A stretch of DNA of 64,000 bases. It comes from Saccharomonospora sp. NB11. Its GTDB lineage: Bacteria > Actinomycetota > Actinomycetes > Mycobacteriales > Pseudonocardiaceae. The notes under the pieces were generated by a model. It ran no database searches, was not told the origin of the DNA, and saw only the letters and a program-made list of their open reading frames with translations. Positions 1-64,000 of the stretch are shown here, piece after piece. Position 1 is the stretch's first letter; the number at the start of each line of letters is the position of its first letter. The stretch is taken from positions 62,001-126,000 of the forward strand of contig NZ_JACBJG010000002.1 in the NCBI RefSeq assembly GCF_015910535.1, written 5' to 3'. Position numbers and translations under genes: made by a program.

Positions 1-360
1 AAGAAGACCGGCCTCATCGTCGGCATCGTCCTCGCGGTCGTGCTTCTCGTCGGTGGTGGTGTCACAACGGTCCTGCTGCTGAGCAATGGCGGAAGCGACG
101 AAGACCAGGTCAACGAGCTCGCGGACGAGATGGTCTCCGCCTTCAACTCGCGAGACTTCGCAGCGGTCGAGGGCATGCTGTGCGGCGGCTTGGACAAGGA
201 GCCCAACGTTCCCGACGGGGTCACGATGCAGCGCAACGGTGAGCCGACGATCAACGGAGACACGGCGAAGGTCCCCATGACCTTGAGCGACTCGACTCAC
301 CGTGAGGACGGGGAACTCAAGGCTTACAAGCAGAACGGCGACTGGTGTTTCGACATGTGA
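1..360 (+). CDS. Membrane-anchored DUF4878/NTF2-like protein, 5' end cut by window
   Basis: The reading frame is open from base 1, so the start lies outside the window. The visible part begins with two lysines, then a hydrophobic segment of about 26 residues (GLIVGIVLAVVLLVGGG...), then an exported domain of about 85 residues ending NGDWCFDM and a TGA at 358-360. This is the layout of actinobacterial proteins with a proline-rich cytoplasmic tail, one membrane helix and a small lumazine-binding/NTF2-like domain. The protein at 34905-36326 has the same arrangement and a comparable NGD-plus-Cys motif, so the two are probably paralogues. Function is unknown. A strong hairpin follows at 449-467. 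Confidence 0.65.
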   Translation, partial: KKTGLIVGIVLAVVLLVGGGVTTVLLLSNGGSDEDQVNELADEMVSAFNSRDFAAVEGMLCGGLDKEPNVPDGVTMQRNGEPTINGDTAKVPMTLSDSTHREDGELKAYKQNGDWCFDM

Positions 361-448
361 CGACACGGTGATCGTTGCGTGTCGCCATAGTCGGGTCGAG
401 GACCGAGCTCTCGGAGTTCCCGCGCCGCCGGCCACCGGACACGCTCTC

Positions 449-467
449 GGCAGGCCTTCCGCCTGCC
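449..467. terminator. Bidirectional hairpin between convergent genes
   Basis: GGCAGGC, loop cttcc, GCCTGCC is a perfect 7-bp stem. Outside it GACAC (438-442) and GTGTC (474-478) can also pair. It sits between the stop of the gene ending at 360 and the stop of trmI at 499, so it could end both transcripts. There is no U-tract, which is usual in high-GC actinobacteria. Confidence 0.55.
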
Positions 468-498
468 TCGAATGTGTCGGGTGACCGGGAGTGCCGGC

Positions 499-1398
<900 letters not shown>

Positions 1399-2586
1399 TC
1401 ACCCGGTCCGGAACGGACGGACAGTGCTCGTCCCGTGTCCCTCCGGCGCCGTGAGAGCGCTGTGCAGGTCCTCCAGACACAGCACCCCCGTCGGCCGTCC
1501 TTCGCCGTCCACGACGAGGAACTGCCACGTCCCCACCTCGTTGACGTGCTGGGCGATCTCGTCGGGCGAGTCCGAGGTGAGCAGCACGATCTCGGCCCGG
1601 ATGGGCTCCGCCGCCAACTCCGCGGGCGACTCCGGCTGCGCCGAGGCCAGGCGCACGGCTGCCTCCGTGTCCAGCAGCCCCGCCGCCACGCCGTCCGCCC
1701 TGACCAGCACCACTCCCCGGCCTGCCGACGCGGCGAGCGCCGCCGACACCGGGCTCTCCGCAGGCAGCTGCAGGACGGGACGCATCAGGTCGGTCACCGA
1801 CAACCCCTCCGGCCACGACCTGCGGTCGTCCGACGTGAATTCGGCGGTGGCGCCCATGGCCACGAACCACGCGGTCACCACACCGACACCGAGCCGGAGC
1901 CACCGGTCGTCGCTTCCCGATGCGAGCCCCCACAGCGCCCAGACCAGCAGCCCGACGGCCACCACCGCTCCCCCGACGACCGCGACGCGAGTCCCGGCCG
2001 ATCGGGTGCCGCGACACGCCCACACCCCGGCCCGCAACAGGCGGCCCCCGTCGAGGGGAAGGCCGGGCAGGAGGTTGAACACGCCCACCGCCGCGTTGGC
2101 CACCGCGCACTGGGCCACGAGGAGCCAGGTTGCCCCTCCCTCGGGCACGGCCAGCAGCAGCGCCCAGCACACCAGCGCCAACGTCAGCGACACCGCGGGT
2201 CCGGCCGCGGCGATCAGTGCCTCCTGTCCGGGCCGGCGGGGCGCGCGCACCACCTCCGACAGCCCGCCCAGCAGGAACAGCCGGACGCGACGCACCGGTA
2301 CCCCGAGCCGCAACGCCACGACGCAGTGTCCGAGTTCGTGGGCGAGGACCGACAGTCCGAGCAGGACCGCGAAGGCCGCCGCCAGCACGACCGACGTCGT
2401 GACGTCGGCCTCGGGCAGCAGCGCCGACACGAGCGGCGTGTAGAGAGCGACGACGAGCAGTGATCCGAACCACCACGACGGCGCGAGCCGGACCGGGACG
2501 TCGCCCACCCGAAAGAGCAGCATGCCGCCGTCCGCGGGATGAGCACCCCGGGACCGGCCGTCGCTGTACTCGCTCGTCGCGCGCAC
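1399..2586 (-). CDS. M50 site-2 protease with C-terminal CBS pair (Rip3-like)
   Basis: Intramembrane zinc metalloprotease that would cleave membrane-tethered substrates. The zinc site HELGH is at residues 83-87 and the second motif NLLPGLPLDGG at 171-181, each within hydrophobic segments. A CBS-type regulatory tail occupies about 270-390. Length of 395 aa matches actinobacterial Rip3-type proteases. The start is GTG 2586: TACCCT, a good -10 hexamer, lies six bases upstream (2593-2598 on the opposite strand), implying a leaderless mRNA. An alternative ATG is at 2523, just before the first helix. Divergent from the nuclease at 2710. The substrate is not evident from context. Confidence 0.88.
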   Translation of the reverse strand: MRATSEYSDGRSRGAHPADGGMLLFRVGDVPVRLAPSWWFGSLLVVALYTPLVSALLPEADVTTSVVLAAAFAVLLGLSVLAHELGHCVVALRLGVPVRRVRLFLLGGLSEVVRAPRRPGQEALIAAAGPAVSLTLALVCWALLLAVPEGGATWLLVAQCAVANAAVGVFNLLPGLPLDGGRLLRAGVWACRGTRSAGTRVAVVGGAVVAVGLLVWALWGLASGSDDRWLRLGVGVVTAWFVAMGATAEFTSDDRRSWPEGLSVTDLMRPVLQLPAESPVSAALAASAGRGVVLVRADGVAAGLLDTEAAVRLASAQPESPAELAAEPIRAEIVLLTSDSPDEIAQHVNEVGTWQFLVVDGEGRPTGVLCLEDLHSALTAPEGHGTSTVRPFRTG

Positions 2587-2709
2587 GCCCCGAGGGTAGA
2601 CCGGATCGTGTTGGACGCCCGTGATGTCCGGCGTGTCGGGCGATCCGCCGCCGGACGCGCCGGGCCACGGGCCGCGAGGATGTCGTGGGGCCCGGTTACG
2701 CTGCCCGGC

Positions 2710-3624
2710 ATGGCGAACGGGAGTACGACCACCGGCACGGCCCCCGAGACGACCGACGCAGCCGCGGCACCACGCACGGAGGTGCGTCGCCCGGCGCTGT
2801 CCCCGTCCAGGGCCGGTGACTTCAAGCAGTGCCCCCTGCTCTACCGCTTCCGCGCCGTCGACCGGCTCCCCGAGACGCCCACCAAGGCGCAGGTGCGGGG
2901 AACGCTGGTGCACTCGGTGCTGGAGCGACTGTTCGCGTTGCCCCGAGGTGACCGGACCGTCGAGGCCGCCCGCGAGCTGCTCCGTCCTACGTGGTCCGAG
3001 CTGTCCACCGAGAGTCCGGAGTGGATGGAGATCTTCACGGACGCCCGGTCGACGGAGGAGGTGGCCGAGTGGCTGACCTCGGCGGAGAAGCTGCTCGACT
3101 CCTACTTCGCACTGGAGGACCCACGCACGCTGTCGCCCGAGGCGTGTGAACTCCACGTCGAGACCGAACTGGACTCGGGAGTACGACTGCGGGGCTACAT
3201 CGACCGCCTCGACGTCGCCCCCACCGGCGAGATTCGCGTCGTCGACTACAAGACCGGAGCCGCGCCGAGGGAGATCGGCGAGGCGAAGGCGATGTTCCAG
3301 ATGAAGTTCTACGCCGTCGTGCTCTGGCGGTTGCGCGGCGTGGTCCCCCGGCAGCTCAAGCTGCTGTACCTGAGCGACGGGCAGGCGCTCGCGTACACGC
3401 CCGATGAACCCGAACTCGCGCGGTTCGAACGGACCCTCGAAGCGATCTGGCAGGCGATCCTGCGCGCCGGACGCACGGGAGACTTCCGTCCGAACCCGAG
3501 CAAGTTGTGCGGCTGGTGCTCGCACCAGCCGCTGTGCCCGTCCTTCGGCGGCACCCCGCCGGAGTACCCGGGCTGGCCCGAACCCGACCCCGGCGAGGAG
3601 TCGGCTCTCGATCGCGCGGACTGA
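2710..3624 (+). CDS. RecB-family PD-(D/E)XK nuclease with probable [4Fe-4S] cluster
   Basis: Single-domain exonuclease of the RecB/AddB/Cas4 superfamily (pfam PDDEXK_1), Rv2119-like. The nuclease motifs are GYIDRLDV followed by VVDYKTG. Four cysteines fit the AddB-type iron-sulfur clamp: Cys41 near the N terminus and Cys267-x2-Cys270-x5-Cys276 near the C terminus. ATG 2710 is chosen because TACGCT lies seven bases upstream (2697-2702), the pattern of a leaderless promoter, and because the family starts near here; an upstream in-frame extension to 2539 has no family similarity. The role is presumably DNA repair. It is not a CRISPR cas4: no other cas gene or array is present. Confidence 0.85.
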   Translation: MANGSTTTGTAPETTDAAAAPRTEVRRPALSPSRAGDFKQCPLLYRFRAVDRLPETPTKAQVRGTLVHSVLERLFALPRGDRTVEAARELLRPTWSELSTESPEWMEIFTDARSTEEVAEWLTSAEKLLDSYFALEDPRTLSPEACELHVETELDSGVRLRGYIDRLDVAPTGEIRVVDYKTGAAPREIGEAKAMFQMKFYAVVLWRLRGVVPRQLKLLYLSDGQALAYTPDEPELARFERTLEAIWQAILRAGRTGDFRPNPSKLCGWCSHQPLCPSFGGTPPEYPGWPEPDPGEESALDRAD

Positions 3625-3659
3625 TCCCGCGTCGACGAACGAAAGTGACACGAAATCTG

Positions 3660-4433
3660 ATGGAAACCTTCTACCTGTCCCGTGGTGACGGGCGTTACCT
3701 GCCGACCCAGCACACCGCCGGTCCCTGGAACCCGGACTCGCAGCACTTCGGACCGCCCTCGGCGCTGCTGGTGCGCGAGCTGGAGTCGCAACCCCACTCC
3801 GGCGACCGCGCGCTCGCCAGGGTGACGGTGGAGATTCTCGGCCCCGCACCGCTGTCGGAACTCACCGTCACGTCCGAGGTGGTCCGCTCCGGACGATCGG
3901 TCGAGCTGCTCTCGGCGACGCTCGCAGCCGACGACCGCGTGGTGGCGCGTGCCTCGGCCTGGCGGTTGGCCGTCGGCGACACGGCGGAGGTCTCGACCAC
4001 CTCGATCGAGCCGCTGCCGCCCGTCGACGAGTGCCCGGAGGCCGCGTGGCCCGACGCCTGGCACGGCGGGTACCTCGACGCGATGGAGTGGCGCGCGGTA
4101 CGTGGCGCCGTCACGTCCTCCGGCCCCGCCGCGGTCTGGGCACGGCAGCGGGTGGCGCTCGTGGACGACGAGACCCCGAGTCCGCTGCAACGCGTGTTCG
4201 CGGTGGCCGACTCCGGCAGCGGTGTCTCCCAGGAACTCGATCCGCGCGACTGGCTGTTCATCAACACCGAGCTGACCGTGCACGTGCAGCGCGAGCCGGT
4301 GGGCGAGTGGATCGGGCTGGACGCCGCGACCACAGTGGGGCCTCGGGGCGTGGCGACGGCGCGCAGCACGCTGCACGACGTCGACGGGCCGGTGGGAGCC
4401 GGGGCGCAGGCGTTGTTGGTCCGCCATCGTTGA
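3660..4433 (+). CDS. Acyl-CoA thioesterase family protein (double hotdog)
   Basis: 257 aa. The N-terminal half (about 1-110, with HFGPPSALL) and the C-terminal half (about 140-257, with DWLFINTELTVHV) look like two hotdog folds of the TesB/4HBT_3 type, which hydrolyse acyl-CoA. ATG 3660 has only a weak upstream purine stretch. It follows the nuclease by 35 bp on the same strand, so co-transcription is possible. Substrate chain length cannot be read from the sequence. Closest known relatives are the thioesterase-family proteins of mycobacteria and Pseudonocardiaceae. Confidence 0.75.
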   Translation: METFYLSRGDGRYLPTQHTAGPWNPDSQHFGPPSALLVRELESQPHSGDRALARVTVEILGPAPLSELTVTSEVVRSGRSVELLSATLAADDRVVARASAWRLAVGDTAEVSTTSIEPLPPVDECPEAAWPDAWHGGYLDAMEWRAVRGAVTSSGPAAVWARQRVALVDDETPSPLQRVFAVADSGSGVSQELDPRDWLFINTELTVHVQREPVGEWIGLDAATTVGPRGVATARSTLHDVDGPVGAGAQALLVRHR

Positions 4434-4539
4434 CCGGAGGACGACACCGCGTCACCATTTCTCCTCCGATACGGTGGCTGACTTTCGCCATGTTGATCCA
4501 CTAACCTGCTCGGAGATCACGAGACGGGAGCTGGGCACT

Positions 4540-5469
4540 GTGCAGATCACTTCGGTGGTCAACCAGAAGGGCGGGGTCGGGAAGACGGCGCTGAGCGTCG
4601 GCACGGCCGCGGCCCTGGCCGAGCGCGGGCGACGGGTGCTGCTCATCGACCTCGACCCCCAGGGACACGCCACGACCGAGATGCTCGGGTTGTCAGAGCC
4701 GCCCCCGGAGGCGCCGAGTCTCGCCAAGGCTCTGACCAAGACCTGGCGCGGACCGATCGAGGAACTGGTGGTCCCGCACCCCCGGGCCAACGTCGGCCGG
4801 GGTGGCGCCTTCGACGTGATCCCCACCTCGCCCGGCATGTTCGACCTGATCCGGCGGTTGGACCAGTTCCGCGTGCCCGGCTGGCAACTGGCGCGAGTCA
4901 TCCAGTTCGCGAACTACGACCACGTCGTCATCGACTGCCCGCCCGCGCTCGACGTGCTGACGAACAACGCGCTCGTGGCCAGTCACGGCGTGCTCGTCCC
5001 GGTGCAGCCCGATCGCACCAGCATCCGCGCCCTGCGCCTGATGCGGGAGCAGATCGGCTACCTGGAGGCGACGGTGGGCCGTCCGCCGCTGGTCTACTAC
5101 GGGCTCGTGCCCGGCCTGTACCGCAGGCCGGTCTCCGCCTACGCGGCCGCGGCGCTGCGGGAGTTGGAGAGTTTCGGCATTCCGGTTTTGGCCCACGTCC
5201 CACTCGGGGTGGTGGTGAACGAGGCCGCCTCGCGCGGCACCCCGGTCACCACGTTCGCCCCGGAGACGGCTCAGGCGGCGGCGTTCCGGGAGATCGCCCG
5301 GGTCCTCGACTCGGGCGCCGCGGCCGAGGCCACGCCGCCGAATCCGCCGGAGCAGGAGTTCGTGTTCGAGGAGTTCATCGCCGAGGTGTCGAGTGCCCGC
5401 TCGGCCAACGACAGCGGGGCTCGTCGCAGGCTCTACGACCTGTTGCCGAAACGGCACCGCCCCGACTGA
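4540..5469 (+). CDS. Orphan ParA/MinD-type ATPase
   Basis: 309 aa with the deviant Walker A motif KGGVGKT at residues 10-16, Walker A' DLDPQG and the later motif DHVVIDCPP, so it is a P-loop ATPase of the ParA/Soj family. The start is GTG 4540, with GGGAG about ten bases upstream. A TACGGT hexamer at 4470-4475 would start transcription near 4481, which argues against the longer frame from 4474. No parB or parS-like palindrome is adjacent, so it is an orphan copy and not the chromosomal partition pair. It could position a protein complex or regulate cell growth. The acidic C-terminal tail (EQEFVFEEF) may bind a partner. Confidence 0.8.
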   Translation: MQITSVVNQKGGVGKTALSVGTAAALAERGRRVLLIDLDPQGHATTEMLGLSEPPPEAPSLAKALTKTWRGPIEELVVPHPRANVGRGGAFDVIPTSPGMFDLIRRLDQFRVPGWQLARVIQFANYDHVVIDCPPALDVLTNNALVASHGVLVPVQPDRTSIRALRLMREQIGYLEATVGRPPLVYYGLVPGLYRRPVSAYAAAALRELESFGIPVLAHVPLGVVVNEAASRGTPVTTFAPETAQAAAFREIARVLDSGAAAEATPPNPPEQEFVFEEFIAEVSSARSANDSGARRRLYDLLPKRHRPD

Positions 5470-5515
5470 TCCGTCGGGAACGGTGCCGTTCGGCACGCGG
5501 TTGGTCGTGCCCGCC

Positions 5516-6361
5516 TCAGAGGCGGCTGGCGCGGATGTCGGAGGCGAGCACCGCCCGCGCTCCGACGGCGGCGAGTTCGTCCATGATCGCGTTGACCTGC
5601 TTGCGCGGCACCATCGCCCGCACGGCGACCCAGTCGGTGTGGGCGAGCGGCGACACCGTCGGCGACTCCAGTCCCGGTGTGATGGCCGTGGCCTTCTCCA
5701 GCAGCTCCCGCGGGCAGTTGTAGTCGAGCATCATGTACTGCTGCGCGAACACGACGCCCTGCAACCGCGCGGTGAGCTGCGCGATCTTCGCCGACTTCTC
5801 GGCGCCCCGACGGTGGACCAGCACTGCCTCGGACACGCAGATCGGGTCGCCGAACGCCACGAGGTTGTGCTGCCGCAGGGTCCGCCCCGAGCCGACGACG
5901 TCGGCGATCACGTCGGCCACGCCGAGCTGGATCGAGATCTCCACGGCACCGTCCAGCCGGATCACCTCGGCCTCGACGCCGTGCCTTGCGAGGTCCTCGC
6001 GCACCAACCGCGGGTAGGACGTGGCGAGTCGCTTGCCCTGCAGGTCGGAGACCGACCATTCCCGGCCCGCCGGTGCCGCGTAGCGGAACGTGGAACCGCC
6101 GAAGCCAAGCGACAGCGCCTCCTCCACCGGTGCCCCCGAGTCGAGCGCGAGGTCACGGCCCGTGATCCCGAGATCCAGCTCTCCGGACCCCACGTAGATC
6201 GGGATGTCCTTCGGCCGGAGGAAGAAGAACTCGACGTCGTTCGCAAGATCGGGCACGGTCAGGTCGCGCCGCTCATGTCGCTGCCGGTAACCCGCCTCAC
6301 CGAGCATCTCCGACGCCGGTTCTGCCAGCGCTCCCTTGTTCGGCACTGCGACCCGCAGCAT
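5516..6361 (-). CDS. hisG: ATP phosphoribosyltransferase, long form
   Basis: First enzyme of histidine biosynthesis: ATP plus PRPP gives phosphoribosyl-ATP. 281 aa, the long HisG form with a C-terminal ACT-like domain for histidine feedback (about 210-281) and so independent of HisZ. The PRPP-binding signature [15 protein letters not shown] is clear. ATG 6361 has GGAAGG upstream. It lies 115 bp downstream of hisE on the same strand, the usual hisE-hisG order in actinobacteria (Rv2122c-Rv2121c). Confidence 0.95.
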
Positions 6362-6476
6362 GTTGGTGTCCTTCCTCACTAACCGAATTGACGCGACGCC
6401 GTCACGAGACGGCACGCATGCGTTCACTGTCACCGGTGGGCGGCACTCGCCGCCACCCGCGGACGCGAGACGGCGC

Positions 6477-6740
6477 TCACAGGTGGCGGTAGACGTCCTC
6501 GAGCGTGAGTCCACGGCCGAGCATGAGCACCTGGATTCGGTACAGCAGTTGCGAGACCTCCTCGGCCAAGCGCTCGTCCGACTCGTGCTCGGCGGCGATC
6601 CAGACCTCTCCCGCCTCTTCCAGGACCTTCTTGCCCTGGGCATGCACTCCCGCCGCCAGCGCCTCGACGGTGCCCGATCCCTCGGGGCGGGTGCGGGCCC
6701 GCTCGGTCAACTCGGCGTACAACTCGTCGAAGGTTTTCAC
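6477..6740 (-). CDS. hisE: Phosphoribosyl-ATP pyrophosphohydrolase
   Basis: Second step of histidine biosynthesis, removing pyrophosphate from PR-ATP. 87 aa, the typical length of a stand-alone HisE. The MazG-like metal-binding helix pair is visible as [16 protein letters not shown] and [12 protein letters not shown]. The GTG start at 6740 has AGGA upstream (minus strand gaggattctagcc). It is cotranscribed with hisG downstream and divergent from the methyltransferase at 6887. Confidence 0.93.
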
Positions 6741-6886
6741 GGCTAGAATCCTCGCATCCTGCGCGGCTTTCCCGTCGAGCGACCCAGGCCCCGGGAACAG
6801 AGTGCCGCAAGGCACGGTTGACTTGGCTGACGCGATCCACTTTGCTGAATTCGGCTCGTCACCGTGCGACAACGAAAGGTCGTGGT

Positions 6887-7690
6887 ATGGAGAACGAGAG
6901 GCTTCCGGACGAGACCGTCGGCTCACAGCGCCGACACGGGCAGTTCGACGTGCGTCTACCCGACCACGTCGAGCGCATCGACCAGGACACGGAGTACTGC
7001 TCGGTCCTGTTGGACGGCGACTGGCAGAAGATCAGATTCCACGACTACGACCGGATCTTCGCTATTCCGGGACTGTACGAACAGCTATTCCACGACATTC
7101 TCGACTGCCGTTCCCCTGACGTCGTGGGCAAGCTGCTGAAAGAAGAACTGCAACGCAGCAATGTGAGTCCTTCGTCACTTCGCGTCCTGGATCTGGGGGC
7201 CGGCAATGGACTCGTCGGCGCGCAGATGCGCACTGTGGGGGCAGGGCATCTGGTGGGCGTGGACATCATTCCCGAGGCGCGGGCCGCGGCACTGCGCGAT
7301 CGGCCGGAGGTCTACGACGACTACCTCGTGCTCGACATGACCGACCTGGCGGAACAGGACCGGGCCGCACTGGCACAGCACCGGTTCACCGCGCTGTCGT
7401 GCGTGGCGGCACTCGGCTACGGCGACATTCCGCCGGAAGCCTTCCGGACCGCCTTCAACTTCGTCGCCGACGGTGGCTGGATCGCCTTCACCATCAAGGA
7501 TCGATTCCTTTCGGAGGAAGACACCTCCGGCTTCGCCAGGCTCATCGAACGGGCCAAGGAGACCGGGCGGCTCGACGTGCGGATGTCGGAACGCTACCGG
7601 CACCGCCGCAACGTCCGGGGTGAGCCACTGCACTACGTCGCCGTGGTGGGCAGGAAGCAGGCCGACCTGCCTGCCGACCTGCTGTCCTGA
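6887..7690 (+). CDS. Class I SAM-dependent methyltransferase, substrate unknown
   Basis: 267 aa. Motif I is [12 protein letters not shown] at about residue 100, followed by an acidic [10 protein letters not shown] strand, so SAM binding is secure. The C-terminal part ([13 protein letters not shown]) fits methyltransferase domain families 11/25. ATG 6887 has an AAAGG ribosome site. Third codon positions contain clearly more A and T than in the neighbouring genes (for example AAA GAA GAA at 7138-7146), which suggests a later acquisition. It sits alone between hisE and the HAD gene; the substrate cannot be inferred. Confidence 0.8.
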
Positions 7691-7691
7691 C

Positions 7692-7709
7692 CGACGCCGT
7701 GCGGCGTCG
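7692..7709. terminator. Hairpin between convergent genes
   Basis: CGACGCC, loop gtgc, GGCGTCG, a perfect 7-bp stem two bases after the methyltransferase stop (7690) and ten bases before the HAD stop (7719). It is probably a shared bidirectional terminator. Confidence 0.6.
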
Positions 7710-7718
7710 CCGACCGGC

Positions 7719-8405
7719 TCAGACCGAGCGCGCGAGCGCGGTCAGAGTCGGGACGTCGACGCCCACGAGCGACGAGCGGAACACCCGACGCCGCCCGGGC
7801 GGCACCGGAACCTCGTGGGGAACGACGAGGACCGTGCAGCCCGCGGCGACGGCGGACTCCGCCCCGACCGGCGAGTCCTCCACCGCGACACACCGTGCGG
7901 GATCGACGCCGAGCAGCCGTGCCGCACGAAGGTACGGCTCGGGGTTCGGCTTGTTGAGTCCGTCCACCTCGTCGCCGCAGACCGTCACGTCGAACTTGTC
8001 GTGACCGATGGTGCGCAGGGCCAGTTCGGTGATGTCCCGCTCGGTCGAGGTGACCAGCGCGGAGGGAACACCCGCCTCGCGCACGGCGAGCAACGCCTCG
8101 TTCGCGCCCTCACGCCACGGGATCTCGTCGGCGAACAACGTCTTGACCCTGGTACGAATCCACTGGGCCACCTCGGCCACCGCCTCGTCGTCGACCGGTT
8201 TTCCGGTCACGCGCAGCAGTTCCCGGCACGTCGCCGTCATGTTCGACCCGACGAGCGCGGCTCGCTGGTCTGTCGTCAGCGTGCCGCCCAGCCACTCCAC
8301 GGCCTCGTAAAGCGCGACCGTCCACAGCTTCTCCGAATCGACGAGCGTGCCGTCCATGTCCCAGAGCACGGCGGCGATTTCGTCCACAGCGGACACCTCG
8401 TCCAC
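7719..8405 (-). CDS. HAD-superfamily hydrolase (beta-phosphoglucomutase/phosphatase-like)
   Basis: 228 aa. Motif I DMDGTLVDSE is near residue 16, motif II is LVTSTE, and motif III/IV comprises KPNPEPYL and VAVEDSPVG, the full HAD set with a helical cap between. Such enzymes remove phosphate from sugar phosphates or related metabolites. The start is GTG 8405, with GAGGAG six bases upstream; two more GTG codons follow closely. The substrate is not evident; the neighbours (methyltransferase, PAC2) do not help. Confidence 0.85.
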   Translation of the reverse strand: MDEVSAVDEIAAVLWDMDGTLVDSEKLWTVALYEAVEWLGGTLTTDQRAALVGSNMTATCRELLRVTGKPVDDEAVAEVAQWIRTRVKTLFADEIPWREGANEALLAVREAGVPSALVTSTERDITELALRTIGHDKFDVTVCGDEVDGLNKPNPEPYLRAARLLGVDPARCVAVEDSPVGAESAVAAGCTVLVVPHEVPVPPGRRRVFRSSLVGVDVPTLTALARSV

Positions 8406-8638
8406 GTCATCTCCTCGGTCCTCGATCGATCGGCGTCGACACCGGCCACGCTGCCCGCCGACGACGTACGCCACCGCCGCACGGGCTGTGGTCGCAAGCA
8501 TTCCCCGACAGCCTACGGTGATCGCCAGGGGCCGGGCCTTCGCGTCGACCCGGGGCGACGGCGCCGTGGGCCCGTCGTGGCACCGGCGAAGCCCGACGCG
8601 TGCCGAAATCACTCGCACAGCGCCGTAGGCTGGGGGAC

Positions 8639-9541
8639 GTGAGCACGCCCTTCGACGAGACGACACAGGAGCGATCCGACCGGAAGCCGGTCATGGTGCT
8701 GGCGTTCGAGGGTTGGAACGACGCCGGTGACGCGGCCACCACCGCTGTCGAGCACCTGCAGCTGAACTGGGACGCCAAGCCTCTGGCGGAGATCGACCCG
8801 GACGCCTACTACGACTTCCAGGTCAACCGCCCCACCGTCCGCCTGGTGGACGGTGTCACGCGCCGCGTCGAATGGCCGACCACCCGGCTGGCGGTGTGTC
8901 GACCGGAGGGCTACGACCGGGACGTCGTGCTCGTGCACGGTCCGGAGCCGAACATGCGGTGGCGGGCGTTCTGCGACGAGCTCCTGGCTCACGTCGACCG
9001 GCTGGAGGTCTCCAGCGTCGTCACACTCGGTGCGTTGTTGGCCGACACGGCGCACACACGTCCGGTCCCCGTCACCGGAACCGCCTACGACGCCGACGCG
9101 GCGGCACGGTTCGGGCTGGAACGCAGCCGCTACGAAGGGCCCACGGGCATCGTGGGGGTGTTCCAGGACGCCTGTGTGAAGGCCGGGGTGCCCGCCGTCT
9201 CGGTCTGGGCCGCCGTACCGCACTACGTGTCCCATCCCCCGTCGCCGAAGGCGACGCTCGCGCTGCTGCGGAAGCTGGAGGACGTTCTCGACGTGCGCAT
9301 CCCGCTCGGCGCGCTGCCGGAGCAGGCCGAGGAGTGGCAGCAGACGGTCACGGAGATGACCGACGAGGACGACGAAGTGAGCGAGTACGTGCGCAGCCTG
9401 GAGGAACGCGGCGACGCCGAACTCGTGCTGGACGAGAACAGCGGTGACAAGCTCGCGGCCGAGTTCGAGCGCTACCTGCGTCGGCACGGCCGGGGCGGCA
9501 CCACCGGCGACGGCGGCACCGGGGGCCCGTCCGGCCGCTGA
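8639..9541 (+). CDS. PAC2 (proteasome assembly chaperone-like) family protein
   Basis: 300 aa, Rv2125-like. The N-terminal motif LAFEGWNDAGDAAT and the later GPTGIVGVFQDACVKAGVP are hallmarks of the bacterial PAC2 family. The biochemical role in actinobacteria is unsettled; the name reflects eukaryotic proteasome chaperones. The GTG start at 8639 is 7 nt after a TAGGCT -10 hexamer (8626-8631), so the mRNA is probably leaderless. The tail is Gly/Thr-rich (GRGGTTGDGGTGGPSGR). It ends 42 bp before the convergent phosphoesterase, separated by a 10-bp tandem repeat. Confidence 0.88.
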   Translation: MSTPFDETTQERSDRKPVMVLAFEGWNDAGDAATTAVEHLQLNWDAKPLAEIDPDAYYDFQVNRPTVRLVDGVTRRVEWPTTRLAVCRPEGYDRDVVLVHGPEPNMRWRAFCDELLAHVDRLEVSSVVTLGALLADTAHTRPVPVTGTAYDADAAARFGLERSRYEGPTGIVGVFQDACVKAGVPAVSVWAAVPHYVSHPPSPKATLALLRKLEDVLDVRIPLGALPEQAEEWQQTVTEMTDEDDEVSEYVRSLEERGDAELVLDENSGDKLAAEFERYLRRHGRGGTTGDGGTGGPSGR

Positions 9542-9550
9542 CCGCGCGTC

Positions 9551-9590
9551 CGGTCAGAGCCGGTCAGAGCCGGTCAGAGCCGGTCAGAGC
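9551..9590. repeat. Four tandem 10-bp units covering a stop codon
   Basis: CGGTCAGAGC is repeated four times without change. The last copy contains the TCA that is the phosphoesterase stop codon on the minus strand (9584-9586), so three extra stop-containing copies follow the gene. This looks like replication slippage at a gene end. A second case with 9-10-bp units is at 27876-27933. Confidence 0.85.
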
Positions 9591-10408
9591 AGCTTGCGCA
9601 CCGGCACCGCGCCCCGCGCACGACGACGCCACTCACGGGGATACCCGAGCGAGACCTCCTCGAAGCGCACCCCGTCGACCGTCGTGGTGCGCGGGATGTG
9701 CAGGTGTCCGTACACGGCGAGTTCGGCGCGGTACCGCACGTGCCAGTCCTCCGTCTCGCGCGTCCCGCACCACAACACGAACTCCGGGTAGTAGAGCGGC
9801 TCGGTGGGGTGGCGGTGCAGCGGCCAGTGCGACACCAACACGGTGCCGTGGTCGTCGGGGATCTCGGCGAGCCGCTTCTCGCTGTACTCCAGTCGTCGGG
9901 CACACCACTCCCGGCGGCTGGCGTACGGCTCGTGGTGCAACAGGTATTCGTCGGTGCAGACGACACCCGCCTCCCGCGCCTGCCGGAGCGCCTCCTCGAC
10001 GGACTCCCCTTCCGCCGAGGGGGCTCGCCAGCTGTAGTCGTAGAGCACGAACAGGGGCGCCACCGTCAGCGGCCGCTCCGCGTGCGGCCACACCGGGAAC
10101 GGGTCCTCGGGCGTGAGGACGTCGAGCTGCCGGCACCGTCGGACGAGTTCGCGGTAGCGCTCCTCGCCGCGGTGCTGGTCGGGGTCCTGCGCGGTCGTCC
10201 ACAGCTCGTGGTTGCCGGGCACCCAGATCACGGTGGCGAAGCGTTCCCGCAGCCGGGCGAGCGTGTCGACGACGGTCCCCATCCGTTCGCCCACGTCACC
10301 GGCGACGATCAGCCAGTCGTCGGGACCTTCCGGCACGATCTGGTCGACGAAGGCTTCGTTTCCCCGGTGCGTGACGTGCAGGTCGCTGGTCGCGTACAAG
10401 TTGGGCAC
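9584..10408 (-). CDS. Calcineurin-like metallophosphoesterase
   Basis: 274 aa. Dimetal motifs in order: SDLH (Asp9, His11), GDV (Asp38), GNHE (Asn66, His67), VSHWPLH and YGHLH near the C terminus. It resembles Rv2795c-type phosphoesterases, which in mycobacteria pair with the phosphopantetheinyl transferase pptT; no pptT is adjacent here. The GTG start at 10408 reads PNLYATSDLH. The stop codon lies inside the tandem repeat at 9551-9590. The substrate is unknown. Confidence 0.85.
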   Translation of the reverse strand: MPNLYATSDLHVTHRGNEAFVDQIVPEGPDDWLIVAGDVGERMGTVVDTLARLRERFATVIWVPGNHELWTTAQDPDQHRGEERYRELVRRCRQLDVLTPEDPFPVWPHAERPLTVAPLFVLYDYSWRAPSAEGESVEEALRQAREAGVVCTDEYLLHHEPYASRREWCARRLEYSEKRLAEIPDDHGTVLVSHWPLHRHPTEPLYYPEFVLWCGTRETEDWHVRYRAELAVYGHLHIPRTTTVDGVRFEEVSLGYPREWRRRARGAVPVRKLL

Positions 10409-10553
10409 GCGCCCACGGTAGCCGCGCTCGACGCCGCGACGGCAGCGACGTTCGGAAAATCAGTGGCGACCCCGGCGACGTGACGTTAGAGTCGATTCCG
10501 CCATGAAGAACTGACACCGCGTCCGCACCCGCGTCCGAGGCAGCGCCCGGCGG

Positions 10554-10583
10554 GTGATTCCGTCTTCCCTCACGGGCCGGTGA
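10554..10583 (+). promoter_or_regulatory. Candidate leader ORF of the ABC-F gene
   Basis: GTG ATT CCG TCT TCC CTC ACG GGC CGG TGA ends six bases before the ABC-F start codon. A still shorter ATG AAG AAC TGA lies at 10503-10514. The segment GGTGATT plus nearby GTCTTC occurs twice (about 10553-10567 and 10580-10598), as if the translation start region was duplicated. Ribosome-stalling leaders control several ABC-F resistance genes, so this could be one; expression of the leader is not shown. Confidence 0.3.
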
Positions 10584-10589
10584 TTTCTC

Positions 10590-12215
10590 ATGTCTTCGTC
10601 TCTCGTCATCGAGGTGCGCGACCTCTCCTTCTCCTACTCCGACCGCGTCGTCTTCGACGGACTGAACCTCACCCTCGGCGCAGGGCGCCGACTCGGCCTG
10701 GTCGGCGAGAACGGTGTGGGCAAGTCGACGCTGCTGCGGCTGCTGGCCCGGCAGGAACAACCGCAGGCGGGCGAGATCAGCGGCGGTGGGGACATCGGCT
10801 TCCTGCACCAGGAGCTGCCGTTCCCGCCCACCGCCCGGTTCTCCGACGTCCTCGACGACGCCTTGCGGGACATCCGGCAAGCCCTCGCGCGGCTCGACGT
10901 GCTCGCCGAACGGCTGCAGGACCGTCCGGACGATCCCGACCTGCTCGAGGAGTACGGCCAGGTCCTCGACTGGGCGCAGGCGCACGACGCCTGGGACGCC
11001 GACCGGCGAGCCGAGCTGGTCTGTGCCGGGCTGGGACTGTCGACGCTGGCGCCCACCCGCCCGTTGCACACGTTGTCCGGAGGCCAGCGTTGCCGCCTCG
11101 CCCTCGCGGCGCTGCTGATCCGTGCGCCCGAGACTCTCCTGCTGGACGAGCCGACCAACCACCTCGACGACGACGCGTTGGAGTTCGTCGAGAAGCACCT
11201 CGCGTCGGTCTCGGGCATCGTGGTGCTCTCGTCGCACGACCGCGTCTTCCTCGACGCGGTGTGCACCGACATCGTGGACCTCGATCCGGCGTTGGGCGGG
11301 CCCACACGGTACGGCGGTGCCTATTCCGAGTACCTGGAGTACAAGCGAGCGGAACGGGTGCGGTGGGAACAACGCCACGCCGAGGAGCAGCGGCAACTGA
11401 AGCAACTGCGCTACGACGTGCAGGTCACCGCCCGGCAGGTGGCCCCGAACCGAGCCCCGCGGGACAACGCGAAGATGGCCTACGACTTCGCGGCCGGACG
11501 GGTGCAGAAGCAGCTCTCACGCCGAGTCAGGGCCGCCCGACTTCGATTGTCCGAATTGGAGCGAAACCAGGTACGGAAGCCACCACCCCCGTTGCGGTTC
11601 AGCGGCGAGATCACCGGCGACCTCGGTGCCGGGCCCCGACGCCTTCTCGCGGCGCGCGGCGTCACCGTCGCCGGTCGGCTGGCGCCGGTGTCCGAACTGG
11701 ACCTGCACCTCGGCGGCGACGGCTCCGCCACGCGGCTGCTCGTCACGGGAGGCAACGGGGCGGGCAAGTCCACCCTGCTCTCCGTCCTCGCCGGTCGACT
11801 CACCCCGGACGCGGGCACGGTCGATCGGGCCCGCGGGGTGCGGGTGGGACTGCTGGAGCAGGACGTGACGTTCCCCGATCCCTCGAAGACGCCCCGGCAG
11901 CTCTACGACGCCGCGACCGCCCACCGCGCGGTACCGACGTTGACGTCGCTGGGACTGGTCGCGCCACGGGAGATCGACCGGCCGATCGGGGCGCTGTCGG
12001 TGGGGCAACGTCGGCGGGTGGCGCTCGCCCTGCTCGTCGCCCACCCGCCGCACGTGCTCCTGCTCGACGAGCCGACCAACCACCTCTCGCTGACCTTGGC
12101 CGAGGAACTCGTCGAGGCGCTCGACACCGCGTCGCCCGCCGTGGTACTGGCCTCGCACGACCGCTGGCTCCGCCGCCGGTGGACCGGGGCGGAGCTGTCA
12201 CTACGTCCGTTGTGA
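10590..12215 (+). CDS. ABC-F ATPase (ribosome-protection/translation factor type)
   Basis: 541 aa, two ABC domains in one chain and no membrane segment. Domain 1 has Walker A GENGVGKST (39-47), signature LSGGQ (162-166) and Walker B LLLDEPTNHLD. Domain 2 has GGNGAGKST (387-395), a degenerate signature LSVGQ and LLLDEPTNHLS. The linker between them (about 250-335) is basic and helical, as expected for the P-site interaction motif. ABC-F proteins bind the ribosomal E site to relieve stalls or displace antibiotics. It resembles the actinomycete antibiotic-resistance subgroup, but a housekeeping role cannot be excluded. Possible leader ORFs precede it. Confidence 0.85.
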   Translation: MSSSLVIEVRDLSFSYSDRVVFDGLNLTLGAGRRLGLVGENGVGKSTLLRLLARQEQPQAGEISGGGDIGFLHQELPFPPTARFSDVLDDALRDIRQALARLDVLAERLQDRPDDPDLLEEYGQVLDWAQAHDAWDADRRAELVCAGLGLSTLAPTRPLHTLSGGQRCRLALAALLIRAPETLLLDEPTNHLDDDALEFVEKHLASVSGIVVLSSHDRVFLDAVCTDIVDLDPALGGPTRYGGAYSEYLEYKRAERVRWEQRHAEEQRQLKQLRYDVQVTARQVAPNRAPRDNAKMAYDFAAGRVQKQLSRRVRAARLRLSELERNQVRKPPPPLRFSGEITGDLGAGPRRLLAARGVTVAGRLAPVSELDLHLGGDGSATRLLVTGGNGAGKSTLLSVLAGRLTPDAGTVDRARGVRVGLLEQDVTFPDPSKTPRQLYDAATAHRAVPTLTSLGLVAPREIDRPIGALSVGQRRRVALALLVAHPPHVLLLDEPTNHLSLTLAEELVEALDTASPAVVLASHDRWLRRRWTGAELSLRPL

Positions 12216-12230
12216 CGGGCGCGGGTGCGC

Positions 12231-13469
12231 CTAGAGCACCACGCCCAGCAGCGAGTCGACCGCCGACCGCACGAGCGCGGGGGCCGTCTCGTCGCGGCCC
12301 CCGTAGCGGAGGGTCTCGTCGGCCCAGGCATCGACGGCCAGCAACGCCTTGGGCGTGTCGAGGTCGTCGGCGAGGTGGTCACGCAGCCGGTCGATCGTGG
12401 CCTCCGCAGCGGGACCCGACGGCGCCGAGGCCGCCTCCCGCCAGCGCGCGAGCCGCGCCTGAGCCTGTGCGAGCAGATCGTCGGTCCACGTCCGGTCGGT
12501 CCGGTAGTGCCCCGCGAACAGGGCGAGCCGGATCGCGGACGGGTCCACGCCGTCCGCCCGCAGCCGCGAGACGAAGACCAGGTTGCCCTTCGACTTCGAC
12601 ATCTTCTCGCCGTCGAGGCCGATCATCCCGGCGTGCACGTAGTGGCGCGCGAACGGATGCTCCCCCGCCAACGCCTCGGCGTGCGCGGCGCTGAACTCGT
12701 GGTGCGGGAAGACGAGGTCCGAACCACCGCCCTGGACGTCGAAGCCCAGGCCGAGACGGTTGAGAGCGATCGCGCTGCACTCGATGTGCCATCCGGGTCG
12801 CCCCCGACCGAGGCTCGTGTCCCAGGCCGGTTCCCCGGGGCGCTCGACCCGCCACAGCAGGGCGTCGAGCGGGTCACGCTTGCCCGGCCGGTCGGGATCA
12901 CCGCCTCGCTCCGGGAAGAGCGTGCGCATGGTGTCCTCGTCGTAGTTCGACTCGTAGCCGAACCGACCGGTGAACGACCGGTCGAAGTAGACATCGGGGT
13001 ACTCCGGATCGTCGACCCGGTAAGCAGCTCCGCTCGCCAGCAGCTTCTCGACAGCCTCGACGATCTCCGGGATCGTCTCGACCGCGCCGACGAAGTCGCG
13101 TGGCGGCAGCACACGCAGTGCTTCCATGTCCTCGCGGAAGAGCGCGGTCTCCCGAAGCGCCAGCACGACCCAGTCGTCGGAGTCGCGTTCGGCCCGCTCC
13201 AGCAACGGATCGTCGATGTCGGTGACGTTCTGGACGTAGTGGACCTCGTGACCCGCGTCCAGCCACAGTCGGTACACGAGGTCGAAGGCGAGGTAGGTCG
13301 CGGCGTGCCCGAGATGCGTGGCGTCGTACGGCGTGATGCCGCACACGTACATCCGGGCGACCCGGCCCGGCGCGGTGGGCCGACGCTGACCGGTGGCCGT
13401 GTCGTGGAGCCGCAACGGGCGTGGGCTACCGGGAACACGGGGAACGGCGACCGAGGACCAAGTCTGCAT
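12231..13469 (-). CDS. mshC: Cysteine:1D-myo-inosityl 2-amino-2-deoxy-alpha-D-glucopyranoside ligase
   Basis: Mycothiol biosynthesis: ATP-dependent joining of cysteine to GlcN-Ins, evolved from cysteinyl-tRNA synthetase. 412 aa, the family length. Cys43, Cys231 and His256 fit the zinc site that binds cysteine thiolate; THLGHA (51-56) is the HIGH-type motif and KMSKS (289-293) the ATP loop. No anticodon-binding domain is present, separating it from CysS. ATG 13469 lies six bases after TAGGGT (minus strand), a leaderless arrangement. Mycobacterial mshC lies in the same broad neighbourhood (Rv2130c). Confidence 0.95.
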
Positions 13470-13495
13470 ACCTCAACCCTATGCGCGTGGGTGCC

Positions 13496-14086
13496 TCACC
13501 GGTCCGCATGGTGGACGGGCTTCCAGACGTGCGTCACACCCTCGCGAAGCTCTTCACCGGTCGGCGCTTCCTCGGGATCGAGTATCCACTGGACGGCGAG
13601 ACCGTCACAGACGGCGACGACGAACGCGGCGACCGCTTTCACCTTCGGGTCGTCGGGCGTGCTGCCGTCCCCGAGGGAGCGGGCGACGAGTTCGGCCACC
13701 GTGGCCCGACAGCGGCGGTACTGCCGCGCGAACTGCTCCCGCAACATCGGATCGCGTTCCGCCTGCGCGAGGGCCTCCAGATGTGAGACGACGAGTTCGC
13801 GCTGGGCCACGAGCCCGTCGAGCAGAGCAGACCACGCGGAGAAACCGCGTTCGGCCGTCGTGGCGTCGGGATCGGCCATCGCGACCCGGGCCAACGCCGC
13901 CGTCCACTCCTCCACCGCCTCGCCGATGGCCTCGTTGAGCAGTCCCTCCTTCGAGCCGAAGTGGTACCCGATGGAGGCGAGGTTGGTGTTCGACTCGGCC
14001 ACCAGATCGCGAGCGGTGATTCGGGCGTAGCCCTTCGTGCGCAGCAGTCGGCGCGCGGCGGCGAGCAACTCTTCCCGATGACTCAC
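13496..14086 (-). CDS. TetR-family regulator divergent to the P450
   Basis: 196 aa. The N-terminal helix-turn-helix (about 10-55, TARDLVAESNTNLASIGYHFGSKEGL) is typical TetR_N; the rest is a helical ligand domain. The GTG start at 14086 is 7 nt after TAGGCT (14094-14099, minus), so the mRNA is probably leaderless. The 16-bp palindrome at 14120-14135 falls in its promoter region and in that of the P450, so self-repression and repression of the P450 are likely. Mycobacterial CYP138 is also paired with a divergent TetR. Confidence 0.88.
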   Translation of the reverse strand: MSHREELLAAARRLLRTKGYARITARDLVAESNTNLASIGYHFGSKEGLLNEAIGEAVEEWTAALARVAMADPDATTAERGFSAWSALLDGLVAQRELVVSHLEALAQAERDPMLREQFARQYRRCRATVAELVARSLGDGSTPDDPKVKAVAAFVVAVCDGLAVQWILDPEEAPTGEELREGVTHVWKPVHHADR

Positions 14087-14119
14087 GGTGTCGAGCCTAC
14101 GACACGCTGGACAGCCGAT

Positions 14120-14135
14120 TTATACGAGCGTATAA
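14120..14135. promoter_or_regulatory. 16-bp perfect palindrome, probable TetR operator
   Basis: TTATACGAGCGTATAA, 7-bp arms around AG, the only AT-rich palindrome in the gap. It overlaps the TATAAG -10-like hexamer (14131-14136) that would start the P450 mRNA at or next to its ATG, and lies near the -35 region of the divergent tetR promoter. Confidence 0.75.
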
Positions 14136-14142
14136 GACACTC

Positions 14143-15489
14143 ATGGCGACCGACACCTCACGGACTGTCATCCGACTCGACGACGTCACCGCGACTCGGG
14201 AGCCTCCCGGCCCCCGCCTGCCGATGCTGGTCCAGACCATATTGTTCGGCGGGTTCCGCCGGTACTGGCTGCCGCACCTCCGACGCCGCTACGGCGAGGT
14301 GTTCCGCCTGCGCCTCTACCCGGGGCGCTCCGTCGTCCTCCTCACCGACGTCGAGCAGATCCGCGCGATCTTCGCGGGCCCGACCTCGGTGTTCCACGCG
14401 GGCGAGGGCAACGTGATCCTCAAGCCCGCGATGGGCGACCACTCCGTCCTGCTCACCGACGAGGACGTGCACCTGCGCGCCCGCAAACTGTTGATGCCCG
14501 CCTTCAACGGCGCCTCGCTGCGGGGCTACCGCGACATGATCACCGAGCTGGCGGAGGCCGAGGTACGGCGTTGGCCCGCGCACCGTCCGTTCTCCGCCCA
14601 CGCCCGGACGCAGGCGTTCACCCTGGAAGTCATCCTGCGCGTGGTGTTCGGCGTGTCCGACGGCCCGCGCCTGGACGAGTTGCGGCATCTGCTCGGCAGG
14701 ATCGTCGACATCGGCCCCATCCAACTGATCGGCTGGTTCAATCCGGACCTCCAGCGCACCGGCCCCTGGAAGCGGTACGCGCTCACCCAACGTCGGGTCG
14801 ACGAGCTGCTGTACGCCGAGATCGCCGAACGACGCCGGGCCACCGACCTCGCCGACCGCCGCGACGTCCTCTCGCGCCTGCTCACGGTATCCGCCGACTC
14901 CGACGAGCCACCCCTGACCGACGCCGAGCTCCGCGACCAATTGATCACCCTGCTCCTGGCCGGACACGAGACCACGGCCACCGCCCTGGCGTGGACACTG
15001 CACGAGCTGGCCCGCGACCCGGACGCCCTCGCGAGAGCGACCCGAGCGGCCGACGAAGGCGACGAGAAGTACCTCGAAGCCGTGGTCAAGGAAGCCTTGC
15101 GCCTGCACCCGGTGATCTCGGAGGTCGCCCGGAAAGTCACCCGGGACATCCAGATCGGCGACATGCGCATTCCTGCAGGCCACACGGTGATGCCGTCCAT
15201 CGGCCTCGTACACGCCGATCCCACCCACCATCCCGAGCCGGACCGGTTCCGACCGGAACGGTTCGTCGACGCCAACCCACCCACGGGAACCTGGTTCCCG
15301 TTCGGCGGTGGTGTGCGTCGCTGCCTCGGCGCGGGATTCTCGCAGCTCGAATCAGTCATCATGCTGCGCGCGGTGCTGAGCCGACACCACGTCACACCCG
15401 AACGACTCGCGCCGGAGTATCCCAAGGCCCGCAACATCACGACGGTGCCCGCGCGCGGAGCCCGCATCGTCACCACACCCCGCAGTTGA
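14143..15489 (+). CDS. Cytochrome P450 (CYP135/CYP138-like)
   Basis: 448 aa, soluble. The I-helix oxygen-binding motif is AGHETTA, the K-helix ExxR is EALRLHP, and the heme loop FGGGVRRCLGAG carries the proximal cysteine. An N-terminal PPGPR hinge is present. ATG 14143 is six bases after TATAAG, so the transcript is short-leader or leaderless. No ferredoxin or reductase gene is adjacent, so electrons must come from elsewhere. The pairing with a divergent TetR resembles mycobacterial cyp138; the substrate is unknown and the subfamily assignment is inference. Confidence 0.9.
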   Translation: MATDTSRTVIRLDDVTATREPPGPRLPMLVQTILFGGFRRYWLPHLRRRYGEVFRLRLYPGRSVVLLTDVEQIRAIFAGPTSVFHAGEGNVILKPAMGDHSVLLTDEDVHLRARKLLMPAFNGASLRGYRDMITELAEAEVRRWPAHRPFSAHARTQAFTLEVILRVVFGVSDGPRLDELRHLLGRIVDIGPIQLIGWFNPDLQRTGPWKRYALTQRRVDELLYAEIAERRRATDLADRRDVLSRLLTVSADSDEPPLTDAELRDQLITLLLAGHETTATALAWTLHELARDPDALARATRAADEGDEKYLEAVVKEALRLHPVISEVARKVTRDIQIGDMRIPAGHTVMPSIGLVHADPTHHPEPDRFRPERFVDANPPTGTWFPFGGGVRRCLGAGFSQLESVIMLRAVLSRHHVTPERLAPEYPKARNITTVPARGARIVTTPRS

Positions 15490-15498
15490 TCACCCTTT

Positions 15499-15549
15499 GT
15501 GACAACTCAACCCACATAGCGTAACGACATGGTGACGTTCCCCACATAG
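15499..15549 (+). repeat. Direct repeat upstream of the subtilisin gene
   Basis: CCCACATAG occurs at 15511-15519 and 15541-15549, each preceded by GTGAC (15499-15503, 15532-15536). The second copy runs into TAGGCT (15547-15552), a good -10 hexamer. It may be a duplicated promoter or activator site for the gene at 15615; no matching -35 was found. Confidence 0.35.
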
Positions 15550-15614
15550 GCTGGTGCCTTCCACGGACGCTCCGACAGGGCGCCGAGGGTCCACCGAGGT
15601 GAAAGGGGTGCGTG

Positions 15615-16835
15615 ATGTCGACGACGAGCGCGACGGGCAGCGGTGACACGGGAACCGGCCGCTACCTGGTCCTTCTGCAGGAGGACTCGGCCGCGGCGGG
15701 GCTACGCACGATGGCACGGGTCGCGGGTCTCCGGGCAGCCAGCACGGCGGACGTCAGCAGCTTCCGCACCGCGGACGCACTGAGCGGCGCGGACGGCCTG
15801 CTCTTCCACGATCTCGGCGTCGCCGTGGTCACAGCCGCTCACGACCAGGCCGACGCGCTGCTGCGCGCCATCGCCGATCGGGGCCCCATCGCCCGGATCG
15901 AGCCGGAACGCACGGTCCACGCCTACACCGCACCGCCGGGCGAGAGCGACGAGGACACCGTGCAGGGCCGCGGCCCCACGCTGGCCGAGGCGTCGTTGAC
16001 GTGGGGCCTGCGGGCACTCGGCATCGGGGACGACACCGCGACCGGTGCCGGGATCCGCGTCGCGGTGCTCGACACGGGCTTCGCGGTCGACCATCCCGAC
16101 TTCGCCGACCGCGACGTCGAGGCACGGTCCTTCGTGGACGGCGAGGACGTCGACGACGGGCACGGCCACGGCACCCACTGCATCGGCACGGCGTGCGGGC
16201 CCCGCGCTCCGGAGGAAGGGCCAGGATATGGGGTGGCCCCCGGGGCCGAGATCTACGCGGGCAAGGTGTTGAGCAACGCGGGCAGCGGCACTGACGGCGA
16301 CATCCTCTCCGGCATCGCCTGGGCGGTGAACAACGGATGCGCGGTGGTGTCGCTGTCGCTGGGAGCTCCGACCCAGGCCGGGGAACCGCACTCAGAGACG
16401 TTCGAGACGGTGGCCCGTCGGGCCATGCAACGCAACACGTTGATCGTGGCGGCGGCGGGCAACGACAGCGACCGCGCGGGCGGGACGATCGCCCCGATCA
16501 GCCACCCGGCCAACTGTCCGTCCGTGCTCGCCGTGGGCGCCGTCGACGCGTCGATGGCCGTGGCCAACTTCTCCTCAGGGACGGTGGACCCGAACGGTGC
16601 CGTGGACGTCGTCGGACCGGGGGTGAACGTGCACTCGAGCTGGACGATGCCCGAACGCTACAACTCGATCAGCGGCACCAGCATGGCCACGCCGCACGTG
16701 GCGGGTGTCGCGGCGTTGATCGCCGAGAAGCACGGCGCCCGGGCCTGGGAGCTGTGGGCTCGCCTCGGTCAGTCGGCGCAGCGACTGCCGCTGCCGTCCA
16801 CCGACGTGGGCGCGGGCCTCGTCCAAGCCCCGTGA
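15615..16835 (+). CDS. Intracellular S8 (subtilisin-like) serine peptidase
   Basis: 406 aa. The catalytic triad is Asp153 (VLDTG), His188 (HGHGTH) and Ser356 (GTSMATPH), with Asn283 (AAAGNDS) for the oxyanion hole. The first 130 residues form a compact prodomain-like region. No signal peptide or membrane anchor is seen, so it is probably cytosolic. ATG 15615 fits GAAAGGGG at 15601-15608; a GTG at 15612 is too close to it. Neighbours are the P450 upstream and a convergent Clp_N-HTH gene. The 21-bp repeat array begins 5 nt after its stop codon. Confidence 0.9.
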   Translation: MSTTSATGSGDTGTGRYLVLLQEDSAAAGLRTMARVAGLRAASTADVSSFRTADALSGADGLLFHDLGVAVVTAAHDQADALLRAIADRGPIARIEPERTVHAYTAPPGESDEDTVQGRGPTLAEASLTWGLRALGIGDDTATGAGIRVAVLDTGFAVDHPDFADRDVEARSFVDGEDVDDGHGHGTHCIGTACGPRAPEEGPGYGVAPGAEIYAGKVLSNAGSGTDGDILSGIAWAVNNGCAVVSLSLGAPTQAGEPHSETFETVARRAMQRNTLIVAAAGNDSDRAGGTIAPISHPANCPSVLAVGAVDASMAVANFSSGTVDPNGAVDVVGPGVNVHSSWTMPERYNSISGTSMATPHVAGVAALIAEKHGARAWELWARLGQSAQRLPLPSTDVGAGLVQAP

Positions 16836-16840
16836 ACCCG

Positions 16841-17056
16841 GCGTGTCCGCAGCTCCGGTACGCGTGTCCGCAGCTCCGGTACGCGTGTCCGCAGCTCCGG
16901 TACGCGTGTCCGCAGCTCCGGTACGCGTGTCCGCAGCTCCGGTACGCGTGTCCGCAGCTCCGGTACGCGTGTCCGCAGCTGCGACGCGAGGACGCGTACG
17001 CAGACTGCGGACACGCCGACACCCGGTGCGGACACACGTCGCTGAACCGCGGACAC
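16841..17056. repeat. Expanded 21-bp tandem array with inverted copies after a stop codon
   Basis: The unit GCGTGTCCGCAG+CTCCGGTAC is repeated six times without change (16841-16966) plus a partial seventh (16967-16980). Degenerate inverted copies follow: CTGCGGACACGC (17005-17016), TGCGGACAC (17027-17035) and CGCGGACAC (17048-17056). The partial unit pairs perfectly with 17005-17016 (12 bp, 26-nt loop). It fills the gap between convergent genes and so may stop both transcripts. Related 21-bp repeats occur at 19101-19200 and 62263-62325. Confidence 0.9.
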
Positions 17057-17084
17057 GATGCGAGGCGGCGGCGGGCTCCCCACC

Positions 17085-17807
17085 TCAGGCGCCGGCCGCC
17101 GCCTCCACCTTCGCGACGACGGCACGCTCGACCGCGTCCTTGTCCAGCCCGAGCCCGGACAGCGGCCCCGTCCCGTCCTCGTCGTCCAACAACGCCAGCA
17201 GGACGTGCTCGGTCCCGATGTAGTTGTGCCCCATGCGCAGGGCCTGCCGGGACGTCAACTCCAGGACCTTGCGGGCGTTCTGGTCGTACGGGATCAGCTC
17301 GGGCACCTCGTCCTCGCGCGGCGGCAGGACCGAGCTCACGGCCTCGCGCACCGCACTCGCGGTCACTCCCTGGTCCTCCAGCACCATGGCCGCGATCGCC
17401 TGAGGCTCGCTGAGCAGGCCCAACGCCAGATGCGCGGGGGTGATGAGGGAATTACCCGCCGCCCGCGCTTCCTCCTGCGCAGCCATGATCGTCTTACGGG
17501 CACGCGGAGTGAAGCGCTGGAACCCTTCGGACGGGTCGAGCGTCAGCGGCTCCGACTTCGGCACGAACCGTTTCTGGGCGGCCTGCTTGCTGACCCCCAT
17601 GCTCCGGCCGATGTCGGTCCAGGACGCACCCGACCGCCGCGCCTGGTCGACGAAGTGGCCGATGAGGTGGTCCGCCACGTCGCCGAGGTGCTCGGCCAGC
17701 AACACCGCGTCGGAGAGCTGTTCGAGGATGTCGGGACGCGTCTTCTTGATCGCGTCGATGAGGTCGTCGAGCCGGATCGTCGGGGGCTTGATGGACTTGT
17801 CCGTCAT
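17085..17807 (-). CDS. Clp_N (ClpA/C N-domain) protein with helix-turn-helix
   Basis: 240 aa and no ATPase domain. Residues 61-82 (SWTDIGRSMGVSKQAAQKRF) are a good helix-turn-helix. Residues 97-235 carry the double Clp_N repeat (FTPRARKTIMAAQEEAR...ITPAHLALGLL, then YDQNARKVLELTSRQA...IGTEHVLLALL). Clp N-domains recognise substrates and adaptors; stand-alone actinobacterial versions are poorly characterised. The promoter TTGACG-N18-TATCGT ends 6 bp before ATG, so the mRNA is leaderless. It is covered by two palindromes at 17810-17855, suggesting autoregulation through its own helix-turn-helix. Confidence 0.85.
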   Translation of the reverse strand: MTDKSIKPPTIRLDDLIDAIKKTRPDILEQLSDAVLLAEHLGDVADHLIGHFVDQARRSGASWTDIGRSMGVSKQAAQKRFVPKSEPLTLDPSEGFQRFTPRARKTIMAAQEEARAAGNSLITPAHLALGLLSEPQAIAAMVLEDQGVTASAVREAVSSVLPPREDEVPELIPYDQNARKVLELTSRQALRMGHNYIGTEHVLLALLDDEDGTGPLSGLGLDKDAVERAVVAKVEAAAGA

Positions 17808-17809
17808 GC

Positions 17810-17855
17810 GTCAACGATAGGTTGACGATCCTGCTATCGTCAACCTGGTGTTGAC
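17810..17855. promoter_or_regulatory. Two GTCAAC-N5-GTTGAC operators over the Clp_N gene promoter
   Basis: GTCAACgatagGTTGAC at 17810-17826 and GTCAACctggtGTTGAC at 17839-17855, centres 29 bp apart. Between them AGGTTGACGAT and ATCGTCAACCT also form an 11-bp inverted repeat. On the minus strand they contain TTGACG (-35, 17838-17843) and TATCGT (-10, 17814-17819). Repression by a dimeric helix-turn-helix protein is likely, perhaps by the downstream gene product itself. Confidence 0.7.
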
Positions 17856-17860
17856 GCCAT

Positions 17861-19039
17861 TCACGACGCGGACCTCGACTTCGACGAGCTGGCCGCCCGA
17901 CGCGCCGCCACGAACAGTCCCAGCGCCACGATCCCGGCCACGGCCGCCACGACGGGAAGCTGCGCGAGGCCACCGGCCCCGAGCACCGCACCACCGATCG
18001 CCCCTCCCGCGGCGACACCGAGGTAGGTGCCCGACGTGTTTAACGCGAGCGCCTGCGTGGCCACCGGTCCCGCGAGCAGATGGAGCCGCGCCTGGACCGC
18101 GGGCGAGTTCCAGAAGGCGGCCCCACCCCACACCGCCACCACCGGCACCAGCAGCACGACCGGCACCGGTCGCCACGGCCAGAGCGCCAGGAGCGCCGCC
18201 ATCGCGGCGACGAAGGCCGCGACCCCGGCGATCAGGGCGCGGTCCGGACCCCATCGATCGGTCGCGACACCGCCCGCCCAGATGCCGAGCATCCCCGCCG
18301 CACCCGACACCGCGAACAGCACACCACGCTGTCCCGCCCCGGCGTCGGCCAGCGCGTCGACGTAGGGCGCGAGGTAGGTGAGCACCATCATCGACCCGAG
18401 CATGAGCACGAGATTCGCCGCGAGCCCGAGGGACACGGCGGGACGCACCAGGATCGCGAGCTGCTGCCGCACGGGCAGCGCCTCCCGCACTCCCGTGCCC
18501 GGCGGGAGAACGAACCGGGCCGCCACGCCGAAGACCAGGCCCGCGACGGCCATGAATGCGAACGTCGTCCGCCACCCGAACGCTCCCCCGATCCACGTGC
18601 CCACGGGCACGCCCACGGCGATCGCGCCGGTGACCCCGAACGCCACCACCGCCACGTACCGGCCCACCCGCTCCGCCGGCGCGAGCGCGGCCGCTGTGCC
18701 GAACAGCACGGGCGTCGCCGCGGCGGCCGCCAACGCGGCGAGCACCCGCAACGCCACCAGCGTCGGATAGTCGGGCGCACCCGCGGCGAGCGCATTGGCG
18801 AGGGTGAACACCGCCGCCGCCGTGCCCAGGAGGGCACGCCCGCAGATGCGCGCGGCCCCGATCGCGATGACCGGCGAGGCGATCGCGACGGTGAGGGAGA
18901 AGGCGGTCACCAGCTGCCCGGCCACCGCCTCACTCACCGCCAGGTCGGCGGCGATCTCCGGGATGACACCGGCGATCACGTAGTCGTCGGTGTAGAAGAC
19001 GAGGGCTCCCACACCGAGCACGAGAAGCCAGACGGGCAC
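17861..19039 (-). CDS. MFS transporter, drug/sugar efflux type
   Basis: 392 aa with about twelve hydrophobic segments. The first begins at residue 2 (PVWLLVLGVGALVFYTDDYVIAG), and a GVPVGTWIG motif in helix 5 fits the DHA1 antiporter group (AraJ/YdhP-like). The GTG start at 19039 lies six bases after TACTCT (19046-19051, minus), so a leaderless mRNA is likely. It sits 53 bp upstream of the Clp_N gene on the same strand. The substrate is unknown; an efflux role is inferred from family similarity. Confidence 0.82.
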   Translation of the reverse strand: MPVWLLVLGVGALVFYTDDYVIAGVIPEIAADLAVSEAVAGQLVTAFSLTVAIASPVIAIGAARICGRALLGTAAAVFTLANALAAGAPDYPTLVALRVLAALAAAAATPVLFGTAAALAPAERVGRYVAVVAFGVTGAIAVGVPVGTWIGGAFGWRTTFAFMAVAGLVFGVAARFVLPPGTGVREALPVRQQLAILVRPAVSLGLAANLVLMLGSMMVLTYLAPYVDALADAGAGQRGVLFAVSGAAGMLGIWAGGVATDRWGPDRALIAGVAAFVAAMAALLALWPWRPVPVVLLVPVVAVWGGAAFWNSPAVQARLHLLAGPVATQALALNTSGTYLGVAAGGAIGGAVLGAGGLAQLPVVAAVAGIVALGLFVAARRAASSSKSRSAS

Positions 19040-19100
19040 CGTCGGAGAGTACTCACCACCGCCGACGCACCGCACGCGATTTCCGTCGCTCCGGGGCGGG

Positions 19101-19200
19101 GACACCCGCACGCGTGCGAGAAGTGCGGGCACACGTTCGCAGAGCGCGGACACGCGTACGGGAAGTGCGGACACGCGTGCGCAAGGCGAGGACACGCCTG
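19101..19200. repeat. Degenerate 21-bp-period repeat after the VWA gene stop
   Basis: Successive 21-bp units read AGTGCGGGCACACG..., AGCGCGGACACGCG..., AGTGCGGACACGCG... and GGCGAGGACACGCC.... Read on the minus strand, the first GCGTGTCC begins 10 nt after the VWA stop codon (19208). Same family as 16841-17056 and 62263-62325. Confidence 0.75.
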
Positions 19201-19207
19201 GGCGACG

Positions 19208-21160
19208 TCAGGCTCGACGGTGATGCAGGTAGTTGCTCACCACGGCAGCACCGAGGCCGTCGAGGTCGGGTGCCACCACCCGTCCCCCACCGCGCCGGGC
19301 GAGCAGCTCGACGAACGCCGTGAGTCTGGGGTCGTCGCCGAGGCGGAACACGGTGAGCGAGGCGCGGAGCCGGGCCAGTCGGTCCACTTCGGAAAGTGTC
19401 TTCGCCAGGGTGCGGGGGCTCGGCGGGTAGGAGAACTCGGCCTCGCCGTCCCCCTCCAGGTGTGCTGTCGGCTCCCCGTCGGTCACCAGCAACACCACGG
19501 GCACGGCGTCCGGGTGCCGCCTCAAATGCCGCTCGGCGAGCAGCAGTGCGTGGTGGGCGTTGGTGCCCTGTTCCCACGTACCCTCCAGCCCCACGAGCTC
19601 ACCGATGCGCACCGACTGCGCGTACCGGCCGAACGTCACGACCTGCAGCGCGTCGCCGCGGAACCGCGTGGTGATCAGGTGGTGCAACGCCAACGCGGTG
19701 CGTTTCATGGGCAGCCACCGGCCCTCGGACACCATCGACCACGACGTGTCCACGCACAGTGCCACGGCCGCGCGCGCCCGATGCTCGGTCTCGGCGACCT
19801 CCACGTCGGCCACGTCGAGCCGGATCGGGCCGGAACGGTCGCTCGCCGCGGTGCGCAGCACGGCGTTGCGCAGGGTCTGCGACACGGCCCACGGTTCGCT
19901 GTCCCCGAACTCCCACGGCCGCGTGGATCCGGTGGGTTCTCCCGCCGCGCCCGCCGAGGCGGTGTCCCGTCGGCCGGTCCGGCTCCGCAGTACACGGACG
20001 ACGTCGGCCAGCGCCGTCTCGCCGAGTCGGCGCAGCGCCCTCGGCGTCAGGCGTAGCGTTCCGTCGGGAGCACGCTCGACGACGCCCTGTTCCCGCAACG
20101 CTCGTTCCAGTTCGGACAGTCGGCGCGCTGCGACACCGGCGTCCGGTCCAAGCTGCTCCTCCAACGCCTCAATGTCGATGTCCTCCAGCCGAGCCCCCGG
20201 ATACGACTGGGAGAGCTGCTCGGCCAGCGCGTCGAGCTCCGAGAGATCGGTCATCGCACGGACGCCGTCGGCCAGCCCCAGCGGGTCGTCGCCACGGAAG
20301 CGCTCGGCCGACGTCCAGTCCTGGCCGGGGCGCAGGTCGCGCAGCAGCGAGTCGAGCTGCGCCACCTGCTGCGCGATGCGCGGGTCCCCGAACGCCTGTG
20401 CGGAGAGCTCGGCCAGTTCCTGTCGCTGCTCGGGGGTCATCGAGTTCAACGTGCGCTGGGCCGCGGAGGCCCGGCGCGCGAGCACGTCCACCAGCTCGTC
20501 GATCGTTCGCGGGTTCTCGGGGAAGAACTCCCCGTGCCGTCGCATGAACTCGGCGAATCGTTGCTCCACGTCGCCGTAGCCCTGGGCGTGCGCGGCGAGG
20601 AGAGCGTTGAGGTCGGCGAGCATGCGACCGACCCGCTCGACGTCCTCGGGCGAGGTGGACCGCAGGGCGTCCTTCATGCCCTCGAACCGCGACTGCAACA
20701 ACTGCTGGCCCAGCAGCTCCCGGATGCGTTCGTAGTCCCGTCGACCGGTCTCGGTGGCCCACTCGTAGTCGGCGAGTTCGCTGACGGCGGCAGCCGTGCC
20801 CGAGGGCAGCGCATCCAGTTGCGCCTCGCGGAATCGCGCCTCATCGGACGGGTCGGCGAACGCGGCACGCCGCTCGGCCGCCACCGCCTCGTCCAGCAGG
20901 CGTCGCACCTCCTGGAGCGTGCCGTCGAGGCGGTGCCGACGCTGGATTTCGGACCGCCGCTGCCAGAGTCGACGGGTCAGCTCGTCCAGTCCCGGCGTCG
21001 ACCGGGTGCCACGACGCAGCAGTTCGTCGAGCGCCGCACGCGGCGACGCGCCCGCCATCACGTCGGAGCCGAGCGCGTCGACCGCTTCCCGCAAGTCCGG
21101 CGGCGGAGCCAGCGGATCGGGACCGCCGTGGTAGGGACCGTACGAATAGGACTCGGCCAT
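19208..21160 (-). CDS. VWA-domain protein partnered with an AAA+ ATPase (Rv0959-like)
   Basis: 650 aa. The first 400 residues are charged and helical (several heptad-like stretches rich in Glu, Arg and Leu); the C-terminal VWA domain starts near 460 with a MIDAS DTSWS motif at 471-475 and a later VTDGEPT. No signal peptide is seen. It starts 12 bp after the AAA+ gene at 21173 on the same strand, an operon seen as Rv0958-Rv0959 in M. tuberculosis. Such pairs resemble Mg-chelatase ChlI/ChlD and MoxR-VWA chaperones; the client is unknown. Confidence 0.85.
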   Translation of the reverse strand: MAESYSYGPYHGGPDPLAPPPDLREAVDALGSDVMAGASPRAALDELLRRGTRSTPGLDELTRRLWQRRSEIQRRHRLDGTLQEVRRLLDEAVAAERRAAFADPSDEARFREAQLDALPSGTAAAVSELADYEWATETGRRDYERIRELLGQQLLQSRFEGMKDALRSTSPEDVERVGRMLADLNALLAAHAQGYGDVEQRFAEFMRRHGEFFPENPRTIDELVDVLARRASAAQRTLNSMTPEQRQELAELSAQAFGDPRIAQQVAQLDSLLRDLRPGQDWTSAERFRGDDPLGLADGVRAMTDLSELDALAEQLSQSYPGARLEDIDIEALEEQLGPDAGVAARRLSELERALREQGVVERAPDGTLRLTPRALRRLGETALADVVRVLRSRTGRRDTASAGAAGEPTGSTRPWEFGDSEPWAVSQTLRNAVLRTAASDRSGPIRLDVADVEVAETEHRARAAVALCVDTSWSMVSEGRWLPMKRTALALHHLITTRFRGDALQVVTFGRYAQSVRIGELVGLEGTWEQGTNAHHALLLAERHLRRHPDAVPVVLLVTDGEPTAHLEGDGEAEFSYPPSPRTLAKTLSEVDRLARLRASLTVFRLGDDPRLTAFVELLARRGGGRVVAPDLDGLGAAVVSNYLHHRRA

Positions 21161-21172
21161 ACCCGCTCCTCG

Positions 21173-22594
21173 CTAGGGGCCGTACACCGCGGTGGAGCCG
21201 TCGACGTCCTTGGCGACCCGGCGGGCCAGGTACAGCGATTCGAGCGCGAGCTCCACAGCGGACGCCAGGCGTGGGGCGGGCTCGTCGGCCGAGACGCCCG
21301 CTCGCTGCGCCACCTCGTGCAGCACGGGGAGTTCCGGCAACGCGGCGAGCAGCTCGGCACCGGTGACCCGCTCCCCGGTGGCGACGAGGTGCCCGTCGGC
21401 CACCGCGTCGGCGAGAGGTCGCAGGTCGAGGCCCGCGAAGAGTTCGCGGGCGGTCTCCGCGACGGCCCGTCGCAACAGATGCACCAGGTGTTCGTTCTCG
21501 CGCCCTTCCTCGCCAGGCTCGAACTCGATCTTGCCGCGCACCACGTCGGGGACGGCGTCGAGATCGATCGGCCGGGCCACGGCGGGTCGCTCCCCCGTGA
21601 GCGCCGAACGTCGGAGCGCGGCGGCGGCCACGGTCTCGGCCGCGGCGACCGCGAACCGCGCCGACACTCCCGATCGCTGGTCCACCACCGTCGAGTCGCG
21701 CAGGTTGCGGACGAACCGCGCCAGCACCGACACCAGCGGGTCGCCGACCTCGGCCACGAGCCGGGCCTCCTGCCGCACCACGTTCACCTCGGCGGCGACG
21801 TCGAGCGGGTAGTGAGTCCGCACCTCGGCTCCGAAACGGTCTTTGAGCGGCGTGATGATGCGCCCGCGGTTCGTGTAGTCCTCGGGGTTGGCGGTGGTGA
21901 CCAGCAGCACGTCCAACGGCAGCCGGAGCGTGTACCCGCGGATCTGGATGTCGCGTTCCTCCATCACGTTCAGCAGCGCCACCTGGATCCGCTCGGCGAG
22001 GTCGGGCAGCTCGTTCACCGCGACGATGCCCCGGTGGGCCCTGGGCACGAGGCCGTAGTGGATGGTCTCGGGATCGCCGAGACTGCGGCCCTCGGCGACC
22101 CGGACGGGGTCGACGTCGCCGATCAGGTCACCGACGGAGGTGTCCGGGGTGGCGAGTTTCTCGGTGTAACGGGCCGACCGGTGCAACCACGCCACGGGCA
22201 GCTCGTCCCCCAGTTCCTCCGCGCGGCGACGCGACACGGGCGTGATCGGGGCGAGCGGGTGTTCGGCGAGTTCCGAGTCCTCGATGACGGGGGTCCACTC
22301 GTCGAGCAGCCCGGCGAGCGTGCGCAGCAGGCGGGTCTTTCCCTGCCCCCGCTCACCGAGCAGGATCACATCGTGCCCGGCGAGCAGTGCCCGTTCGAGC
22401 TGAGGCAACACGGTGCGGGAGAAACCGACGATCCCCGGCCACGGATTCTCCCCGGCGCGCAGGGCAGCCAGCAGGTTCTCGCGGATCTCGCTCTTGACGC
22501 TCCGGGGCCGGTACCCGGCAGCACGTAGGTCACCCGCCGTGCGGGGCAGGTCCGCGGGAGGGGAAGGCGAGATCGAGGACTGTGGAGACGTCAC
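21173..22594 (-). CDS. AAA+ ATPase, Mg-chelatase/MoxR-like (Rv0958-like)
   Basis: 473 aa. Walker A is GERGQGKT (80-87), with sensor/Walker B features around IVAVNELPDLAERIQVALLNVMEE and TTANPEDYTN, as in the ChlI/MoxR clade. The C-terminal 150 residues form the lid plus an extra helical domain. It starts with GTG at 22594. It forms an operon with the VWA protein and is divergent (67 bp) from the unknown gene at 22662. It probably remodels a protein complex with its VWA partner; it is not a magnesium chelatase of chlorophyll synthesis, since no partner genes are present. Confidence 0.85.
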   Translation of the reverse strand: MTSPQSSISPSPPADLPRTAGDLRAAGYRPRSVKSEIRENLLAALRAGENPWPGIVGFSRTVLPQLERALLAGHDVILLGERGQGKTRLLRTLAGLLDEWTPVIEDSELAEHPLAPITPVSRRRAEELGDELPVAWLHRSARYTEKLATPDTSVGDLIGDVDPVRVAEGRSLGDPETIHYGLVPRAHRGIVAVNELPDLAERIQVALLNVMEERDIQIRGYTLRLPLDVLLVTTANPEDYTNRGRIITPLKDRFGAEVRTHYPLDVAAEVNVVRQEARLVAEVGDPLVSVLARFVRNLRDSTVVDQRSGVSARFAVAAAETVAAAALRRSALTGERPAVARPIDLDAVPDVVRGKIEFEPGEEGRENEHLVHLLRRAVAETARELFAGLDLRPLADAVADGHLVATGERVTGAELLAALPELPVLHEVAQRAGVSADEPAPRLASAVELALESLYLARRVAKDVDGSTAVYGP

Positions 22595-22661
22595 GACATC
22601 GACGCTACTGCCGCCCTCGCCACACGTCGACGTCGACCCGCGGCCGGTAGGCTCGATCCTC

Positions 22662-23471
22662 GTGTGTTGTCCCAGTGCGACTCTCGCCGTGTGGTCGTCG
22701 GCCTGGCTGTCCGGCTCGGCCGCGCCCGACGACGTGCTCGACGCCCTCGCGGTGTGGGGTGAGGCCCATGAGGTGGTGGCTCACGACTCGGCGACCGCCG
22801 CAGCCTTCGACGTCCCGGTGGACGGCGAGGGTGCCGCCCCGCCGGCACGGTTGCTCGCCTCGCTCCGGACGCTGGGCATCACCGACGGACGCCTGGTGCT
22901 GCCCGTGGCGGGCGACGTCCGGGGACTCGGCGCGGGCGGACCGTTCGCCTCGGCGGCGTTGCGCGCGGGTGAGGCGCTGGTCTTCGCCGACCTCGGATTC
23001 GGGGTCGTGCCCCGTCACCTCGCGGAAGGGCTGTGGCGCTGGACCGTGTACGCGCTGGCCGACCATCCGACCACCGGACGGCCCGTGCCGGAGTACGTGC
23101 CGCTCGGCGAGGCGGAACACGGCCTCACGGATGCGGTGCGGGACAGCGCGGGAACGTTGCAGGCGTTGGACGTGGCCCGCGAGCGTCCCGGTGTCCGGGC
23201 GGAGTTGGCGGCCCGGTTGCGGGCCCGCCCCAGGCCGGACTGGCCCGCGGGCATGCCCGGTCGAGCACTGCGGGTGCTCCAGCGGGCCGAGGAGGTCGCG
23301 GCGATCCTGGACCTCGCGAAGGCCGACGAGCCGGGCGGCGCGGTCTCGGCGTCCGGGGCCGCCCGTCGCGCACAGGCATTGCGTCCGCTCGACGACGCGG
23401 TACGCCGGGCCCGATGCGCCGCCGTGAACGAGTCGGTCCGCCTGCTCACCCGGACCTCCGAGTCGTCCTGA
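22662..23471 (+). CDS. Conserved hypothetical protein divergent to the AAA+/VWA pair
   Basis: 269 aa, not recognised. Alanine-rich, cytosolic, no membrane segment. It starts MCCPSATLAVWSSAWLSG and has a segment RLVLPVAGDVRGLGAGGPF about 90 residues in. GTG 22662 lies eight bases after TAGGCT (22648-22653), supporting a leaderless start here. Its position back-to-back with the AAA+/VWA operon suggests a shared process, but nothing in the sequence proves it. A hairpin-forming repeat follows its stop codon. Confidence 0.7.
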   Translation: MCCPSATLAVWSSAWLSGSAAPDDVLDALAVWGEAHEVVAHDSATAAAFDVPVDGEGAAPPARLLASLRTLGITDGRLVLPVAGDVRGLGAGGPFASAALRAGEALVFADLGFGVVPRHLAEGLWRWTVYALADHPTTGRPVPEYVPLGEAEHGLTDAVRDSAGTLQALDVARERPGVRAELAARLRARPRPDWPAGMPGRALRVLQRAEEVAAILDLAKADEPGGAVSASGAARRAQALRPLDDAVRRARCAAVNESVRLLTRTSESS

Positions 23472-23482
23472 CCGGATACTGC

Positions 23483-23512
23483 GGTCGACCACACCCCGGT
23501 GTGCGGTCGACC
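23483..23512. terminator. Hairpin of two GGTCGACC palindromes
   Basis: GCGGTCGACC occurs at 23481-23490 and 23503-23512; each GGTCGACC is itself a palindrome, and ACACC/GGTGT pair between them. It can fold into a stem of 8 plus 5 bp. It lies 10 nt after the stop at 23471 and 26 bp before the -10 of the next gene, so terminator or operator are both possible. Confidence 0.5.
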
Positions 23513-23551
23513 CCATGGGAGTGAGCGTCCGATCTGCCTAGCGTCACGCGG

Positions 23552-25867
23552 GTGATCGCACGACATGTTCCTCGGCGGCTCGCCGCCGGACTTCTCACCA
23601 CACTCACCGTGGTGCTCGCGGCATGGGTGTCCATCGCCGCGGAGAGCAGCGTCCCACCACCGAGAGGGAAGGACGCCTCACCTGAGGTCTTCAGCGCCGA
23701 GCGCGCCCTCCAGCGACTGCGGGACATCGCCACCACCGCCCGCCCCATCGGAAGCCCGGAGAACCGCCGAATCGAGGACACCCTCGTGCGGCGGCTGAGC
23801 GAGCTCGGGCTGTCGGTCGAGGTCCAGCGCGCCGTCGGAACGCGCACCGCCGCCGGGCTCGCGACGTTCGGTCGGGTGGACAACATCGTGGCCACGCTGC
23901 CCGGCACCGACCCGACGGGAGTGGTCGTGCTCGCCGCACACCACGATTCGGCGCCGATGGGGCCGGGTGCCGCCGACGACGGGGCCGCTGTCGCCGCCGC
24001 CGTCGAGACCGCCCGCGCACTGGTGGACGGCGGCAAGCCGCTCCGTAACGACCTCGTCGTCCTGGTGACCGACGGCGAGGAGGACGGCGCGCTGGGGGCC
24101 GGCGCCGCCGTCCGGCACCCCGCGCTCGCCGGGCGGACCGGCGTGGTGCTCAACTTCGAGGCGCGGGGCGTCGCGGGTCCCTCGACGTTGTTCGAGACGT
24201 CGGAGGGCAACGCCGCCCTGGTGAGGACCGTGCACGACGTCGTCCCCCACACCCGTGGCAACTCCGCTCTCGTCCAGCTCTACCGGCTGCTTCCCAACAA
24301 CACCGACCTCACGCCGTTGACGCGGGCGGGTCTGGCCGGGCTGAACTTCGCGTTCTTCCACGACGCGTCGCGCTACCACACCGCGCAGGACACGGTGGAC
24401 CGGCTCGACCCGGCGAGCCTGCAACACCACGGCACCACCATGCTGGCCCTGGCCCGCGCGTTGGGCGACACCGACCTCACCACGGTCACCGCCTCGCACG
24501 ACGCCACGTACTTCTCGGTGTTCGGCCTGACGGTGCGGTACCCGGGCGCCGTGGCCGTGCCGCTCGCGGTGGGCGCCTGCGCGCTGGTGGTGCTTCTGGG
24601 CTGGCTCGTCCGACGCCGACGGCAGGCCACCGTGCCGAGGATGCTGCTCGGTGCCGCCTCCGCCGCCGCGCCGATCGTCGTCGCCGCGGTGTCGGCACAG
24701 GCGCTGTGGCAGGTGCTCGTGTCGTTGCGGCCCGGCTACGACCTGATGGGCGGACTGCTCCACGCCCCACGCGCCTTCGAGTTCACCCTGCTGGTCCTCA
24801 CCGCCGTGAGCCTGCTCGGCTGGTATTTCCTCCTTCGCCGGAGGTTGGGTCCCGCCGCTCTCGTGACGGGCGCGTTGTGCTGGCCCGCCGCGCTCGGCGT
24901 CGGCCTCGGGCTGTTCGCACCGAACGCGGCCTACGTGTTCACCGTGCCCGCCGTCGTGTCCACGCTCGCGGCGATCGCCGCACTCACCGTGGCACGGCGT
25001 CCGTCGCACTCGCTGCTCATCCTCGTGATCGCAGCGTGCCTCACGACCGCCGTGCTCGTCCCGATGGCGCACACCGCTCTGCTGGGCATGGGACTCGCGC
25101 TCGCGGGCGTGCCCGCCGCACTCCTGGCCGTGTGGGGTCTCACCCTGCTCCCCCTGGCCGAACGATTCCTGCCACGCGCGGAGCGTCGTCCGGGACTTGG
25201 CATGACCGTCGGTGTGCCGGTGGTCGCGGTGCTCCTCGTCGTCGCGTCGATCCCTGTGGGTCTGGCCGCGAACGACTCGACCGCGGACAACCCCGTCCGC
25301 TCGCATCTGGCGTACGTCCTCGACGCCGACACGGGCGTGGCGAGATGGGTGAGCGGCGAGCACGAGCCGACAGGCTGGACCCGCCGACACGTCGTGGACC
25401 GTGACCTGTCGGGGCTACCGCCCGGGTACGCCCGCGGCGAGCTCTGGACCGGTCCGGCACCCGGGCTCGACGTCGACGGACCGGATGTGAGGTTGTCCGC
25501 GCGCACTGCGGACACCCTCACCCTGCACATCGACTCGCCCCGCGACGCGACGTCGGTGATCCTCCGGTTCGACCGACCGATCGCCGAGGTGACGGCGCGC
25601 GCCGGAACCGCACCCCCGGCCATGGTCCGCGTCACCGGTGTCCGGGCGAACACCTGGCCGGGCGAGGTGCGGTTCCGCGACCTACCGGAGTCCGGCGTGG
25701 ACCTCACCGTGCGTACTGCGTCGGACGGCCCGACCCGGGTGACCGTCGTCGACGAGACCCGCGGCCTCGACCCGGTCCCCGGGTTCACCCCGCGTCCACC
25801 GGACGTCGTCGCCGGGACGCGAGAGGACGGTGACGTCGTCGCGGTGGCGCGGACCTACGAGTTCTGA
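23552..25867 (+). CDS. Membrane-anchored M28 zinc aminopeptidase with polytopic C-terminal half
   Basis: 771 aa. A signal anchor covers residues 10-30; the M28 peptidase domain occupies about 45-320 with AAHHDS, DDGAAV, TDGEEDG and NFEARG as metal and catalytic motifs. Eight or so hydrophobic segments follow (about 335-590), then an exported C-terminal beta-rich domain of about 170 residues. This is the layout of the Fxna/ERMP1-like membrane peptidases rather than secreted PepS-type enzymes. GTG 23552 lies seven bases after TAGCGT (23539-23544). The 3' end overlaps hemH by 13 bp tail to tail. Confidence 0.85.
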   Translation: MIARHVPRRLAAGLLTTLTVVLAAWVSIAAESSVPPPRGKDASPEVFSAERALQRLRDIATTARPIGSPENRRIEDTLVRRLSELGLSVEVQRAVGTRTAAGLATFGRVDNIVATLPGTDPTGVVVLAAHHDSAPMGPGAADDGAAVAAAVETARALVDGGKPLRNDLVVLVTDGEEDGALGAGAAVRHPALAGRTGVVLNFEARGVAGPSTLFETSEGNAALVRTVHDVVPHTRGNSALVQLYRLLPNNTDLTPLTRAGLAGLNFAFFHDASRYHTAQDTVDRLDPASLQHHGTTMLALARALGDTDLTTVTASHDATYFSVFGLTVRYPGAVAVPLAVGACALVVLLGWLVRRRRQATVPRMLLGAASAAAPIVVAAVSAQALWQVLVSLRPGYDLMGGLLHAPRAFEFTLLVLTAVSLLGWYFLLRRRLGPAALVTGALCWPAALGVGLGLFAPNAAYVFTVPAVVSTLAAIAALTVARRPSHSLLILVIAACLTTAVLVPMAHTALLGMGLALAGVPAALLAVWGLTLLPLAERFLPRAERRPGLGMTVGVPVVAVLLVVASIPVGLAANDSTADNPVRSHLAYVLDADTGVARWVSGEHEPTGWTRRHVVDRDLSGLPPGYARGELWTGPAPGLDVDGPDVRLSARTADTLTLHIDSPRDATSVILRFDRPIAEVTARAGTAPPAMVRVTGVRANTWPGEVRFRDLPESGVDLTVRTASDGPTRVTVVDETRGLDPVPGFTPRPPDVVAGTREDGDVVAVARTYEF

Positions 25868-26913
25868 GCCCCGGCCGCCGCGGGGCGCCGGGTGGGCTCG
25901 CAGCATCGCGTCGCACACGGTGCCCCGTTGGCGGTGTCGCCGCCCGTCGTGAGCGTGGAGAGCTTGCGGACGGGCGCGCCGTCGGTCTGCTCGCGCACGA
26001 GCTCCACGACGAGTTGCGCGAACCTCGGGTCGGAGTTGGGCGTGGCCGACCGCGCGAAGCCCATGCCGAGTTCCTCGGCCTTCTCCGCGGCCTCGTTGTC
26101 GAGGTCCCAGATCACTTCGAGGTGGTCGGACACGAAACCGATCGGGCAGCACACCACCGCGCGCACACCGTCGCCGTGCAGCGCCTCGATGTGGTCGACG
26201 ATGTCCGGCTCCAGCCACGGCACGTGCGGCGAACCGGAACGCGACTGCCACACGACGTCGTAGGTCTCGACGCCCAGCTGCTCGGCCACGAGCCGCGACG
26301 CCTCCGCGACCTGGCGCGAGTAGCGGTGGCCGCCCTCCTCCGGAGGACCCGACGCGGCGTCGGCCGCCGTCGGCACCGAGTGGGCGACGAACACCAGCCG
26401 CGTGTCGCGGTCGCCGACCTGCTCGTACGCGGCGCGCACGGCGTCGGCGTTGGCCTCCACGAACAGGGGGTGGTCGAAGAACTGGCGCAACTTCACCAGC
26501 TGCGGCGCCTTCTCCCCCACCGCGGCCCGCGCCCGCAGAATGTCCTCGTCGTACTGGCGGCACGCCGAGTAGCCGCCGTAGGCGCTGGTGGCGAACACGA
26601 GGGCGCGCTTGACGCCGTCGGCAGCCATCCGCGCGACGGCGTCCTCCACCATGGGATGCCAGTTGCGATTGCCGAAGTAGACGGGCAACTCGACGCCCTG
26701 CGCGGCGAGTTCACGTTCCACCGCCGCGATGGCCTCGCGGTTCAGCCGGTTGATCGGGGACACCCCACCGAAGTGGTGGTAGTGCTCGGCGACCTCGGCC
26801 AGCCGCTCCCGCGGTACGCCGCGTCCGCGGGTCACGTTCTCCAGAAACGGCATGACGTCGTCCGGTCCCTCCGGCCCGCCGAACGACAGCCACAGCAACG
26901 CGTCATAGTTCAC
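25855..26913 (-). CDS. hemH: Ferrochelatase (coproporphyrin/protoporphyrin)
   Basis: 352 aa. Inserts Fe2+ into the porphyrin; in actinobacteria the substrate is coproporphyrin III. It has LLWLSFGGPEGPDDV at the start, VFVAHSVP with the catalytic histidine, and PIGFVSDHLEVIWDLD. Cysteines in SACRQY and in the C-terminal CATRCC fit the [2Fe-2S] site of mycobacterial ferrochelatases. The GTG start at 26913 has AGAGG/GAGG upstream. It is the last gene of the fabG-inhA-hemH run, as in mycobacteria, and overlaps the convergent M28 gene by 13 bp. Confidence 0.95.
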   Translation of the reverse strand: MNYDALLWLSFGGPEGPDDVMPFLENVTRGRGVPRERLAEVAEHYHHFGGVSPINRLNREAIAAVERELAAQGVELPVYFGNRNWHPMVEDAVARMAADGVKRALVFATSAYGGYSACRQYDEDILRARAAVGEKAPQLVKLRQFFDHPLFVEANADAVRAAYEQVGDRDTRLVFVAHSVPTAADAASGPPEEGGHRYSRQVAEASRLVAEQLGVETYDVVWQSRSGSPHVPWLEPDIVDHIEALHGDGVRAVVCCPIGFVSDHLEVIWDLDNEAAEKAEELGMGFARSATPNSDPRFAQLVVELVREQTDGAPVRKLSTLTTGGDTANGAPCATRCCEPTRRPAAAGAQNS

Positions 26914-27064
26914 GACCTCATCCTCTCGCCGTCGAGAACCGGACGCAGACCGGGGTCGACCGGTCGGGACGCGCGTCTCACTTTCCGTGTCCGACCACCG
27001 ATCCCGGCTGTCCCGGACGCGCGACGGGGCGCCCACCAGCACGGTGAGCGCCCCGTCGAGTCGG

Positions 27065-27832
27065 TCACTGACCGGTGGCGTGGAAGCCGCCGTCGACCAT
27101 CACCATCGAACCCGTGGTGGCGGGCAGCCAGTCGGACAGCAGAGCGCAGATGCTCTTCGCGACCGGAGTCGGGTCGGTGGTGTCCCACCCGAGCGGCGCG
27201 CGGCTGTCCCAACCGTCCTCCAGCTCGGTGAAGCCGGGAATCGACTTGGCGGCCATCGTCTTCACCGGACCCGCCGAGATCAGGTTCACGCGGATGCCGT
27301 GCTCACCGAGGTCGCGGGCGAGGTAGCGGTTGACCGACTCCAGCGCCGCCTTCGCCACGCCCATCCAGTTGTAGGCGGGCCAGGCCACCCGGGCGTCGAA
27401 GTCCATGCCGACGATCGAGGAACCACGGCCCAGCAGCGGCAGCACCGCGGCGGCGAGCGACTTGTAGGAGTAGGCCGAGATCTGGACCGCGGTGGTCACG
27501 TCCTCGACGGGCGCGTCCATGAACGGTGCACCGAGGCAGGTCGCCGGCGCGAAGGCGATCGAGTGCAGGACCCCGTCGAGGCCGTCCACGTGCTCCCGCA
27601 CCCGGTCGGCGAGCGTGTTCAGGTGCTCCGCGTTCTGCACGTCCAGCTCCAGCACCGGCGCGGGCTCGGGGAGTCGCTTGGCGATGCGCTCCACCAGGGA
27701 CATCCGGCCGTAACCGGTGAGCACCACCTGCGCGCCCTGTTCCTGGGCCACCTTGGCGGCGTGGAACGCGATCGACCTGTCGGTGATCACTCCCGTGATC
27801 AGCAGCCTCTTGCCTTCGAGCAGTCCGGACAC
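27065..27832 (-). CDS. inhA: NADH-dependent enoyl-ACP reductase, InhA/FabI type
   Basis: 255 aa. Reduces trans-2-enoyl-ACP in fatty acid elongation. It has an N-terminal [16 protein letters not shown] nucleotide-binding turn typical of FabI/InhA rather than the GxxxGxG of other SDRs, and the YxxxxxxK-type catalytic region [14 protein letters not shown] 27832. It is downstream of fabG by 93 bp and upstream of hemH, the mabA-inhA-hemZ arrangement. Whether it elongates very long chains depends on whether the organism makes mycolic acids; Pseudonocardiaceae do not, so a general FabI role is inferred. Confidence 0.93.
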
Positions 27833-27875
27833 AGCAGTCCTCCAGTTCGGGGGTGTAGGGGAGTTCGAGACGACG

Positions 27876-28675
<800 letters not shown>

Positions 28676-28776
28676 TTAGCCGTTGCGCCGCAGCCCACTG
28701 CGGCAGGGATCACTACCGACGAGTACGGGTGGCCCCCGCGCGGCACCCGGAGGGTGGCCACGACACAATCGGGCTC

Positions 28777-29253
28777 GTGTTCCGGATCGTGTTCTTCCAC
28801 CCCGAGATCCCAGGCAACACCGGAAACGCGATCCGGCTGGCCGCCAATACCGGGTGCGAGCTGCATTTGATCGAGCCGCTCGGCTTCTCATTGGAGGACC
28901 GCTACCTCCGCCGTGCCGGTCTCGACTACCACGACCTCGCCCCCGTGCGGGTCCACCGCGACCTCGCCGCGGCCTGGGAGGCGTTGCAGCCCGACCACGT
29001 CTACGCGTTCTCCACGCGCGCGCGGCGCAAGCACACCGACGTGGCCTACGCCGAGGGCGACGTGCTCCTCTTCGGCCCCGAGTCGGTGGGCTTGCCGGAC
29101 GAGGTGCTGGCCGACGAGCACATCACCGACCAGCTCCGACTGCCGATGCTGCCCACGTCACGGTCGCTGAACCTCACGAACACGGCGTCGATCGCCGTCT
29201 ACGAAGCCTGGCGTCAACACGACTTCCGCGGCTCCGGTGCGCCGACCTCCTGA
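28777..29253 (+). CDS. trmL: tRNA (cytidine/uridine-34-2'-O)-methyltransferase, TrmL type
   Basis: 158 aa, minimal SPOUT (TrmH-family) enzyme. Motifs ALFFHPEIPGNTGN-like (FFHPEIPGNTGNAIRLAANTG), LLFGPESVGLPDE and SRSLNLTNTASIAVYEA form the knot. It 2'-O-methylates the wobble base of certain tRNAs. GTG 28777 lies seven bases after CACAAT (28764-28769), a plausible leaderless start. It is divergent from fabG and convergent with the VWA gene, as Rv1482c-type genes lie next to this block in mycobacteria. Confidence 0.85.
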   Translation: MFRIVFFHPEIPGNTGNAIRLAANTGCELHLIEPLGFSLEDRYLRRAGLDYHDLAPVRVHRDLAAAWEALQPDHVYAFSTRARRKHTDVAYAEGDVLLFGPESVGLPDEVLADEHITDQLRLPMLPTSRSLNLTNTASIAVYEAWRQHDFRGSGAPTS

Positions 29254-29270
29254 CGCACCCGGCGCACCCG

Positions 29271-30251
29271 CTACGGGAGGCGCTGGCCGATCAACAGCGA
29301 GCTCGCCGCAGCCGCGACCAACGCGATCGTGCCGAGCGCGACCCACGGCCTGCTCGCGTCGACCTCCTTGGTCTCGTAGCCGATCTGCTCGCCGAGGTCG
29401 TCGTAGACCTTCTTGAGCTCCTCGGCCGTGGCGGCCTTGTAGAAGTCCCCGCCGGACAGTCGGGCGATCTCCTTCATCGACGTGTCGTCCACCTCGACGG
29501 GCACCCGCTTGCCCTCGATCTCCACGCTGCCGTACGACGTGCCGAACGAGATCGTCGTGACGGGGATGTTCTTCTGTTTCGCCACACCGGCCGCGGTGAA
29601 CGCGCCTCGGGGCGCGTACTCGTCCTGCGGCACGGTCTGCTTGCCGTCGGTCATCAGCACGATGTGCGCGGGCGGCGGTCCCTCGGCCCCGCCCACCACG
29701 GCGGAGAAGCTCTCGATCGACTGGATCGCCGCGAAGATTCCCTCACCGGTGGCCGTGGACTGCGCCAGTTTCAAGTTCTCGATCGCGTGCACGACACCCT
29801 CGCGCTCGGTGGTGGGGGCCACGAGCACCGTCGCGGTTCCCGCGAACGAGATGAGCCCGAGGTTCACGCCCGGCGTGAGGTCCTCCGCGAACGACCGGGC
29901 CGCGTCCTGCGCCGCCCGCAGGCGGGTGGGCTGGACGTCCGTGGCCTCCATCGACAGCGAGACGTCGATGACCAGCATGACGGTCGCGCGGTTGCGGGGA
30001 ACCTTCTCCTCGGCCGTGGGACCCGCGAGCGCGAAGGTCAGCACCAGCAGCGACACCGCGAGCAGGGCGGCGGGCACGTGCCGGACGCGCCCCTGGCTGC
30101 GGGGCGCCACCCGGTCGAGCAGCTCCAGGTTGGTGAACCGCATGATGCGCTTGCGGCGCGTCCGCAACGCGAACACGTACCCCGCGACCAAGGCCGCGAG
30201 CACGAGCAGCAGCAGGAACCACCACGGGGCGGAGAAGCCGGAGACGCTCAT
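29271..30251 (-). CDS. Membrane VWA protein (BatA/Rv1481-like)
   Basis: 326 aa. Two N-terminal hydrophobic helices (about 8-30 and 60-78) flank a cytoplasmic loop, a VWA domain begins near 88 with the MIDAS motif DVSLS (96-100) and later TDGKQT, and a C-terminal helix (about 305-323) closes it. ATG 30251 overlaps the stop of the DUF58 gene (ATGA), so translation is coupled. With moxR and DUF58 it forms the standard MoxR-DUF58-VWA module, thought to assemble or activate envelope proteins. M. tuberculosis Rv1479-Rv1481 is the same module. Confidence 0.9.
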   Translation of the reverse strand: MSVSGFSAPWWFLLLLVLAALVAGYVFALRTRRKRIMRFTNLELLDRVAPRSQGRVRHVPAALLAVSLLVLTFALAGPTAEEKVPRNRATVMLVIDVSLSMEATDVQPTRLRAAQDAARSFAEDLTPGVNLGLISFAGTATVLVAPTTEREGVVHAIENLKLAQSTATGEGIFAAIQSIESFSAVVGGAEGPPPAHIVLMTDGKQTVPQDEYAPRGAFTAAGVAKQKNIPVTTISFGTSYGSVEIEGKRVPVEVDDTSMKEIARLSGGDFYKAATAEELKKVYDDLGEQIGYETKEVDASRPWVALGTIALVAAAASSLLIGQRLP

Positions 30252-31198
30252 GAGGCCGCCCCCGACCAACCACGCTTGCGGCCCACGACGAACCGGACGA
30301 CGTCGGCGATCCAGTCGGAGTCCGTCCTCAGCACGAGATGTCCGGCTCCCGCCTTGCGGATCGCGCGGGCGACCTCGCGCCGATGCGCCTCGGCCGCGGC
30401 CGCGAACTCCTTGCGCAGCAGGGCCGACGTCCGCACCTCGCGTTGCTTGCCGGTCTCGGGGTCGGCGAGGACCACCGAGCCCACCTCCGGCAGGTCGACG
30501 TCGCGAGGGTCGAGCACCTCGACGGCCAGCAGTTCGTGCCTCGCCGACAGGGCCCGCAGCGGGCGCTCCCAGGTCAGCGGACCGAGGAAGTCCGACACGA
30601 CGACCGCGAGGCCCCGGCGTCGCGGCGGCCTGCGCAGCTTGTCCACGAGCGTGGCGAGGTCACCGCGCGTTCCCTCCTCGGCGCGCGGCAGCGTCGCGAC
30701 CCGGCGCACGAGGTCGCGGGCGTGGCCGAGCCCGCCCCGGGGCGGGATGCGGACGGTCTCGTCGCCGTTGGACAGCAACGCCCCGATCCGGTTGCCGCCC
30801 CCGCCGGTCAGATGCGCGACCGCTGCGGTCGCGCACACCACGAGGTCCCGCTTCTCACACGCGGCCGTGCCGAAGTCGAGGCTCGGTGAGAGGTCCGCGA
30901 CGATCCACGTCTCCAGCTCGCGGTCTGCCACCGTCTCGCGGATGTGCGGAGTGGTGGTGCGGGCCGTGACGGCCCAGTCCATGCGCCGCACGTCGTCACC
31001 GGGCTGGTAGGGACGCGCCTCCCCCGGCTCGGAACCCGGGCCGGGCACGAGGCCCAGGTGGTTGCCCTGCAGCAGTCCGTCGAGCCGCCTGCGGACGTCG
31101 AGTTCCAGCGTGCGCAGCCCGGCCTCCAGCCGGTCGCCGCGCAGAATCGGCGGCGCCCAGTCGGGCCGGTCCGCCCTGGCGTCGTGTCGCTGTGTCAT
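30248..31198 (-). CDS. DUF58 domain protein (Rv1480-like)
   Basis: 316 aa, middle gene of the moxR-DUF58-VWA operon. The family signature GxRPYQPGDDVRRMDW is clear (ARPYQPGDDVRRMDWAVTAR). The C-terminal half resembles a VWA fold without a full MIDAS. It starts 9 bp after moxR and overlaps the VWA start by 4 bp. It acts with MoxR in the cytoplasm; the client in the cell wall pathway is unknown, though the adjacent RipA-like hydrolase is a candidate by context. Confidence 0.9.
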   Translation of the reverse strand: MTQRHDARADRPDWAPPILRGDRLEAGLRTLELDVRRRLDGLLQGNHLGLVPGPGSEPGEARPYQPGDDVRRMDWAVTARTTTPHIRETVADRELETWIVADLSPSLDFGTAACEKRDLVVCATAAVAHLTGGGGNRIGALLSNGDETVRIPPRGGLGHARDLVRRVATLPRAEEGTRGDLATLVDKLRRPPRRRGLAVVVSDFLGPLTWERPLRALSARHELLAVEVLDPRDVDLPEVGSVVLADPETGKQREVRTSALLRKEFAAAAEAHRREVARAIRKAGAGHLVLRTDSDWIADVVRFVVGRKRGWSGAAS

Positions 31199-31207
31199 GG
31201 TCGCCCG

Positions 31208-32245
31208 CTACCTGCCGGGCACACCTGCCGGGACGGCGGGCCCCGCGCCCGGCGCCTGCGGACGGGCCGAGACCTGGGGCAACGGAACCGCCTGCAGGAT
31301 GCGGTTGACGATGTGGTCCAACGGCACGCCGTCGGCGAGCGCGTCGTAGGAGAGCACGAGCCGGTGCCGGAGGACGTCGGGCACGATGTCGACCACGTCC
31401 TGCGGCAGCACGTAGTCCCGGCCACGCACCAGAGCCAGCGCGCGGGCACCCGAGATGATGCCCAGGCTCGCGCGCGGCGACGCACCGTAGGACACCCACC
31501 CCGCGACGTCGGTGAGGCCGTGTTCGGCGGGCTGGCGGGTGGCGAGCACGAGGCGCACGACGTAGTCCACGAGCGCGTGGTGGACGAACACCTGGGAGGC
31601 CACGTCCTGCAAGCGCACGAGTTCGTCGGGGCTGAGCACCTGCTGCGGCTCCGGCGGGGTCACCCCCATCCGGTACACGATCTCGCGCTCCTCCTCCGCC
31701 GTCGGGTACTCGACGACGATCTTGAACAGGAACCGGTCGCGCTGGGCCTCGGGCAGCGGGTAGACGCCCTCGTTCTCGATGGGGTTCTGCGTGGCGAGGA
31801 CGAGGAACGGGTGCGGCATCGGGAAGGTCTCGCCGCCGATGGAGACGTGCCGCTCGGCCATCACCTCCAGCATCGCCGACTGCACCTTCGCGGGCGCGCG
31901 GTTGATCTCGTCGGCGAGCACGAAATTGGCGACGACCGGCCCCAGCTCGACGTCGAACTTCTCGCTCGACTGCCGGTAGATGCGGGTGCCCAGGATGTCC
32001 GCGGGCACGAGGTCCGGGGTGAATTGCACCCGGGAGAAGGACCCTCCCACCACACGGGCGAACGTCTCGACCGCGAGCGTCTTCGCGACACCGGGCACAC
32101 CTTCGAGCAACAGGTGCCCCTTGGCCAGCAGCCCCACCAACATGCGCTCGACGAGCCGGTCCTGCCCCACGATCACGCGCTTGACCTCGAACACGGTGCG
32201 CTCCAGCAACTGCGCATCCCGCGCCGGGGTGCCGGGCTCGGTCAC
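31208..32245 (-). CDS. moxR: MoxR-type AAA+ ATPase
   Basis: 345 aa. Walker A GVPGVAKT at 49-56, Walker B FVLADEINRAPAK, sensor ATQNPIENEG, typical MoxR clade. The GTG start at 32245 has a strong AGGAGG seven bases upstream. It leads the operon with DUF58 and the membrane VWA protein. In mycobacteria the equivalent gene follows the peptidoglycan hydrolases ripA/ripB; here mobA and a RipA-like gene precede it. Confidence 0.93.
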   Translation of the reverse strand: MTEPGTPARDAQLLERTVFEVKRVIVGQDRLVERMLVGLLAKGHLLLEGVPGVAKTLAVETFARVVGGSFSRVQFTPDLVPADILGTRIYRQSSEKFDVELGPVVANFVLADEINRAPAKVQSAMLEVMAERHVSIGGETFPMPHPFLVLATQNPIENEGVYPLPEAQRDRFLFKIVVEYPTAEEEREIVYRMGVTPPEPQQVLSPDELVRLQDVASQVFVHHALVDYVVRLVLATRQPAEHGLTDVAGWVSYGASPRASLGIISGARALALVRGRDYVLPQDVVDIVPDVLRHRLVLSYDALADGVPLDHIVNRILQAVPLPQVSARPQAPGAGPAVPAGVPGR

Positions 32246-32371
32246 ACCTACCTCCTCGCTGGCGACCTGTGGTGCGTGCCCCGTGACCGTACCGGTTACC
32301 GGAGTGCGTCTGATCACGACCGTGTCCCGCCCAGCAAACACCTCCGCCGGTGTGACGGCTGTGAAGCTCGA

Positions 32372-32944
32372 TCAGGGGCGCAGGTCGTCCGGGCGGTCCA
32401 CGTCGTGCGCCTCTCCCGCCAGCGCCGGGACCTCCACAATGGACGACGTCCCCAGGGTGCCACGCACCGACGCGTTCCGGGAATCGGCAGGCACGGCCGT
32501 GTACAGCGCCCGGCTGCGCCAGACACCGACGAGCCACTGACGCCGCCCGTGCTCGTCGACGAGGAGGGCCCCGTCCGCTGGGGGCGAGGACGTGTGCAGG
32601 GCGTGGCACAGTCGGGTGATCGTGGACGACGTCACCCCGGCCAGGTCGGCGGCGAGCACGGCCACGATGTCGACGTCGGCGGCGAGCACGAACAACCCGG
32701 CCGACAACGCGGCCACCGGACCCGAGCCCGCCGGGTCCTCCCGCGTCCAGCGGACGTCGTCGAACCCCGCCCGGCGAGGGCCGACGACCACGACCGGGTC
32801 GGCGTCACCGAGCGCCGTGATCACCCGGCGCAGCAGGGGGACGCCACCGACACGCAACATCGCCTTGTCCACGCCACCCATCCGGCGTGCCGCGCCGCCC
32901 GCGAGCACGACACCGGCCAGCCGCGGGGCGCGGGCGTCGCTCAC
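32372..32944 (-). CDS. mobA: MobA-like NTP transferase (molybdenum cofactor guanylyltransferase)
   Basis: 190 aa. The nucleotide-binding motif LAGGAARRMGGVDKAML near the N terminus and LAADLAG further on place it in NTP_transf_3. It would attach GMP to molybdopterin. The GTG start shares one base with the TAG stop of the NlpC/P60 gene (TAGTG), so translation is coupled although the functions are unrelated. No other moco genes are nearby, so the exact substrate remains inference. Confidence 0.8.
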   Translation of the reverse strand: MSDARAPRLAGVVLAGGAARRMGGVDKAMLRVGGVPLLRRVITALGDADPVVVVGPRRAGFDDVRWTREDPAGSGPVAALSAGLFVLAADVDIVAVLAADLAGVTSSTITRLCHALHTSSPPADGALLVDEHGRRQWLVGVWRSRALYTAVPADSRNASVRGTLGTSSIVEVPALAGEAHDVDRPDDLRP

Positions 32945-34212
32945 TACTCCACCAGTCGGGTCACGTAGGGCATCAGTCCGGCGTAGCGTACCGGCGTGAC
33001 CCGGACGGTGCCGCCGGAGTACGGGGCCTCCACCATCTGCCCGTCCCCCAGATACAGGGCGACGTGGTGGATGGTGCCGGGTCCCCAGAAGAGCAGGTCA
33101 CCACGCCTCATCTGCGACGACGGCACCTTCCGCCCCGCGTTGTACTGGTAGCCGCTGTAGTGCGGCAAGATGGTGACCGGGGCGAAGGCGTAGATCATCA
33201 AACCCGAGCAGTCGAAGCCGATCTTGCGGTAGTCGCCGTGGCTGTCGGCGACACCTCCGTCGCGGATGCCGTAGGTGGGTCCGTGGACGTTGCCGCCGCC
33301 CCAGGCGTAGGGCACCCCGACCTGGGACAGCGCGCGGGCCACCACGGTCTCCACGAGGTCGCCCGTGGCGCTCGTCCCCGCGGTCACGGCGGGCGCCGTG
33401 CTCGGAGGGCTGGTCGCCTGCACGACGCGGTCGCGTTGCGCCTCCAGGTCGCTCACGGTCTCGCGCGCTTCGGTCAACTCGGCCTCGACCCGGCGTTTCT
33501 CCTCCTCGATCGCGGCCAGCAGCTCTTCCTGTTCCTCGGCCGCCCACACCGCTTCCTCCGTCGCCGCGTCGGCGATGCTCGCCGCCCGCTCGGCCTCGGC
33601 CCGCCGCTCCCGCGCCTCCGACAGGGTCTCGCGCGCGGCCACCTCGGCGTCGGCCGCCTCGGCGAGGGCGTCCTGCAGGCGCGTGAGCGTCCCGAGATGC
33701 ACCTCGCCCACGGCGCCCAGCAGTTGCTCTCGCTGCAACAACTCCTGGGGGCTGTCGGCACCGAGGTAGGCGCCGATCGACCCGATCGTCGCGCCCTGCC
33801 GGAAACTGCCGTCGACGAAGTCGTCGAAGGCTCGGCGCGCCGAGTCACGTCGGTGCCGCGCGACGTAGGCCCGCTCTGCGGCGCGCTCCGCGGCGTGTTC
33901 GGCCCGCTCGGCGTCGCGGACCGCGCGGTCGTAGTCGACCCACGCCTTGTTCGCGGCCTCGCGCCGGCGTCCGACCTCCGCGTACAGCTCCGCCAGGTGG
34001 GCCTCCACGTCGGCGAGTTCGTCGGCGAGCCGGTCCACGTCCTCGGTCCGGCGCTCGACGTCGGCCTCCGCCGCGCGCAGGTCGGCGTCGTCCGGACTCC
34101 CCGGCGGCACCGCGGCGGCCTGACCTCCACAGAGCAGTGCCCCGAGCACGGCTACGATCAGCACGCTCCGGCGCCTCGAACCCCCACGTCGGGAAGAACA
34201 CGCACTGTGCAC
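32944..34212 (-). CDS. NlpC/P60 peptidoglycan endopeptidase (RipA-like)
   Basis: 422 aa, secreted. Signal peptide: basic N terminus then VLIVAVLGALLCGGQAAA (about 17-34). Residues 45-270 are a long coiled coil rich in Ala, Glu and Arg, which in RipA occludes the active site. The NlpC/P60 domain is at 300-422 with catalytic Cys335 (FDCSG) and His382/383. It cleaves D-Glu-mDAP stem-peptide links at septation. The GTG start at 34212 has GGAGG ten bases upstream. It heads a run with mobA, then moxR-DUF58-VWA. Confidence 0.9.
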   Translation of the reverse strand: MHSACSSRRGGSRRRSVLIVAVLGALLCGGQAAAVPPGSPDDADLRAAEADVERRTEDVDRLADELADVEAHLAELYAEVGRRREAANKAWVDYDRAVRDAERAEHAAERAAERAYVARHRRDSARRAFDDFVDGSFRQGATIGSIGAYLGADSPQELLQREQLLGAVGEVHLGTLTRLQDALAEAADAEVAARETLSEARERRAEAERAASIADAATEEAVWAAEEQEELLAAIEEEKRRVEAELTEARETVSDLEAQRDRVVQATSPPSTAPAVTAGTSATGDLVETVVARALSQVGVPYAWGGGNVHGPTYGIRDGGVADSHGDYRKIGFDCSGLMIYAFAPVTILPHYSGYQYNAGRKVPSSQMRRGDLLFWGPGTIHHVALYLGDGQMVEAPYSGGTVRVTPVRYAGLMPYVTRLVE

Positions 34213-34404
34213 AGTCGACTCACCTCCGTACTCGCACAGTGCCACGGCGTTCCCCCGACCACCACGCGCACCAGGCGAAACGGTGGTTCCTCGCTCAGGT
34301 TTCCGGCGACCGGGCGACCCCGGGTGCCCGAACCAGGTGAGTCGCGGGTCCGCGCGCGGGAGGGCCCGACGCGGGTCTCGGACAAGGGATCGAGGAGGGA
34401 TCGC

Positions 34405-34899
34405 ATGAGATCGCCGGTTTCCGGAGCGCCCGCGAGTCGCGCGGTGATCGCGTGGAGCGCGATCGCCACGGTCGGACTTCTCGTGGCCACCGTCGGCACC
34501 TTCCTGCCGTGGCTGCGCTCCGGCTCCGTGGACCGCGACAGCTACGCCACGGCGGCGCTGCTCGACCACCTGCTGAGCCTCGACCCCGCCCTGGAACTGG
34601 CGCTCCGCGCGTGGAACGGCGTCGTGATCGCCGCCAGCGGCTGCGTGATCCTGTTGGCGCTGGGCCTGTGGCGCACCGGAGCGAGCCTTGTCATCGTGAC
34701 AGCGGTCACAATCGGAACCGTGGCGGCGTTGATCACCATCCAAGGCGGCGACGTGATCGGGCTGGTCGGCATCCACGACCTCGGCCCGATGACCTCGACC
34801 GTCGGCTCGGCTCTCGCTCTCTTCGGCGGGCTCGGGCTGTTGTTCTCGGCCCGACGCAGCACGGCGGCACTCCACAGCGACCAGACCCAGGACAGGTGA
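34405..34899 (+). CDS. Small four-helix membrane protein, unknown function
   Basis: 164 aa with four hydrophobic segments at about 12-36, 72-95, 99-120 and 135-155; no known domain recognised. ATG 34405 has GAGGAGGGA five bases upstream. The next gene begins 5 bp after its stop, so the two are co-transcribed. Divergent from the RipA-like gene. In mycobacteria a small membrane protein (Rv1476) also lies between acn and ripA; similarity to it is positional only. Confidence 0.7.
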   Translation: MRSPVSGAPASRAVIAWSAIATVGLLVATVGTFLPWLRSGSVDRDSYATAALLDHLLSLDPALELALRAWNGVVIAASGCVILLALGLWRTGASLVIVTAVTIGTVAALITIQGGDVIGLVGIHDLGPMTSTVGSALALFGGLGLLFSARRSTAALHSDQTQDR

Positions 34900-34904
34900 C
34901 AGCA

Positions 34905-36326
34905 GTGACGACGCCGGAGTACGGCCACCAGCACGGCCCGCAGTTCGGCCAGCAGGGGCCCCAGCATGTCCCCGACCCGAATGCGCCCACCGGCGCACCG
35001 GCACCGTACGGCTACCCCACGAACCAGTTCCCGCAGAGCCCGTACCCGCACTCCACGCCCGTCACCCAGCCGGGCATCGTGCCCCAGCAGCCGGAACCGG
35101 AGAACAAGGGACGCAAGCGCGGGATCGTCGTGGGCCTGGTGATCGCGCTCGTCCTCGCTCTGGGAGGCGGCGCGACGTGGTGGGTGCTCTCCGAGCGCGC
35201 CTCGGTCGCCTCGGGCGCGAGCAGCCCGGAGGAGGCCGCGGAACGACTGCTCACCGCCGTGGGCAACGGAGACCTGCTCGGTGCGGCCCAGTCACTCGCC
35301 CCCGGCGAGGCGTCGGTGCTCGGTGACCAGCTCCAGGAGGCCTTCACCGAGTTCCGGCGGCTGGGAATGCTGAGCCAGGACGCCGACCCCGCCGCGTTCT
35401 CGGGCATCACCTTCACCGCCGAGAATCTGCAGTTCGACCCGGCGGCAGCCGAACGGATCAACGACCGGGTCACCGTCGCGAAACTGACCGGCGGCACGTT
35501 CACGCTCGACGCGGACCTCACCAAGCTCCCGCTCGCGCCGGAGTACCGCGACGCCCTGGTCGCCGCCGCGCAGGCGGACGGCAAGCCGACGGCCGAGAAG
35601 GCGAGTGTCGACGTCGCCACCCTGGTGAAGCAGACGGGCTCCCCGATCCGCATCGCGACCGTGAACGTCGACGGCGAGTGGTATCCGAGCCTGTTCTACA
35701 CAGTGGCCGACCTCGCGCTCGGGGACGCGGGCATGGACTGGCCGTCGACGTCCATCCCGGCTCGCGGCGCCGACTCGCCCACCGACGCCGTCCGCGACCT
35801 GGTGCAGGCGGCCCTCGACGCCGACGTCCAGCGCGTGATCGAACTGCTGCCGCCGGACGAGATGGGCGTGGCGCACGACGTGGGCCCCCTGCTGGTGCAG
35901 GCGGCGAAGCTGAAGGGCGCGAGGCCGAGCGGCGTGCGCATCCTCGACCTGCAGACCGAGAACTCCGACGTCACGGGCGGAACGTTGGCGACCATCACGG
36001 CGCTGGAGGTGGACATGCAGGGACAGGGACGATTCTCCTTCAGCAAGAACGGCGACTGCTACCGCGTCGAGATGGCAGGCCAGAGCAAGCAGCTCTGCGG
36101 TGCCGACCTCGCCGCGGCGGTGGTCGCGAACGCCGACTCTGGCACCTCGCCCGAGACGCTGGAGCGCATCACCGGAGTGCTCGCCGCGCAGGGCGTCGGC
36201 CTGGTCACCACCGAGGTCGACGGCAAGCACTACGTCAGCCCGCTGCGCACGGTCGGCGACCTCGGCATGCGCCTGTACCGGGAGCTGACCCCGGAGGACT
36301 TCAAGGCGATGCTGGAATTCAACTGA
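34905..36326 (+). CDS. Proline/glutamine-rich single-pass membrane protein with exported DUF4878-like domains
   Basis: 473 aa. Residues 1-70 are Pro/Gln/Tyr-rich and cytoplasmic, 73-95 form one membrane helix, and about 100-473 is exported. The exported part has two similar halves, the first including FTAENLQFD and the second NGDCYRVEM plus two cysteines (a possible disulfide). GTG 34905 follows the previous stop by 5 bp with AGGTG upstream. Architecture and the NGD-Cys motif match the truncated gene at 1-360. Function is unknown; the cytoplasmic tail may be a scaffold or phosphorylation target. Confidence 0.75.
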   Translation: MTTPEYGHQHGPQFGQQGPQHVPDPNAPTGAPAPYGYPTNQFPQSPYPHSTPVTQPGIVPQQPEPENKGRKRGIVVGLVIALVLALGGGATWWVLSERASVASGASSPEEAAERLLTAVGNGDLLGAAQSLAPGEASVLGDQLQEAFTEFRRLGMLSQDADPAAFSGITFTAENLQFDPAAAERINDRVTVAKLTGGTFTLDADLTKLPLAPEYRDALVAAAQADGKPTAEKASVDVATLVKQTGSPIRIATVNVDGEWYPSLFYTVADLALGDAGMDWPSTSIPARGADSPTDAVRDLVQAALDADVQRVIELLPPDEMGVAHDVGPLLVQAAKLKGARPSGVRILDLQTENSDVTGGTLATITALEVDMQGQGRFSFSKNGDCYRVEMAGQSKQLCGADLAAAVVANADSGTSPETLERITGVLAAQGVGLVTTEVDGKHYVSPLRTVGDLGMRLYRELTPEDFKAMLEFN

Positions 36327-36339
36327 CCTGACGGAGATC

Positions 36340-36372
36340 ACGGGCCCGGCACCGACGCGGTGGCGGGCCCGT
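36340..36372 (+). terminator. Strong hairpin after the membrane-protein operon
   Basis: ACGGGCCCG-g-CACCG, loop acg, CGGTG-g-CGGGCCCGT: 9 plus 5 paired bases, 13 nt after the stop at 36326 and 15 bp before the acn -35. It isolates acn transcription from the upstream operon. Confidence 0.7.
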
Positions 36373-36386
36373 CCGCTATCCTGACC

Positions 36387-36414
36387 TTGACCGGAAAAAG
36401 GACAAGCGTACGGT
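36387..36414 (+). promoter_or_regulatory. acn promoter
   Basis: TTGACC (36387-36392), 16 bp, TACGGT (36409-36414). Transcription would begin about 36421, leaving a leader of roughly 105 nt before the acn GTG. A second -10-like hexamer TATCCT lies at 36377-36382. Confidence 0.65.
36398..36413. promoter_or_regulatory. AcnR-like box overlapping the acn -10
   Basis: AAGGACAAGCGTACGG. Compared with CAGTACGTACGTACGG upstream of acnR (47390-47405) it shares AG, AC and CGTACGG in register. It resembles the C. glutamicum AcnR operator consensus as I recall it (CAGNACNNNCGTACTG). Binding here would block RNA polymerase. Confidence 0.65.
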
Positions 36415-36459
36415 TTAGTGGGCAGGGCTGGAGGAAGCTCATCGCCGCGGGCGCTGCGG

Positions 36460-36522
36460 ATGTCTCGGGGGTGGGTGACACTCGACCTGCTCCTACCCGA
36501 ACAACCGCCGCCACTGGAGTGA
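36460..36522 (+). promoter_or_regulatory. Candidate 20-codon upstream ORF in the acn leader
   Basis: ATG at 36460, TGA at 36520-36522, ending two bases before the acn GTG and containing the acn ribosome site GGAG near its end. It has no clear ribosome site of its own, so translation is uncertain; if translated it would couple to acn. Confidence 0.25.
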
Positions 36523-36524
36523 AC

Positions 36525-39350
<2,826 letters not shown>

Positions 39351-39367
39351 TCCGCGGATCTGGTCGA

Positions 39368-39405
39368 CACGGCGGCCCATCACCTTCGGGTGGTGGGCCG
39401 CCGTG
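39368..39405 (+). terminator. acn terminator with TTCG loop
   Basis: CACGGCGGCCCATCACC, TTCG, GGTGGTGGGCCGCCGTG: 17-bp stem with one G-T pair, 17 nt after the acn stop and upstream of the TSUP start at 39427. Confidence 0.85.
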
Positions 39406-39426
39406 CTGTCGAGAGGAGAGTTTCCC

Positions 39427-40140
39427 GTGCCGGAGATCCTGGTGGCGGGCGCGGCCGTCTTCGCGGGGGCGTTGGTGCAGGGTTCCGTCGGCTACGGCAT
39501 GAACCTGCTTGCCGCACCGCTGCTGGCTCTGGTGGATCCGCGGCTGGTTCCCGTGCCGTTGCTGATCGTCGCGTTGGCCCACGCCGCGCTGGCGCTGGCG
39601 CGGGAGTACCGCGACGTCGACTGGCGGGGTGTCGGGTTCGTGGCGGTGGGACGGCTGCCGGGCACGGCGTTGGGGGTCCTGGCGGTCGCGTCGCTCACCG
39701 AACGCGCGTTCTCGGCGGTCGTGGGCGTGGCCGTGCTGGTGTGCGTGCTGTTGTCGGTGGCGGCGTGGACGCCGAGGCCGACCTCACGGGCGCTGGTGGT
39801 GGCGGGCGTGGCGAGCGGGACGTTCGGCACGGCGTCGTCGATCGGTGGGCCGCCGCTCGCCCTGCTCTATCAACACGAGTCGGGGCCGCGCATCCGCGCC
39901 ACGCTCGCGGCGTGCTTCGCGGTGGGGTCGTCGGTGTCGCTGGCGGCGCTCGCCGTCGCGGGGCAGATTCAGCTCGACCACCTCACGACCGTGCTGTGGT
40001 TGTCGCCCTTCCTCGTCGCGGGTTTCCTGGTCTCCGGGCCGGTCCGCCGTCACCTGCACGGCACCCGGATGCGGGTGGCGGTGCTCGCCGTGGCCGCGGT
40101 GAGCGCGCTCGCTCTCCTGGTCCGCAGCGCCGTGGGCTGA
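39427..40140 (+). CDS. TSUP (TauE/SafE) family permease
   Basis: 237 aa with about eight hydrophobic segments in two repeats; the family signature GALVQGSVGYGMNLLAAPLLALV is at the N terminus and FGTASSIGGPPLALLYQ begins the second half. TSUP proteins move sulfite, sulfoacetate, taurine or related anions. GTG 39427 has AGGAGAG seven bases upstream, just after the acn terminator. Its position beside ergothioneine genes makes a sulfur compound attractive as substrate, but that is inference. Confidence 0.82.
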   Translation: MPEILVAGAAVFAGALVQGSVGYGMNLLAAPLLALVDPRLVPVPLLIVALAHAALALAREYRDVDWRGVGFVAVGRLPGTALGVLAVASLTERAFSAVVGVAVLVCVLLSVAAWTPRPTSRALVVAGVASGTFGTASSIGGPPLALLYQHESGPRIRATLAACFAVGSSVSLAALAVAGQIQLDHLTTVLWLSPFLVAGFLVSGPVRRHLHGTRMRVAVLAVAAVSALALLVRSAVG

Positions 40141-40160
40141 GCACGCCGACGCTCCGCGCG

Positions 40161-40634
40161 TCACGACGGGACGAAGTCCAGTACGAACACGGGCAGTTCC
40201 CGGCCCGCCCACTCGCGTTCGGCGCCGTAGCCGGGCCAGTGTCGCAACAGTCGCGGCCACAGCCGCTCGTACGCCGCACCCGTCACCTCCCGAGCCCGCA
40301 CCGGCCTGGTCCTGCCGCCGATCGTCACGGTCGCCTCGGGTCGCGCGCGCAGGTTGTGGACCCAGGCAGGGTCGCGCGGCCTGCCCCAGTTGGACCCCAC
40401 CACCACGACCGCGCCCGGCAGCGGCAGGCACAACAACTGGACCTGCCTCGGCACGCCACTGCGGCGTCCCACGGTGGTCAACCGCACCGTCGGCACTCCC
40501 GCCACCCGCAACAGGGTCACGCGCCCCGACGTGAACCGGTGCAGGACTCGATCGGCACGCACGATCAGCGGGGCCAGGCGCATGACCCAGCGGCGCGATC
40601 CGAGGAATCGCGCCAGGGCCACGCGCGCGGACAT
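40161..40634 (-). CDS. Ddn-like nitroreductase/quinone reductase (DUF385), last gene of the egt operon
   Basis: 157 aa, split-barrel flavin/F420-binding family. Signature features: [28 protein letters not shown] with the GRRSG loop, GSNWGRPRDPAWVHNLRARPEATV, and VFVLDF at the end. ATG 40634 is one base after the egtD stop, so it is translationally linked to egtABCD. egtE, the usual fifth gene, is absent and this gene takes its place. A redox role around ergothioneine or its intermediates is possible; F420 dependence is by family only. Confidence 0.82.
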   Translation of the reverse strand: MSARVALARFLGSRRWVMRLAPLIVRADRVLHRFTSGRVTLLRVAGVPTVRLTTVGRRSGVPRQVQLLCLPLPGAVVVVGSNWGRPRDPAWVHNLRARPEATVTIGGRTRPVRAREVTGAAYERLWPRLLRHWPGYGAEREWAGRELPVFVLDFVPS

Positions 40635-40635
40635 G

Positions 40636-41610
40636 TCAGTCGCGGACCTGTGCCAGGCTCAGCCCGAACCGCTGTTGCGCGTCGGTCCACCAGCGCCGTA
40701 CCACGAAACCCGCGTCGGTCAGCTCGGCACGCACGCCCTCGGGGCGGAACTTGGCCGAGATCTCGGTGCGGACGTACTCGCCGTCCTCGAAGTGCACCGT
40801 GAGGTTTGCGCCGGGAATCCGCACGGTCATCGGGTGACGAGCCCGTAGCCGCATCTCGATCCACTCCCGCTGCGCATCCCAGTGCGCCTCGTGGTCGAAC
40901 GCGGCCGGGTCGACGTCCGCGCCGAGGCGGGTCCGCAGCACGTGCAGGACGTTGCGGTCGAACTCGGCCGTGACGCCCTGGGAATCGTCGTAGGCGGCCA
41001 CGAGCGTGTCGACGTCCTTGACCAGGTCGGTGCCGAGCAACAGCCACTCCCCCGCCGACAGCACCGACCGCACCGAGGTGAAGAACTTCGCACGCTCGCC
41101 CGGCAGGAAATTGCCGATCGTGCCACCGAGGAAGGCCACCAACCGCGGTGCGGTGCCGGGCAGGAAGTCCAGGTGCTCGGTGAAGTCCCCGACGACACCG
41201 TGGACGGCCAGCCCCGGGTACTCGGCGGCGATGGCGTCGGCCGAGGCCGCCAGCGCCGTCTCCGAGACGTCGAGGGGCACGAACCGACGCAGTGTCCCGT
41301 GCGCGATGCCCGCGTCGAGCAGCAGGCGGGTCTTCTCGCTCGACCCCGACCCCAGCTCCACCAGCGTGGTGGCGGACGTGACGGCGGCGATCTCGGCGCT
41401 GCGGGTCGCGAGGATCTCCCGCTCGGCACGAGTCGGGTAGTACTCCGGCAGCGTGGTGATGCGGTCGAACAGCTCGCTGCCCCGCGCGTCGTAGAGCCAC
41501 CGGGAGGGCAACCACTTGACCGGAGCCGACAGCCCCTCCCGAACGTCGTGCCGCAGCGCCTCCGTCAGCTCCGCGCCGTCGCGATGGACGTCGATCGACA
41601 CCTCGCTCAT
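40636..41610 (-). CDS. egtD: L-histidine N-alpha-methyltransferase
   Basis: 324 aa. Trimethylates histidine to hercynine with SAM, the first committed step of ergothioneine synthesis. Signature regions KWLPSRWLYDARGSELFDRIT, VELGSGSSEKT (SAM site) and FLGGTIGNF match EgtD. ATG 41610 overlaps the egtC stop by 4 bp (ATGA). Fourth gene of the operon. Confidence 0.95.
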   Translation of the reverse strand: MSEVSIDVHRDGAELTEALRHDVREGLSAPVKWLPSRWLYDARGSELFDRITTLPEYYPTRAEREILATRSAEIAAVTSATTLVELGSGSSEKTRLLLDAGIAHGTLRRFVPLDVSETALAASADAIAAEYPGLAVHGVVGDFTEHLDFLPGTAPRLVAFLGGTIGNFLPGERAKFFTSVRSVLSAGEWLLLGTDLVKDVDTLVAAYDDSQGVTAEFDRNVLHVLRTRLGADVDPAAFDHEAHWDAQREWIEMRLRARHPMTVRIPGANLTVHFEDGEYVRTEISAKFRPEGVRAELTDAGFVVRRWWTDAQQRFGLSLAQVRD

Positions 41611-42386
41611 GTCCGACCGTCCCCTTCCGGTTGTCCGATCTTCTCCATCTCGTACGTCGTGGTGGTGTCATCGGCCCGATGCGCCACGAGCAGTCCGCCG
41701 TCCGGCACGGGTCGCCACTGCGATTCCTCGTCGCAGGGTTCGGAGGCGACGAGGACCCCCGGCCCGTCGGAGCGCACCCACAGCGAGTGCGACCAGGCGG
41801 TGGCCACGAGCACGTCCCGTCCGACGAGCAGCAGGTTGAGCCGCGAACCGGGAGCGGTGGCCGCGACACGCACGACCAACTCCCGCACCACGTCGGCCGG
41901 GTCGACGTCCTCGCGCAGCGCGTTCCGCAACCACGCCCACAGCAGCGCCGAGTCCGTCGGTGCGTCGAGGCGCAGCAGGTCGACCGTGGGCACGTCCTCG
42001 GCGAGCCCGACGACGGACTCCGGCCAGCCGAACACCACGCCGTTGTGGCTGAACAACCAGTCGTCGTCGCCGAACGGCGCGCACGCGCTCTCGCTGACGG
42101 GCATCCCCGCCGTGGCCGATCGCACGGCCGCGAGGAACGCCGTCGACCGCACGGGCCGGAGCAGCCGGTCCAACCCCGGGTCCGTCCACACGGGACACGC
42201 ACGTCGGTATCGGGTCGGGTATCCGTCGTCGGCGAACCACCCGACCCCGAACCCGTCGACGTTCACCGTGCCACCGCCGCGCGTGTCCTTCGGCGCGTAC
42301 GACTGCACCGCCAGCGAGTGCGGCGCACGCAGGACCACGTCGGCGGGCGCGCCGGCCGGCCCGAGATAGGCGAGGTGCCTACACAC
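41607..42386 (-). CDS. egtC: Gamma-glutamyl-hercynylcysteine sulfoxide hydrolase
   Basis: 259 aa class II glutamine amidotransferase-like hydrolase. The start must be GTG 42386 because it is followed at once by Cys2 (CRHLAYLG), the N-terminal nucleophile exposed after Met removal. It removes glutamate from the EgtB product. SHNGVVFGW is the conserved amidotransferase loop. It overlaps egtB by 8 bp and egtD by 4 bp. Confidence 0.93.
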   Translation of the reverse strand: MCRHLAYLGPAGAPADVVLRAPHSLAVQSYAPKDTRGGGTVNVDGFGVGWFADDGYPTRYRRACPVWTDPGLDRLLRPVRSTAFLAAVRSATAGMPVSESACAPFGDDDWLFSHNGVVFGWPESVVGLAEDVPTVDLLRLDAPTDSALLWAWLRNALREDVDPADVVRELVVRVAATAPGSRLNLLLVGRDVLVATAWSHSLWVRSDGPGVLVASEPCDEESQWRPVPDGGLLVAHRADDTTTTYEMEKIGQPEGDGRT

Positions 42387-43770
42387 CGGCGGCACCGGGT
42401 CGCACGTCGCGGGCACACCGGAATCCGGCGAAAATCTGCCTGCGGACGGGGAAGTCCCAGTTGCGGAACGTCCCCCGCACGGCAACCGGGTCGCTGCCGA
42501 ACGAGCCGCCCCGCAGCACCTTGTACGTCGAGCCGAAGAACACCTCGGAGTACTCCCGGTACGGGTAGGCGACGAATCCCGGGTACGGCAGGAAGTCGCT
42601 GCTCGTCCACTCCCAGACGTCGCCGATCAACTGGTGCACCCCCAACGGCGACGCGCCTCGGGGGTACGCGCCCACCGGCGCCGGACTCAGGTGCCGCTGG
42701 CCCAGGTTGGCGTGGTCTGGCGTCGGGTCCTCGTCGCCCCACGGGTAGCGCCGCGACCGACCGCTGGCCGGGTCGTGGCGTGCGGCCTTCTCCCACTCCG
42801 CCTCGGTCGGGAGCCGCTTGCCCGCCCACGCCGCGAACGCCTCGGCCTCGTGGTACGAGACGTGCACGACGGGCTCGTCGGGCGGAACGGGCTCGTCGAC
42901 GCCGAAGCGCCGTCGCCACCACCGGCCGTTCTCCCGCCGCCAGAAGCGAGGTGCCGTGATGTCGTGCTCGCTGCGGTAGGCCCACCCCTCGGCACTCCAC
43001 CATCGTGGATCGCGATAGCCACCGTCGTCGACGAACTCCGCGTACCGGCCGTTGGTCACCGGCGTCGTGTCGATGGCGAAGGCGTCGACGAACACGTCGT
43101 GCACGGGTTGCTCGTTGTCCAGCGCCCACGGCTCGATCGACGTGCCCATCGCGAACGGACCCGCCGGGACGACGACCTCCTCGGGCAGGTCGTGCACCAC
43201 CTCGGGCGGTGGTGGGGGCGCGTGGAGGACGGGCTCGCCCCGCCGTAGCTGGTGGGTGGCAAGCATCGTCTCGTCGTGCTGCTGTTCGTGCTGGGCGACC
43301 ATGCCGAACGCGAACGCGTGCCGCGTGAGGTCGTCGCCCCGCAGCGTCGTCCCGGCCAGCACGTCGAACGCCTTGTCCCGCACCTCCGACACATACCGAC
43401 GCGCCTCGTCCGGGCCGAGCAGCGGAAGCTCGGGGCGTGTCGACCGAGGGTGCTGGAAGGCGTCGTACAGGTCGTCGATGTCCGGGCGCACCGGCTCCCT
43501 CCCGCCCACGTCGCGGACGAGCCAGATCTCCTCCTGGCTTCCGACGTGCGCCAGGTCCCACACCAGCGGCGACATCAGCGGGGAGTGCTGCGCGACCAGC
43601 TCTCCGTCGTCCACGGCGTCGGTGAGCGCGGCGCTGCGCCGCCGCGCCCGCTCCAGCACCTCGGCGGTGTAGGTCCGCAACCCCTCCTCCGACAACGCGT
43701 GGAGCGGATGACTCGCCTCGTCGACCTCGGCGGGACGCATGATGCCCGGGTCGTGGTGGACGCTGGTCAT
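42379..43770 (-). CDS. egtB: Iron(II)-dependent hercynine sulfoxide synthase
   Basis: 463 aa. Forms the C-S bond between gamma-glutamylcysteine and hercynine using O2. The DinB-like N-terminal domain carries the metal histidines His75 (DLAHVG) and His161/His165 (HEQQH). The C-terminal formylglycine-generating-enzyme-like domain includes YHEAEAFAAWAGKRLPTEAEWE and GGSFGSD. ATG 43770 with GGAAG upstream is preferred to an upstream frame extension. It begins 5 bp after egtA. Confidence 0.95.
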   Translation of the reverse strand: MTSVHHDPGIMRPAEVDEASHPLHALSEEGLRTYTAEVLERARRRSAALTDAVDDGELVAQHSPLMSPLVWDLAHVGSQEEIWLVRDVGGREPVRPDIDDLYDAFQHPRSTRPELPLLGPDEARRYVSEVRDKAFDVLAGTTLRGDDLTRHAFAFGMVAQHEQQHDETMLATHQLRRGEPVLHAPPPPPEVVHDLPEEVVVPAGPFAMGTSIEPWALDNEQPVHDVFVDAFAIDTTPVTNGRYAEFVDDGGYRDPRWWSAEGWAYRSEHDITAPRFWRRENGRWWRRRFGVDEPVPPDEPVVHVSYHEAEAFAAWAGKRLPTEAEWEKAARHDPASGRSRRYPWGDEDPTPDHANLGQRHLSPAPVGAYPRGASPLGVHQLIGDVWEWTSSDFLPYPGFVAYPYREYSEVFFGSTYKVLRGGSFGSDPVAVRGTFRNWDFPVRRQIFAGFRCARDVRPGAAGV

Positions 43771-43775
43771 GGGCG

Positions 43776-45035
43776 TCACTTCCTTCCCCCTCCTCGCCAC
43801 CGTCGCTCGACGGCGTCGGCGAGGTCGGTGATCGTCTGGTCGGGCAGGTCGAGGTTCGACAGAGCCTCACAGCCGAGTTCGGCCACCACGCGGGCCGTGG
43901 CACGGAGGGCGGGGTCGGCCAGTCCGTGCCGGGCGGCGACCTCCCACCGCTGCGAGACGGGCTCGCAGACCGCCAACACCGAGTCCGCAGTGGACGGCGT
44001 GGACAGCAGTGCCGCGAGCAGCGCCACGGGCACCGTCCATTCCCGCACGGGCTGGGCGTCGAGGTAGCGGATCTCCAGGTGCCCGTGAGGCCGGACGGGC
44101 GGGAACAGCGTCGTGAGGTGGTACGCCAGGTCGCCGAACGTCGGCCGGGGCCACGCGGCGGCCTCCCCCTCGGCCTCGATCCAGTCGGCGAAGCTCAGCT
44201 CCGTGGGCACGTCCCACGAATCCCCCGGTTGCCGCCTCACCAGCAACGGCGTGTCCAGCGCCCGCGTCGCCCATCGGGCGGCCGGGTCGGCACACGGCGT
44301 CGCCGCGACGGTGCGGCACGGTTCGGTGTCCATCACGGCCCGCCACCGCGCCGACGCGTAGCCGGTGTCGTGGCCCGCGTGTCGCGACGAGTTGGCGAAG
44401 AGCGCCAGCAGCACCGGCCCGAGCGCGTGTGCCGCCGCCCAGCGGCGTGGCGCGTCGCGTGGCTCCCCGGTGTCGACGCACACCTGCAACGCGGCCGTGC
44501 TGCACATCATCGTGATCCCGCCCGTACCGCGCGGCGCGAAGCGACGTTCCATGGCCGCGTAGCGCGGGGTCGTCAGCAGTCGTCTCGGCGTCCGGAAGGC
44601 GTCCAGGGCCTCGGGGGCGAGCCGCAGCCCCGAGGCGGCGAGCCGGTCGGCGACGTGCGCGAGGTCGGCGTCGACCGCGTCGACGAGCGAACGGAACGAC
44701 GAGGCGGGCGCGGAGGAGACCTCGACCTGTCCCCCGGGTTCCACGGTGAGAGCGGACCCGGCGGGAAGCGGGAGCGCGGGACTGTCGGGGACGAGAGAGC
44801 GGGGGGCGTGGGGGCCGAGAGCGGCGGCCAGGCGGGAAGCGGTCAGCGGGAGGGTCGGGTCGGTGACGTCGTGGACGAGATACTCCAGTTCGACGCCGAG
44901 CAGTCGCGGTGGACCGTGCTTGAAGCACACCGAGGCGACGTAGGCCTCGCCCTCCGCTCGGTCGGACACCGTCCGCGCCGCGATCGCCTCGGCCTCGACG
45001 GTCGACTCCGGTCGCGCCACGGGCATCGCTGTCAT
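43776..45035 (-). CDS. egtA: Glutamate-cysteine ligase of ergothioneine synthesis
   Basis: 419 aa from ATG 45035, chosen for GGGAGGG just upstream; in-frame GTG 45068 would add 11 residues. GCS2-family ligase supplying gamma-glutamylcysteine to EgtB. Visible signatures: GVELEYLVHD, the TVEPGGQVEVSSAP active-site strand and MMCSTAALQVCVD. First gene of the operon egtA-egtB-egtC-egtD-Ddn-like, all overlapping or within 5 bp. Confidence 0.92.
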   Translation of the reverse strand: MTAMPVARPESTVEAEAIAARTVSDRAEGEAYVASVCFKHGPPRLLGVELEYLVHDVTDPTLPLTASRLAAALGPHAPRSLVPDSPALPLPAGSALTVEPGGQVEVSSAPASSFRSLVDAVDADLAHVADRLAASGLRLAPEALDAFRTPRRLLTTPRYAAMERRFAPRGTGGITMMCSTAALQVCVDTGEPRDAPRRWAAAHALGPVLLALFANSSRHAGHDTGYASARWRAVMDTEPCRTVAATPCADPAARWATRALDTPLLVRRQPGDSWDVPTELSFADWIEAEGEAAAWPRPTFGDLAYHLTTLFPPVRPHGHLEIRYLDAQPVREWTVPVALLAALLSTPSTADSVLAVCEPVSQRWEVAARHGLADPALRATARVVAELGCEALSNLDLPDQTITDLADAVERRWRGGGRK

Positions 45036-45066
45036 GCCGCCCTCCCCATGCGTCGCCTGACCCGTC

Positions 45067-45084
45067 ACGTCCGTGCGCGGACGT
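45067..45084. terminator. Hairpin between lysR and egtA
   Basis: ACGTCCG, loop tgcg, CGGACGT, a perfect 7-bp stem. It lies about 40 nt downstream of the LysR stop and 32 bp upstream of the egtA start; it may end lysR transcription or lie in the egtA leader. Confidence 0.4.
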
Positions 45085-45123
45085 CAAGGAGGGGATACGA
45101 CACTTCCGGGTGGGTGAAACCTG

Positions 45124-46050
45124 TCAGCCCGGGACCGTTGCCGAGGCACCGAGGCCGAGATCGGCCGCCGCGGCGCGCACGGCGTCGATCACCAGCCGCA
45201 ACGCCGGTCGGCGCTGGGCGGTTCTGCGGTAGGCCACGGAGACGGTCCGCATCACCGGCGTCGCCAGCGTGACGATGTCGACCCCGGACGGTCGCAGCGT
45301 CAGTCCCAGGTCCGACACGAGCGTGACCCCGAGCCCGGAACTCACCATCGCCATCGCCGTCGCCTGTTCCTCCACCTCGTGGGCGATCGTCGGCTGGAAA
45401 CCGAAGCGCTGACACGCCACCCGCACGGCGCGCCCGAACTGGCTGCGGGGACTCGCGAGGATCCACGGTTGGTCGGCGAGGTCCGACAGGCTGATCGAGC
45501 TCGCCGGGGCGGTCGCGGCGGGCAGGGCGGCGTACAGGCGCTCCACGGCCACCGCGACCCGCTCCAGCCCGGGGTCCCAGGGAGTCGGCGCGTCCGTGTA
45601 GTCGATGACGAACGAGAAGTCCAGCGAACCGTCGCGCACGGCGTCGGCCGTCTCCTCCGGCGCGAGTTCCCGGGTGCGGACTTCGATGCCGGGGTGGTCC
45701 TCGGCGAGCGAGGCGAGCGCGCTCGGCAGCAGTCCGGACGCCACGGACGCCCACACCCCCGCGGTCAGCCGCACCGACTGCGTTTCCTGCGCCTCCTCCA
45801 GCGCGACGGTCGCCCGTTCCACCGCGGCCAGGATCTCCTCGGCGTGTTCGGTGAGCAGCATCCCGAGTTCGGTGAGCTGCACGCGCCGCCCCAGCCGTTC
45901 GAAGAGCTTCGCGCCGACGTCCCGCTCCAACTGCGCGAGCTGCTGCGACACGGCGGAGGCCGTGTAGTGCAGTGCCGCCGCCGCGGCGGTGATCGTGCCC
46001 CTGCGGTGCAACTCCCGCAGCATCCGCAACCGATGCACCGACAGCTCCAT
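45124..46050 (-). CDS. LysR-family transcriptional regulator
   Basis: 308 aa. The N-terminal winged helix (MLRELHRRGTITAAAAALHYTASAVSQQLAQLERDVGAKLFERLGRRV) is classic; a periplasmic-binding-like ligand domain follows (about 90-300). ATG 46050 is six bases after TAGTGT (46057-46062, minus), so the mRNA is leaderless. An 8-bp inverted repeat over its start and promoter probably serves autoregulation and control of the divergent dehydrogenase. It points toward egtA 88 bp away, so it might also influence ergothioneine genes. Confidence 0.9.
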   Translation of the reverse strand: MELSVHRLRMLRELHRRGTITAAAAALHYTASAVSQQLAQLERDVGAKLFERLGRRVQLTELGMLLTEHAEEILAAVERATVALEEAQETQSVRLTAGVWASVASGLLPSALASLAEDHPGIEVRTRELAPEETADAVRDGSLDFSFVIDYTDAPTPWDPGLERVAVAVERLYAALPAATAPASSISLSDLADQPWILASPRSQFGRAVRVACQRFGFQPTIAHEVEEQATAMAMVSSGLGVTLVSDLGLTLRPSGVDIVTLATPVMRTVSVAYRRTAQRRPALRLVIDAVRAAAADLGLGASATVPG

Positions 46051-46079
46051 GCACCAACACTAAAGGCAACCGTGCATGG
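46048..46079. promoter_or_regulatory. LysR-type inverted repeat at the divergent promoter
   Basis: CCATGCAC (46048-46055), 16 bp, GTGCATGG (46072-46079), a perfect 8-bp inverted repeat spanning the lysR start and -10. The near-palindrome AACCGTGCATGGTT (46068-46081) contains the right arm. Confidence 0.55.
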
Positions 46080-46187
46080 TTCTTAACTGGACGTGAACAG
46101 GGCCCCGACCTCAGCCTGTGAGTACGCGCCACCCAGGCGCCGACGAGTAGCCGGGACGACCGGCCAGGCGTGACGAGGAGGGGTCGA

Positions 46188-47372
46188 GTGGGTTCCGAGT
46201 ACGGTGCCGAACCGCTGTTGCGACTGACGTGGACGGACCCGGTGACGGGCGCGCACGGCTATCTGGTCGTGCACACCCTGGTCTCCGGACTGGCGACCGG
46301 CGGGACACGCATGCGGGCCGGGTGCACTCTCTCCGAGGTCGAGGACCTCGCCCGAGGTATGGCCGCCAAGACGGCGACCTTCGACCTGCCCGTCGGCGGC
46401 GCCAAGGGCGGTATCGACTTCGACCCGAAGGACCCACGCGCCCGGGGCGTGTTGACCCGGTTCTGCCAGGCGATGCGCCCGTGGCTGGACGCGCACTGGG
46501 TGACGGCCGAGGACCTCGGTGTTCCGCAGTCGCTCATCGACGAGGTGTTCGCCGAGCTGGGACTCGGGCAGTCATACCACGCGGCCATCCAGCGCTCCGC
46601 CGACCCGGAGCGCACCCTGCGGCGCGTCCACGCCGGATTGTCCGCTCCGGTGCCGGGCGGCCTGCTGCTCGGCGACGTGATCGGCGGCTACGGCGTGGCT
46701 CAGGCTTGTCTCGGCGTGGTGGCGGCCTGGCGTCAGGACCCCGCCGAGACGACCGTCGCCGTGCAGGGCATCGGCACGATGGGCGGTGGCGCCGCGTGGT
46801 ACCTCCACGAGGCCGGTGTCCGTATCGTGGCCGTCGCCGACGCGGCCGGGACGCTGTACGACCCGAACGGCCTCGACGTGCCTGCGCTGTTGGAGGCGCG
46901 GGACCGCTACGGGGAGATCGACCGGGACCGCGTGCCCGCGCACGTCCGGCGGCTGCCGCGTTCGGCGGTGATCGCGACGGAGGCGGACATCCTGGTTCCC
47001 GCCGCCGTCTCGTACGCGTTGACCCCGGACAACAGCTACGACGTGCGGGCGTCCGCCGTCGTCGAGGCCGCCAACGCCGCGACCACGCCGGAGGCCGAGG
47101 CCATGCTCGCCGCGCGTGACATCCCGGTCGTCCCCGACTTCGTGGCCAACGCGGGCGCCGCGGCGTGGGCGTGGTGGCTGATCCTCGGGCAGGTCGGTGC
47201 CGACCCGACCGACTCGTTCGCGAAGCTGCGGTCGGAGATGCAGGCGAAGGTGGCACTGCTCCTGGCAGCCTGGCAAGACGACCGGGTGCTCCCCCGACGG
47301 ACCGCGCTGGAGTTCGTGACGGCGAGGCACACGACCACGTCGACGCCCGATCAGGTGCTCACCATCCCCTGA
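46188..47372 (+). CDS. Glu/Leu/Phe/Val dehydrogenase
   Basis: 394 aa, NAD(P)-dependent oxidative deamination of an amino acid. The substrate-binding part has RAGCTLSEVEDLARGMAAKTA and GGAKGGIDFDP with the catalytic lysine Lys73; the Rossmann motif VQGIGTMGGGA is at about 200. GTG 46188 has GAGGAGGGG upstream. It is shorter than glutamate dehydrogenases and nearest in layout to leucine/valine dehydrogenases, so branched-chain catabolism is likely; exact specificity is uncertain. Divergent from, and probably controlled by, the LysR gene. Confidence 0.88.
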   Translation: MGSEYGAEPLLRLTWTDPVTGAHGYLVVHTLVSGLATGGTRMRAGCTLSEVEDLARGMAAKTATFDLPVGGAKGGIDFDPKDPRARGVLTRFCQAMRPWLDAHWVTAEDLGVPQSLIDEVFAELGLGQSYHAAIQRSADPERTLRRVHAGLSAPVPGGLLLGDVIGGYGVAQACLGVVAAWRQDPAETTVAVQGIGTMGGGAAWYLHEAGVRIVAVADAAGTLYDPNGLDVPALLEARDRYGEIDRDRVPAHVRRLPRSAVIATEADILVPAAVSYALTPDNSYDVRASAVVEAANAATTPEAEAMLAARDIPVVPDFVANAGAAAWAWWLILGQVGADPTDSFAKLRSEMQAKVALLLAAWQDDRVLPRRTALEFVTARHTTTSTPDQVLTIP

Positions 47373-47389
47373 TTCAGGGAACGCCGTCA

Positions 47390-47405
47390 CAGTACGTACG
47401 TACGG
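47390..47405. promoter_or_regulatory. AcnR-like box upstream of acnR
   Basis: CAGTACGTACGTACGG, with the 12-bp palindrome GTACGTACGTAC inside. It lies immediately upstream of the -35 (TTGCGA 47407-47412, 17 bp, CAAGAT 47430-47435). It differs at one fixed base from the C. glutamicum consensus as I recall it and matches the box in the acn promoter. Confidence 0.7.
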
Positions 47406-47441
47406 ATTGCGAATACGCAGGGTAGCTGCCAAGATCGTGGG

Positions 47442-48083
47442 ATGCCACGGGTCAGTCAGGACCACCTCGCGGCGCGCCGTCGACAGATCCTCGACGGCGC
47501 CCGCGTGTGCTTCACGCGATACGGCTACGAGGGCGCCACGGTCCGACGGCTGGAGGAGGCCACCGGCCTGTCCCGCGGGGCGATCTTCCACCACTTCCGC
47601 GACAAGGACTCGCTGTTCCTCGCCCTGGCCGAGGACGACGCCCGGCGCATGGCCGACGTCGTCGCCGAGCAGGGCCTGGTGCAGGTCATGCGCGACCTGC
47701 TGGCGAACTCCGGCGACCACCCCGCCGACTGGCTCGGCACCCGGTTGGAGGTGTCCCGGCGACTGCGCACCGACCCCGAGTTCCGCGCCCGCTGGGCCGA
47801 ACGGTCGCAGCAGTTGACCACGGCGACGCGCAAGCGCCTGCTGCGGCAGAAGGACGCGGGAATCCTGCGCGACGACGTGAGCGTCGACGTGCTCACGTCG
47901 TACCTGGAACTGGTTCTCGAAGGCCTCGTGTCGCACCTCGCGATGGGCCTGCCCGCGGACGACCTCGAACCCGTGCTGGACGTCGTCGAGGAGAGCGTCC
48001 GCCGACACCGAGGGCAGTCCGGCGAGCCCTTGACCACCGGCGACGACATCGGCGCGGAACAAGACATCCCGGACGTCCGTTGA
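47442..48083 (+). CDS. acnR: AcnR, TetR-family repressor of aconitase
   Basis: 213 aa. The N-terminal helix-turn-helix region (DGARVCFTRYGYEGATVRRL, then ATGLSRGAIFHHFRDKDSLF) is diagnostic of AcnR of corynebacteria and Rv1474c. In C. glutamicum AcnR represses acn. ATG 47442 is six bases after CAAGAT, giving a leaderless mRNA. Here the gene is 8 kb from acn, whereas in mycobacteria they are adjacent; the shared box in both promoters supports retention of the regulatory link. Confidence 0.9.
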   Translation: MPRVSQDHLAARRRQILDGARVCFTRYGYEGATVRRLEEATGLSRGAIFHHFRDKDSLFLALAEDDARRMADVVAEQGLVQVMRDLLANSGDHPADWLGTRLEVSRRLRTDPEFRARWAERSQQLTTATRKRLLRQKDAGILRDDVSVDVLTSYLELVLEGLVSHLAMGLPADDLEPVLDVVEESVRRHRGQSGEPLTTGDDIGAEQDIPDVR

Positions 48084-48129
48084 GCGTGGTTAAGATAGCG
48101 CCACGTCGACCGCCACTCGATATGGAGGA

Positions 48130-48240
48130 GTGACCACACTCGTGCGCGATGCGCAGTCACCCGGAGACAGTACCGAGCCGGGTGGCGAACCCGGCTGTCC
48201 CCACTCCACCGACCACCCTGACCACGGCGGTGTCCTCTGA
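48130..48240 (+). CDS. 36-residue ORF translationally coupled to the HlyC gene
   Basis: GTG 48130 (or GTG 48142) to TGA 48238-48240. The stop overlaps the next start as TGATG. GGAGG at 48124-48128 suits the second GTG better. The peptide is hydrophilic, rich in Pro, Gly, Asp and His, with one Cys and no membrane segment. It may be a leader that couples translation to the membrane protein, or a small protein of its own. Coding status is uncertain. Confidence 0.4.
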   Translation: MTTLVRDAQSPGDSTEPGGEPGCPHSTDHPDHGGVL

Positions 48241-49556
48241 TGGACATCCTGCTCACGGTTCTCGGCGTCTTCTTCGTCATTCTGCTCACCGTCGGAACGG
48301 GTCTGGCCGTCGCGGCCGAGTTCTCCCTCACCACGCTGGAACGCAGCACGGTCGAGTCGAACGTCCGACAGGTCGGTGACAAACGCTCCAAGATCGTCCT
48401 CAAGGCCCACCGGACGCTGTCGTTCCAGCTCTCCGGCGCGCAGGTGGCCATCACCCTGACCACGCTGGTCACCGGTTACGTGGCCGAACCCCTGCTCGGC
48501 CGCATCGTCCGCCCGATCCTCACGGGCCTCGGCATGTCCGAGTCCGCCGCGGCGGGGACCTCGCTGGTGATCGCGATGTTGCTGGCCACCTCACTGTCCA
48601 TGGTGATCGGCGAGATGGTGCCGAAGAACCTCGCCGTGGCCCAGCCGCTCAAGACGGCGCGCGCGGTCGCCGGTTACCACACGCGGTTCTCGATGCTGTT
48701 CCGCTGGCTCATCAACCTGATGAACAACAGCGCGAACTGGGTCGTCCGCAAGATGGGCATCGAACCGCAGGAGGAGCTGCGGTCGGCGCGCTCCCCTCAG
48801 GAGCTCGGGTCGATCGTGCGCGCCAGCGCCGAAACCGGGACGCTCGACCTCTCCACCGCCCAGTTGCTCGACCGCTCGCTGCGGTTCGGCGACCGCAACG
48901 CCGGTGAACTGATGACGCCCCGAGTCCGGCTCGAAGCCCTGCACGTCGACGACACCGTGACCGACATGGTGTCGCTCGCGCGTCGGACGGGCTTCTCGCG
49001 CTTCCCCGTCTACCGCGAGGACCTCGACGACGTCCAGGGAACGGTGCACGTCAAGCAGGCGTTCACCGTGCCCGCGTCCGAACGCTCGTCGACCCCGGTC
49101 GGGTCGCTCATGCGCCCCATGCCGACCGTGCCCGAGTCGCTGCCCGGGGACGCGGTGCTCGACCGCTTGCGCGACTCACGGTTCCAGCTCGCGATCGTGG
49201 TCGACGAGTACGGCGGCACGGCCGGACTCGTGACGCTGGAGGACGTGGTCGAGGAGATCGTCGGCGACGTCCGCGACGAGCACGACACCCGCGAGGAACC
49301 GGCGTCCCAGCAGCTCAGCGCCCACAGTTGGGTCGTGTCGGGGCAGCTTCGGGACGACGAGGTGCTCGACGCCACCGGGTTCCGCATGCCCGAGGGCGAC
49401 TACGAGACCATCGCCGGGCTGCTCCTGGAGCGACTCGGTGAGATCCCCGAAGTCGGCGCGACGCTGGACATCGACGGGTGGCAGCTCGAGGTCACCGGCA
49501 TGGACCGGCACCGCATCTCCGAGGTCACCGTGCGACACCGGGAGGCGGCGTCGTGA
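48240..49556 (+). CDS. HlyC/CorC (CNNM) family membrane protein, full length
   Basis: 438 aa. DUF21/CNNM membrane domain at 1-190 with AAEFSLTTLERS and IGEMVPKNLAVA; two CBS domains at about 205-330 (LMTPRVRLEALHVDDTV, AIVVDEYGGTAGLVTLEDVVEEIVGDV); CorC_HlyC transporter-associated domain at about 350-430. Such proteins handle Mg2+/Co2+ or related ions. ATG overlaps the small ORF stop, and its end overlaps the next HlyC gene by 4 bp. Homologous to Rv1842c. Confidence 0.9.
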   Translation: MDILLTVLGVFFVILLTVGTGLAVAAEFSLTTLERSTVESNVRQVGDKRSKIVLKAHRTLSFQLSGAQVAITLTTLVTGYVAEPLLGRIVRPILTGLGMSESAAAGTSLVIAMLLATSLSMVIGEMVPKNLAVAQPLKTARAVAGYHTRFSMLFRWLINLMNNSANWVVRKMGIEPQEELRSARSPQELGSIVRASAETGTLDLSTAQLLDRSLRFGDRNAGELMTPRVRLEALHVDDTVTDMVSLARRTGFSRFPVYREDLDDVQGTVHVKQAFTVPASERSSTPVGSLMRPMPTVPESLPGDAVLDRLRDSRFQLAIVVDEYGGTAGLVTLEDVVEEIVGDVRDEHDTREEPASQQLSAHSWVVSGQLRDDEVLDATGFRMPEGDYETIAGLLLERLGEIPEVGATLDIDGWQLEVTGMDRHRISEVTVRHREAAS

Positions 49557-50608
49557 ACGACTGGCTGTCCATCTCCCTGATCGGCGTGCTGTTGCTCGCC
49601 AACGCGTTCTTCGTCGGCGCCGAGTTCTCCCTCATCTCCTCGCGCCGCGACCGTCTCGAAGCGCTGCTCGAGCAGGGCAACGCCCGCGCCAGGATCGTGA
49701 TCAACGCGAGCAAGCACGTGTCGTTGATGCTGGCGGGCGCCCAGCTCGGCATCACGGTCTGTTCGCTGCTCCTGCTGCAGTTCGGCGAACCCGCTGTGGC
49801 ACACCAGCTCGAACTCGCGGTGAGTGCCCTCGGCGTGCCGCTGCCGACCTACGTCGTGCACGCGGTGGCCTTCACTGTGACGCTGGTGGCGCTGACACTG
49901 CTGCACGTGCTGATCGGCGAGATGGTGCCCAAGAACCTCGCCATCGCCGAGCCCGAGCGGCTCGCGCTGTGGCTGGTGCCGGTGCACGTCGGCTGGGTGC
50001 GGCTCACGAGGCCGTTCATCTGGGCCCTCAACGGCATCGCCAACGGCATTCTCCGCCTCGGCAAGATCGAGCCGAAGGACGAGGTCGAGACGGGGTACAC
50101 GTCGGCCGAACTGGCCGCGCTCCTGCGGGAGTCGCGGCGGGAGGGCCTCCTGGAGCAGGCCGAGCACCGCAGGCTCAGCCAGACGCTGTCGTCCGTCGAG
50201 AAGACCGTCGACGACGTGCTCGTGCCCCTGGACGACCTCACCACGCTGCCACCTCGACCGACGGTCGGTGACGTGGAGCAGGCGGTGTCCTCCACCGGCT
50301 TCTCCCGGTTCCCGATCCGCGCCACGGACGGCAGGCTGACCAGCTACGTCCACGTCAAGGACATTCTCGACCAGCTCGACGGCGACCCGTCCGCCGTCGT
50401 CCCCGACACGAAGACCCGCAGGCTCACGCAGCTCGCGTGCTCGGCGAAACTGGACGAGGCGTTGTCGGCGATGCGGCGTGAAGGCAGCCATCTCGCGATG
50501 GCGGTCGACACCGAGAGCACGGTCGTCGGCATCGTGGCGTTGGAAGACCTGTTGGAGGAGTACGTGGGCACCGTCCGCGACGGCACTCACGTCACGGGAC
50601 GACCATGA
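49553..50608 (+). CDS. HlyC/CNNM family membrane protein lacking the CorC_HlyC domain
   Basis: 351 aa paralogue of the preceding gene (Rv1841c-like). DUF21 membrane domain with GAEFSLISSRRDRLEALLEQGN and IGEMVPKNLAIA at 1-180, CBS pair at about 195-345 ending VALEDLLEEYVGTVRD. The C-terminal CorC_HlyC domain is absent, so the two chains may form a heteromer in which only one bears it. GTG 49553 overlaps the previous stop (GTGA); its own stop overlaps the next start (ATGA). Confidence 0.88.
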   Translation: MNDWLSISLIGVLLLANAFFVGAEFSLISSRRDRLEALLEQGNARARIVINASKHVSLMLAGAQLGITVCSLLLLQFGEPAVAHQLELAVSALGVPLPTYVVHAVAFTVTLVALTLLHVLIGEMVPKNLAIAEPERLALWLVPVHVGWVRLTRPFIWALNGIANGILRLGKIEPKDEVETGYTSAELAALLRESRREGLLEQAEHRRLSQTLSSVEKTVDDVLVPLDDLTTLPPRPTVGDVEQAVSSTGFSRFPIRATDGRLTSYVHVKDILDQLDGDPSAVVPDTKTRRLTQLACSAKLDEALSAMRREGSHLAMAVDTESTVVGIVALEDLLEEYVGTVRDGTHVTGRP

Positions 50609-51495
50609 GCGACACCCACCTCCTGCCGGAGCACGAGTGGCAGGCCAGACAGGACGCGCACGAGCGCCGGATGCGGACGTGGACGGAGCCGCACCGACGC
50701 CGCCGTTCCCGCGGCGAGAAGCATCCCGTGATGGACTTCCTGTTCACGTACTACTCGTTCGCTCCGGCGAGGCTGGAACGGTGGCAGCCGGGCCCGGGGG
50801 TCACCCTCGCCGGTCCGGCTGCCCGCCGGTTCCTCGACCGCCCCGGCTACCGCGAGACCGACGACGGCGTCACCCTCGACACCACGGCTCTTCCCGACCG
50901 TGTCGTACGCACGGTCCGGCAGACGCTGACGCTGTTGGAGGCCGTGCACGGTCGTCGGGCGCGCGTCGACTGCTTCGGGCTGCACGAATGGGCCATGGTC
51001 TACCGCACGGAGCCGGAGCAGGTGCGGCACGCCCAGGTGCCGTTGCGACTGGGTCACGCGCGCACCGACGAGGTCGTGGAGTCGTTGGACGTGCGCTGCA
51101 GCCACTTCGACGCCTTCCGCTTCTTCACCCCGGAGGCCCGGCCGCTCAACCGGTTCTCCCCGACCCGCCAGACCCAGCCGGAGCTCGATCAACCGGGGTG
51201 TCTGCACGTCGGGATGGACCTGTACAAGCACGCCTACAAGCTCGATCCGTTCGTACCGTCGGAGCTGTTGGGTGACTGCTTCGCATTGGCCGCCGACATC
51301 CGCGAACTGGACATGCGGGCCAGCCCGTACGACCTGTCGTCCTACGGCTACTCCCCCGTCCCGATCGAGACGCCGGAGGGACGCGCCGCGTACGCGCGAG
51401 CACAGGCCGAGTTCGCCCGTCGGGCGGCGCCGCTGCGGCAGCGTCTCATCGAACTGTGCCGCTTCCTGCTGACCACAACGAGCACTCCACGTTAA
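50605..51495 (+). CDS. Conserved actinobacterial protein often labelled 3-methyladenine DNA glycosylase
   Basis: 296 aa, no membrane segment. Conserved-looking blocks: MDFLFTYYSFAPARLERWQPGPG near residue 45, DCFGLHEWAMVYR, VRCSHFDAFRFFTPEA and GCLHVGMDLYKHAYKLDPFV. I recall this family under the label 3-methyladenine DNA glycosylase, but it lacks the helix-hairpin-helix of AlkA and I see no catalytic motif to support it. ATG overlaps the HlyC stop by 4 bp, so it is the last gene of a coupled operon with two ion-handling membrane proteins. Confidence 0.6.
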   Translation: MSDTHLLPEHEWQARQDAHERRMRTWTEPHRRRRSRGEKHPVMDFLFTYYSFAPARLERWQPGPGVTLAGPAARRFLDRPGYRETDDGVTLDTTALPDRVVRTVRQTLTLLEAVHGRRARVDCFGLHEWAMVYRTEPEQVRHAQVPLRLGHARTDEVVESLDVRCSHFDAFRFFTPEARPLNRFSPTRQTQPELDQPGCLHVGMDLYKHAYKLDPFVPSELLGDCFALAADIRELDMRASPYDLSSYGYSPVPIETPEGRAAYARAQAEFARRAAPLRQRLIELCRFLLTTTSTPR

Positions 51496-51586
51496 CTCAA
51501 ATCACAGTTTGATCACGCAATCCCCTGATAGAGTGATCACGTTTTGGTCTCGCACACGTAGTGTCACGAACGGGGGGATACGGGAG

Positions 51587-52255
51587 ATGGGACGGCACGC
51601 TCGCCACAGAGCCGGGCACGCGAACTCGGAGGCACCGCAGTCGGTGACCGCGACGGGAACGCACCGCGCGGTGGGCCGTCGCCGTGGCGTCGCAGCGTGG
51701 CCCATCGCCTGCCTCGTGCTGGTCGGCCTCCTCGTCGCCGGTTGGTTCGGATGGAACTGGGCCGACGGCGTGCTGGAGAGCCGTGCCGCGGCCGAGGTCG
51801 CGAGCTGTCCGCAGGGTGACGCCACAGTGCGCGTCGCGGTCGATCCCGCCCTGGAGGAGCCCGTCGCCACCGCGGCGGATCGCTGGAACCGCGAGGGCAC
51901 GATCGTGCGGGAGCACTGCGTGCGGGTGGACGTCCACGCCGTGCCCTCCGAGGAAGTCGAGGCCGTTCTGCTCGACTCCGCCGAGCCCGCCTCGATCGGT
52001 GGCTACCCCACGGCCTGGCTCCCGGACGCCGCCGAGCGGATCGACCGGCTCGCCGCGGACCGCCCCGAGTTGATCGGTTCGTCGGGGTTGACCATCGCGT
52101 CGAGCACCGAGGGCGAGCATCGCTTCCTCGCGGTCGCCGGACCCCACACCGGCGAGGTGGAACAGCACGCCGCCCAGTCGTTCCAGAAGTTCCTTCTACG
52201 ACCGGCTCAGCAGGACGTCTTCCGCGCCGCCGGACTCACGCCTGCGAACGCCTGA
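51587..52255 (+). CDS. Truncated extracellular substrate-binding protein (remnant of an SBP-VWA family)
   Basis: 222 aa. MGRHARHRAG basic N terminus, one membrane helix (about 35-58), then CPQGDATVRVAVDPALEEPVATAADRWNRE, the start of a type 2 solute-binding fold, and at the end HAAQSFQKFLLRPAQQDVFRAAGLTPANA, the usual end of that fold. Intact relatives, as I know them, are over 500 aa and carry a VWA domain after this point. Here the middle of the binding fold is shortened and the VWA domain is absent. It may be a degraded gene that keeps an open frame. ATG 51587 has GGGGGGA upstream. Confidence 0.55.
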   Translation: MGRHARHRAGHANSEAPQSVTATGTHRAVGRRRGVAAWPIACLVLVGLLVAGWFGWNWADGVLESRAAAEVASCPQGDATVRVAVDPALEEPVATAADRWNREGTIVREHCVRVDVHAVPSEEVEAVLLDSAEPASIGGYPTAWLPDAAERIDRLAADRPELIGSSGLTIASSTEGEHRFLAVAGPHTGEVEQHAAQSFQKFLLRPAQQDVFRAAGLTPANA

Positions 52256-52326
52256 CCTCGGGGCCCCGGCGCCACGTCGCGCGGCACTTCCCGCCGCAGG
52301 CGTTCGGCGACACCGGACCGACGGCG

Positions 52327-52890
52327 TCAGCCCGTACGACGGGCGTTGCGTCGCTCGGACAGTTCGTCGGGGACGTTCGCCTCGATCTTCCCGCCGTCGG
52401 CTCGCTCGGCGGGGAACTCGTGCAACGTGCCCGTGATCTCCTGCATCGCGTTGCTCACCGCGATACCGAACACGCCCTGCCCACCCTGGAGCAGATCCAC
52501 GATCTCCTCCGGTGACGTGCACTCGTAGACGGTCGCACCGTCGGAGAACAACGTGACCCGCGCGAGGTCCCGCACTCCCCTGGCGCGGAGGTGGTCCACG
52601 GCGACGCGAATGTTCTGCAGCGAGACACCCGTGTCCAGCAGTCGCTTGACGATCTTGAGAACGAGAAGGTCCTTGAACGAGTACAGTCGTTGCGAACCGG
52701 AACCGTGCGCGGTGCGAATACTCGGCGTCACCAGTTTCGTCCGCGCCCAGTAGTCCAGTTGCCGGTACGTGATCCCGGCGATCTGACAGGCGGCCGGACC
52801 GCGGTAGCCCACCAGTTCGTCCGGCAACGAGCTGTCGGGGAACAACTCCCCTTGCTCACCGGCCACACTCGCCGGACTTTCGTCGACCAC
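52327..52890 (-). CDS. MerR-family regulator (Rv1830-like)
   Basis: 187 aa. The MerR helix-turn-helix GYRGPAACQIAGITYRQLDYWARTKLVTPSI is at about 30-60 and an effector-free dimerisation helix follows, with no metal-binding cysteine cluster. GTG 52890 has AGGAGG five bases upstream. In M. tuberculosis the order is garA-Rv1828(FtsR)-Rv1829-Rv1830; the same order occurs here, broken only by the TetR gene at 53145. It probably regulates cell growth or division genes, by context. Confidence 0.88.
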   Translation of the reverse strand: MVDESPASVAGEQGELFPDSSLPDELVGYRGPAACQIAGITYRQLDYWARTKLVTPSIRTAHGSGSQRLYSFKDLLVLKIVKRLLDTGVSLQNIRVAVDHLRARGVRDLARVTLFSDGATVYECTSPEEIVDLLQGGQGVFGIAVSNAMQEITGTLHEFPAERADGGKIEANVPDELSERRNARRTG

Positions 52891-53111
52891 CCATGCCTCC
52901 TCTCGCCCGGCATTACGCCGGCAGCGAAACAAGACCGCCGATCCCGGGCCGGAACCGACCGGTTACGACAATCCCGCCACTTCGGATCGCTTCACCAGCG
53001 TAATCACAACGGCGCGATTCACATCCTTCCCGACGGTAAGCCCGCCCGGCACGCCGGTCAACGCGACGCGCGGACCACAGGGTGAGCTGCTCGTCTCCGT
53101 GACCCTCTCGA

Positions 53112-53160
53112 CATCTTTTACTTACACGAGTTACTCTATTACTCATGCAAGTAAAAGATG
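53112..53160. promoter_or_regulatory. 12-bp inverted repeat straddling a start codon
   Basis: CATCTTTTACTT (53112-53123), 25 bp, AAGTAAAAGATG (53149-53160). The right arm is codons 2-6 of the TetR gene. The span includes TCGACA-N18-TACTCT (53108-53137), so the ATG is at +1. It is AT-rich in a high-GC setting and is probably the TetR's own operator; as RNA it would hide the start codon in a loop. Confidence 0.6.
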
Positions 53161-53771
53161 AATTCGGTGCCGGTCTCGGACTTAGTCACACCGAAGCCAC
53201 TCGCCGTGCACAAATCATCGACGCCACCGTCGACGTCATCGCGGAGCTGGGTTTCGCGAAGGCATCGTTCGCCCGCATCATCGAGAAAGCCGGGCTCAGC
53301 AGTACGCGGATGGTCTCCTACCACTTCGCCGACAAGCAGGAACTCATGACCGCGACGCTGATGGCGCTCATCGACCACCACGATCGCTACGTCTCCGAAC
53401 ACACGATCACCGACGCGGGCAGAGCGACGCTCGTGCGATCGTTCCTCGAGGTCGAGATCGCCTACCTCGCCGCCCATCCACGGCAGGTGCTCGCCCTCAA
53501 GGAGATCGCGGCGAACGCGCGGGGCGCCGACGGGTCACCGATGTTCGATCTCGTCATGCACGATCTGCGGGTCGGTCGGCTGGCTCGGCAACTGACTCAA
53601 GGACAACGAGAGGGACAGTTCGCGGAGTTCGATCCCGAGATCATGGCGAGAACGATCCGGCACGCCCTGGACGGGCTGGCGCAGCAGCTCGTCGCCGACC
53701 CGAACCTCGACCTCGACCGCTACGCGGCCGAGTTGACGGCCTTGTTCGACAGGGCCACGGCACGACCCTGA
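53145..53771 (+). CDS. TetR-family regulator inserted in the FtsR/GarA block
   Basis: 208 aa. Helix-turn-helix at about 25-70 (AELGFAKASFARIIEKAGLSSTRMVSYHFADKQELM); the C-terminal half is a TetR_C-type ligand domain. ATG 53145 is seven bases after TACTCT, a leaderless start. It lies on the opposite strand to the conserved genes on both sides (MerR and DUF151), which are adjacent in mycobacteria, so it is probably an insertion. The target is unknown beyond likely autoregulation. Confidence 0.85.
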   Translation: MQVKDEFGAGLGLSHTEATRRAQIIDATVDVIAELGFAKASFARIIEKAGLSSTRMVSYHFADKQELMTATLMALIDHHDRYVSEHTITDAGRATLVRSFLEVEIAYLAAHPRQVLALKEIAANARGADGSPMFDLVMHDLRVGRLARQLTQGQREGQFAEFDPEIMARTIRHALDGLAQQLVADPNLDLDRYAAELTALFDRATARP

Positions 53772-53778
53772 CGGCGGC

Positions 53779-54252
53779 TCAGGTGTCGGCGCCGCGGAAG
53801 TCCTCGGGGGACACCGAGTCGAGGAACTCGCGGAACTTCTCGACCTCGTCCTCCTGCTCGTCGGGAATGATCAGCCCAGCCTCCTCCAACACCGAATCCT
53901 CGGCGTGGATGGGCACCCCGACACGCAGCGCGAGCGCCACCGAGTCGCTCGGGCGGGCCGACACCCGGACGTCACCGTCGAACACGAGCTCGGCGAAGAA
54001 CGTACCTTCGCTCAGATCAGTGATGACGACTTGCTGAAGTTCCCGGCCGAGCGCGCCGATAATGTCCTTGAGCAAGTCGTGAGTCAGCGGTCTCGCAGGC
54101 CGGACGCCCTGCTGCTCCAGGGCAATGGCCGTCGCCTCCACCGAGCCGATCCAGATCGGCAGGTACCGCTCACCGTCGGTCTCCCGCAGCAGCAAGATCG
54201 GCTGATTCGCGGGCAACTCGACCCGGACGCCGACGACGCGCATCTCGCTCAT
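53779..54252 (-). CDS. DUF151 bifunctional nuclease family protein (Rv1829-like)
   Basis: 157 aa. Conserved blocks RETDGERYLPIWIGSVEATAIALEQQG, RPLTHDLLKDIIGALG and ARPSDSVALALRVGVPI define DUF151. Plant and Thermotoga members have DNase/RNase activity; the bacterial role is unsettled. The start is ATG 54252 with GGGAGG nine bases upstream. Preceded by a 237-bp gap after ftsR in which TTGATG-N18-TCTACA on the minus strand may be its promoter. Confidence 0.9.
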   Translation of the reverse strand: MSEMRVVGVRVELPANQPILLLRETDGERYLPIWIGSVEATAIALEQQGVRPARPLTHDLLKDIIGALGRELQQVVITDLSEGTFFAELVFDGDVRVSARPSDSVALALRVGVPIHAEDSVLEEAGLIIPDEQEDEVEKFREFLDSVSPEDFRGADT

Positions 54253-54489
54253 CGGGCTTCGCCTCCCTCTCCTGCGCGCGGGCCGCAGCGCTGTCAACGA
54301 GGTTCCCGCGCCGACTGTTCTCGACGCTACCCGTCATCAGGGCGCTGTGCTCGTCGCGAAACGTGTTGTCCTCCACGGCTCTGTTGCGAACCGTTCATCT
54401 ACGGTACGGCATTCGAGGGGCCGTGTAGACCCGCCGATCTGGGACGTCATCAACCCGACACATCGACACTGTCGGTCACCCACACGAGT

Positions 54490-55251
54490 CTACCCACCGG
54501 TCACTCCGCGAATCCCGGTCTTGACGAGCAAGGTGTGCAGCGTGACCGACAACGCGGCGAGTTCGTTGACCAGTTCGTCGCCCCGGGCCTTCGCGTCCGC
54601 GTCGCGTTGCCGATAGACCGGAGCCACGATCTGTTCCACGAGCCCCACCTCACGGTCGGCCGACGCGCGGAAGGCCCGCAGGTGTCGCGGCTCGATGCCG
54701 TAGTCGCTCATGGCCTTCACGGTGCGGGCGATGCGCACCGCGTCGGTGTCGTAGAAGCCCGCGGCCGTCGGCTTGACGAGACCGTACTGCCGGAGCTCGT
54801 CCAACATGGCCTCGTCGATCCCCGCCTCGCGCAGCAGGTCGCTCTGCGTCAACCGTGCCGCCGCGTCGGGGTCCGTGGCGAACTCCTCGGGCCCGGGCGC
54901 ACCCGGCACGTGGTCACCGTCGTCGACCGACGTGATCGCCACCAGCTTGCGCGGCAACCGCGGGACGGCGGAGGCGACACCGTTTCCCCGGTCGGCCGCG
55001 TCGAGCTGTTCCTTGATCACCCGAAGCGGCAGGTAGTGGTCCCGCTGGGCCGCCAGGACGAACCGCAGACGTTCCACGTCGGCGGGTCCGAACTGGCGAT
55101 AGCCGGACGGCGTGCGGGCAGGCCGGACAAGCCCCTCGGATTCGAGGAAACGAATCTTGGAGATCGTCACGTCAGGGAAATCGGGGCGCAACTGCGCCAG
55201 CACCGCCCCGATACTCAACCCCTCTCGCTGTGGCCGCCCGGCAGCCGTCAC
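54490..55251 (-). CDS. ftsR: FtsR, MerR-type regulator of cell division
   Basis: 253 aa, Rv1828-like. The N-terminal MerR domain (LSIGAVLAQLRPDFPDVTISKIRFLESEGLVRPARTPSGYRQF) is followed by a long helix and a C-terminal domain unique to this clade. In corynebacteria FtsR activates ftsZ. It overlaps garA by 4 bp, giving garA-ftsR coupling. The identification rests on family features and on the garA-DUF151 context. Confidence 0.88.
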   Translation of the reverse strand: MTAAGRPQREGLSIGAVLAQLRPDFPDVTISKIRFLESEGLVRPARTPSGYRQFGPADVERLRFVLAAQRDHYLPLRVIKEQLDAADRGNGVASAVPRLPRKLVAITSVDDGDHVPGAPGPEEFATDPDAAARLTQSDLLREAGIDEAMLDELRQYGLVKPTAAGFYDTDAVRIARTVKAMSDYGIEPRHLRAFRASADREVGLVEQIVAPVYRQRDADAKARGDELVNELAALSVTLHTLLVKTGIRGVTGG

Positions 55252-55712
55252 TGTGCCCCCTGACCCCCGTGACCGGGACCGGTCAGGAAGACGAGGCGGA
55301 ACTTGCCGATCTGCACCTCGTCGCCGCCCGACAACACGGCCTGGTCGACCGGCTCCCGGTTCACGTACGTGCCGTTGAGGCTGCCCACGTCGATCACCAC
55401 GAATTCCCCGCCCTCGCGGCGGAATTCCGCGTGCCGACGCGACACGGTCACGTCGTCGAGGAAGATGTCACTGTCCGGGTGCCGCCCCGCGCTCGTCGTG
55501 TCGCGGTCGAGCAGGAAGCGCGAACCCGCGTTGGGGCCCCGCTTCACCACCAGCAGTGCGGAGCCGGTCGGCAGCGCGTCGACGCCGGCGTCCCGCGGCT
55601 CGACCGCAGGCGCCTCGTGGCCCTCTGCCTCCGACAGGAAGTCGGCCCGAAAAACGGAGGTCCGCTCCGGAGACTGCTCCGGGGGAACACCGGGCCCGTC
55701 GTTCGTGCTCAC
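55248..55712 (-). CDS. garA: FHA-domain metabolic regulator GarA/OdhI
   Basis: 154 aa. The FHA domain covers about 65-140 with AGRHPDSDIFLDDVTVSRRHAEF and VIDVGSLNGTYVN. Unphosphorylated GarA/OdhI inhibits 2-oxoglutarate dehydrogenase and affects glutamate metabolism; kinase phosphorylation of an N-terminal ETTS motif makes it fold on itself. Here the motif reads E16-R17-T18-S19: the second Thr (PknB site, Thr22 in Mtb) is kept while the first (PknG site, Thr21) is Arg. The GTG start at 55712 has AAGGAG eight bases upstream. Confidence 0.93.
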   Translation of the reverse strand: MSTNDGPGVPPEQSPERTSVFRADFLSEAEGHEAPAVEPRDAGVDALPTGSALLVVKRGPNAGSRFLLDRDTTSAGRHPDSDIFLDDVTVSRRHAEFRREGGEFVVIDVGSLNGTYVNREPVDQAVLSGGDEVQIGKFRLVFLTGPGHGGQGAQ

Positions 55713-55945
55713 CGCAAGCTCTCCTTACGCACTGGAGTGTCGTTCTCGTAAACGTGGTGTAGTCAACGTACCGTGTCGGAGGCGCCCACAGTGCCGGGGC
55801 TCCCGCATCAGTTGTCGATCACACGTCGGCAGTCGGCGGCGGCGAACAGGGTGTCCTCGACCGCATCGTGCGAGCCTCCTTCCCACGCCCTCCATGATCC
55901 ACCTGAGAGGCCCCCGAGCACAACGTGGAACGAGGAGTGCGGGCG

Positions 55946-56560
55946 TCAGGCGGTTCGGTGACGCAGGACCGCGCGCGCGATCTGCCACAGGTACAGCGCG
56001 CCCGACCACAGGTAGAGAACGACGCCCCACACCGTGAACGCGTAGGCGAACGGCCGCGCCACCTCGGCGACGGTGCCGGCCGCGTCGTGGGTCAGCAGCT
56101 GCAGCGGCAGCGCGTACATGAGGACGAAGGTCGCGCCCTTGCCGACGTAGGTGACCTCCGGCGGCGCGAAACCGTGACGCCGCAACACGAGCAGGCCGAG
56201 ACCGACGACGAGTTCACGGCCGACGAGGAGGGCGACGACCCACCAGGGCACGATGCCGCGGAGCAGGAAGGCGAGCAGGGCCGCCGCGATGTAGAGGCGG
56301 TCGGCCGCGGGGTCGAGCAACTGGCCGAGTCTCGTCGTCTGGTCGAGCAACCGGGCCAGTTTGCCGTCGAGCCAGTCGGTGACACCGCTGACGACCAGCA
56401 GGGCGAACGCCCAACCGTCCTCCTCCGGCCCCAACAGGAGCCACAGGAACACCGGGACACCGGCGAGCCGGAGGAGGGACAGGAGATTGGGGATCGTCGT
56501 GAGCTGCCGCAGCAACGACGGCTCACCGTCCGTCGCGCCGGCCGACCGGGCTTTCGTCAC
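55946..56560 (-). CDS. CDP-alcohol phosphatidyltransferase (PgsA2-like)
   Basis: 204 aa with about six hydrophobic helices. The active-site signature D-x2-DG-x2-AR-x8-G-x3-D-x3-D is complete (DWLDGKLAR...GQLLDPAAD, about residues 61-86). It transfers a phosphatidyl group from CDP-diacylglycerol to an alcohol; the position upstream of garA matches Rv1822 (pgsA2), annotated as phosphatidylglycerophosphate or cardiolipin synthase. The GTG start is at 56560. A 233-bp gap to garA holds the garA promoter region. Confidence 0.88.
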   Translation of the reverse strand: MTKARSAGATDGEPSLLRQLTTIPNLLSLLRLAGVPVFLWLLLGPEEDGWAFALLVVSGVTDWLDGKLARLLDQTTRLGQLLDPAADRLYIAAALLAFLLRGIVPWWVVALLVGRELVVGLGLLVLRRHGFAPPEVTYVGKGATFVLMYALPLQLLTHDAAGTVAEVARPFAYAFTVWGVVLYLWSGALYLWQIARAVLRHRTA

Positions 56561-56593
56561 CCGACCACCGTATCTGGCGGCAGCTCACCCCGA

Positions 56594-56884
56594 TCACGAG
56601 GAGCGGTGGTAGCTCCAGCCCTGCCTCCGCAGGGCCTCGTTGGTGAGAGCCTGGGGTCGGCCCTGGTGATCGACACCCATCCATCGGGGTCTGCCCGATC
56701 CGCTTTCGAGGACGTAGGGGCGGCCGCGACTCCACACGACCGTGCACGGAGTGGTCGGCGGACACGGCGTGTCGGGGGACTCGGGAGCAGGCTCCGTCGA
56801 GTCGGCGACGGCCGTCAGGGACGGCGCGCTCGCCCCGGCTCGGTCGATGGGAACGTCGGTACGGCTGTCCTCTTCGGCACTCAT
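56594..56884 (-). CDS. Small hypothetical protein upstream of the pgsA2-like gene
   Basis: 96 aa from ATG 56884, with AGGG five bases upstream. The first half is acidic and Pro/Ser-rich (disordered); the second half (about 48-96) has a compact block TVVWSRGRPYVLESGSGRPRWMGVDHQGRPQALTNEALRRQGW. No membrane segment. It ends 33 bp before the pgsA2-like start on the same strand, so it is probably co-transcribed. Not recognised. Confidence 0.55.
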   Translation of the reverse strand: MSAEEDSRTDVPIDRAGASAPSLTAVADSTEPAPESPDTPCPPTTPCTVVWSRGRPYVLESGSGRPRWMGVDHQGRPQALTNEALRRQGWSYHRSS

Positions 56885-56930
56885 AGCACCCTGCACTCGC
56901 TCTCGGTGAAACATCACCTGTGGGATTACC

Positions 56931-56972
56931 TGTGAGCGACACCTCACACCTTCGCGCGAGATGTCGCTCACA
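56931..56972. promoter_or_regulatory. 11-bp inverted repeat upstream of the small-protein gene
   Basis: TGTGAGCGACA (56931-56941), 20 bp, TGTCGCTCACA (56962-56972). TGTGAG also pairs with CTCACA at 56943-56948, and a further TGTCGCTC occurs near 57020. It lies between the acyl-CoA synthetase stop (57086) and the start at 56884: operator or terminator. Confidence 0.5.
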
Positions 56973-57085
56973 TTCCCATCGGCGCAGCGCACCGAATCGT
57001 TAGCAGTTCGTTCACCGAACGTGTCGCTCGGTCGAGTGAATCCGACGGTCGAGGTCTTGCCCGACCGCTCGCCGTCCCTCCCGCC

Positions 57086-58813
57086 TCAGCGGTTCTTCAG
57101 GGACGGGAAGTCCTCCTCGCGGAACTCCCCGGCGGGTCGGCCGTCCGTCCTGGCGTGTTCCCGGCCCCGCAGCTCGACCCTGCGGATCTTGCCCGAAATG
57201 GTCTTCGGCAGCTCGGCGAACTCGAGTCGCCGGATCCGCTTGTACGGCGCCAGGTTCTTCCTCGCGAACGCGAGGATGCTCTCCGCGGTCTCGGCGGTCG
57301 GTTCGGCCCCGTTCGCCAACACCACGTACGCCTTGGGCACCGAGAGCCGGATCTCGTCGGGAGCGGGAACCACGGCCGCCTCGGCCACCGCCTCGTGCTC
57401 CAGCAGGACGCTCTCCAACTCGAACGGCGAGATGCGGTAGTCGGAAGACTTGAAGACGTCGTCCGTGCGCCCCACGTACGTGACGTAGCCGTCGTCGTCG
57501 ACGGTGCCGACGTCCCCGGTGTGGTAGTAGCCGCCCGCGAACGCGCTGTCGGTGCGCTCCTCGTCGCCCGCGTAGCCGGTCATCAGTCCGACGGGCCGGC
57601 TGCTCAGATCGAGGCAGATCTCGCCCTCGCGCGCGGGCCCTCCGGTGACCGGGTCGACCAGCACCACGTCGAAACCGGGCACGGGCCGCCCCATCGAACC
57701 CGCCTTCACGGCCTGCCCCGGCGTGTTGGCGATCTGCACGCTCGTCTCGGTCTGGCCGAACCCGTCGCGGATCGTCACCCCCCACGCCTGGCGCACCTGC
57801 TCGATGACCTCCGGGTTCAACGGCTCGCCCGCGCCCACGACCTTGCGCGGTGGGTTCCGCAGGCTCGTCAGGTCCGCCTGGATGAGCATGCGCCACACCG
57901 TCGGCGGGGCGCAGAAGCTCGTCACCCCGCAGCGGTCGATCTGCTCCATCAGCCGGTTCGCGTCGAAGCGCCCGTAGTTGTAGAGGAAGACGGTGGCTTC
58001 GGCGTTCCACGGCGCGAAGACGTTGCTCCACGCGTGCTTGGCCCAGCCGGGGGACGAGATGTTGAGGTGCACGTCGCCGGGTTCGAGGCCGATCCAGTAC
58101 ATCGTGGACAGGTGGCCGACGGGGTACGAGACGTGGGTGTGCCGCACGAGCTTCGGCTTCGCCGTCGTCCCCGACGTGAAGTACAGCAGCAGCGGGTCGT
58201 CGGAGCGGGTCGGCCCGTCCGGGGTGAACACCGCCTCGCTCGTCGCGGAGTCGGCGAACGACTCCCAGCCCGCCACCCGCTCACCCACCGCGATGCGCGT
58301 GTAGTCGCCCTCCACCTCGGCGAACGTCGCGGTGTCGGCGTCGCGGACCACCACGTGCCTCGCACCGCCCCGGTCCACGCGGTCGCGCAGGTCGGCGGCG
58401 CCCAGCAACGTGGACGCCGGGATGATCACCGCGCCGAGCTTGACGCACGCCAGGATGGTCTCCCACAGCTCGACCTGGTTGCCGAGCATGAGGATCACCC
58501 GGTCGCCGCGCCGCACCCCCAGGCCACGCAGCCAGTTGGCCACCTGGTTCGACCGGCGGGACAGCTCGGGGAACGTCCAGCGGTTCTCCGAGCCGTCCTC
58601 CTCCACGATCCACAGAGCGGGCCGCTGAGCGTTGCGGTCGTCGGCGGCGATGCGGTCGAACCAGTCCAACGCCCAGTTGAACTCGTCGAACCGGGGCCAG
58701 GCGAACTCCCGGCGGGCCGCCTCGTAGTCCTCCCGATGCGTCAGCAGCAGGTCACGCGCCTGCCGGAACGCCTCGTACGCCTGCGTGGAAGCCGTGTCGG
58801 CATCGTTGCCCAC
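57086..58813 (-). CDS. Acyl-CoA synthetase, AMP-forming (medium-chain/ACSM-like)
   Basis: 575 aa. Adenylation motifs: YFTSGTTAKPK (A3), GFGQTE, GYYHTGD and GRTDDVFKSSDYRISPFELES, with the C-terminal catalytic lysine in SGKIRR. It activates a carboxylic acid to its CoA ester. The similarity in layout to ACSM enzymes and to benzoate/medium-chain ligases suggests a mid-size acid. It follows the isomerase-like gene by 16 bp on the same strand, forming a two-gene catabolic unit. Confidence 0.88.
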   Translation of the reverse strand: MGNDADTASTQAYEAFRQARDLLLTHREDYEAARREFAWPRFDEFNWALDWFDRIAADDRNAQRPALWIVEEDGSENRWTFPELSRRSNQVANWLRGLGVRRGDRVILMLGNQVELWETILACVKLGAVIIPASTLLGAADLRDRVDRGGARHVVVRDADTATFAEVEGDYTRIAVGERVAGWESFADSATSEAVFTPDGPTRSDDPLLLYFTSGTTAKPKLVRHTHVSYPVGHLSTMYWIGLEPGDVHLNISSPGWAKHAWSNVFAPWNAEATVFLYNYGRFDANRLMEQIDRCGVTSFCAPPTVWRMLIQADLTSLRNPPRKVVGAGEPLNPEVIEQVRQAWGVTIRDGFGQTETSVQIANTPGQAVKAGSMGRPVPGFDVVLVDPVTGGPAREGEICLDLSSRPVGLMTGYAGDEERTDSAFAGGYYHTGDVGTVDDDGYVTYVGRTDDVFKSSDYRISPFELESVLLEHEAVAEAAVVPAPDEIRLSVPKAYVVLANGAEPTAETAESILAFARKNLAPYKRIRRLEFAELPKTISGKIRRVELRGREHARTDGRPAGEFREEDFPSLKNR

Positions 58814-58829
58814 CGGTCGTTCGCCTCCC

Positions 58830-59678
58830 TCACTCGCCGCGGAACTCGGGCTCCCGTCGTTGCAGGAACGCCTGCACCGCCTCGTTCAGGTCGTGGCTGG
58901 GCAGGAACGCGGCGTTCCAGGTCGCCACGTACCGCAACCCGGCATCGACCTGCTGTTCGGTGTTGACGGAGAGTACGTCCTTCACACCTTGGACCACCAG
59001 AGGTGGATTCGACGCGATCTCCTCGGCCATCGTCCTGGCCGCGTCGAGGGTCGCCTCGCGGTCGGGGTAGACGTCGTTGACCAGGCCGATCCGCTCGGCC
59101 CGGGCCGCGTCGATGTCCCTGCCGGTGAAGGCGAGTTCCCGCAGGTGGCCCTCGCCGATGATCGTGGCGAGCCGCTGCAGGCTGCCCATGTCGGCGACGA
59201 TGGCGACGCGCACCTCGCGCACGCTGAACTTCGCGTCGGCGCTCGCGACCCGCACGTCGGCGGCGGCGACGAGATCCAGGCCGCCGCCGATGCACCAGCC
59301 CGCCACGGCAGCGATGACCGGCTTGCGCACCCGGGCCACCGCCGTGATCGAGTCCTGCATGCGCCGCACCTCGTCGAGGAACTCGCGACGCGGCCGGGCG
59401 AGGGCGTCACCGCTGAGGTACTCCGCCCACGACGGCAGCATGGCGGCGAGGTCGAGCCCGTACGAGAAGTTGCGGCCCTCACCGGTCAGCACGATCGCGC
59501 GGACCTCGGGGTCGCGGTCGAGTTCGCCGAACGCGATCGGCAGTTCGCGCCAGAAGTCGGGGCCCATCGCATTGCCCTTGCCGGGGCCGAGCAGAGTCAC
59601 CTCGGCGACGTGCCCGGTGCGCTCGACGCGGAGGGAGACGTACTCGCCGATCTGGGTTGTGGGTTCGCTGCCAGTCAT
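58830..59678 (-). CDS. Crotonase-family enzyme with a dienoyl-CoA isomerase triad
   Basis: 282 aa from ATG 59678 (AGGA nine bases upstream; ATG 59687 is an alternative). Crotonase fold with oxyanion segments NFSYGLDLAAM and AGWCIGGGLDL. Asp135, Glu155 and Asp163 (GGGLD, REV, ADMGSL) have the same 20- and 8-residue spacing as Asp176/Glu196/Asp204 of rat delta3,5-delta2,4-dienoyl-CoA isomerase. So it probably isomerises dienoyl-CoA in unsaturated fatty acid breakdown rather than hydrating enoyl-CoA. Operon with the acyl-CoA synthetase. Confidence 0.88.
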   Translation of the reverse strand: MTGSEPTTQIGEYVSLRVERTGHVAEVTLLGPGKGNAMGPDFWRELPIAFGELDRDPEVRAIVLTGEGRNFSYGLDLAAMLPSWAEYLSGDALARPRREFLDEVRRMQDSITAVARVRKPVIAAVAGWCIGGGLDLVAAADVRVASADAKFSVREVRVAIVADMGSLQRLATIIGEGHLRELAFTGRDIDAARAERIGLVNDVYPDREATLDAARTMAEEIASNPPLVVQGVKDVLSVNTEQQVDAGLRYVATWNAAFLPSHDLNEAVQAFLQRREPEFRGE

Positions 59679-59756
59679 GGCTGTCATCCTGGCCCACGCC
59701 ACGGGGTCCACGGCAGGCAGTGAGAGCCACGTCGCTTCGGTCGGCCGACGGCCGTG

Positions 59757-60995
59757 TCACGCCCCGGGCCGCACCGCGTCGGTCGCCAGTCCGGCGACCG
59801 GGCCGACGACCACCACCGCCGGGGGACGCAGCCCCGCGTCCGCCACGGCGCGCGCCACCGTCGCGAGAGTGGACCGCACCACGCGTTCACCGCGCAGCGT
59901 GCCCTCCTGCACGACGGCCACCGGAGTGTCGGCCGGACGTCCCGCCGCGACGAGAGTGTCCGCGATGACCGCGAGCCGTTCGAGGGCCATCAGCAGCACG
60001 ACGGTGCCCCGCAGCCTGCCGAGCGCGTCCCAGTCGACCAGCGACCGCTTGTCGCCCGGTGGGACGTGTCCGGACACGACGACGACGTCGTGGGCGACAC
60101 CGCGATGGGTCACCGGCACGTCCGCCACGGCGGGCACCGAGAACGCGCTCGTCACCCCCGGCACCACCGTCACGGGTACGCCGGCCTCGGCGCACGCCTG
60201 GAGTTCCTCGAAGCCACGGCCGAAGACGTACGGGTCGCCGCCCTTGAGCCGGACCACGAAGCGGCCGGCGCGGGCATGCTCGATCAGCGTGCGGTTGATG
60301 GTCTCCTGCGCGGCGGCCCGACCGTACGGGATCTTCGCCGCGTCGACGACCTGCACGTGCGGCGACAGCTCGTCCAGCAGTTCGCGCGGCGCCAGCCGGT
60401 CGACCACGACGACGTCGGCCCGCGCCAGCAGCCGTCTGCCGCGCACCGTGATGAGCTCCGGATCGCCCGGCCCGCCACCGACCAGTGCCACGCCCGGCGT
60501 CGGGGCGGCCACGGGCTCGTGGCCGGGGTCGGCGAGCGCGGCGGTGCGCAGCGCGTCGAGGATCGCGTCGCGCACGGCGGCCGACCGTCGTGGGGAACCC
60601 CCGGACAACACGCCCACCAGCAGGCCGTCGTGGTCGCCGGTCGCGGGCGTGACGGCGCTGCCTCGGCTCGCCGCGTCGGCACGCACGCAGAACACCCGGC
60701 ACTCCTCGGCCTCGGCGGCGACCGCCGCGTTCACGTCCGGGTCGTCCGTGCACGCGAGCGCGTACCACGCACCGTCGAGGTCGCCGTGTCGAAAGGGGCG
60801 CGCGTGCCAGACCAGCTCGCCCGCGTCGGCCAGGGCCTGCACCGACGGCGTGGTCCGCGGTGCCACGAGTCGCACCACGGCGCCCGCGGCCAGCAGGCGG
60901 GGCAGCCGGCGCTGTGCGACCGTGCCGCCACCCACGACGACGACCTCGCGGCCACGGAGATCGAGTCCAGCCAAGTAGTGCTGCTCGTGCGGCAT
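59757..60995 (-). CDS. cysG: Fused precorrin-2 dehydrogenase / uroporphyrinogen-III C-methyltransferase
   Basis: 412 aa, two-part siroheme enzyme like Rv2847c. The N-terminal Rossmann part (about 1-170) has VVVVGGGTVAQRRLPRL and uses NAD+ to oxidise precorrin-2; the C-terminal SAM-binding tetrapyrrole methylase part (about 175-412) has VALVGGGPGDPELITVRG, VRLKGGDPYVFGRG and TVVPGVTSAF. It supplies siroheme for sulfite and nitrite reductases or cobalamin intermediates. ATG 60995 is taken since the Rossmann fold begins 12 residues later. Confidence 0.93.
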   Translation of the reverse strand: MPHEQHYLAGLDLRGREVVVVGGGTVAQRRLPRLLAAGAVVRLVAPRTTPSVQALADAGELVWHARPFRHGDLDGAWYALACTDDPDVNAAVAAEAEECRVFCVRADAASRGSAVTPATGDHDGLLVGVLSGGSPRRSAAVRDAILDALRTAALADPGHEPVAAPTPGVALVGGGPGDPELITVRGRRLLARADVVVVDRLAPRELLDELSPHVQVVDAAKIPYGRAAAQETINRTLIEHARAGRFVVRLKGGDPYVFGRGFEELQACAEAGVPVTVVPGVTSAFSVPAVADVPVTHRGVAHDVVVVSGHVPPGDKRSLVDWDALGRLRGTVVLLMALERLAVIADTLVAAGRPADTPVAVVQEGTLRGERVVRSTLATVARAVADAGLRPPAVVVVGPVAGLATDAVRPGA

Positions 60996-61071
60996 GGGCC
61001 ACAGCTTGCCGCCGACGGGGTGCGTGCGGCGGGTGCCGTGGCGTGGGTCTCGCCCGGGCGGGGTGGCCGTC

Positions 61072-61473
61072 TCACGCTTCGGGACGCAGCAGGTCCAGCA
61101 TCGCGGTGTTGCCGAACATCCTCGCCGTGTCCAGCGCCGACGGCTGCCCCGCGGCGGGGTCGGCACCGGCGTCGAGAAGCGCCTTCACGATCTCCGGCTC
61201 GTCCTTGAAGACGGCTCCGGCGAGCGGGCTCTGCCCCCGGTCGTTGAGCCGGTTCGGATCGGCTCCGCGTTGCAGCAACGCGCGCACGGTGGCGACGTGA
61301 CCGTGGTACGCGGCGAGCATCACCAACGTGTCGCCCTTGTCGTTGGTGAGGTTGGGCGACACCCCGGCGTCGACGTAGGCCGCCAACGTCTCGCTCTGCC
61401 CCTCGCGGGCGAGCGCGAAGACCCGGGCCCACAGTTCGAGCAGTTCCTCCGGCTCCTCGGCGGGGTCGGTCAT
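61072..61473 (-). CDS. Ankyrin-repeat protein
   Basis: 133 aa, cytosolic, about three ankyrin repeats: NDKGDTLVMLAAYHGHVATVRALLQRGADPN, NDRGQSPLAGAVFKDEPEIVKALLDAGADP and SALDTARMFGNTAMLDLL. ATG 61473 with GGGA upstream. It precedes cysG by 76 bp on the same strand. Small actinobacterial ankyrin proteins often sit by catalase or redox genes; the partner here is unknown. Confidence 0.88.
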   Translation of the reverse strand: MTDPAEEPEELLELWARVFALAREGQSETLAAYVDAGVSPNLTNDKGDTLVMLAAYHGHVATVRALLQRGADPNRLNDRGQSPLAGAVFKDEPEIVKALLDAGADPAAGQPSALDTARMFGNTAMLDLLRPEA

Positions 61474-61615
61474 GGTCCCAGCGTGCCACGCGGCAACGCG
61501 TTCCTCAGCGCACGAGCCGACCGCGTGTGGTCTGCGCCCGCCCCTCGGTGGACGCGGCGCTACCATGCACCGAACCGACGGGACGCACCCACGTCGTCGA
61601 CCACTGGAAGCGGAG

Positions 61616-62224
61616 ATGCCGGGCACCGAGCGCACCTGGGCGGGCACGACGCTCGCCGACCGGAGAGCCACCCGCCGTCGGCGGCTCCTCGATGCGGGCC
61701 TGGACCTTCTCGGTGGGGCCGACGGCGCCGTGGTGAGCGTGCGGGCGGTGTGTCGCACCGCGCGCCTCACCGAGCGGTACTTCTACGAGAACTTCACCGA
61801 CCGGGACGACTTCGTCGTCGGCGTCTACGACCACGTCGTGTCGCTCGCGCACCAGGTGCTGGTCGACGCGGTCGAGCTGGCCGGACCGCAGCCCCGCCAA
61901 CGGGCCGAAGCCGCGGTGTCGGCGTTCGTCACCCTGGTTCTCGACGATCCGCGCAAGGGGCGGGTGCTCCTGCTCGCCCCGTTCGCGGACCCCGCGCTGC
62001 GCAACGTCGGTGTGCAGCGGTTGCCGATGTTCGCCGACCTCGTGCGCGAGCAGCTATCGGACCGGGTGGACGAGGCGGATCGGACGATGACGGCCACCGC
62101 GCTGGTGGGCGGGGTGGCCAACCTGTTCGTGGCCTATCTGAGCGGGACGCTCGACGTCCCGCGGGAACGGCTGACCGCCCACTGTGTCCGGTTGGTGCTC
62201 GGCGCGGAGGCCCTGCACTCGTGA
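61616..62224 (+). CDS. TetR-family regulator
   Basis: 202 aa. Helix-turn-helix at about 20-62 (RRLLDAGLDLLGGADGAVVSVRAVCRTARLTERYFYENFTDRDDFV). ATG 61616 has GGAAG and GGAG upstream; a TACCAT -10 at 61561-61566 would begin the message near 61573. The nearest gene is the divergent ankyrin gene; the target is unknown. It ends before the repeat array that follows xylA. Confidence 0.83.
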   Translation: MPGTERTWAGTTLADRRATRRRRLLDAGLDLLGGADGAVVSVRAVCRTARLTERYFYENFTDRDDFVVGVYDHVVSLAHQVLVDAVELAGPQPRQRAEAAVSAFVTLVLDDPRKGRVLLLAPFADPALRNVGVQRLPMFADLVREQLSDRVDEADRTMTATALVGGVANLFVAYLSGTLDVPRERLTAHCVRLVLGAEALHS

Positions 62225-62262
62225 CGTCCCCGCCGCGGTGGGCACAGACCGCGACGGGAACG

Positions 62263-62325
62263 TACACGAACTGCGGACACGTGTACGCGGAGCGCGGACA
62301 CGAGTGCGCAGGCTGAGGACACGCC
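62263..62325. repeat. Degenerate 21-bp-period repeat after the xylA stop
   Basis: Three 21-bp units with cores TGCGGACACG, CGCGGACACG and TGAGGACACG. On the minus strand the first GCGTGTCC begins 9 nt after the xylA stop codon (62334). Convergent with the TetR gene. Same family as 16841-17056 and 19101-19200. Confidence 0.75.
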
Positions 62326-62333
62326 GGTGGGCG

Positions 62334-63503
62334 TCAGGCGGCGCCCAGCAGGTGTTCGAAGGCCAGTTGGGACAGTTGCGCGTAGGCGTAGCCACGGCGG
62401 CCCGCCGCCTCGGCGTCGAAGGTCTCGAAGGCGGTGCGGTCGGCCAGCAGGTCCGCCGGGGACTCGCCCTCACCCAGCGTGGGCTGCGAGAGTTCGGTGA
62501 CGCGCGAGCGCTCCAGCGCCTCGGCCACTCGCGGGTCGGCGCGGAACGCCCTCGCCCGCTCCCGCAGCAGCAGGTACGAGCGCATGCAGGCCGCGGCGCT
62601 CGCCCACACGCCCTCCATGTCCTCGGTGCGCGGCGGCTTGTAGTCGAAGTGCCGCGGGCCGTCGTAGCCGCCGTGTTCGAGCAGGTCGACGAGGAAGAAC
62701 GCGGAGAGCACGTCGCCGTGACCGAATACCAGGTCCTGGTCGTAGCGCGGACCGTGCTGGCCGTTGAGGTCGATGTGGAACAGCTTGCCCTGCCACAGGG
62801 CCTGACCGATGCCGTGGACGAAGTTGAGCCCCGCCATCTGCTCGTGGCCGACCTCGGGGTTCACGCCCACGAGCTCGTGGTGCTCCAGCGTGGAGATGAA
62901 GGCAAGCGCGTGCCCGATCGTGGGAAGCAGGATGTCACCGCGCGGCTCGTTCGGCTTCGGCTCCAACGCGAGTCGCAGGTCGTAGCCCTGGTCGATCACG
63001 TACTGCGCCAGGGTGTCGATGCCCTCGCGGTAGCGGTCCATCGCGGCGGCCACGTCCTTGGCCGCGTCCGTCTCGCTGCCCTCGCGACCGCCCCACAGCA
63101 CGTAGGTCTTCGCGCCGAGCTCGGCGGCGAGGTCCATGTTGCGCATGACCTTGCGCAACGCGAACCGGCGAATGTCACGGTCGTTGTTGGTGAGCGCACC
63201 GTCCTTGAACACCGGGTGGGTGAACAGGTTGGTGGTGGCCATCGGCACGACCAGCCCGGTCTCGTCGAGCGCGGCGCGGAACCGCTCGATGCGCTTGGCT
63301 CGCTCGCCGTCGTCGCTGCCGAACGGAATGAGGTCGTCGTCGTGGAAGGTCACGCCCCACGCCCCGAGCTCGGCCAGCCGGTGTACGGCCTCGACGGCGT
63401 CGAGCGTGGGCCGGGTGGCCTCGCCGAACGGGTCGTTGGCCCGCCATCCCACCGTCCACAGGCCGAAGCTGAACTTGTCCTCCGCCACGGGTTCACCGAC
63501 CAC
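62334..63503 (-). CDS. xylA: Xylose isomerase
   Basis: 389 aa, the class I actinobacterial length. Catalytic His and acidic ligands are in [12 protein letters not shown], with [12 protein letters not shown], the metal-binding [15 protein letters not shown] and [23 protein letters not shown]. It interconverts D-xylose and D-xylulose. The GTG start at 63503 has GGGAGG upstream. Divergent from a ROK repressor with GTTC/GAAC operators between. xylB is not in the window and may lie beyond the right edge. Confidence 0.96.
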
Positions 63504-63531
63504 GCTGTCCTCCCGCTCTCCGGGTCGTAAT

Positions 63532-63548
63532 AGTTCGAGCACTGAACT
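63532..63548. promoter_or_regulatory. ROK/XylR-type operator near xylA
   Basis: AGTTCGAGCACTGAACT, 5-bp arms with a 7-bp centre, 29 bp upstream of the xylA start, in its promoter zone. Confidence 0.55.
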
Positions 63549-63580
63549 TATGCGGGCACCCCGCCGCGGTCAAGCGTTTG

Positions 63581-63595
63581 GTTCAACGACTGAAC
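63581..63595. promoter_or_regulatory. ROK/XylR-type operator near the ROK gene
   Basis: GTTCAACGACTGAAC, 5-bp arms, flanked by TT and AA that also pair. It ends 3 bp before TACGAT (63599-63604), the -10 that would give a leaderless ROK message. Confidence 0.6.
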
Positions 63596-63610
63596 GAATA
63601 CGATGGTCGG

Positions 63611-64000
63611 GTGAGCGACAGCGGTCCCGCAGGCCAACACACCGTCCGACGGCACAACTCGGCGCTCGTGCTCGACGCGATCGCGAGCGCGCCGGGCGTG
63701 TCGCGCGCCGGTGTCGCCGCGCGCACCGGACTCACCAAGGCCACGGTGTCGACCGTGGTCGACCGCCTGGTCACCGCGTCGCTCGTCCGCGAACACGGCC
63801 AGGAGCGCCGCAGTGGACCCGGACGTCGCGGCACCTCGCTGTCCCTGTCCCCCGACGGACCGTGCGGGCTCGGCGTGGAGATCGGCGTGGACTACCTGGC
63901 CACCTGCCTCGTCGGGCTGACCGGCGAGGTGCGGGGCGAGTGGACGCGACACCGGGACAACCGGGACCTCCCACCGGAGCAGGTGCTCTCGCGCGTCGCC
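63611..64000 (+). CDS. ROK-family repressor (XylR-like), 3' end cut by window
   Basis: 130 codons visible from GTG 63611, six bases after TACGAT, so a leaderless start. The N-terminal winged helix (about 12-75: RRHNSALVLDAIASAPGVSRAGVAARTGLTKATVSTVVDRLV) leads into the ROK sugar-kinase-like domain (LGVEIGVDYLATCLVGLTGEV). Divergent to xylA with two matching inverted repeats between, so it is the likely xylose-responsive repressor. The frame stays open to the window edge. Confidence 0.88.
   Translation, partial: MSDSGPAGQHTVRRHNSALVLDAIASAPGVSRAGVAARTGLTKATVSTVVDRLVTASLVREHGQERRSGPGRRGTSLSLSPDGPCGLGVEIGVDYLATCLVGLTGEVRGEWTRHRDNRDLPPEQVLSRVA

Follow-up and report, generated by a model that had tools for sequence, protein, structure and literature searches.

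Why do short direct repeats of one and the same period begin just past the stop codons of unrelated genes? The question is raised by the window, the whole 64,000-nucleotide stretch of Saccharomonospora sp. NB11 analysed here (its genome is denoted G000; G001 to G006 and G008 to G010 are genomes of the same genus). An earlier note on this DNA had described three such sites, beginning 5, 10 and 9 nt past a stop codon and lying in two of the three cases between convergent genes. It had proposed a mobile or amplified 3'-end element that acts in transcription termination, in mRNA 3'-end protection or in protein binding at a spacing of two helical turns. Tandem Repeats Finder places phased repeats with a shared 21-bp period at all three sites, and the gene calls reproduce the distances exactly and the convergent settings as described. 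What the earlier note had overlooked is a fourth array that faces the first. All four arrays are built on the 6-mer GTGTCC and are listed in Table 1.

Table 1. Arrays of 21-bp units in the window and the hairpin next to one of them
Feature	Coordinates in the window	Strand	Position relative to genes
Array, 7 units, first six linkers identical	16841..16980	+	Starts 5 nt past the stop of the subtilase gene (15612-16835)
Facing array, 3 units	17007..17058	-	26 nt past the stop of the Clp_N gene (17085-17807)
Array, 4 units	19125..19197	-	10 nt past the stop of the VWA gene (19208-21160)
Array, 3 units	62273..62324	-	9 nt past the stop of the xylose-isomerase-like gene (62334-63503)
Strong hairpin, -30.6 kcal/mol	62224..62267	-	Past the 62273 array, where the convergent gene 61616-62224 ends

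Arrays of the window and the genes that carry them

The period of 21 spans 6.7 copies with a 100% match at 16841-16980 and was also detected by Tandem Repeats Finder at 19109-19197 and 62262-62302. The first two arrays of Table 1 face each other across one convergent gap, and the array at 19125-19197 precedes the next gene on the same strand (17861-19039). At the orthologous place of the latter, behind the VWA gene, arrays are present in G003, G001 and G009. At the site of the first array G003 has three units against seven in G000, where the six identical linkers in a row point to a recent expansion and might serve as a strain marker.

The genes upstream of the four arrays have little in common. 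By Pfam they encode a subtilase (Peptidase_S8), a Clp_N protein, a VWA_2 protein (26.3 bits, just under the cut-off of 27) and a xylose-isomerase-like TIM barrel. Elsewhere, 16 of 43 further upstream genes were scanned; all 16 match Pfam, and they are equally diverse, including RecX, IMPDH, a chaperonin, EutC, a LeuA-type enzyme and PfkB. Where both genes of a tandem pair were scanned, the two mostly look unrelated, as in EutC followed by a Mn catalase, with a possible exception in DUF4233 followed by nucleoside diphosphate kinase. Rfam at its gathering score has no match in the window. Perfect or near-perfect tandem repeats of 10 bp, unrelated to the arrays, occur at 9550-9590 and 27876-27934.

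A phased family of units at gene ends

The G000 assembly comprises 4.30 Mb in 29 contigs. When exact pairs of GCGTGTCCGC were sought in it with spacers of 9-13 nt, all 44 pairs had a spacer of 11 nt, which sets the units 21 bp apart, and the reversed-pattern control gave none; with up to three mismatches there were 301 pairs against 16 in the control. Spacing and placement were examined in a sample of 883,681 bases consisting of the window and 60 further stretches, 41 of them chosen for a listed array and 19 taken at round positions away from listed arrays. Such a sample gives no array density, while position relative to genes can be used because the array search is blind to genes. Across 61 stretches of G000, GTGTCC recurs at distances of 21 (149 times), 42 (91 times) and 63 (54 times), and every other distance up to 70 occurs at most three times. 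In 20 further stretches of G003 the same three distances were found 77, 45 and 20 times and all others at most twice. With these distances nearly exclusive, the spacing of two helical turns suggested earlier is supported. In G249, a genome of the genus g26, 5 of 29 unit steps measure 22 or 23 bp.

Adjacent linkers vary while the 21-bp phase is kept, the 149 neighbouring pairs differing at 870 positions. Arrays were called by the word GTGTCC, and its constancy inside them is partly by construction. Among 218 units of the own genome, the otherwise variable linker carries a G at position 16, six bases ahead of the next 6-mer, which is conserved although it was not in the search pattern. The unit consensus, drawn from eight sets, is non-palindromic and has neither a GTAG nor a CGTC tag. 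Mean core mismatches in units 1 to 5 are 0.38, 0.25, 0.69, 0.81 and 1.21, so that the 5' units are well kept and the distal ones decayed, a trend that is partly due to the array-extension procedure and is similar in arrays not behind a same-strand gene. Several arrays, at L157:505-619, L169:3727-3799 and L177:5118-5190, also include units of another type, roughly GCATGTYGGCGTCG, which to the eye seem to sit where facing arrays meet. The recurrence of one word across genera, in exact two-turn phase but with linkers free to vary, is most readily accounted for by a protein with one recognition site in every 21 bp of duplex; copying of whole units would preserve the 21 bp as well.

Placement was counted for 69 arrays with GTGTCC in 21-bp phase in 884 kb, on gene calls from a purpose-made codon model whose individual boundaries may be off. 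Convergent gaps hold 29 of them, tandem gaps 34 and divergent gaps two, with two more inside called genes and two at stretch ends. The 29 convergent arrays, out of 65 intergenic ones, stand on 13.6% of intergenic DNA, and the two divergent ones compare with a 32.5% share of non-array intergenic DNA (p = 6e-9). Copies scattered without regard to stop codons had been named as the finding that would count against the proposed element; instead, 63 of the 65 intergenic arrays lie behind genes, at a median of 12 nt past the same-strand stop (range 2-127 nt). Genome-wide copies and gene-end placement together bear out an amplified, dispersed family at gene ends. A protein-coding repeat was ruled out, as the three stop distances first reported put the units in different frames and 67 of the 69 arrays lie outside called genes.

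The arrays had also been read in the direction of their upstream gene. This holds in convergent gaps, where 25 of 29 arrays are nearer to the stop of the gene they follow, but in tandem gaps only as a non-significant excess, with 21 arrays running with the genes and 13 against them (p = 0.23). Counted by gap, 15 of 28 tandem gaps have same-direction arrays only, seven have opposite ones only and six have both. Of the pairs formed by neighbouring arrays, 30 are in facing orientation and one is back to back; the 30 include cases of one place counted in more than one species. The picture is less clean in a looser count, based on single 9-mers with up to one mismatch: the order +- exceeds -+ by 11 to 2 in convergent gaps and 13 to 6 in tandem gaps, and two or more units occur in 26 of 95 convergent gaps, in 43 of 296 tandem ones and in 8 of 144 divergent ones. 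Facing pairs also have a helical phase (Rayleigh p 0.0014 at 10.5 bp, the best of nine periods), which was not counted as evidence because a shared junction would also produce it.

Several known elements resemble the arrays in one respect or another. Iterons of plasmid origins are repeated directly at intervals of about two helical turns and lie on the same face of the helix. The arrays share their two-turn direct repeats but are dispersed over dozens of chromosomal gene ends, and the 65 intergenic arrays do not cluster at a replication origin. The Sal-box terminators behind mammalian rRNA genes are tandem directional sites just past the transcript end and are bound by TTF-I; the arrays are alike as tandem directional, here putative, protein sites, but they follow many unrelated bacterial genes and not one eukaryotic gene type. 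Enrichment in convergent gaps and two-turn phasing would both suit a topological element of the kind proposed for REPs and BIMEs, at which gyrase or a nucleoid protein would land between converging units. With 34 of the 65 arrays behind tandem genes, however, such a role is very unlikely.

The likeness to REPs goes further in placement than in structure. In the available part of the account by Di Nocera 2013 (PMC3733652), REPs are palindromes of 20-40 bp tagged GTAG or CGTC and associated with RAYT genes, and REPs and BIMEs are dispersed behind coding regions, between convergent and unidirectional ORFs. Measured against that part of the account, the arrays are similarly dispersed at gene ends (29 convergent and 34 tandem of 65, with two divergent), their units are often oppositely oriented, and variable bodies are combined with a short conserved tag. 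They differ from the elements described there in that their units are non-palindromic, follow each other in direct phase and carry GTGTCC instead of GTAG or CGTC. Nor are the arrays associated with Y1/RAYT transposases (PF01797), which were found in 5 of 14 genomes rich in arrays and in 4 of 10 others. RAYT-linked REPs were therefore rejected on palindrome, tag and RAYT association alike. Within the titles and abstracts searched, the literature holds no description of such a repeat family.

Transcript ends and a candidate barrier

Intrinsic terminators occupy the same place behind the stop codon but consist of a G+C-rich hairpin, which the arrays lack. In the first 80 nt of 48 arrays there is no perfect stem of at least 8 bp (loop 3-10), and a 44-nt fold of -25 kcal/mol or lower is found in 4 of 48 arrays, as against 38 of 678 stretches of coding DNA and 96 of 260 array-free ends. 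Since array starts fold strongly about as rarely as coding DNA, mRNA 3'-end protection, as suggested earlier, is not supported in a form that works by structure. Hairpins of -25 kcal/mol or lower follow within 90 nt of the array in 6 of 48 cases, compared with 101 of 259 after the stop of array-free ends (p = 2.5e-4), whereas regions of equal length taken from the stop have hairpins in 21 of 48 cases with an array and 136 of 259 without one, no significant lack (p = 0.28). Replacement of hairpins by arrays was set aside, as only the comparison after the array is significant and the equal-length comparison of whole regions is not.

Hairpins and arrays can also be combined. Among six arrays at least 50 nt from the stop, five have a hairpin between stop and array (-24.8 to -42.8 kcal/mol), four of the hairpins being at -25 kcal/mol or lower and the one at -24.8 having a T run. 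We infer that the arrays stand at, or just beyond, the transcript end. Array and hairpin occur together at the xylA-like gene in several species and also at L184.

Facing pairs can themselves fold, and they might be hairpin terminators whose arms have grown by duplication. The ratio of 30 facing pairs to one, a palindrome with two-unit arms at L266 and the strong hairpin formed by single facing units in G009 would agree with such an origin. It is nonetheless highly improbable: for 21 of 48 arrays, the DNA downstream offers neither an inverted unit within 100 nt nor an array within 200 nt, perfect stems are missing from the starts of all 48, and the linkers of facing arrays are mostly mismatched by eye.

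The composition of the array RNA raises another possibility. It contains little A, and C and T are more frequent in it than in other 3' regions (median C minus G of 0.056 against 0.0); C exceeds G in the arrays of G000, G014, G288, G249 and G031, and the two are about equal in those of G008 and G191. Such RNA could be a rut-like, unstructured and pyrimidine-rich loading site past the stop codon, and the arrays would then be Rho-dependent terminators. That they begin where ribosomes leave the mRNA and contain few strong hairpins is in keeping with this idea. The balance of C and G in G008 and G191 is not, nor are the opposite-only arrays in 7 of 28 tandem gaps, and to our knowledge Rho requires neither a fixed hexamer nor an exact spacing of 21 nt, so that Rho dependence is decidedly unlikely. 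The opposite-only arrays fit an action on the duplex better than an RNA signal.

An action on the duplex could work as follows. A sequence-specific protein would have one predicted site in each 21-bp unit, made up of GTGTCC and the G that precedes it by six bases. As 21 bp corresponds to two turns of B-DNA, all sites of an array would lie on one face of the helix, and the candidate protein could line up there as a row. The row would sit behind the stop codon, or behind the hairpin of the gene if there is one, and form a barrier by which transcription is stopped or insulated where the transcription unit ends; paired arrays face each other. Gene-end position, the scarcity of arrays in divergent gaps, the facing pairs and the cases in which a hairpin comes first favour a barrier; protein binding, duplex DNA as the target and the effect on transcription are what we infer from the arrangement. 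Several results count against it: the 6-mer is not significantly better kept in the comparison with G009, aligned array regions have gaps in the proportion usual for intergenic DNA, equal-length regions have no significant lack of hairpins, array and hairpin coexist at some genes, one array splits an ABC gene pair in G249, and some unit steps of G249 are longer than 21 bp. That the gene-end arrays are phased duplex sites of one protein and a barrier to transcription is proposed tentatively, with somewhat less than an even chance of being right. In a bolder and unlikely version, a dedicated protein polymerises on the phased GTGTCC sites and ends transcription at dozens of genes while the family of sites spreads between genomes. 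It would be a bacterial counterpart of protein roadblocks, replacing or backing up hairpins and taking over gene ends.

How G+C-rich actinobacteria end transcripts without U-tract hairpins is only partly understood, according to the available portion of one study (PMC8269248). It counts 892 less-structured 3' ends, of open mechanism, in Streptomyces clavuligerus and 535 highly structured ones. By analogy, the less-structured ends in that portion are where array-like elements could act, and phased, non-palindromic sites at gene ends may offer a direct entry into transcript ending in these bacteria.

Spread, gain and loss of arrays

A scan of 297 genomes for GTGTCC at 21 bp with at most one mismatch, which sees only arrays with this word, found genome-wide families (at least 12 triple hits) in eight of the 12 own-genus genomes, all four of g4, the single g10 genome, both of g21, the single g28 genome, and two genomes each of g26 and g33, with few or none elsewhere. 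The families of other genera have different linkers and a reversed control near 0, and linkers are specific to the species. A class-wide family was ruled out, as outside the window's family no genome in the class sample of 394 has more than five triple hits.

Distribution is patchy even within a genus. Among 19 genomes of g26, triple hits number 71 in G249, 49 in G288, 7 in G191 and 0 to 2 in the other 16. All seven of G191 lie in one 20-kb stretch among metabolic genes. In the stretches L247 and L248 (G191:C1:6284001-6318000), five arrays stand in a metabolic-gene region and have linkers like those of Prauserella, as if genes had been acquired horizontally along with the arrays behind them. 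Arrays common to the species of a genus, and present in some close relatives yet not in others, provide a ready comparison of array-rich and array-poor sisters.

The xylA-like protein was matched in 10 genomes of the genus, and six of them have three units there: G000, G001 and G003, and with a different unit G002, G008 and G004. Of the others, G009 has one decayed unit, G010 one GTGTCC and G005 none, and in G006 the match is cut off. Within the arrays the 6-mer diverges less than the linkers between G000 and G003 (12/249 against 89/421, p = 1e-9, with 12.1% in the rest of the aligned DNA) and between G000 and G001 (3/94 against 49/165, p = 3e-8), while the difference between G000 and G009 is not significant (4/37 against 13/59, p = 0.18); the G000 arrays in these comparisons were picked by the 6-mer, whose divergence would also be lowered by unit conversion or shifted alignment. 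In alignments of G000 and G003, gaps are as frequent relative to mismatches in array regions with 25-nt flanks (35 to 205) as in other intergenic DNA (279 to 1601); for the arrays by themselves the figures are 13 to 101. A shift of units in the alignment is the suspected cause of these gaps because the 6-mers of both genomes keep phase.

Gain was examined at two array-bearing genes of G249 by comparison with 16 other g26 genomes, which are array-poor (0-2 triple hits) except for G288. The first is an ABC ATPase gene, which in G249 is separated from the permease gene after it by 365 bp containing eight GTGTCC. The two genes overlap by 8 or 11 nt in 13 sister genomes; G288, G281 and G302 gave distant homologues only and fall outside this comparison. 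The second G249 gene is followed by an array and a convergent neighbour, whereas in all 16 sisters its neighbour is on the same strand, 29-62 bp away, across a gap free of GTGTCC. An array that splits a gene pair overlapping in the sisters points to insertion, not to growth at a native terminator, and the arrival of an array can accompany a changed gene neighbourhood.

Within the own genus, G003 has about 470 extra bp with a short ORF and an array (L277:2679-3147) between two genes that are some 10 bp apart in G000. At L184, G000 has four units between the stop and a hairpin (-36.4 kcal/mol), and G003 has the hairpin alone (-37.0 kcal/mol). Taken with the split ABC pair, these sequence comparisons indicate that arrays can come and go as blocks of DNA. 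Fixed ends and a target duplication would mark a MITE or another insertion element; in the few empty sites inspected by eye, neither a fixed 3' end of the arrays nor an obvious duplication was seen. New arrays might thus arrive inside inserted DNA and then grow or shrink by whole units, and from such changes a linker type specific to the species would result.

The main rival to the barrier draws on the same comparisons. The arrays could be a selfish or neutral repeat, copied by machinery that recognises GTGTCC and purged by selection from all but gene-end positions, with no function for the host. What keeps the rival strong is the split gene pair in G249, where one would hardly expect a terminator, together with the arrays that run against the genes and the patchiness in g26; species-specific linkers and the arrays present in only one of G000 and G003 also suit it. 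The presence of arrays at the xylA-like gene in 6 of 10 genomes, a 6-mer that in two of three comparisons has diverged less than the linkers, the few arrays in divergent gaps and the missing association with Y1/RAYT transposases weigh the other way, and a selfish origin is on balance somewhat unlikely. Even without function, the arrays would be unusual among dispersed repeats in that helical phase, and not a palindrome, defines them.

A phage family was also considered and rejected. The triple pattern picked out 79 stretches of viral contigs; 57 arrays lie outside called genes, a count for which the gene model is unreliable on low-G+C contigs, and they have unrelated linkers and no shared context. 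One viral contig carries, at L322:10836-10890, a palindromic 21-bp repeat with GTGTCC on both strands and a linker unlike those of the bacterial arrays.
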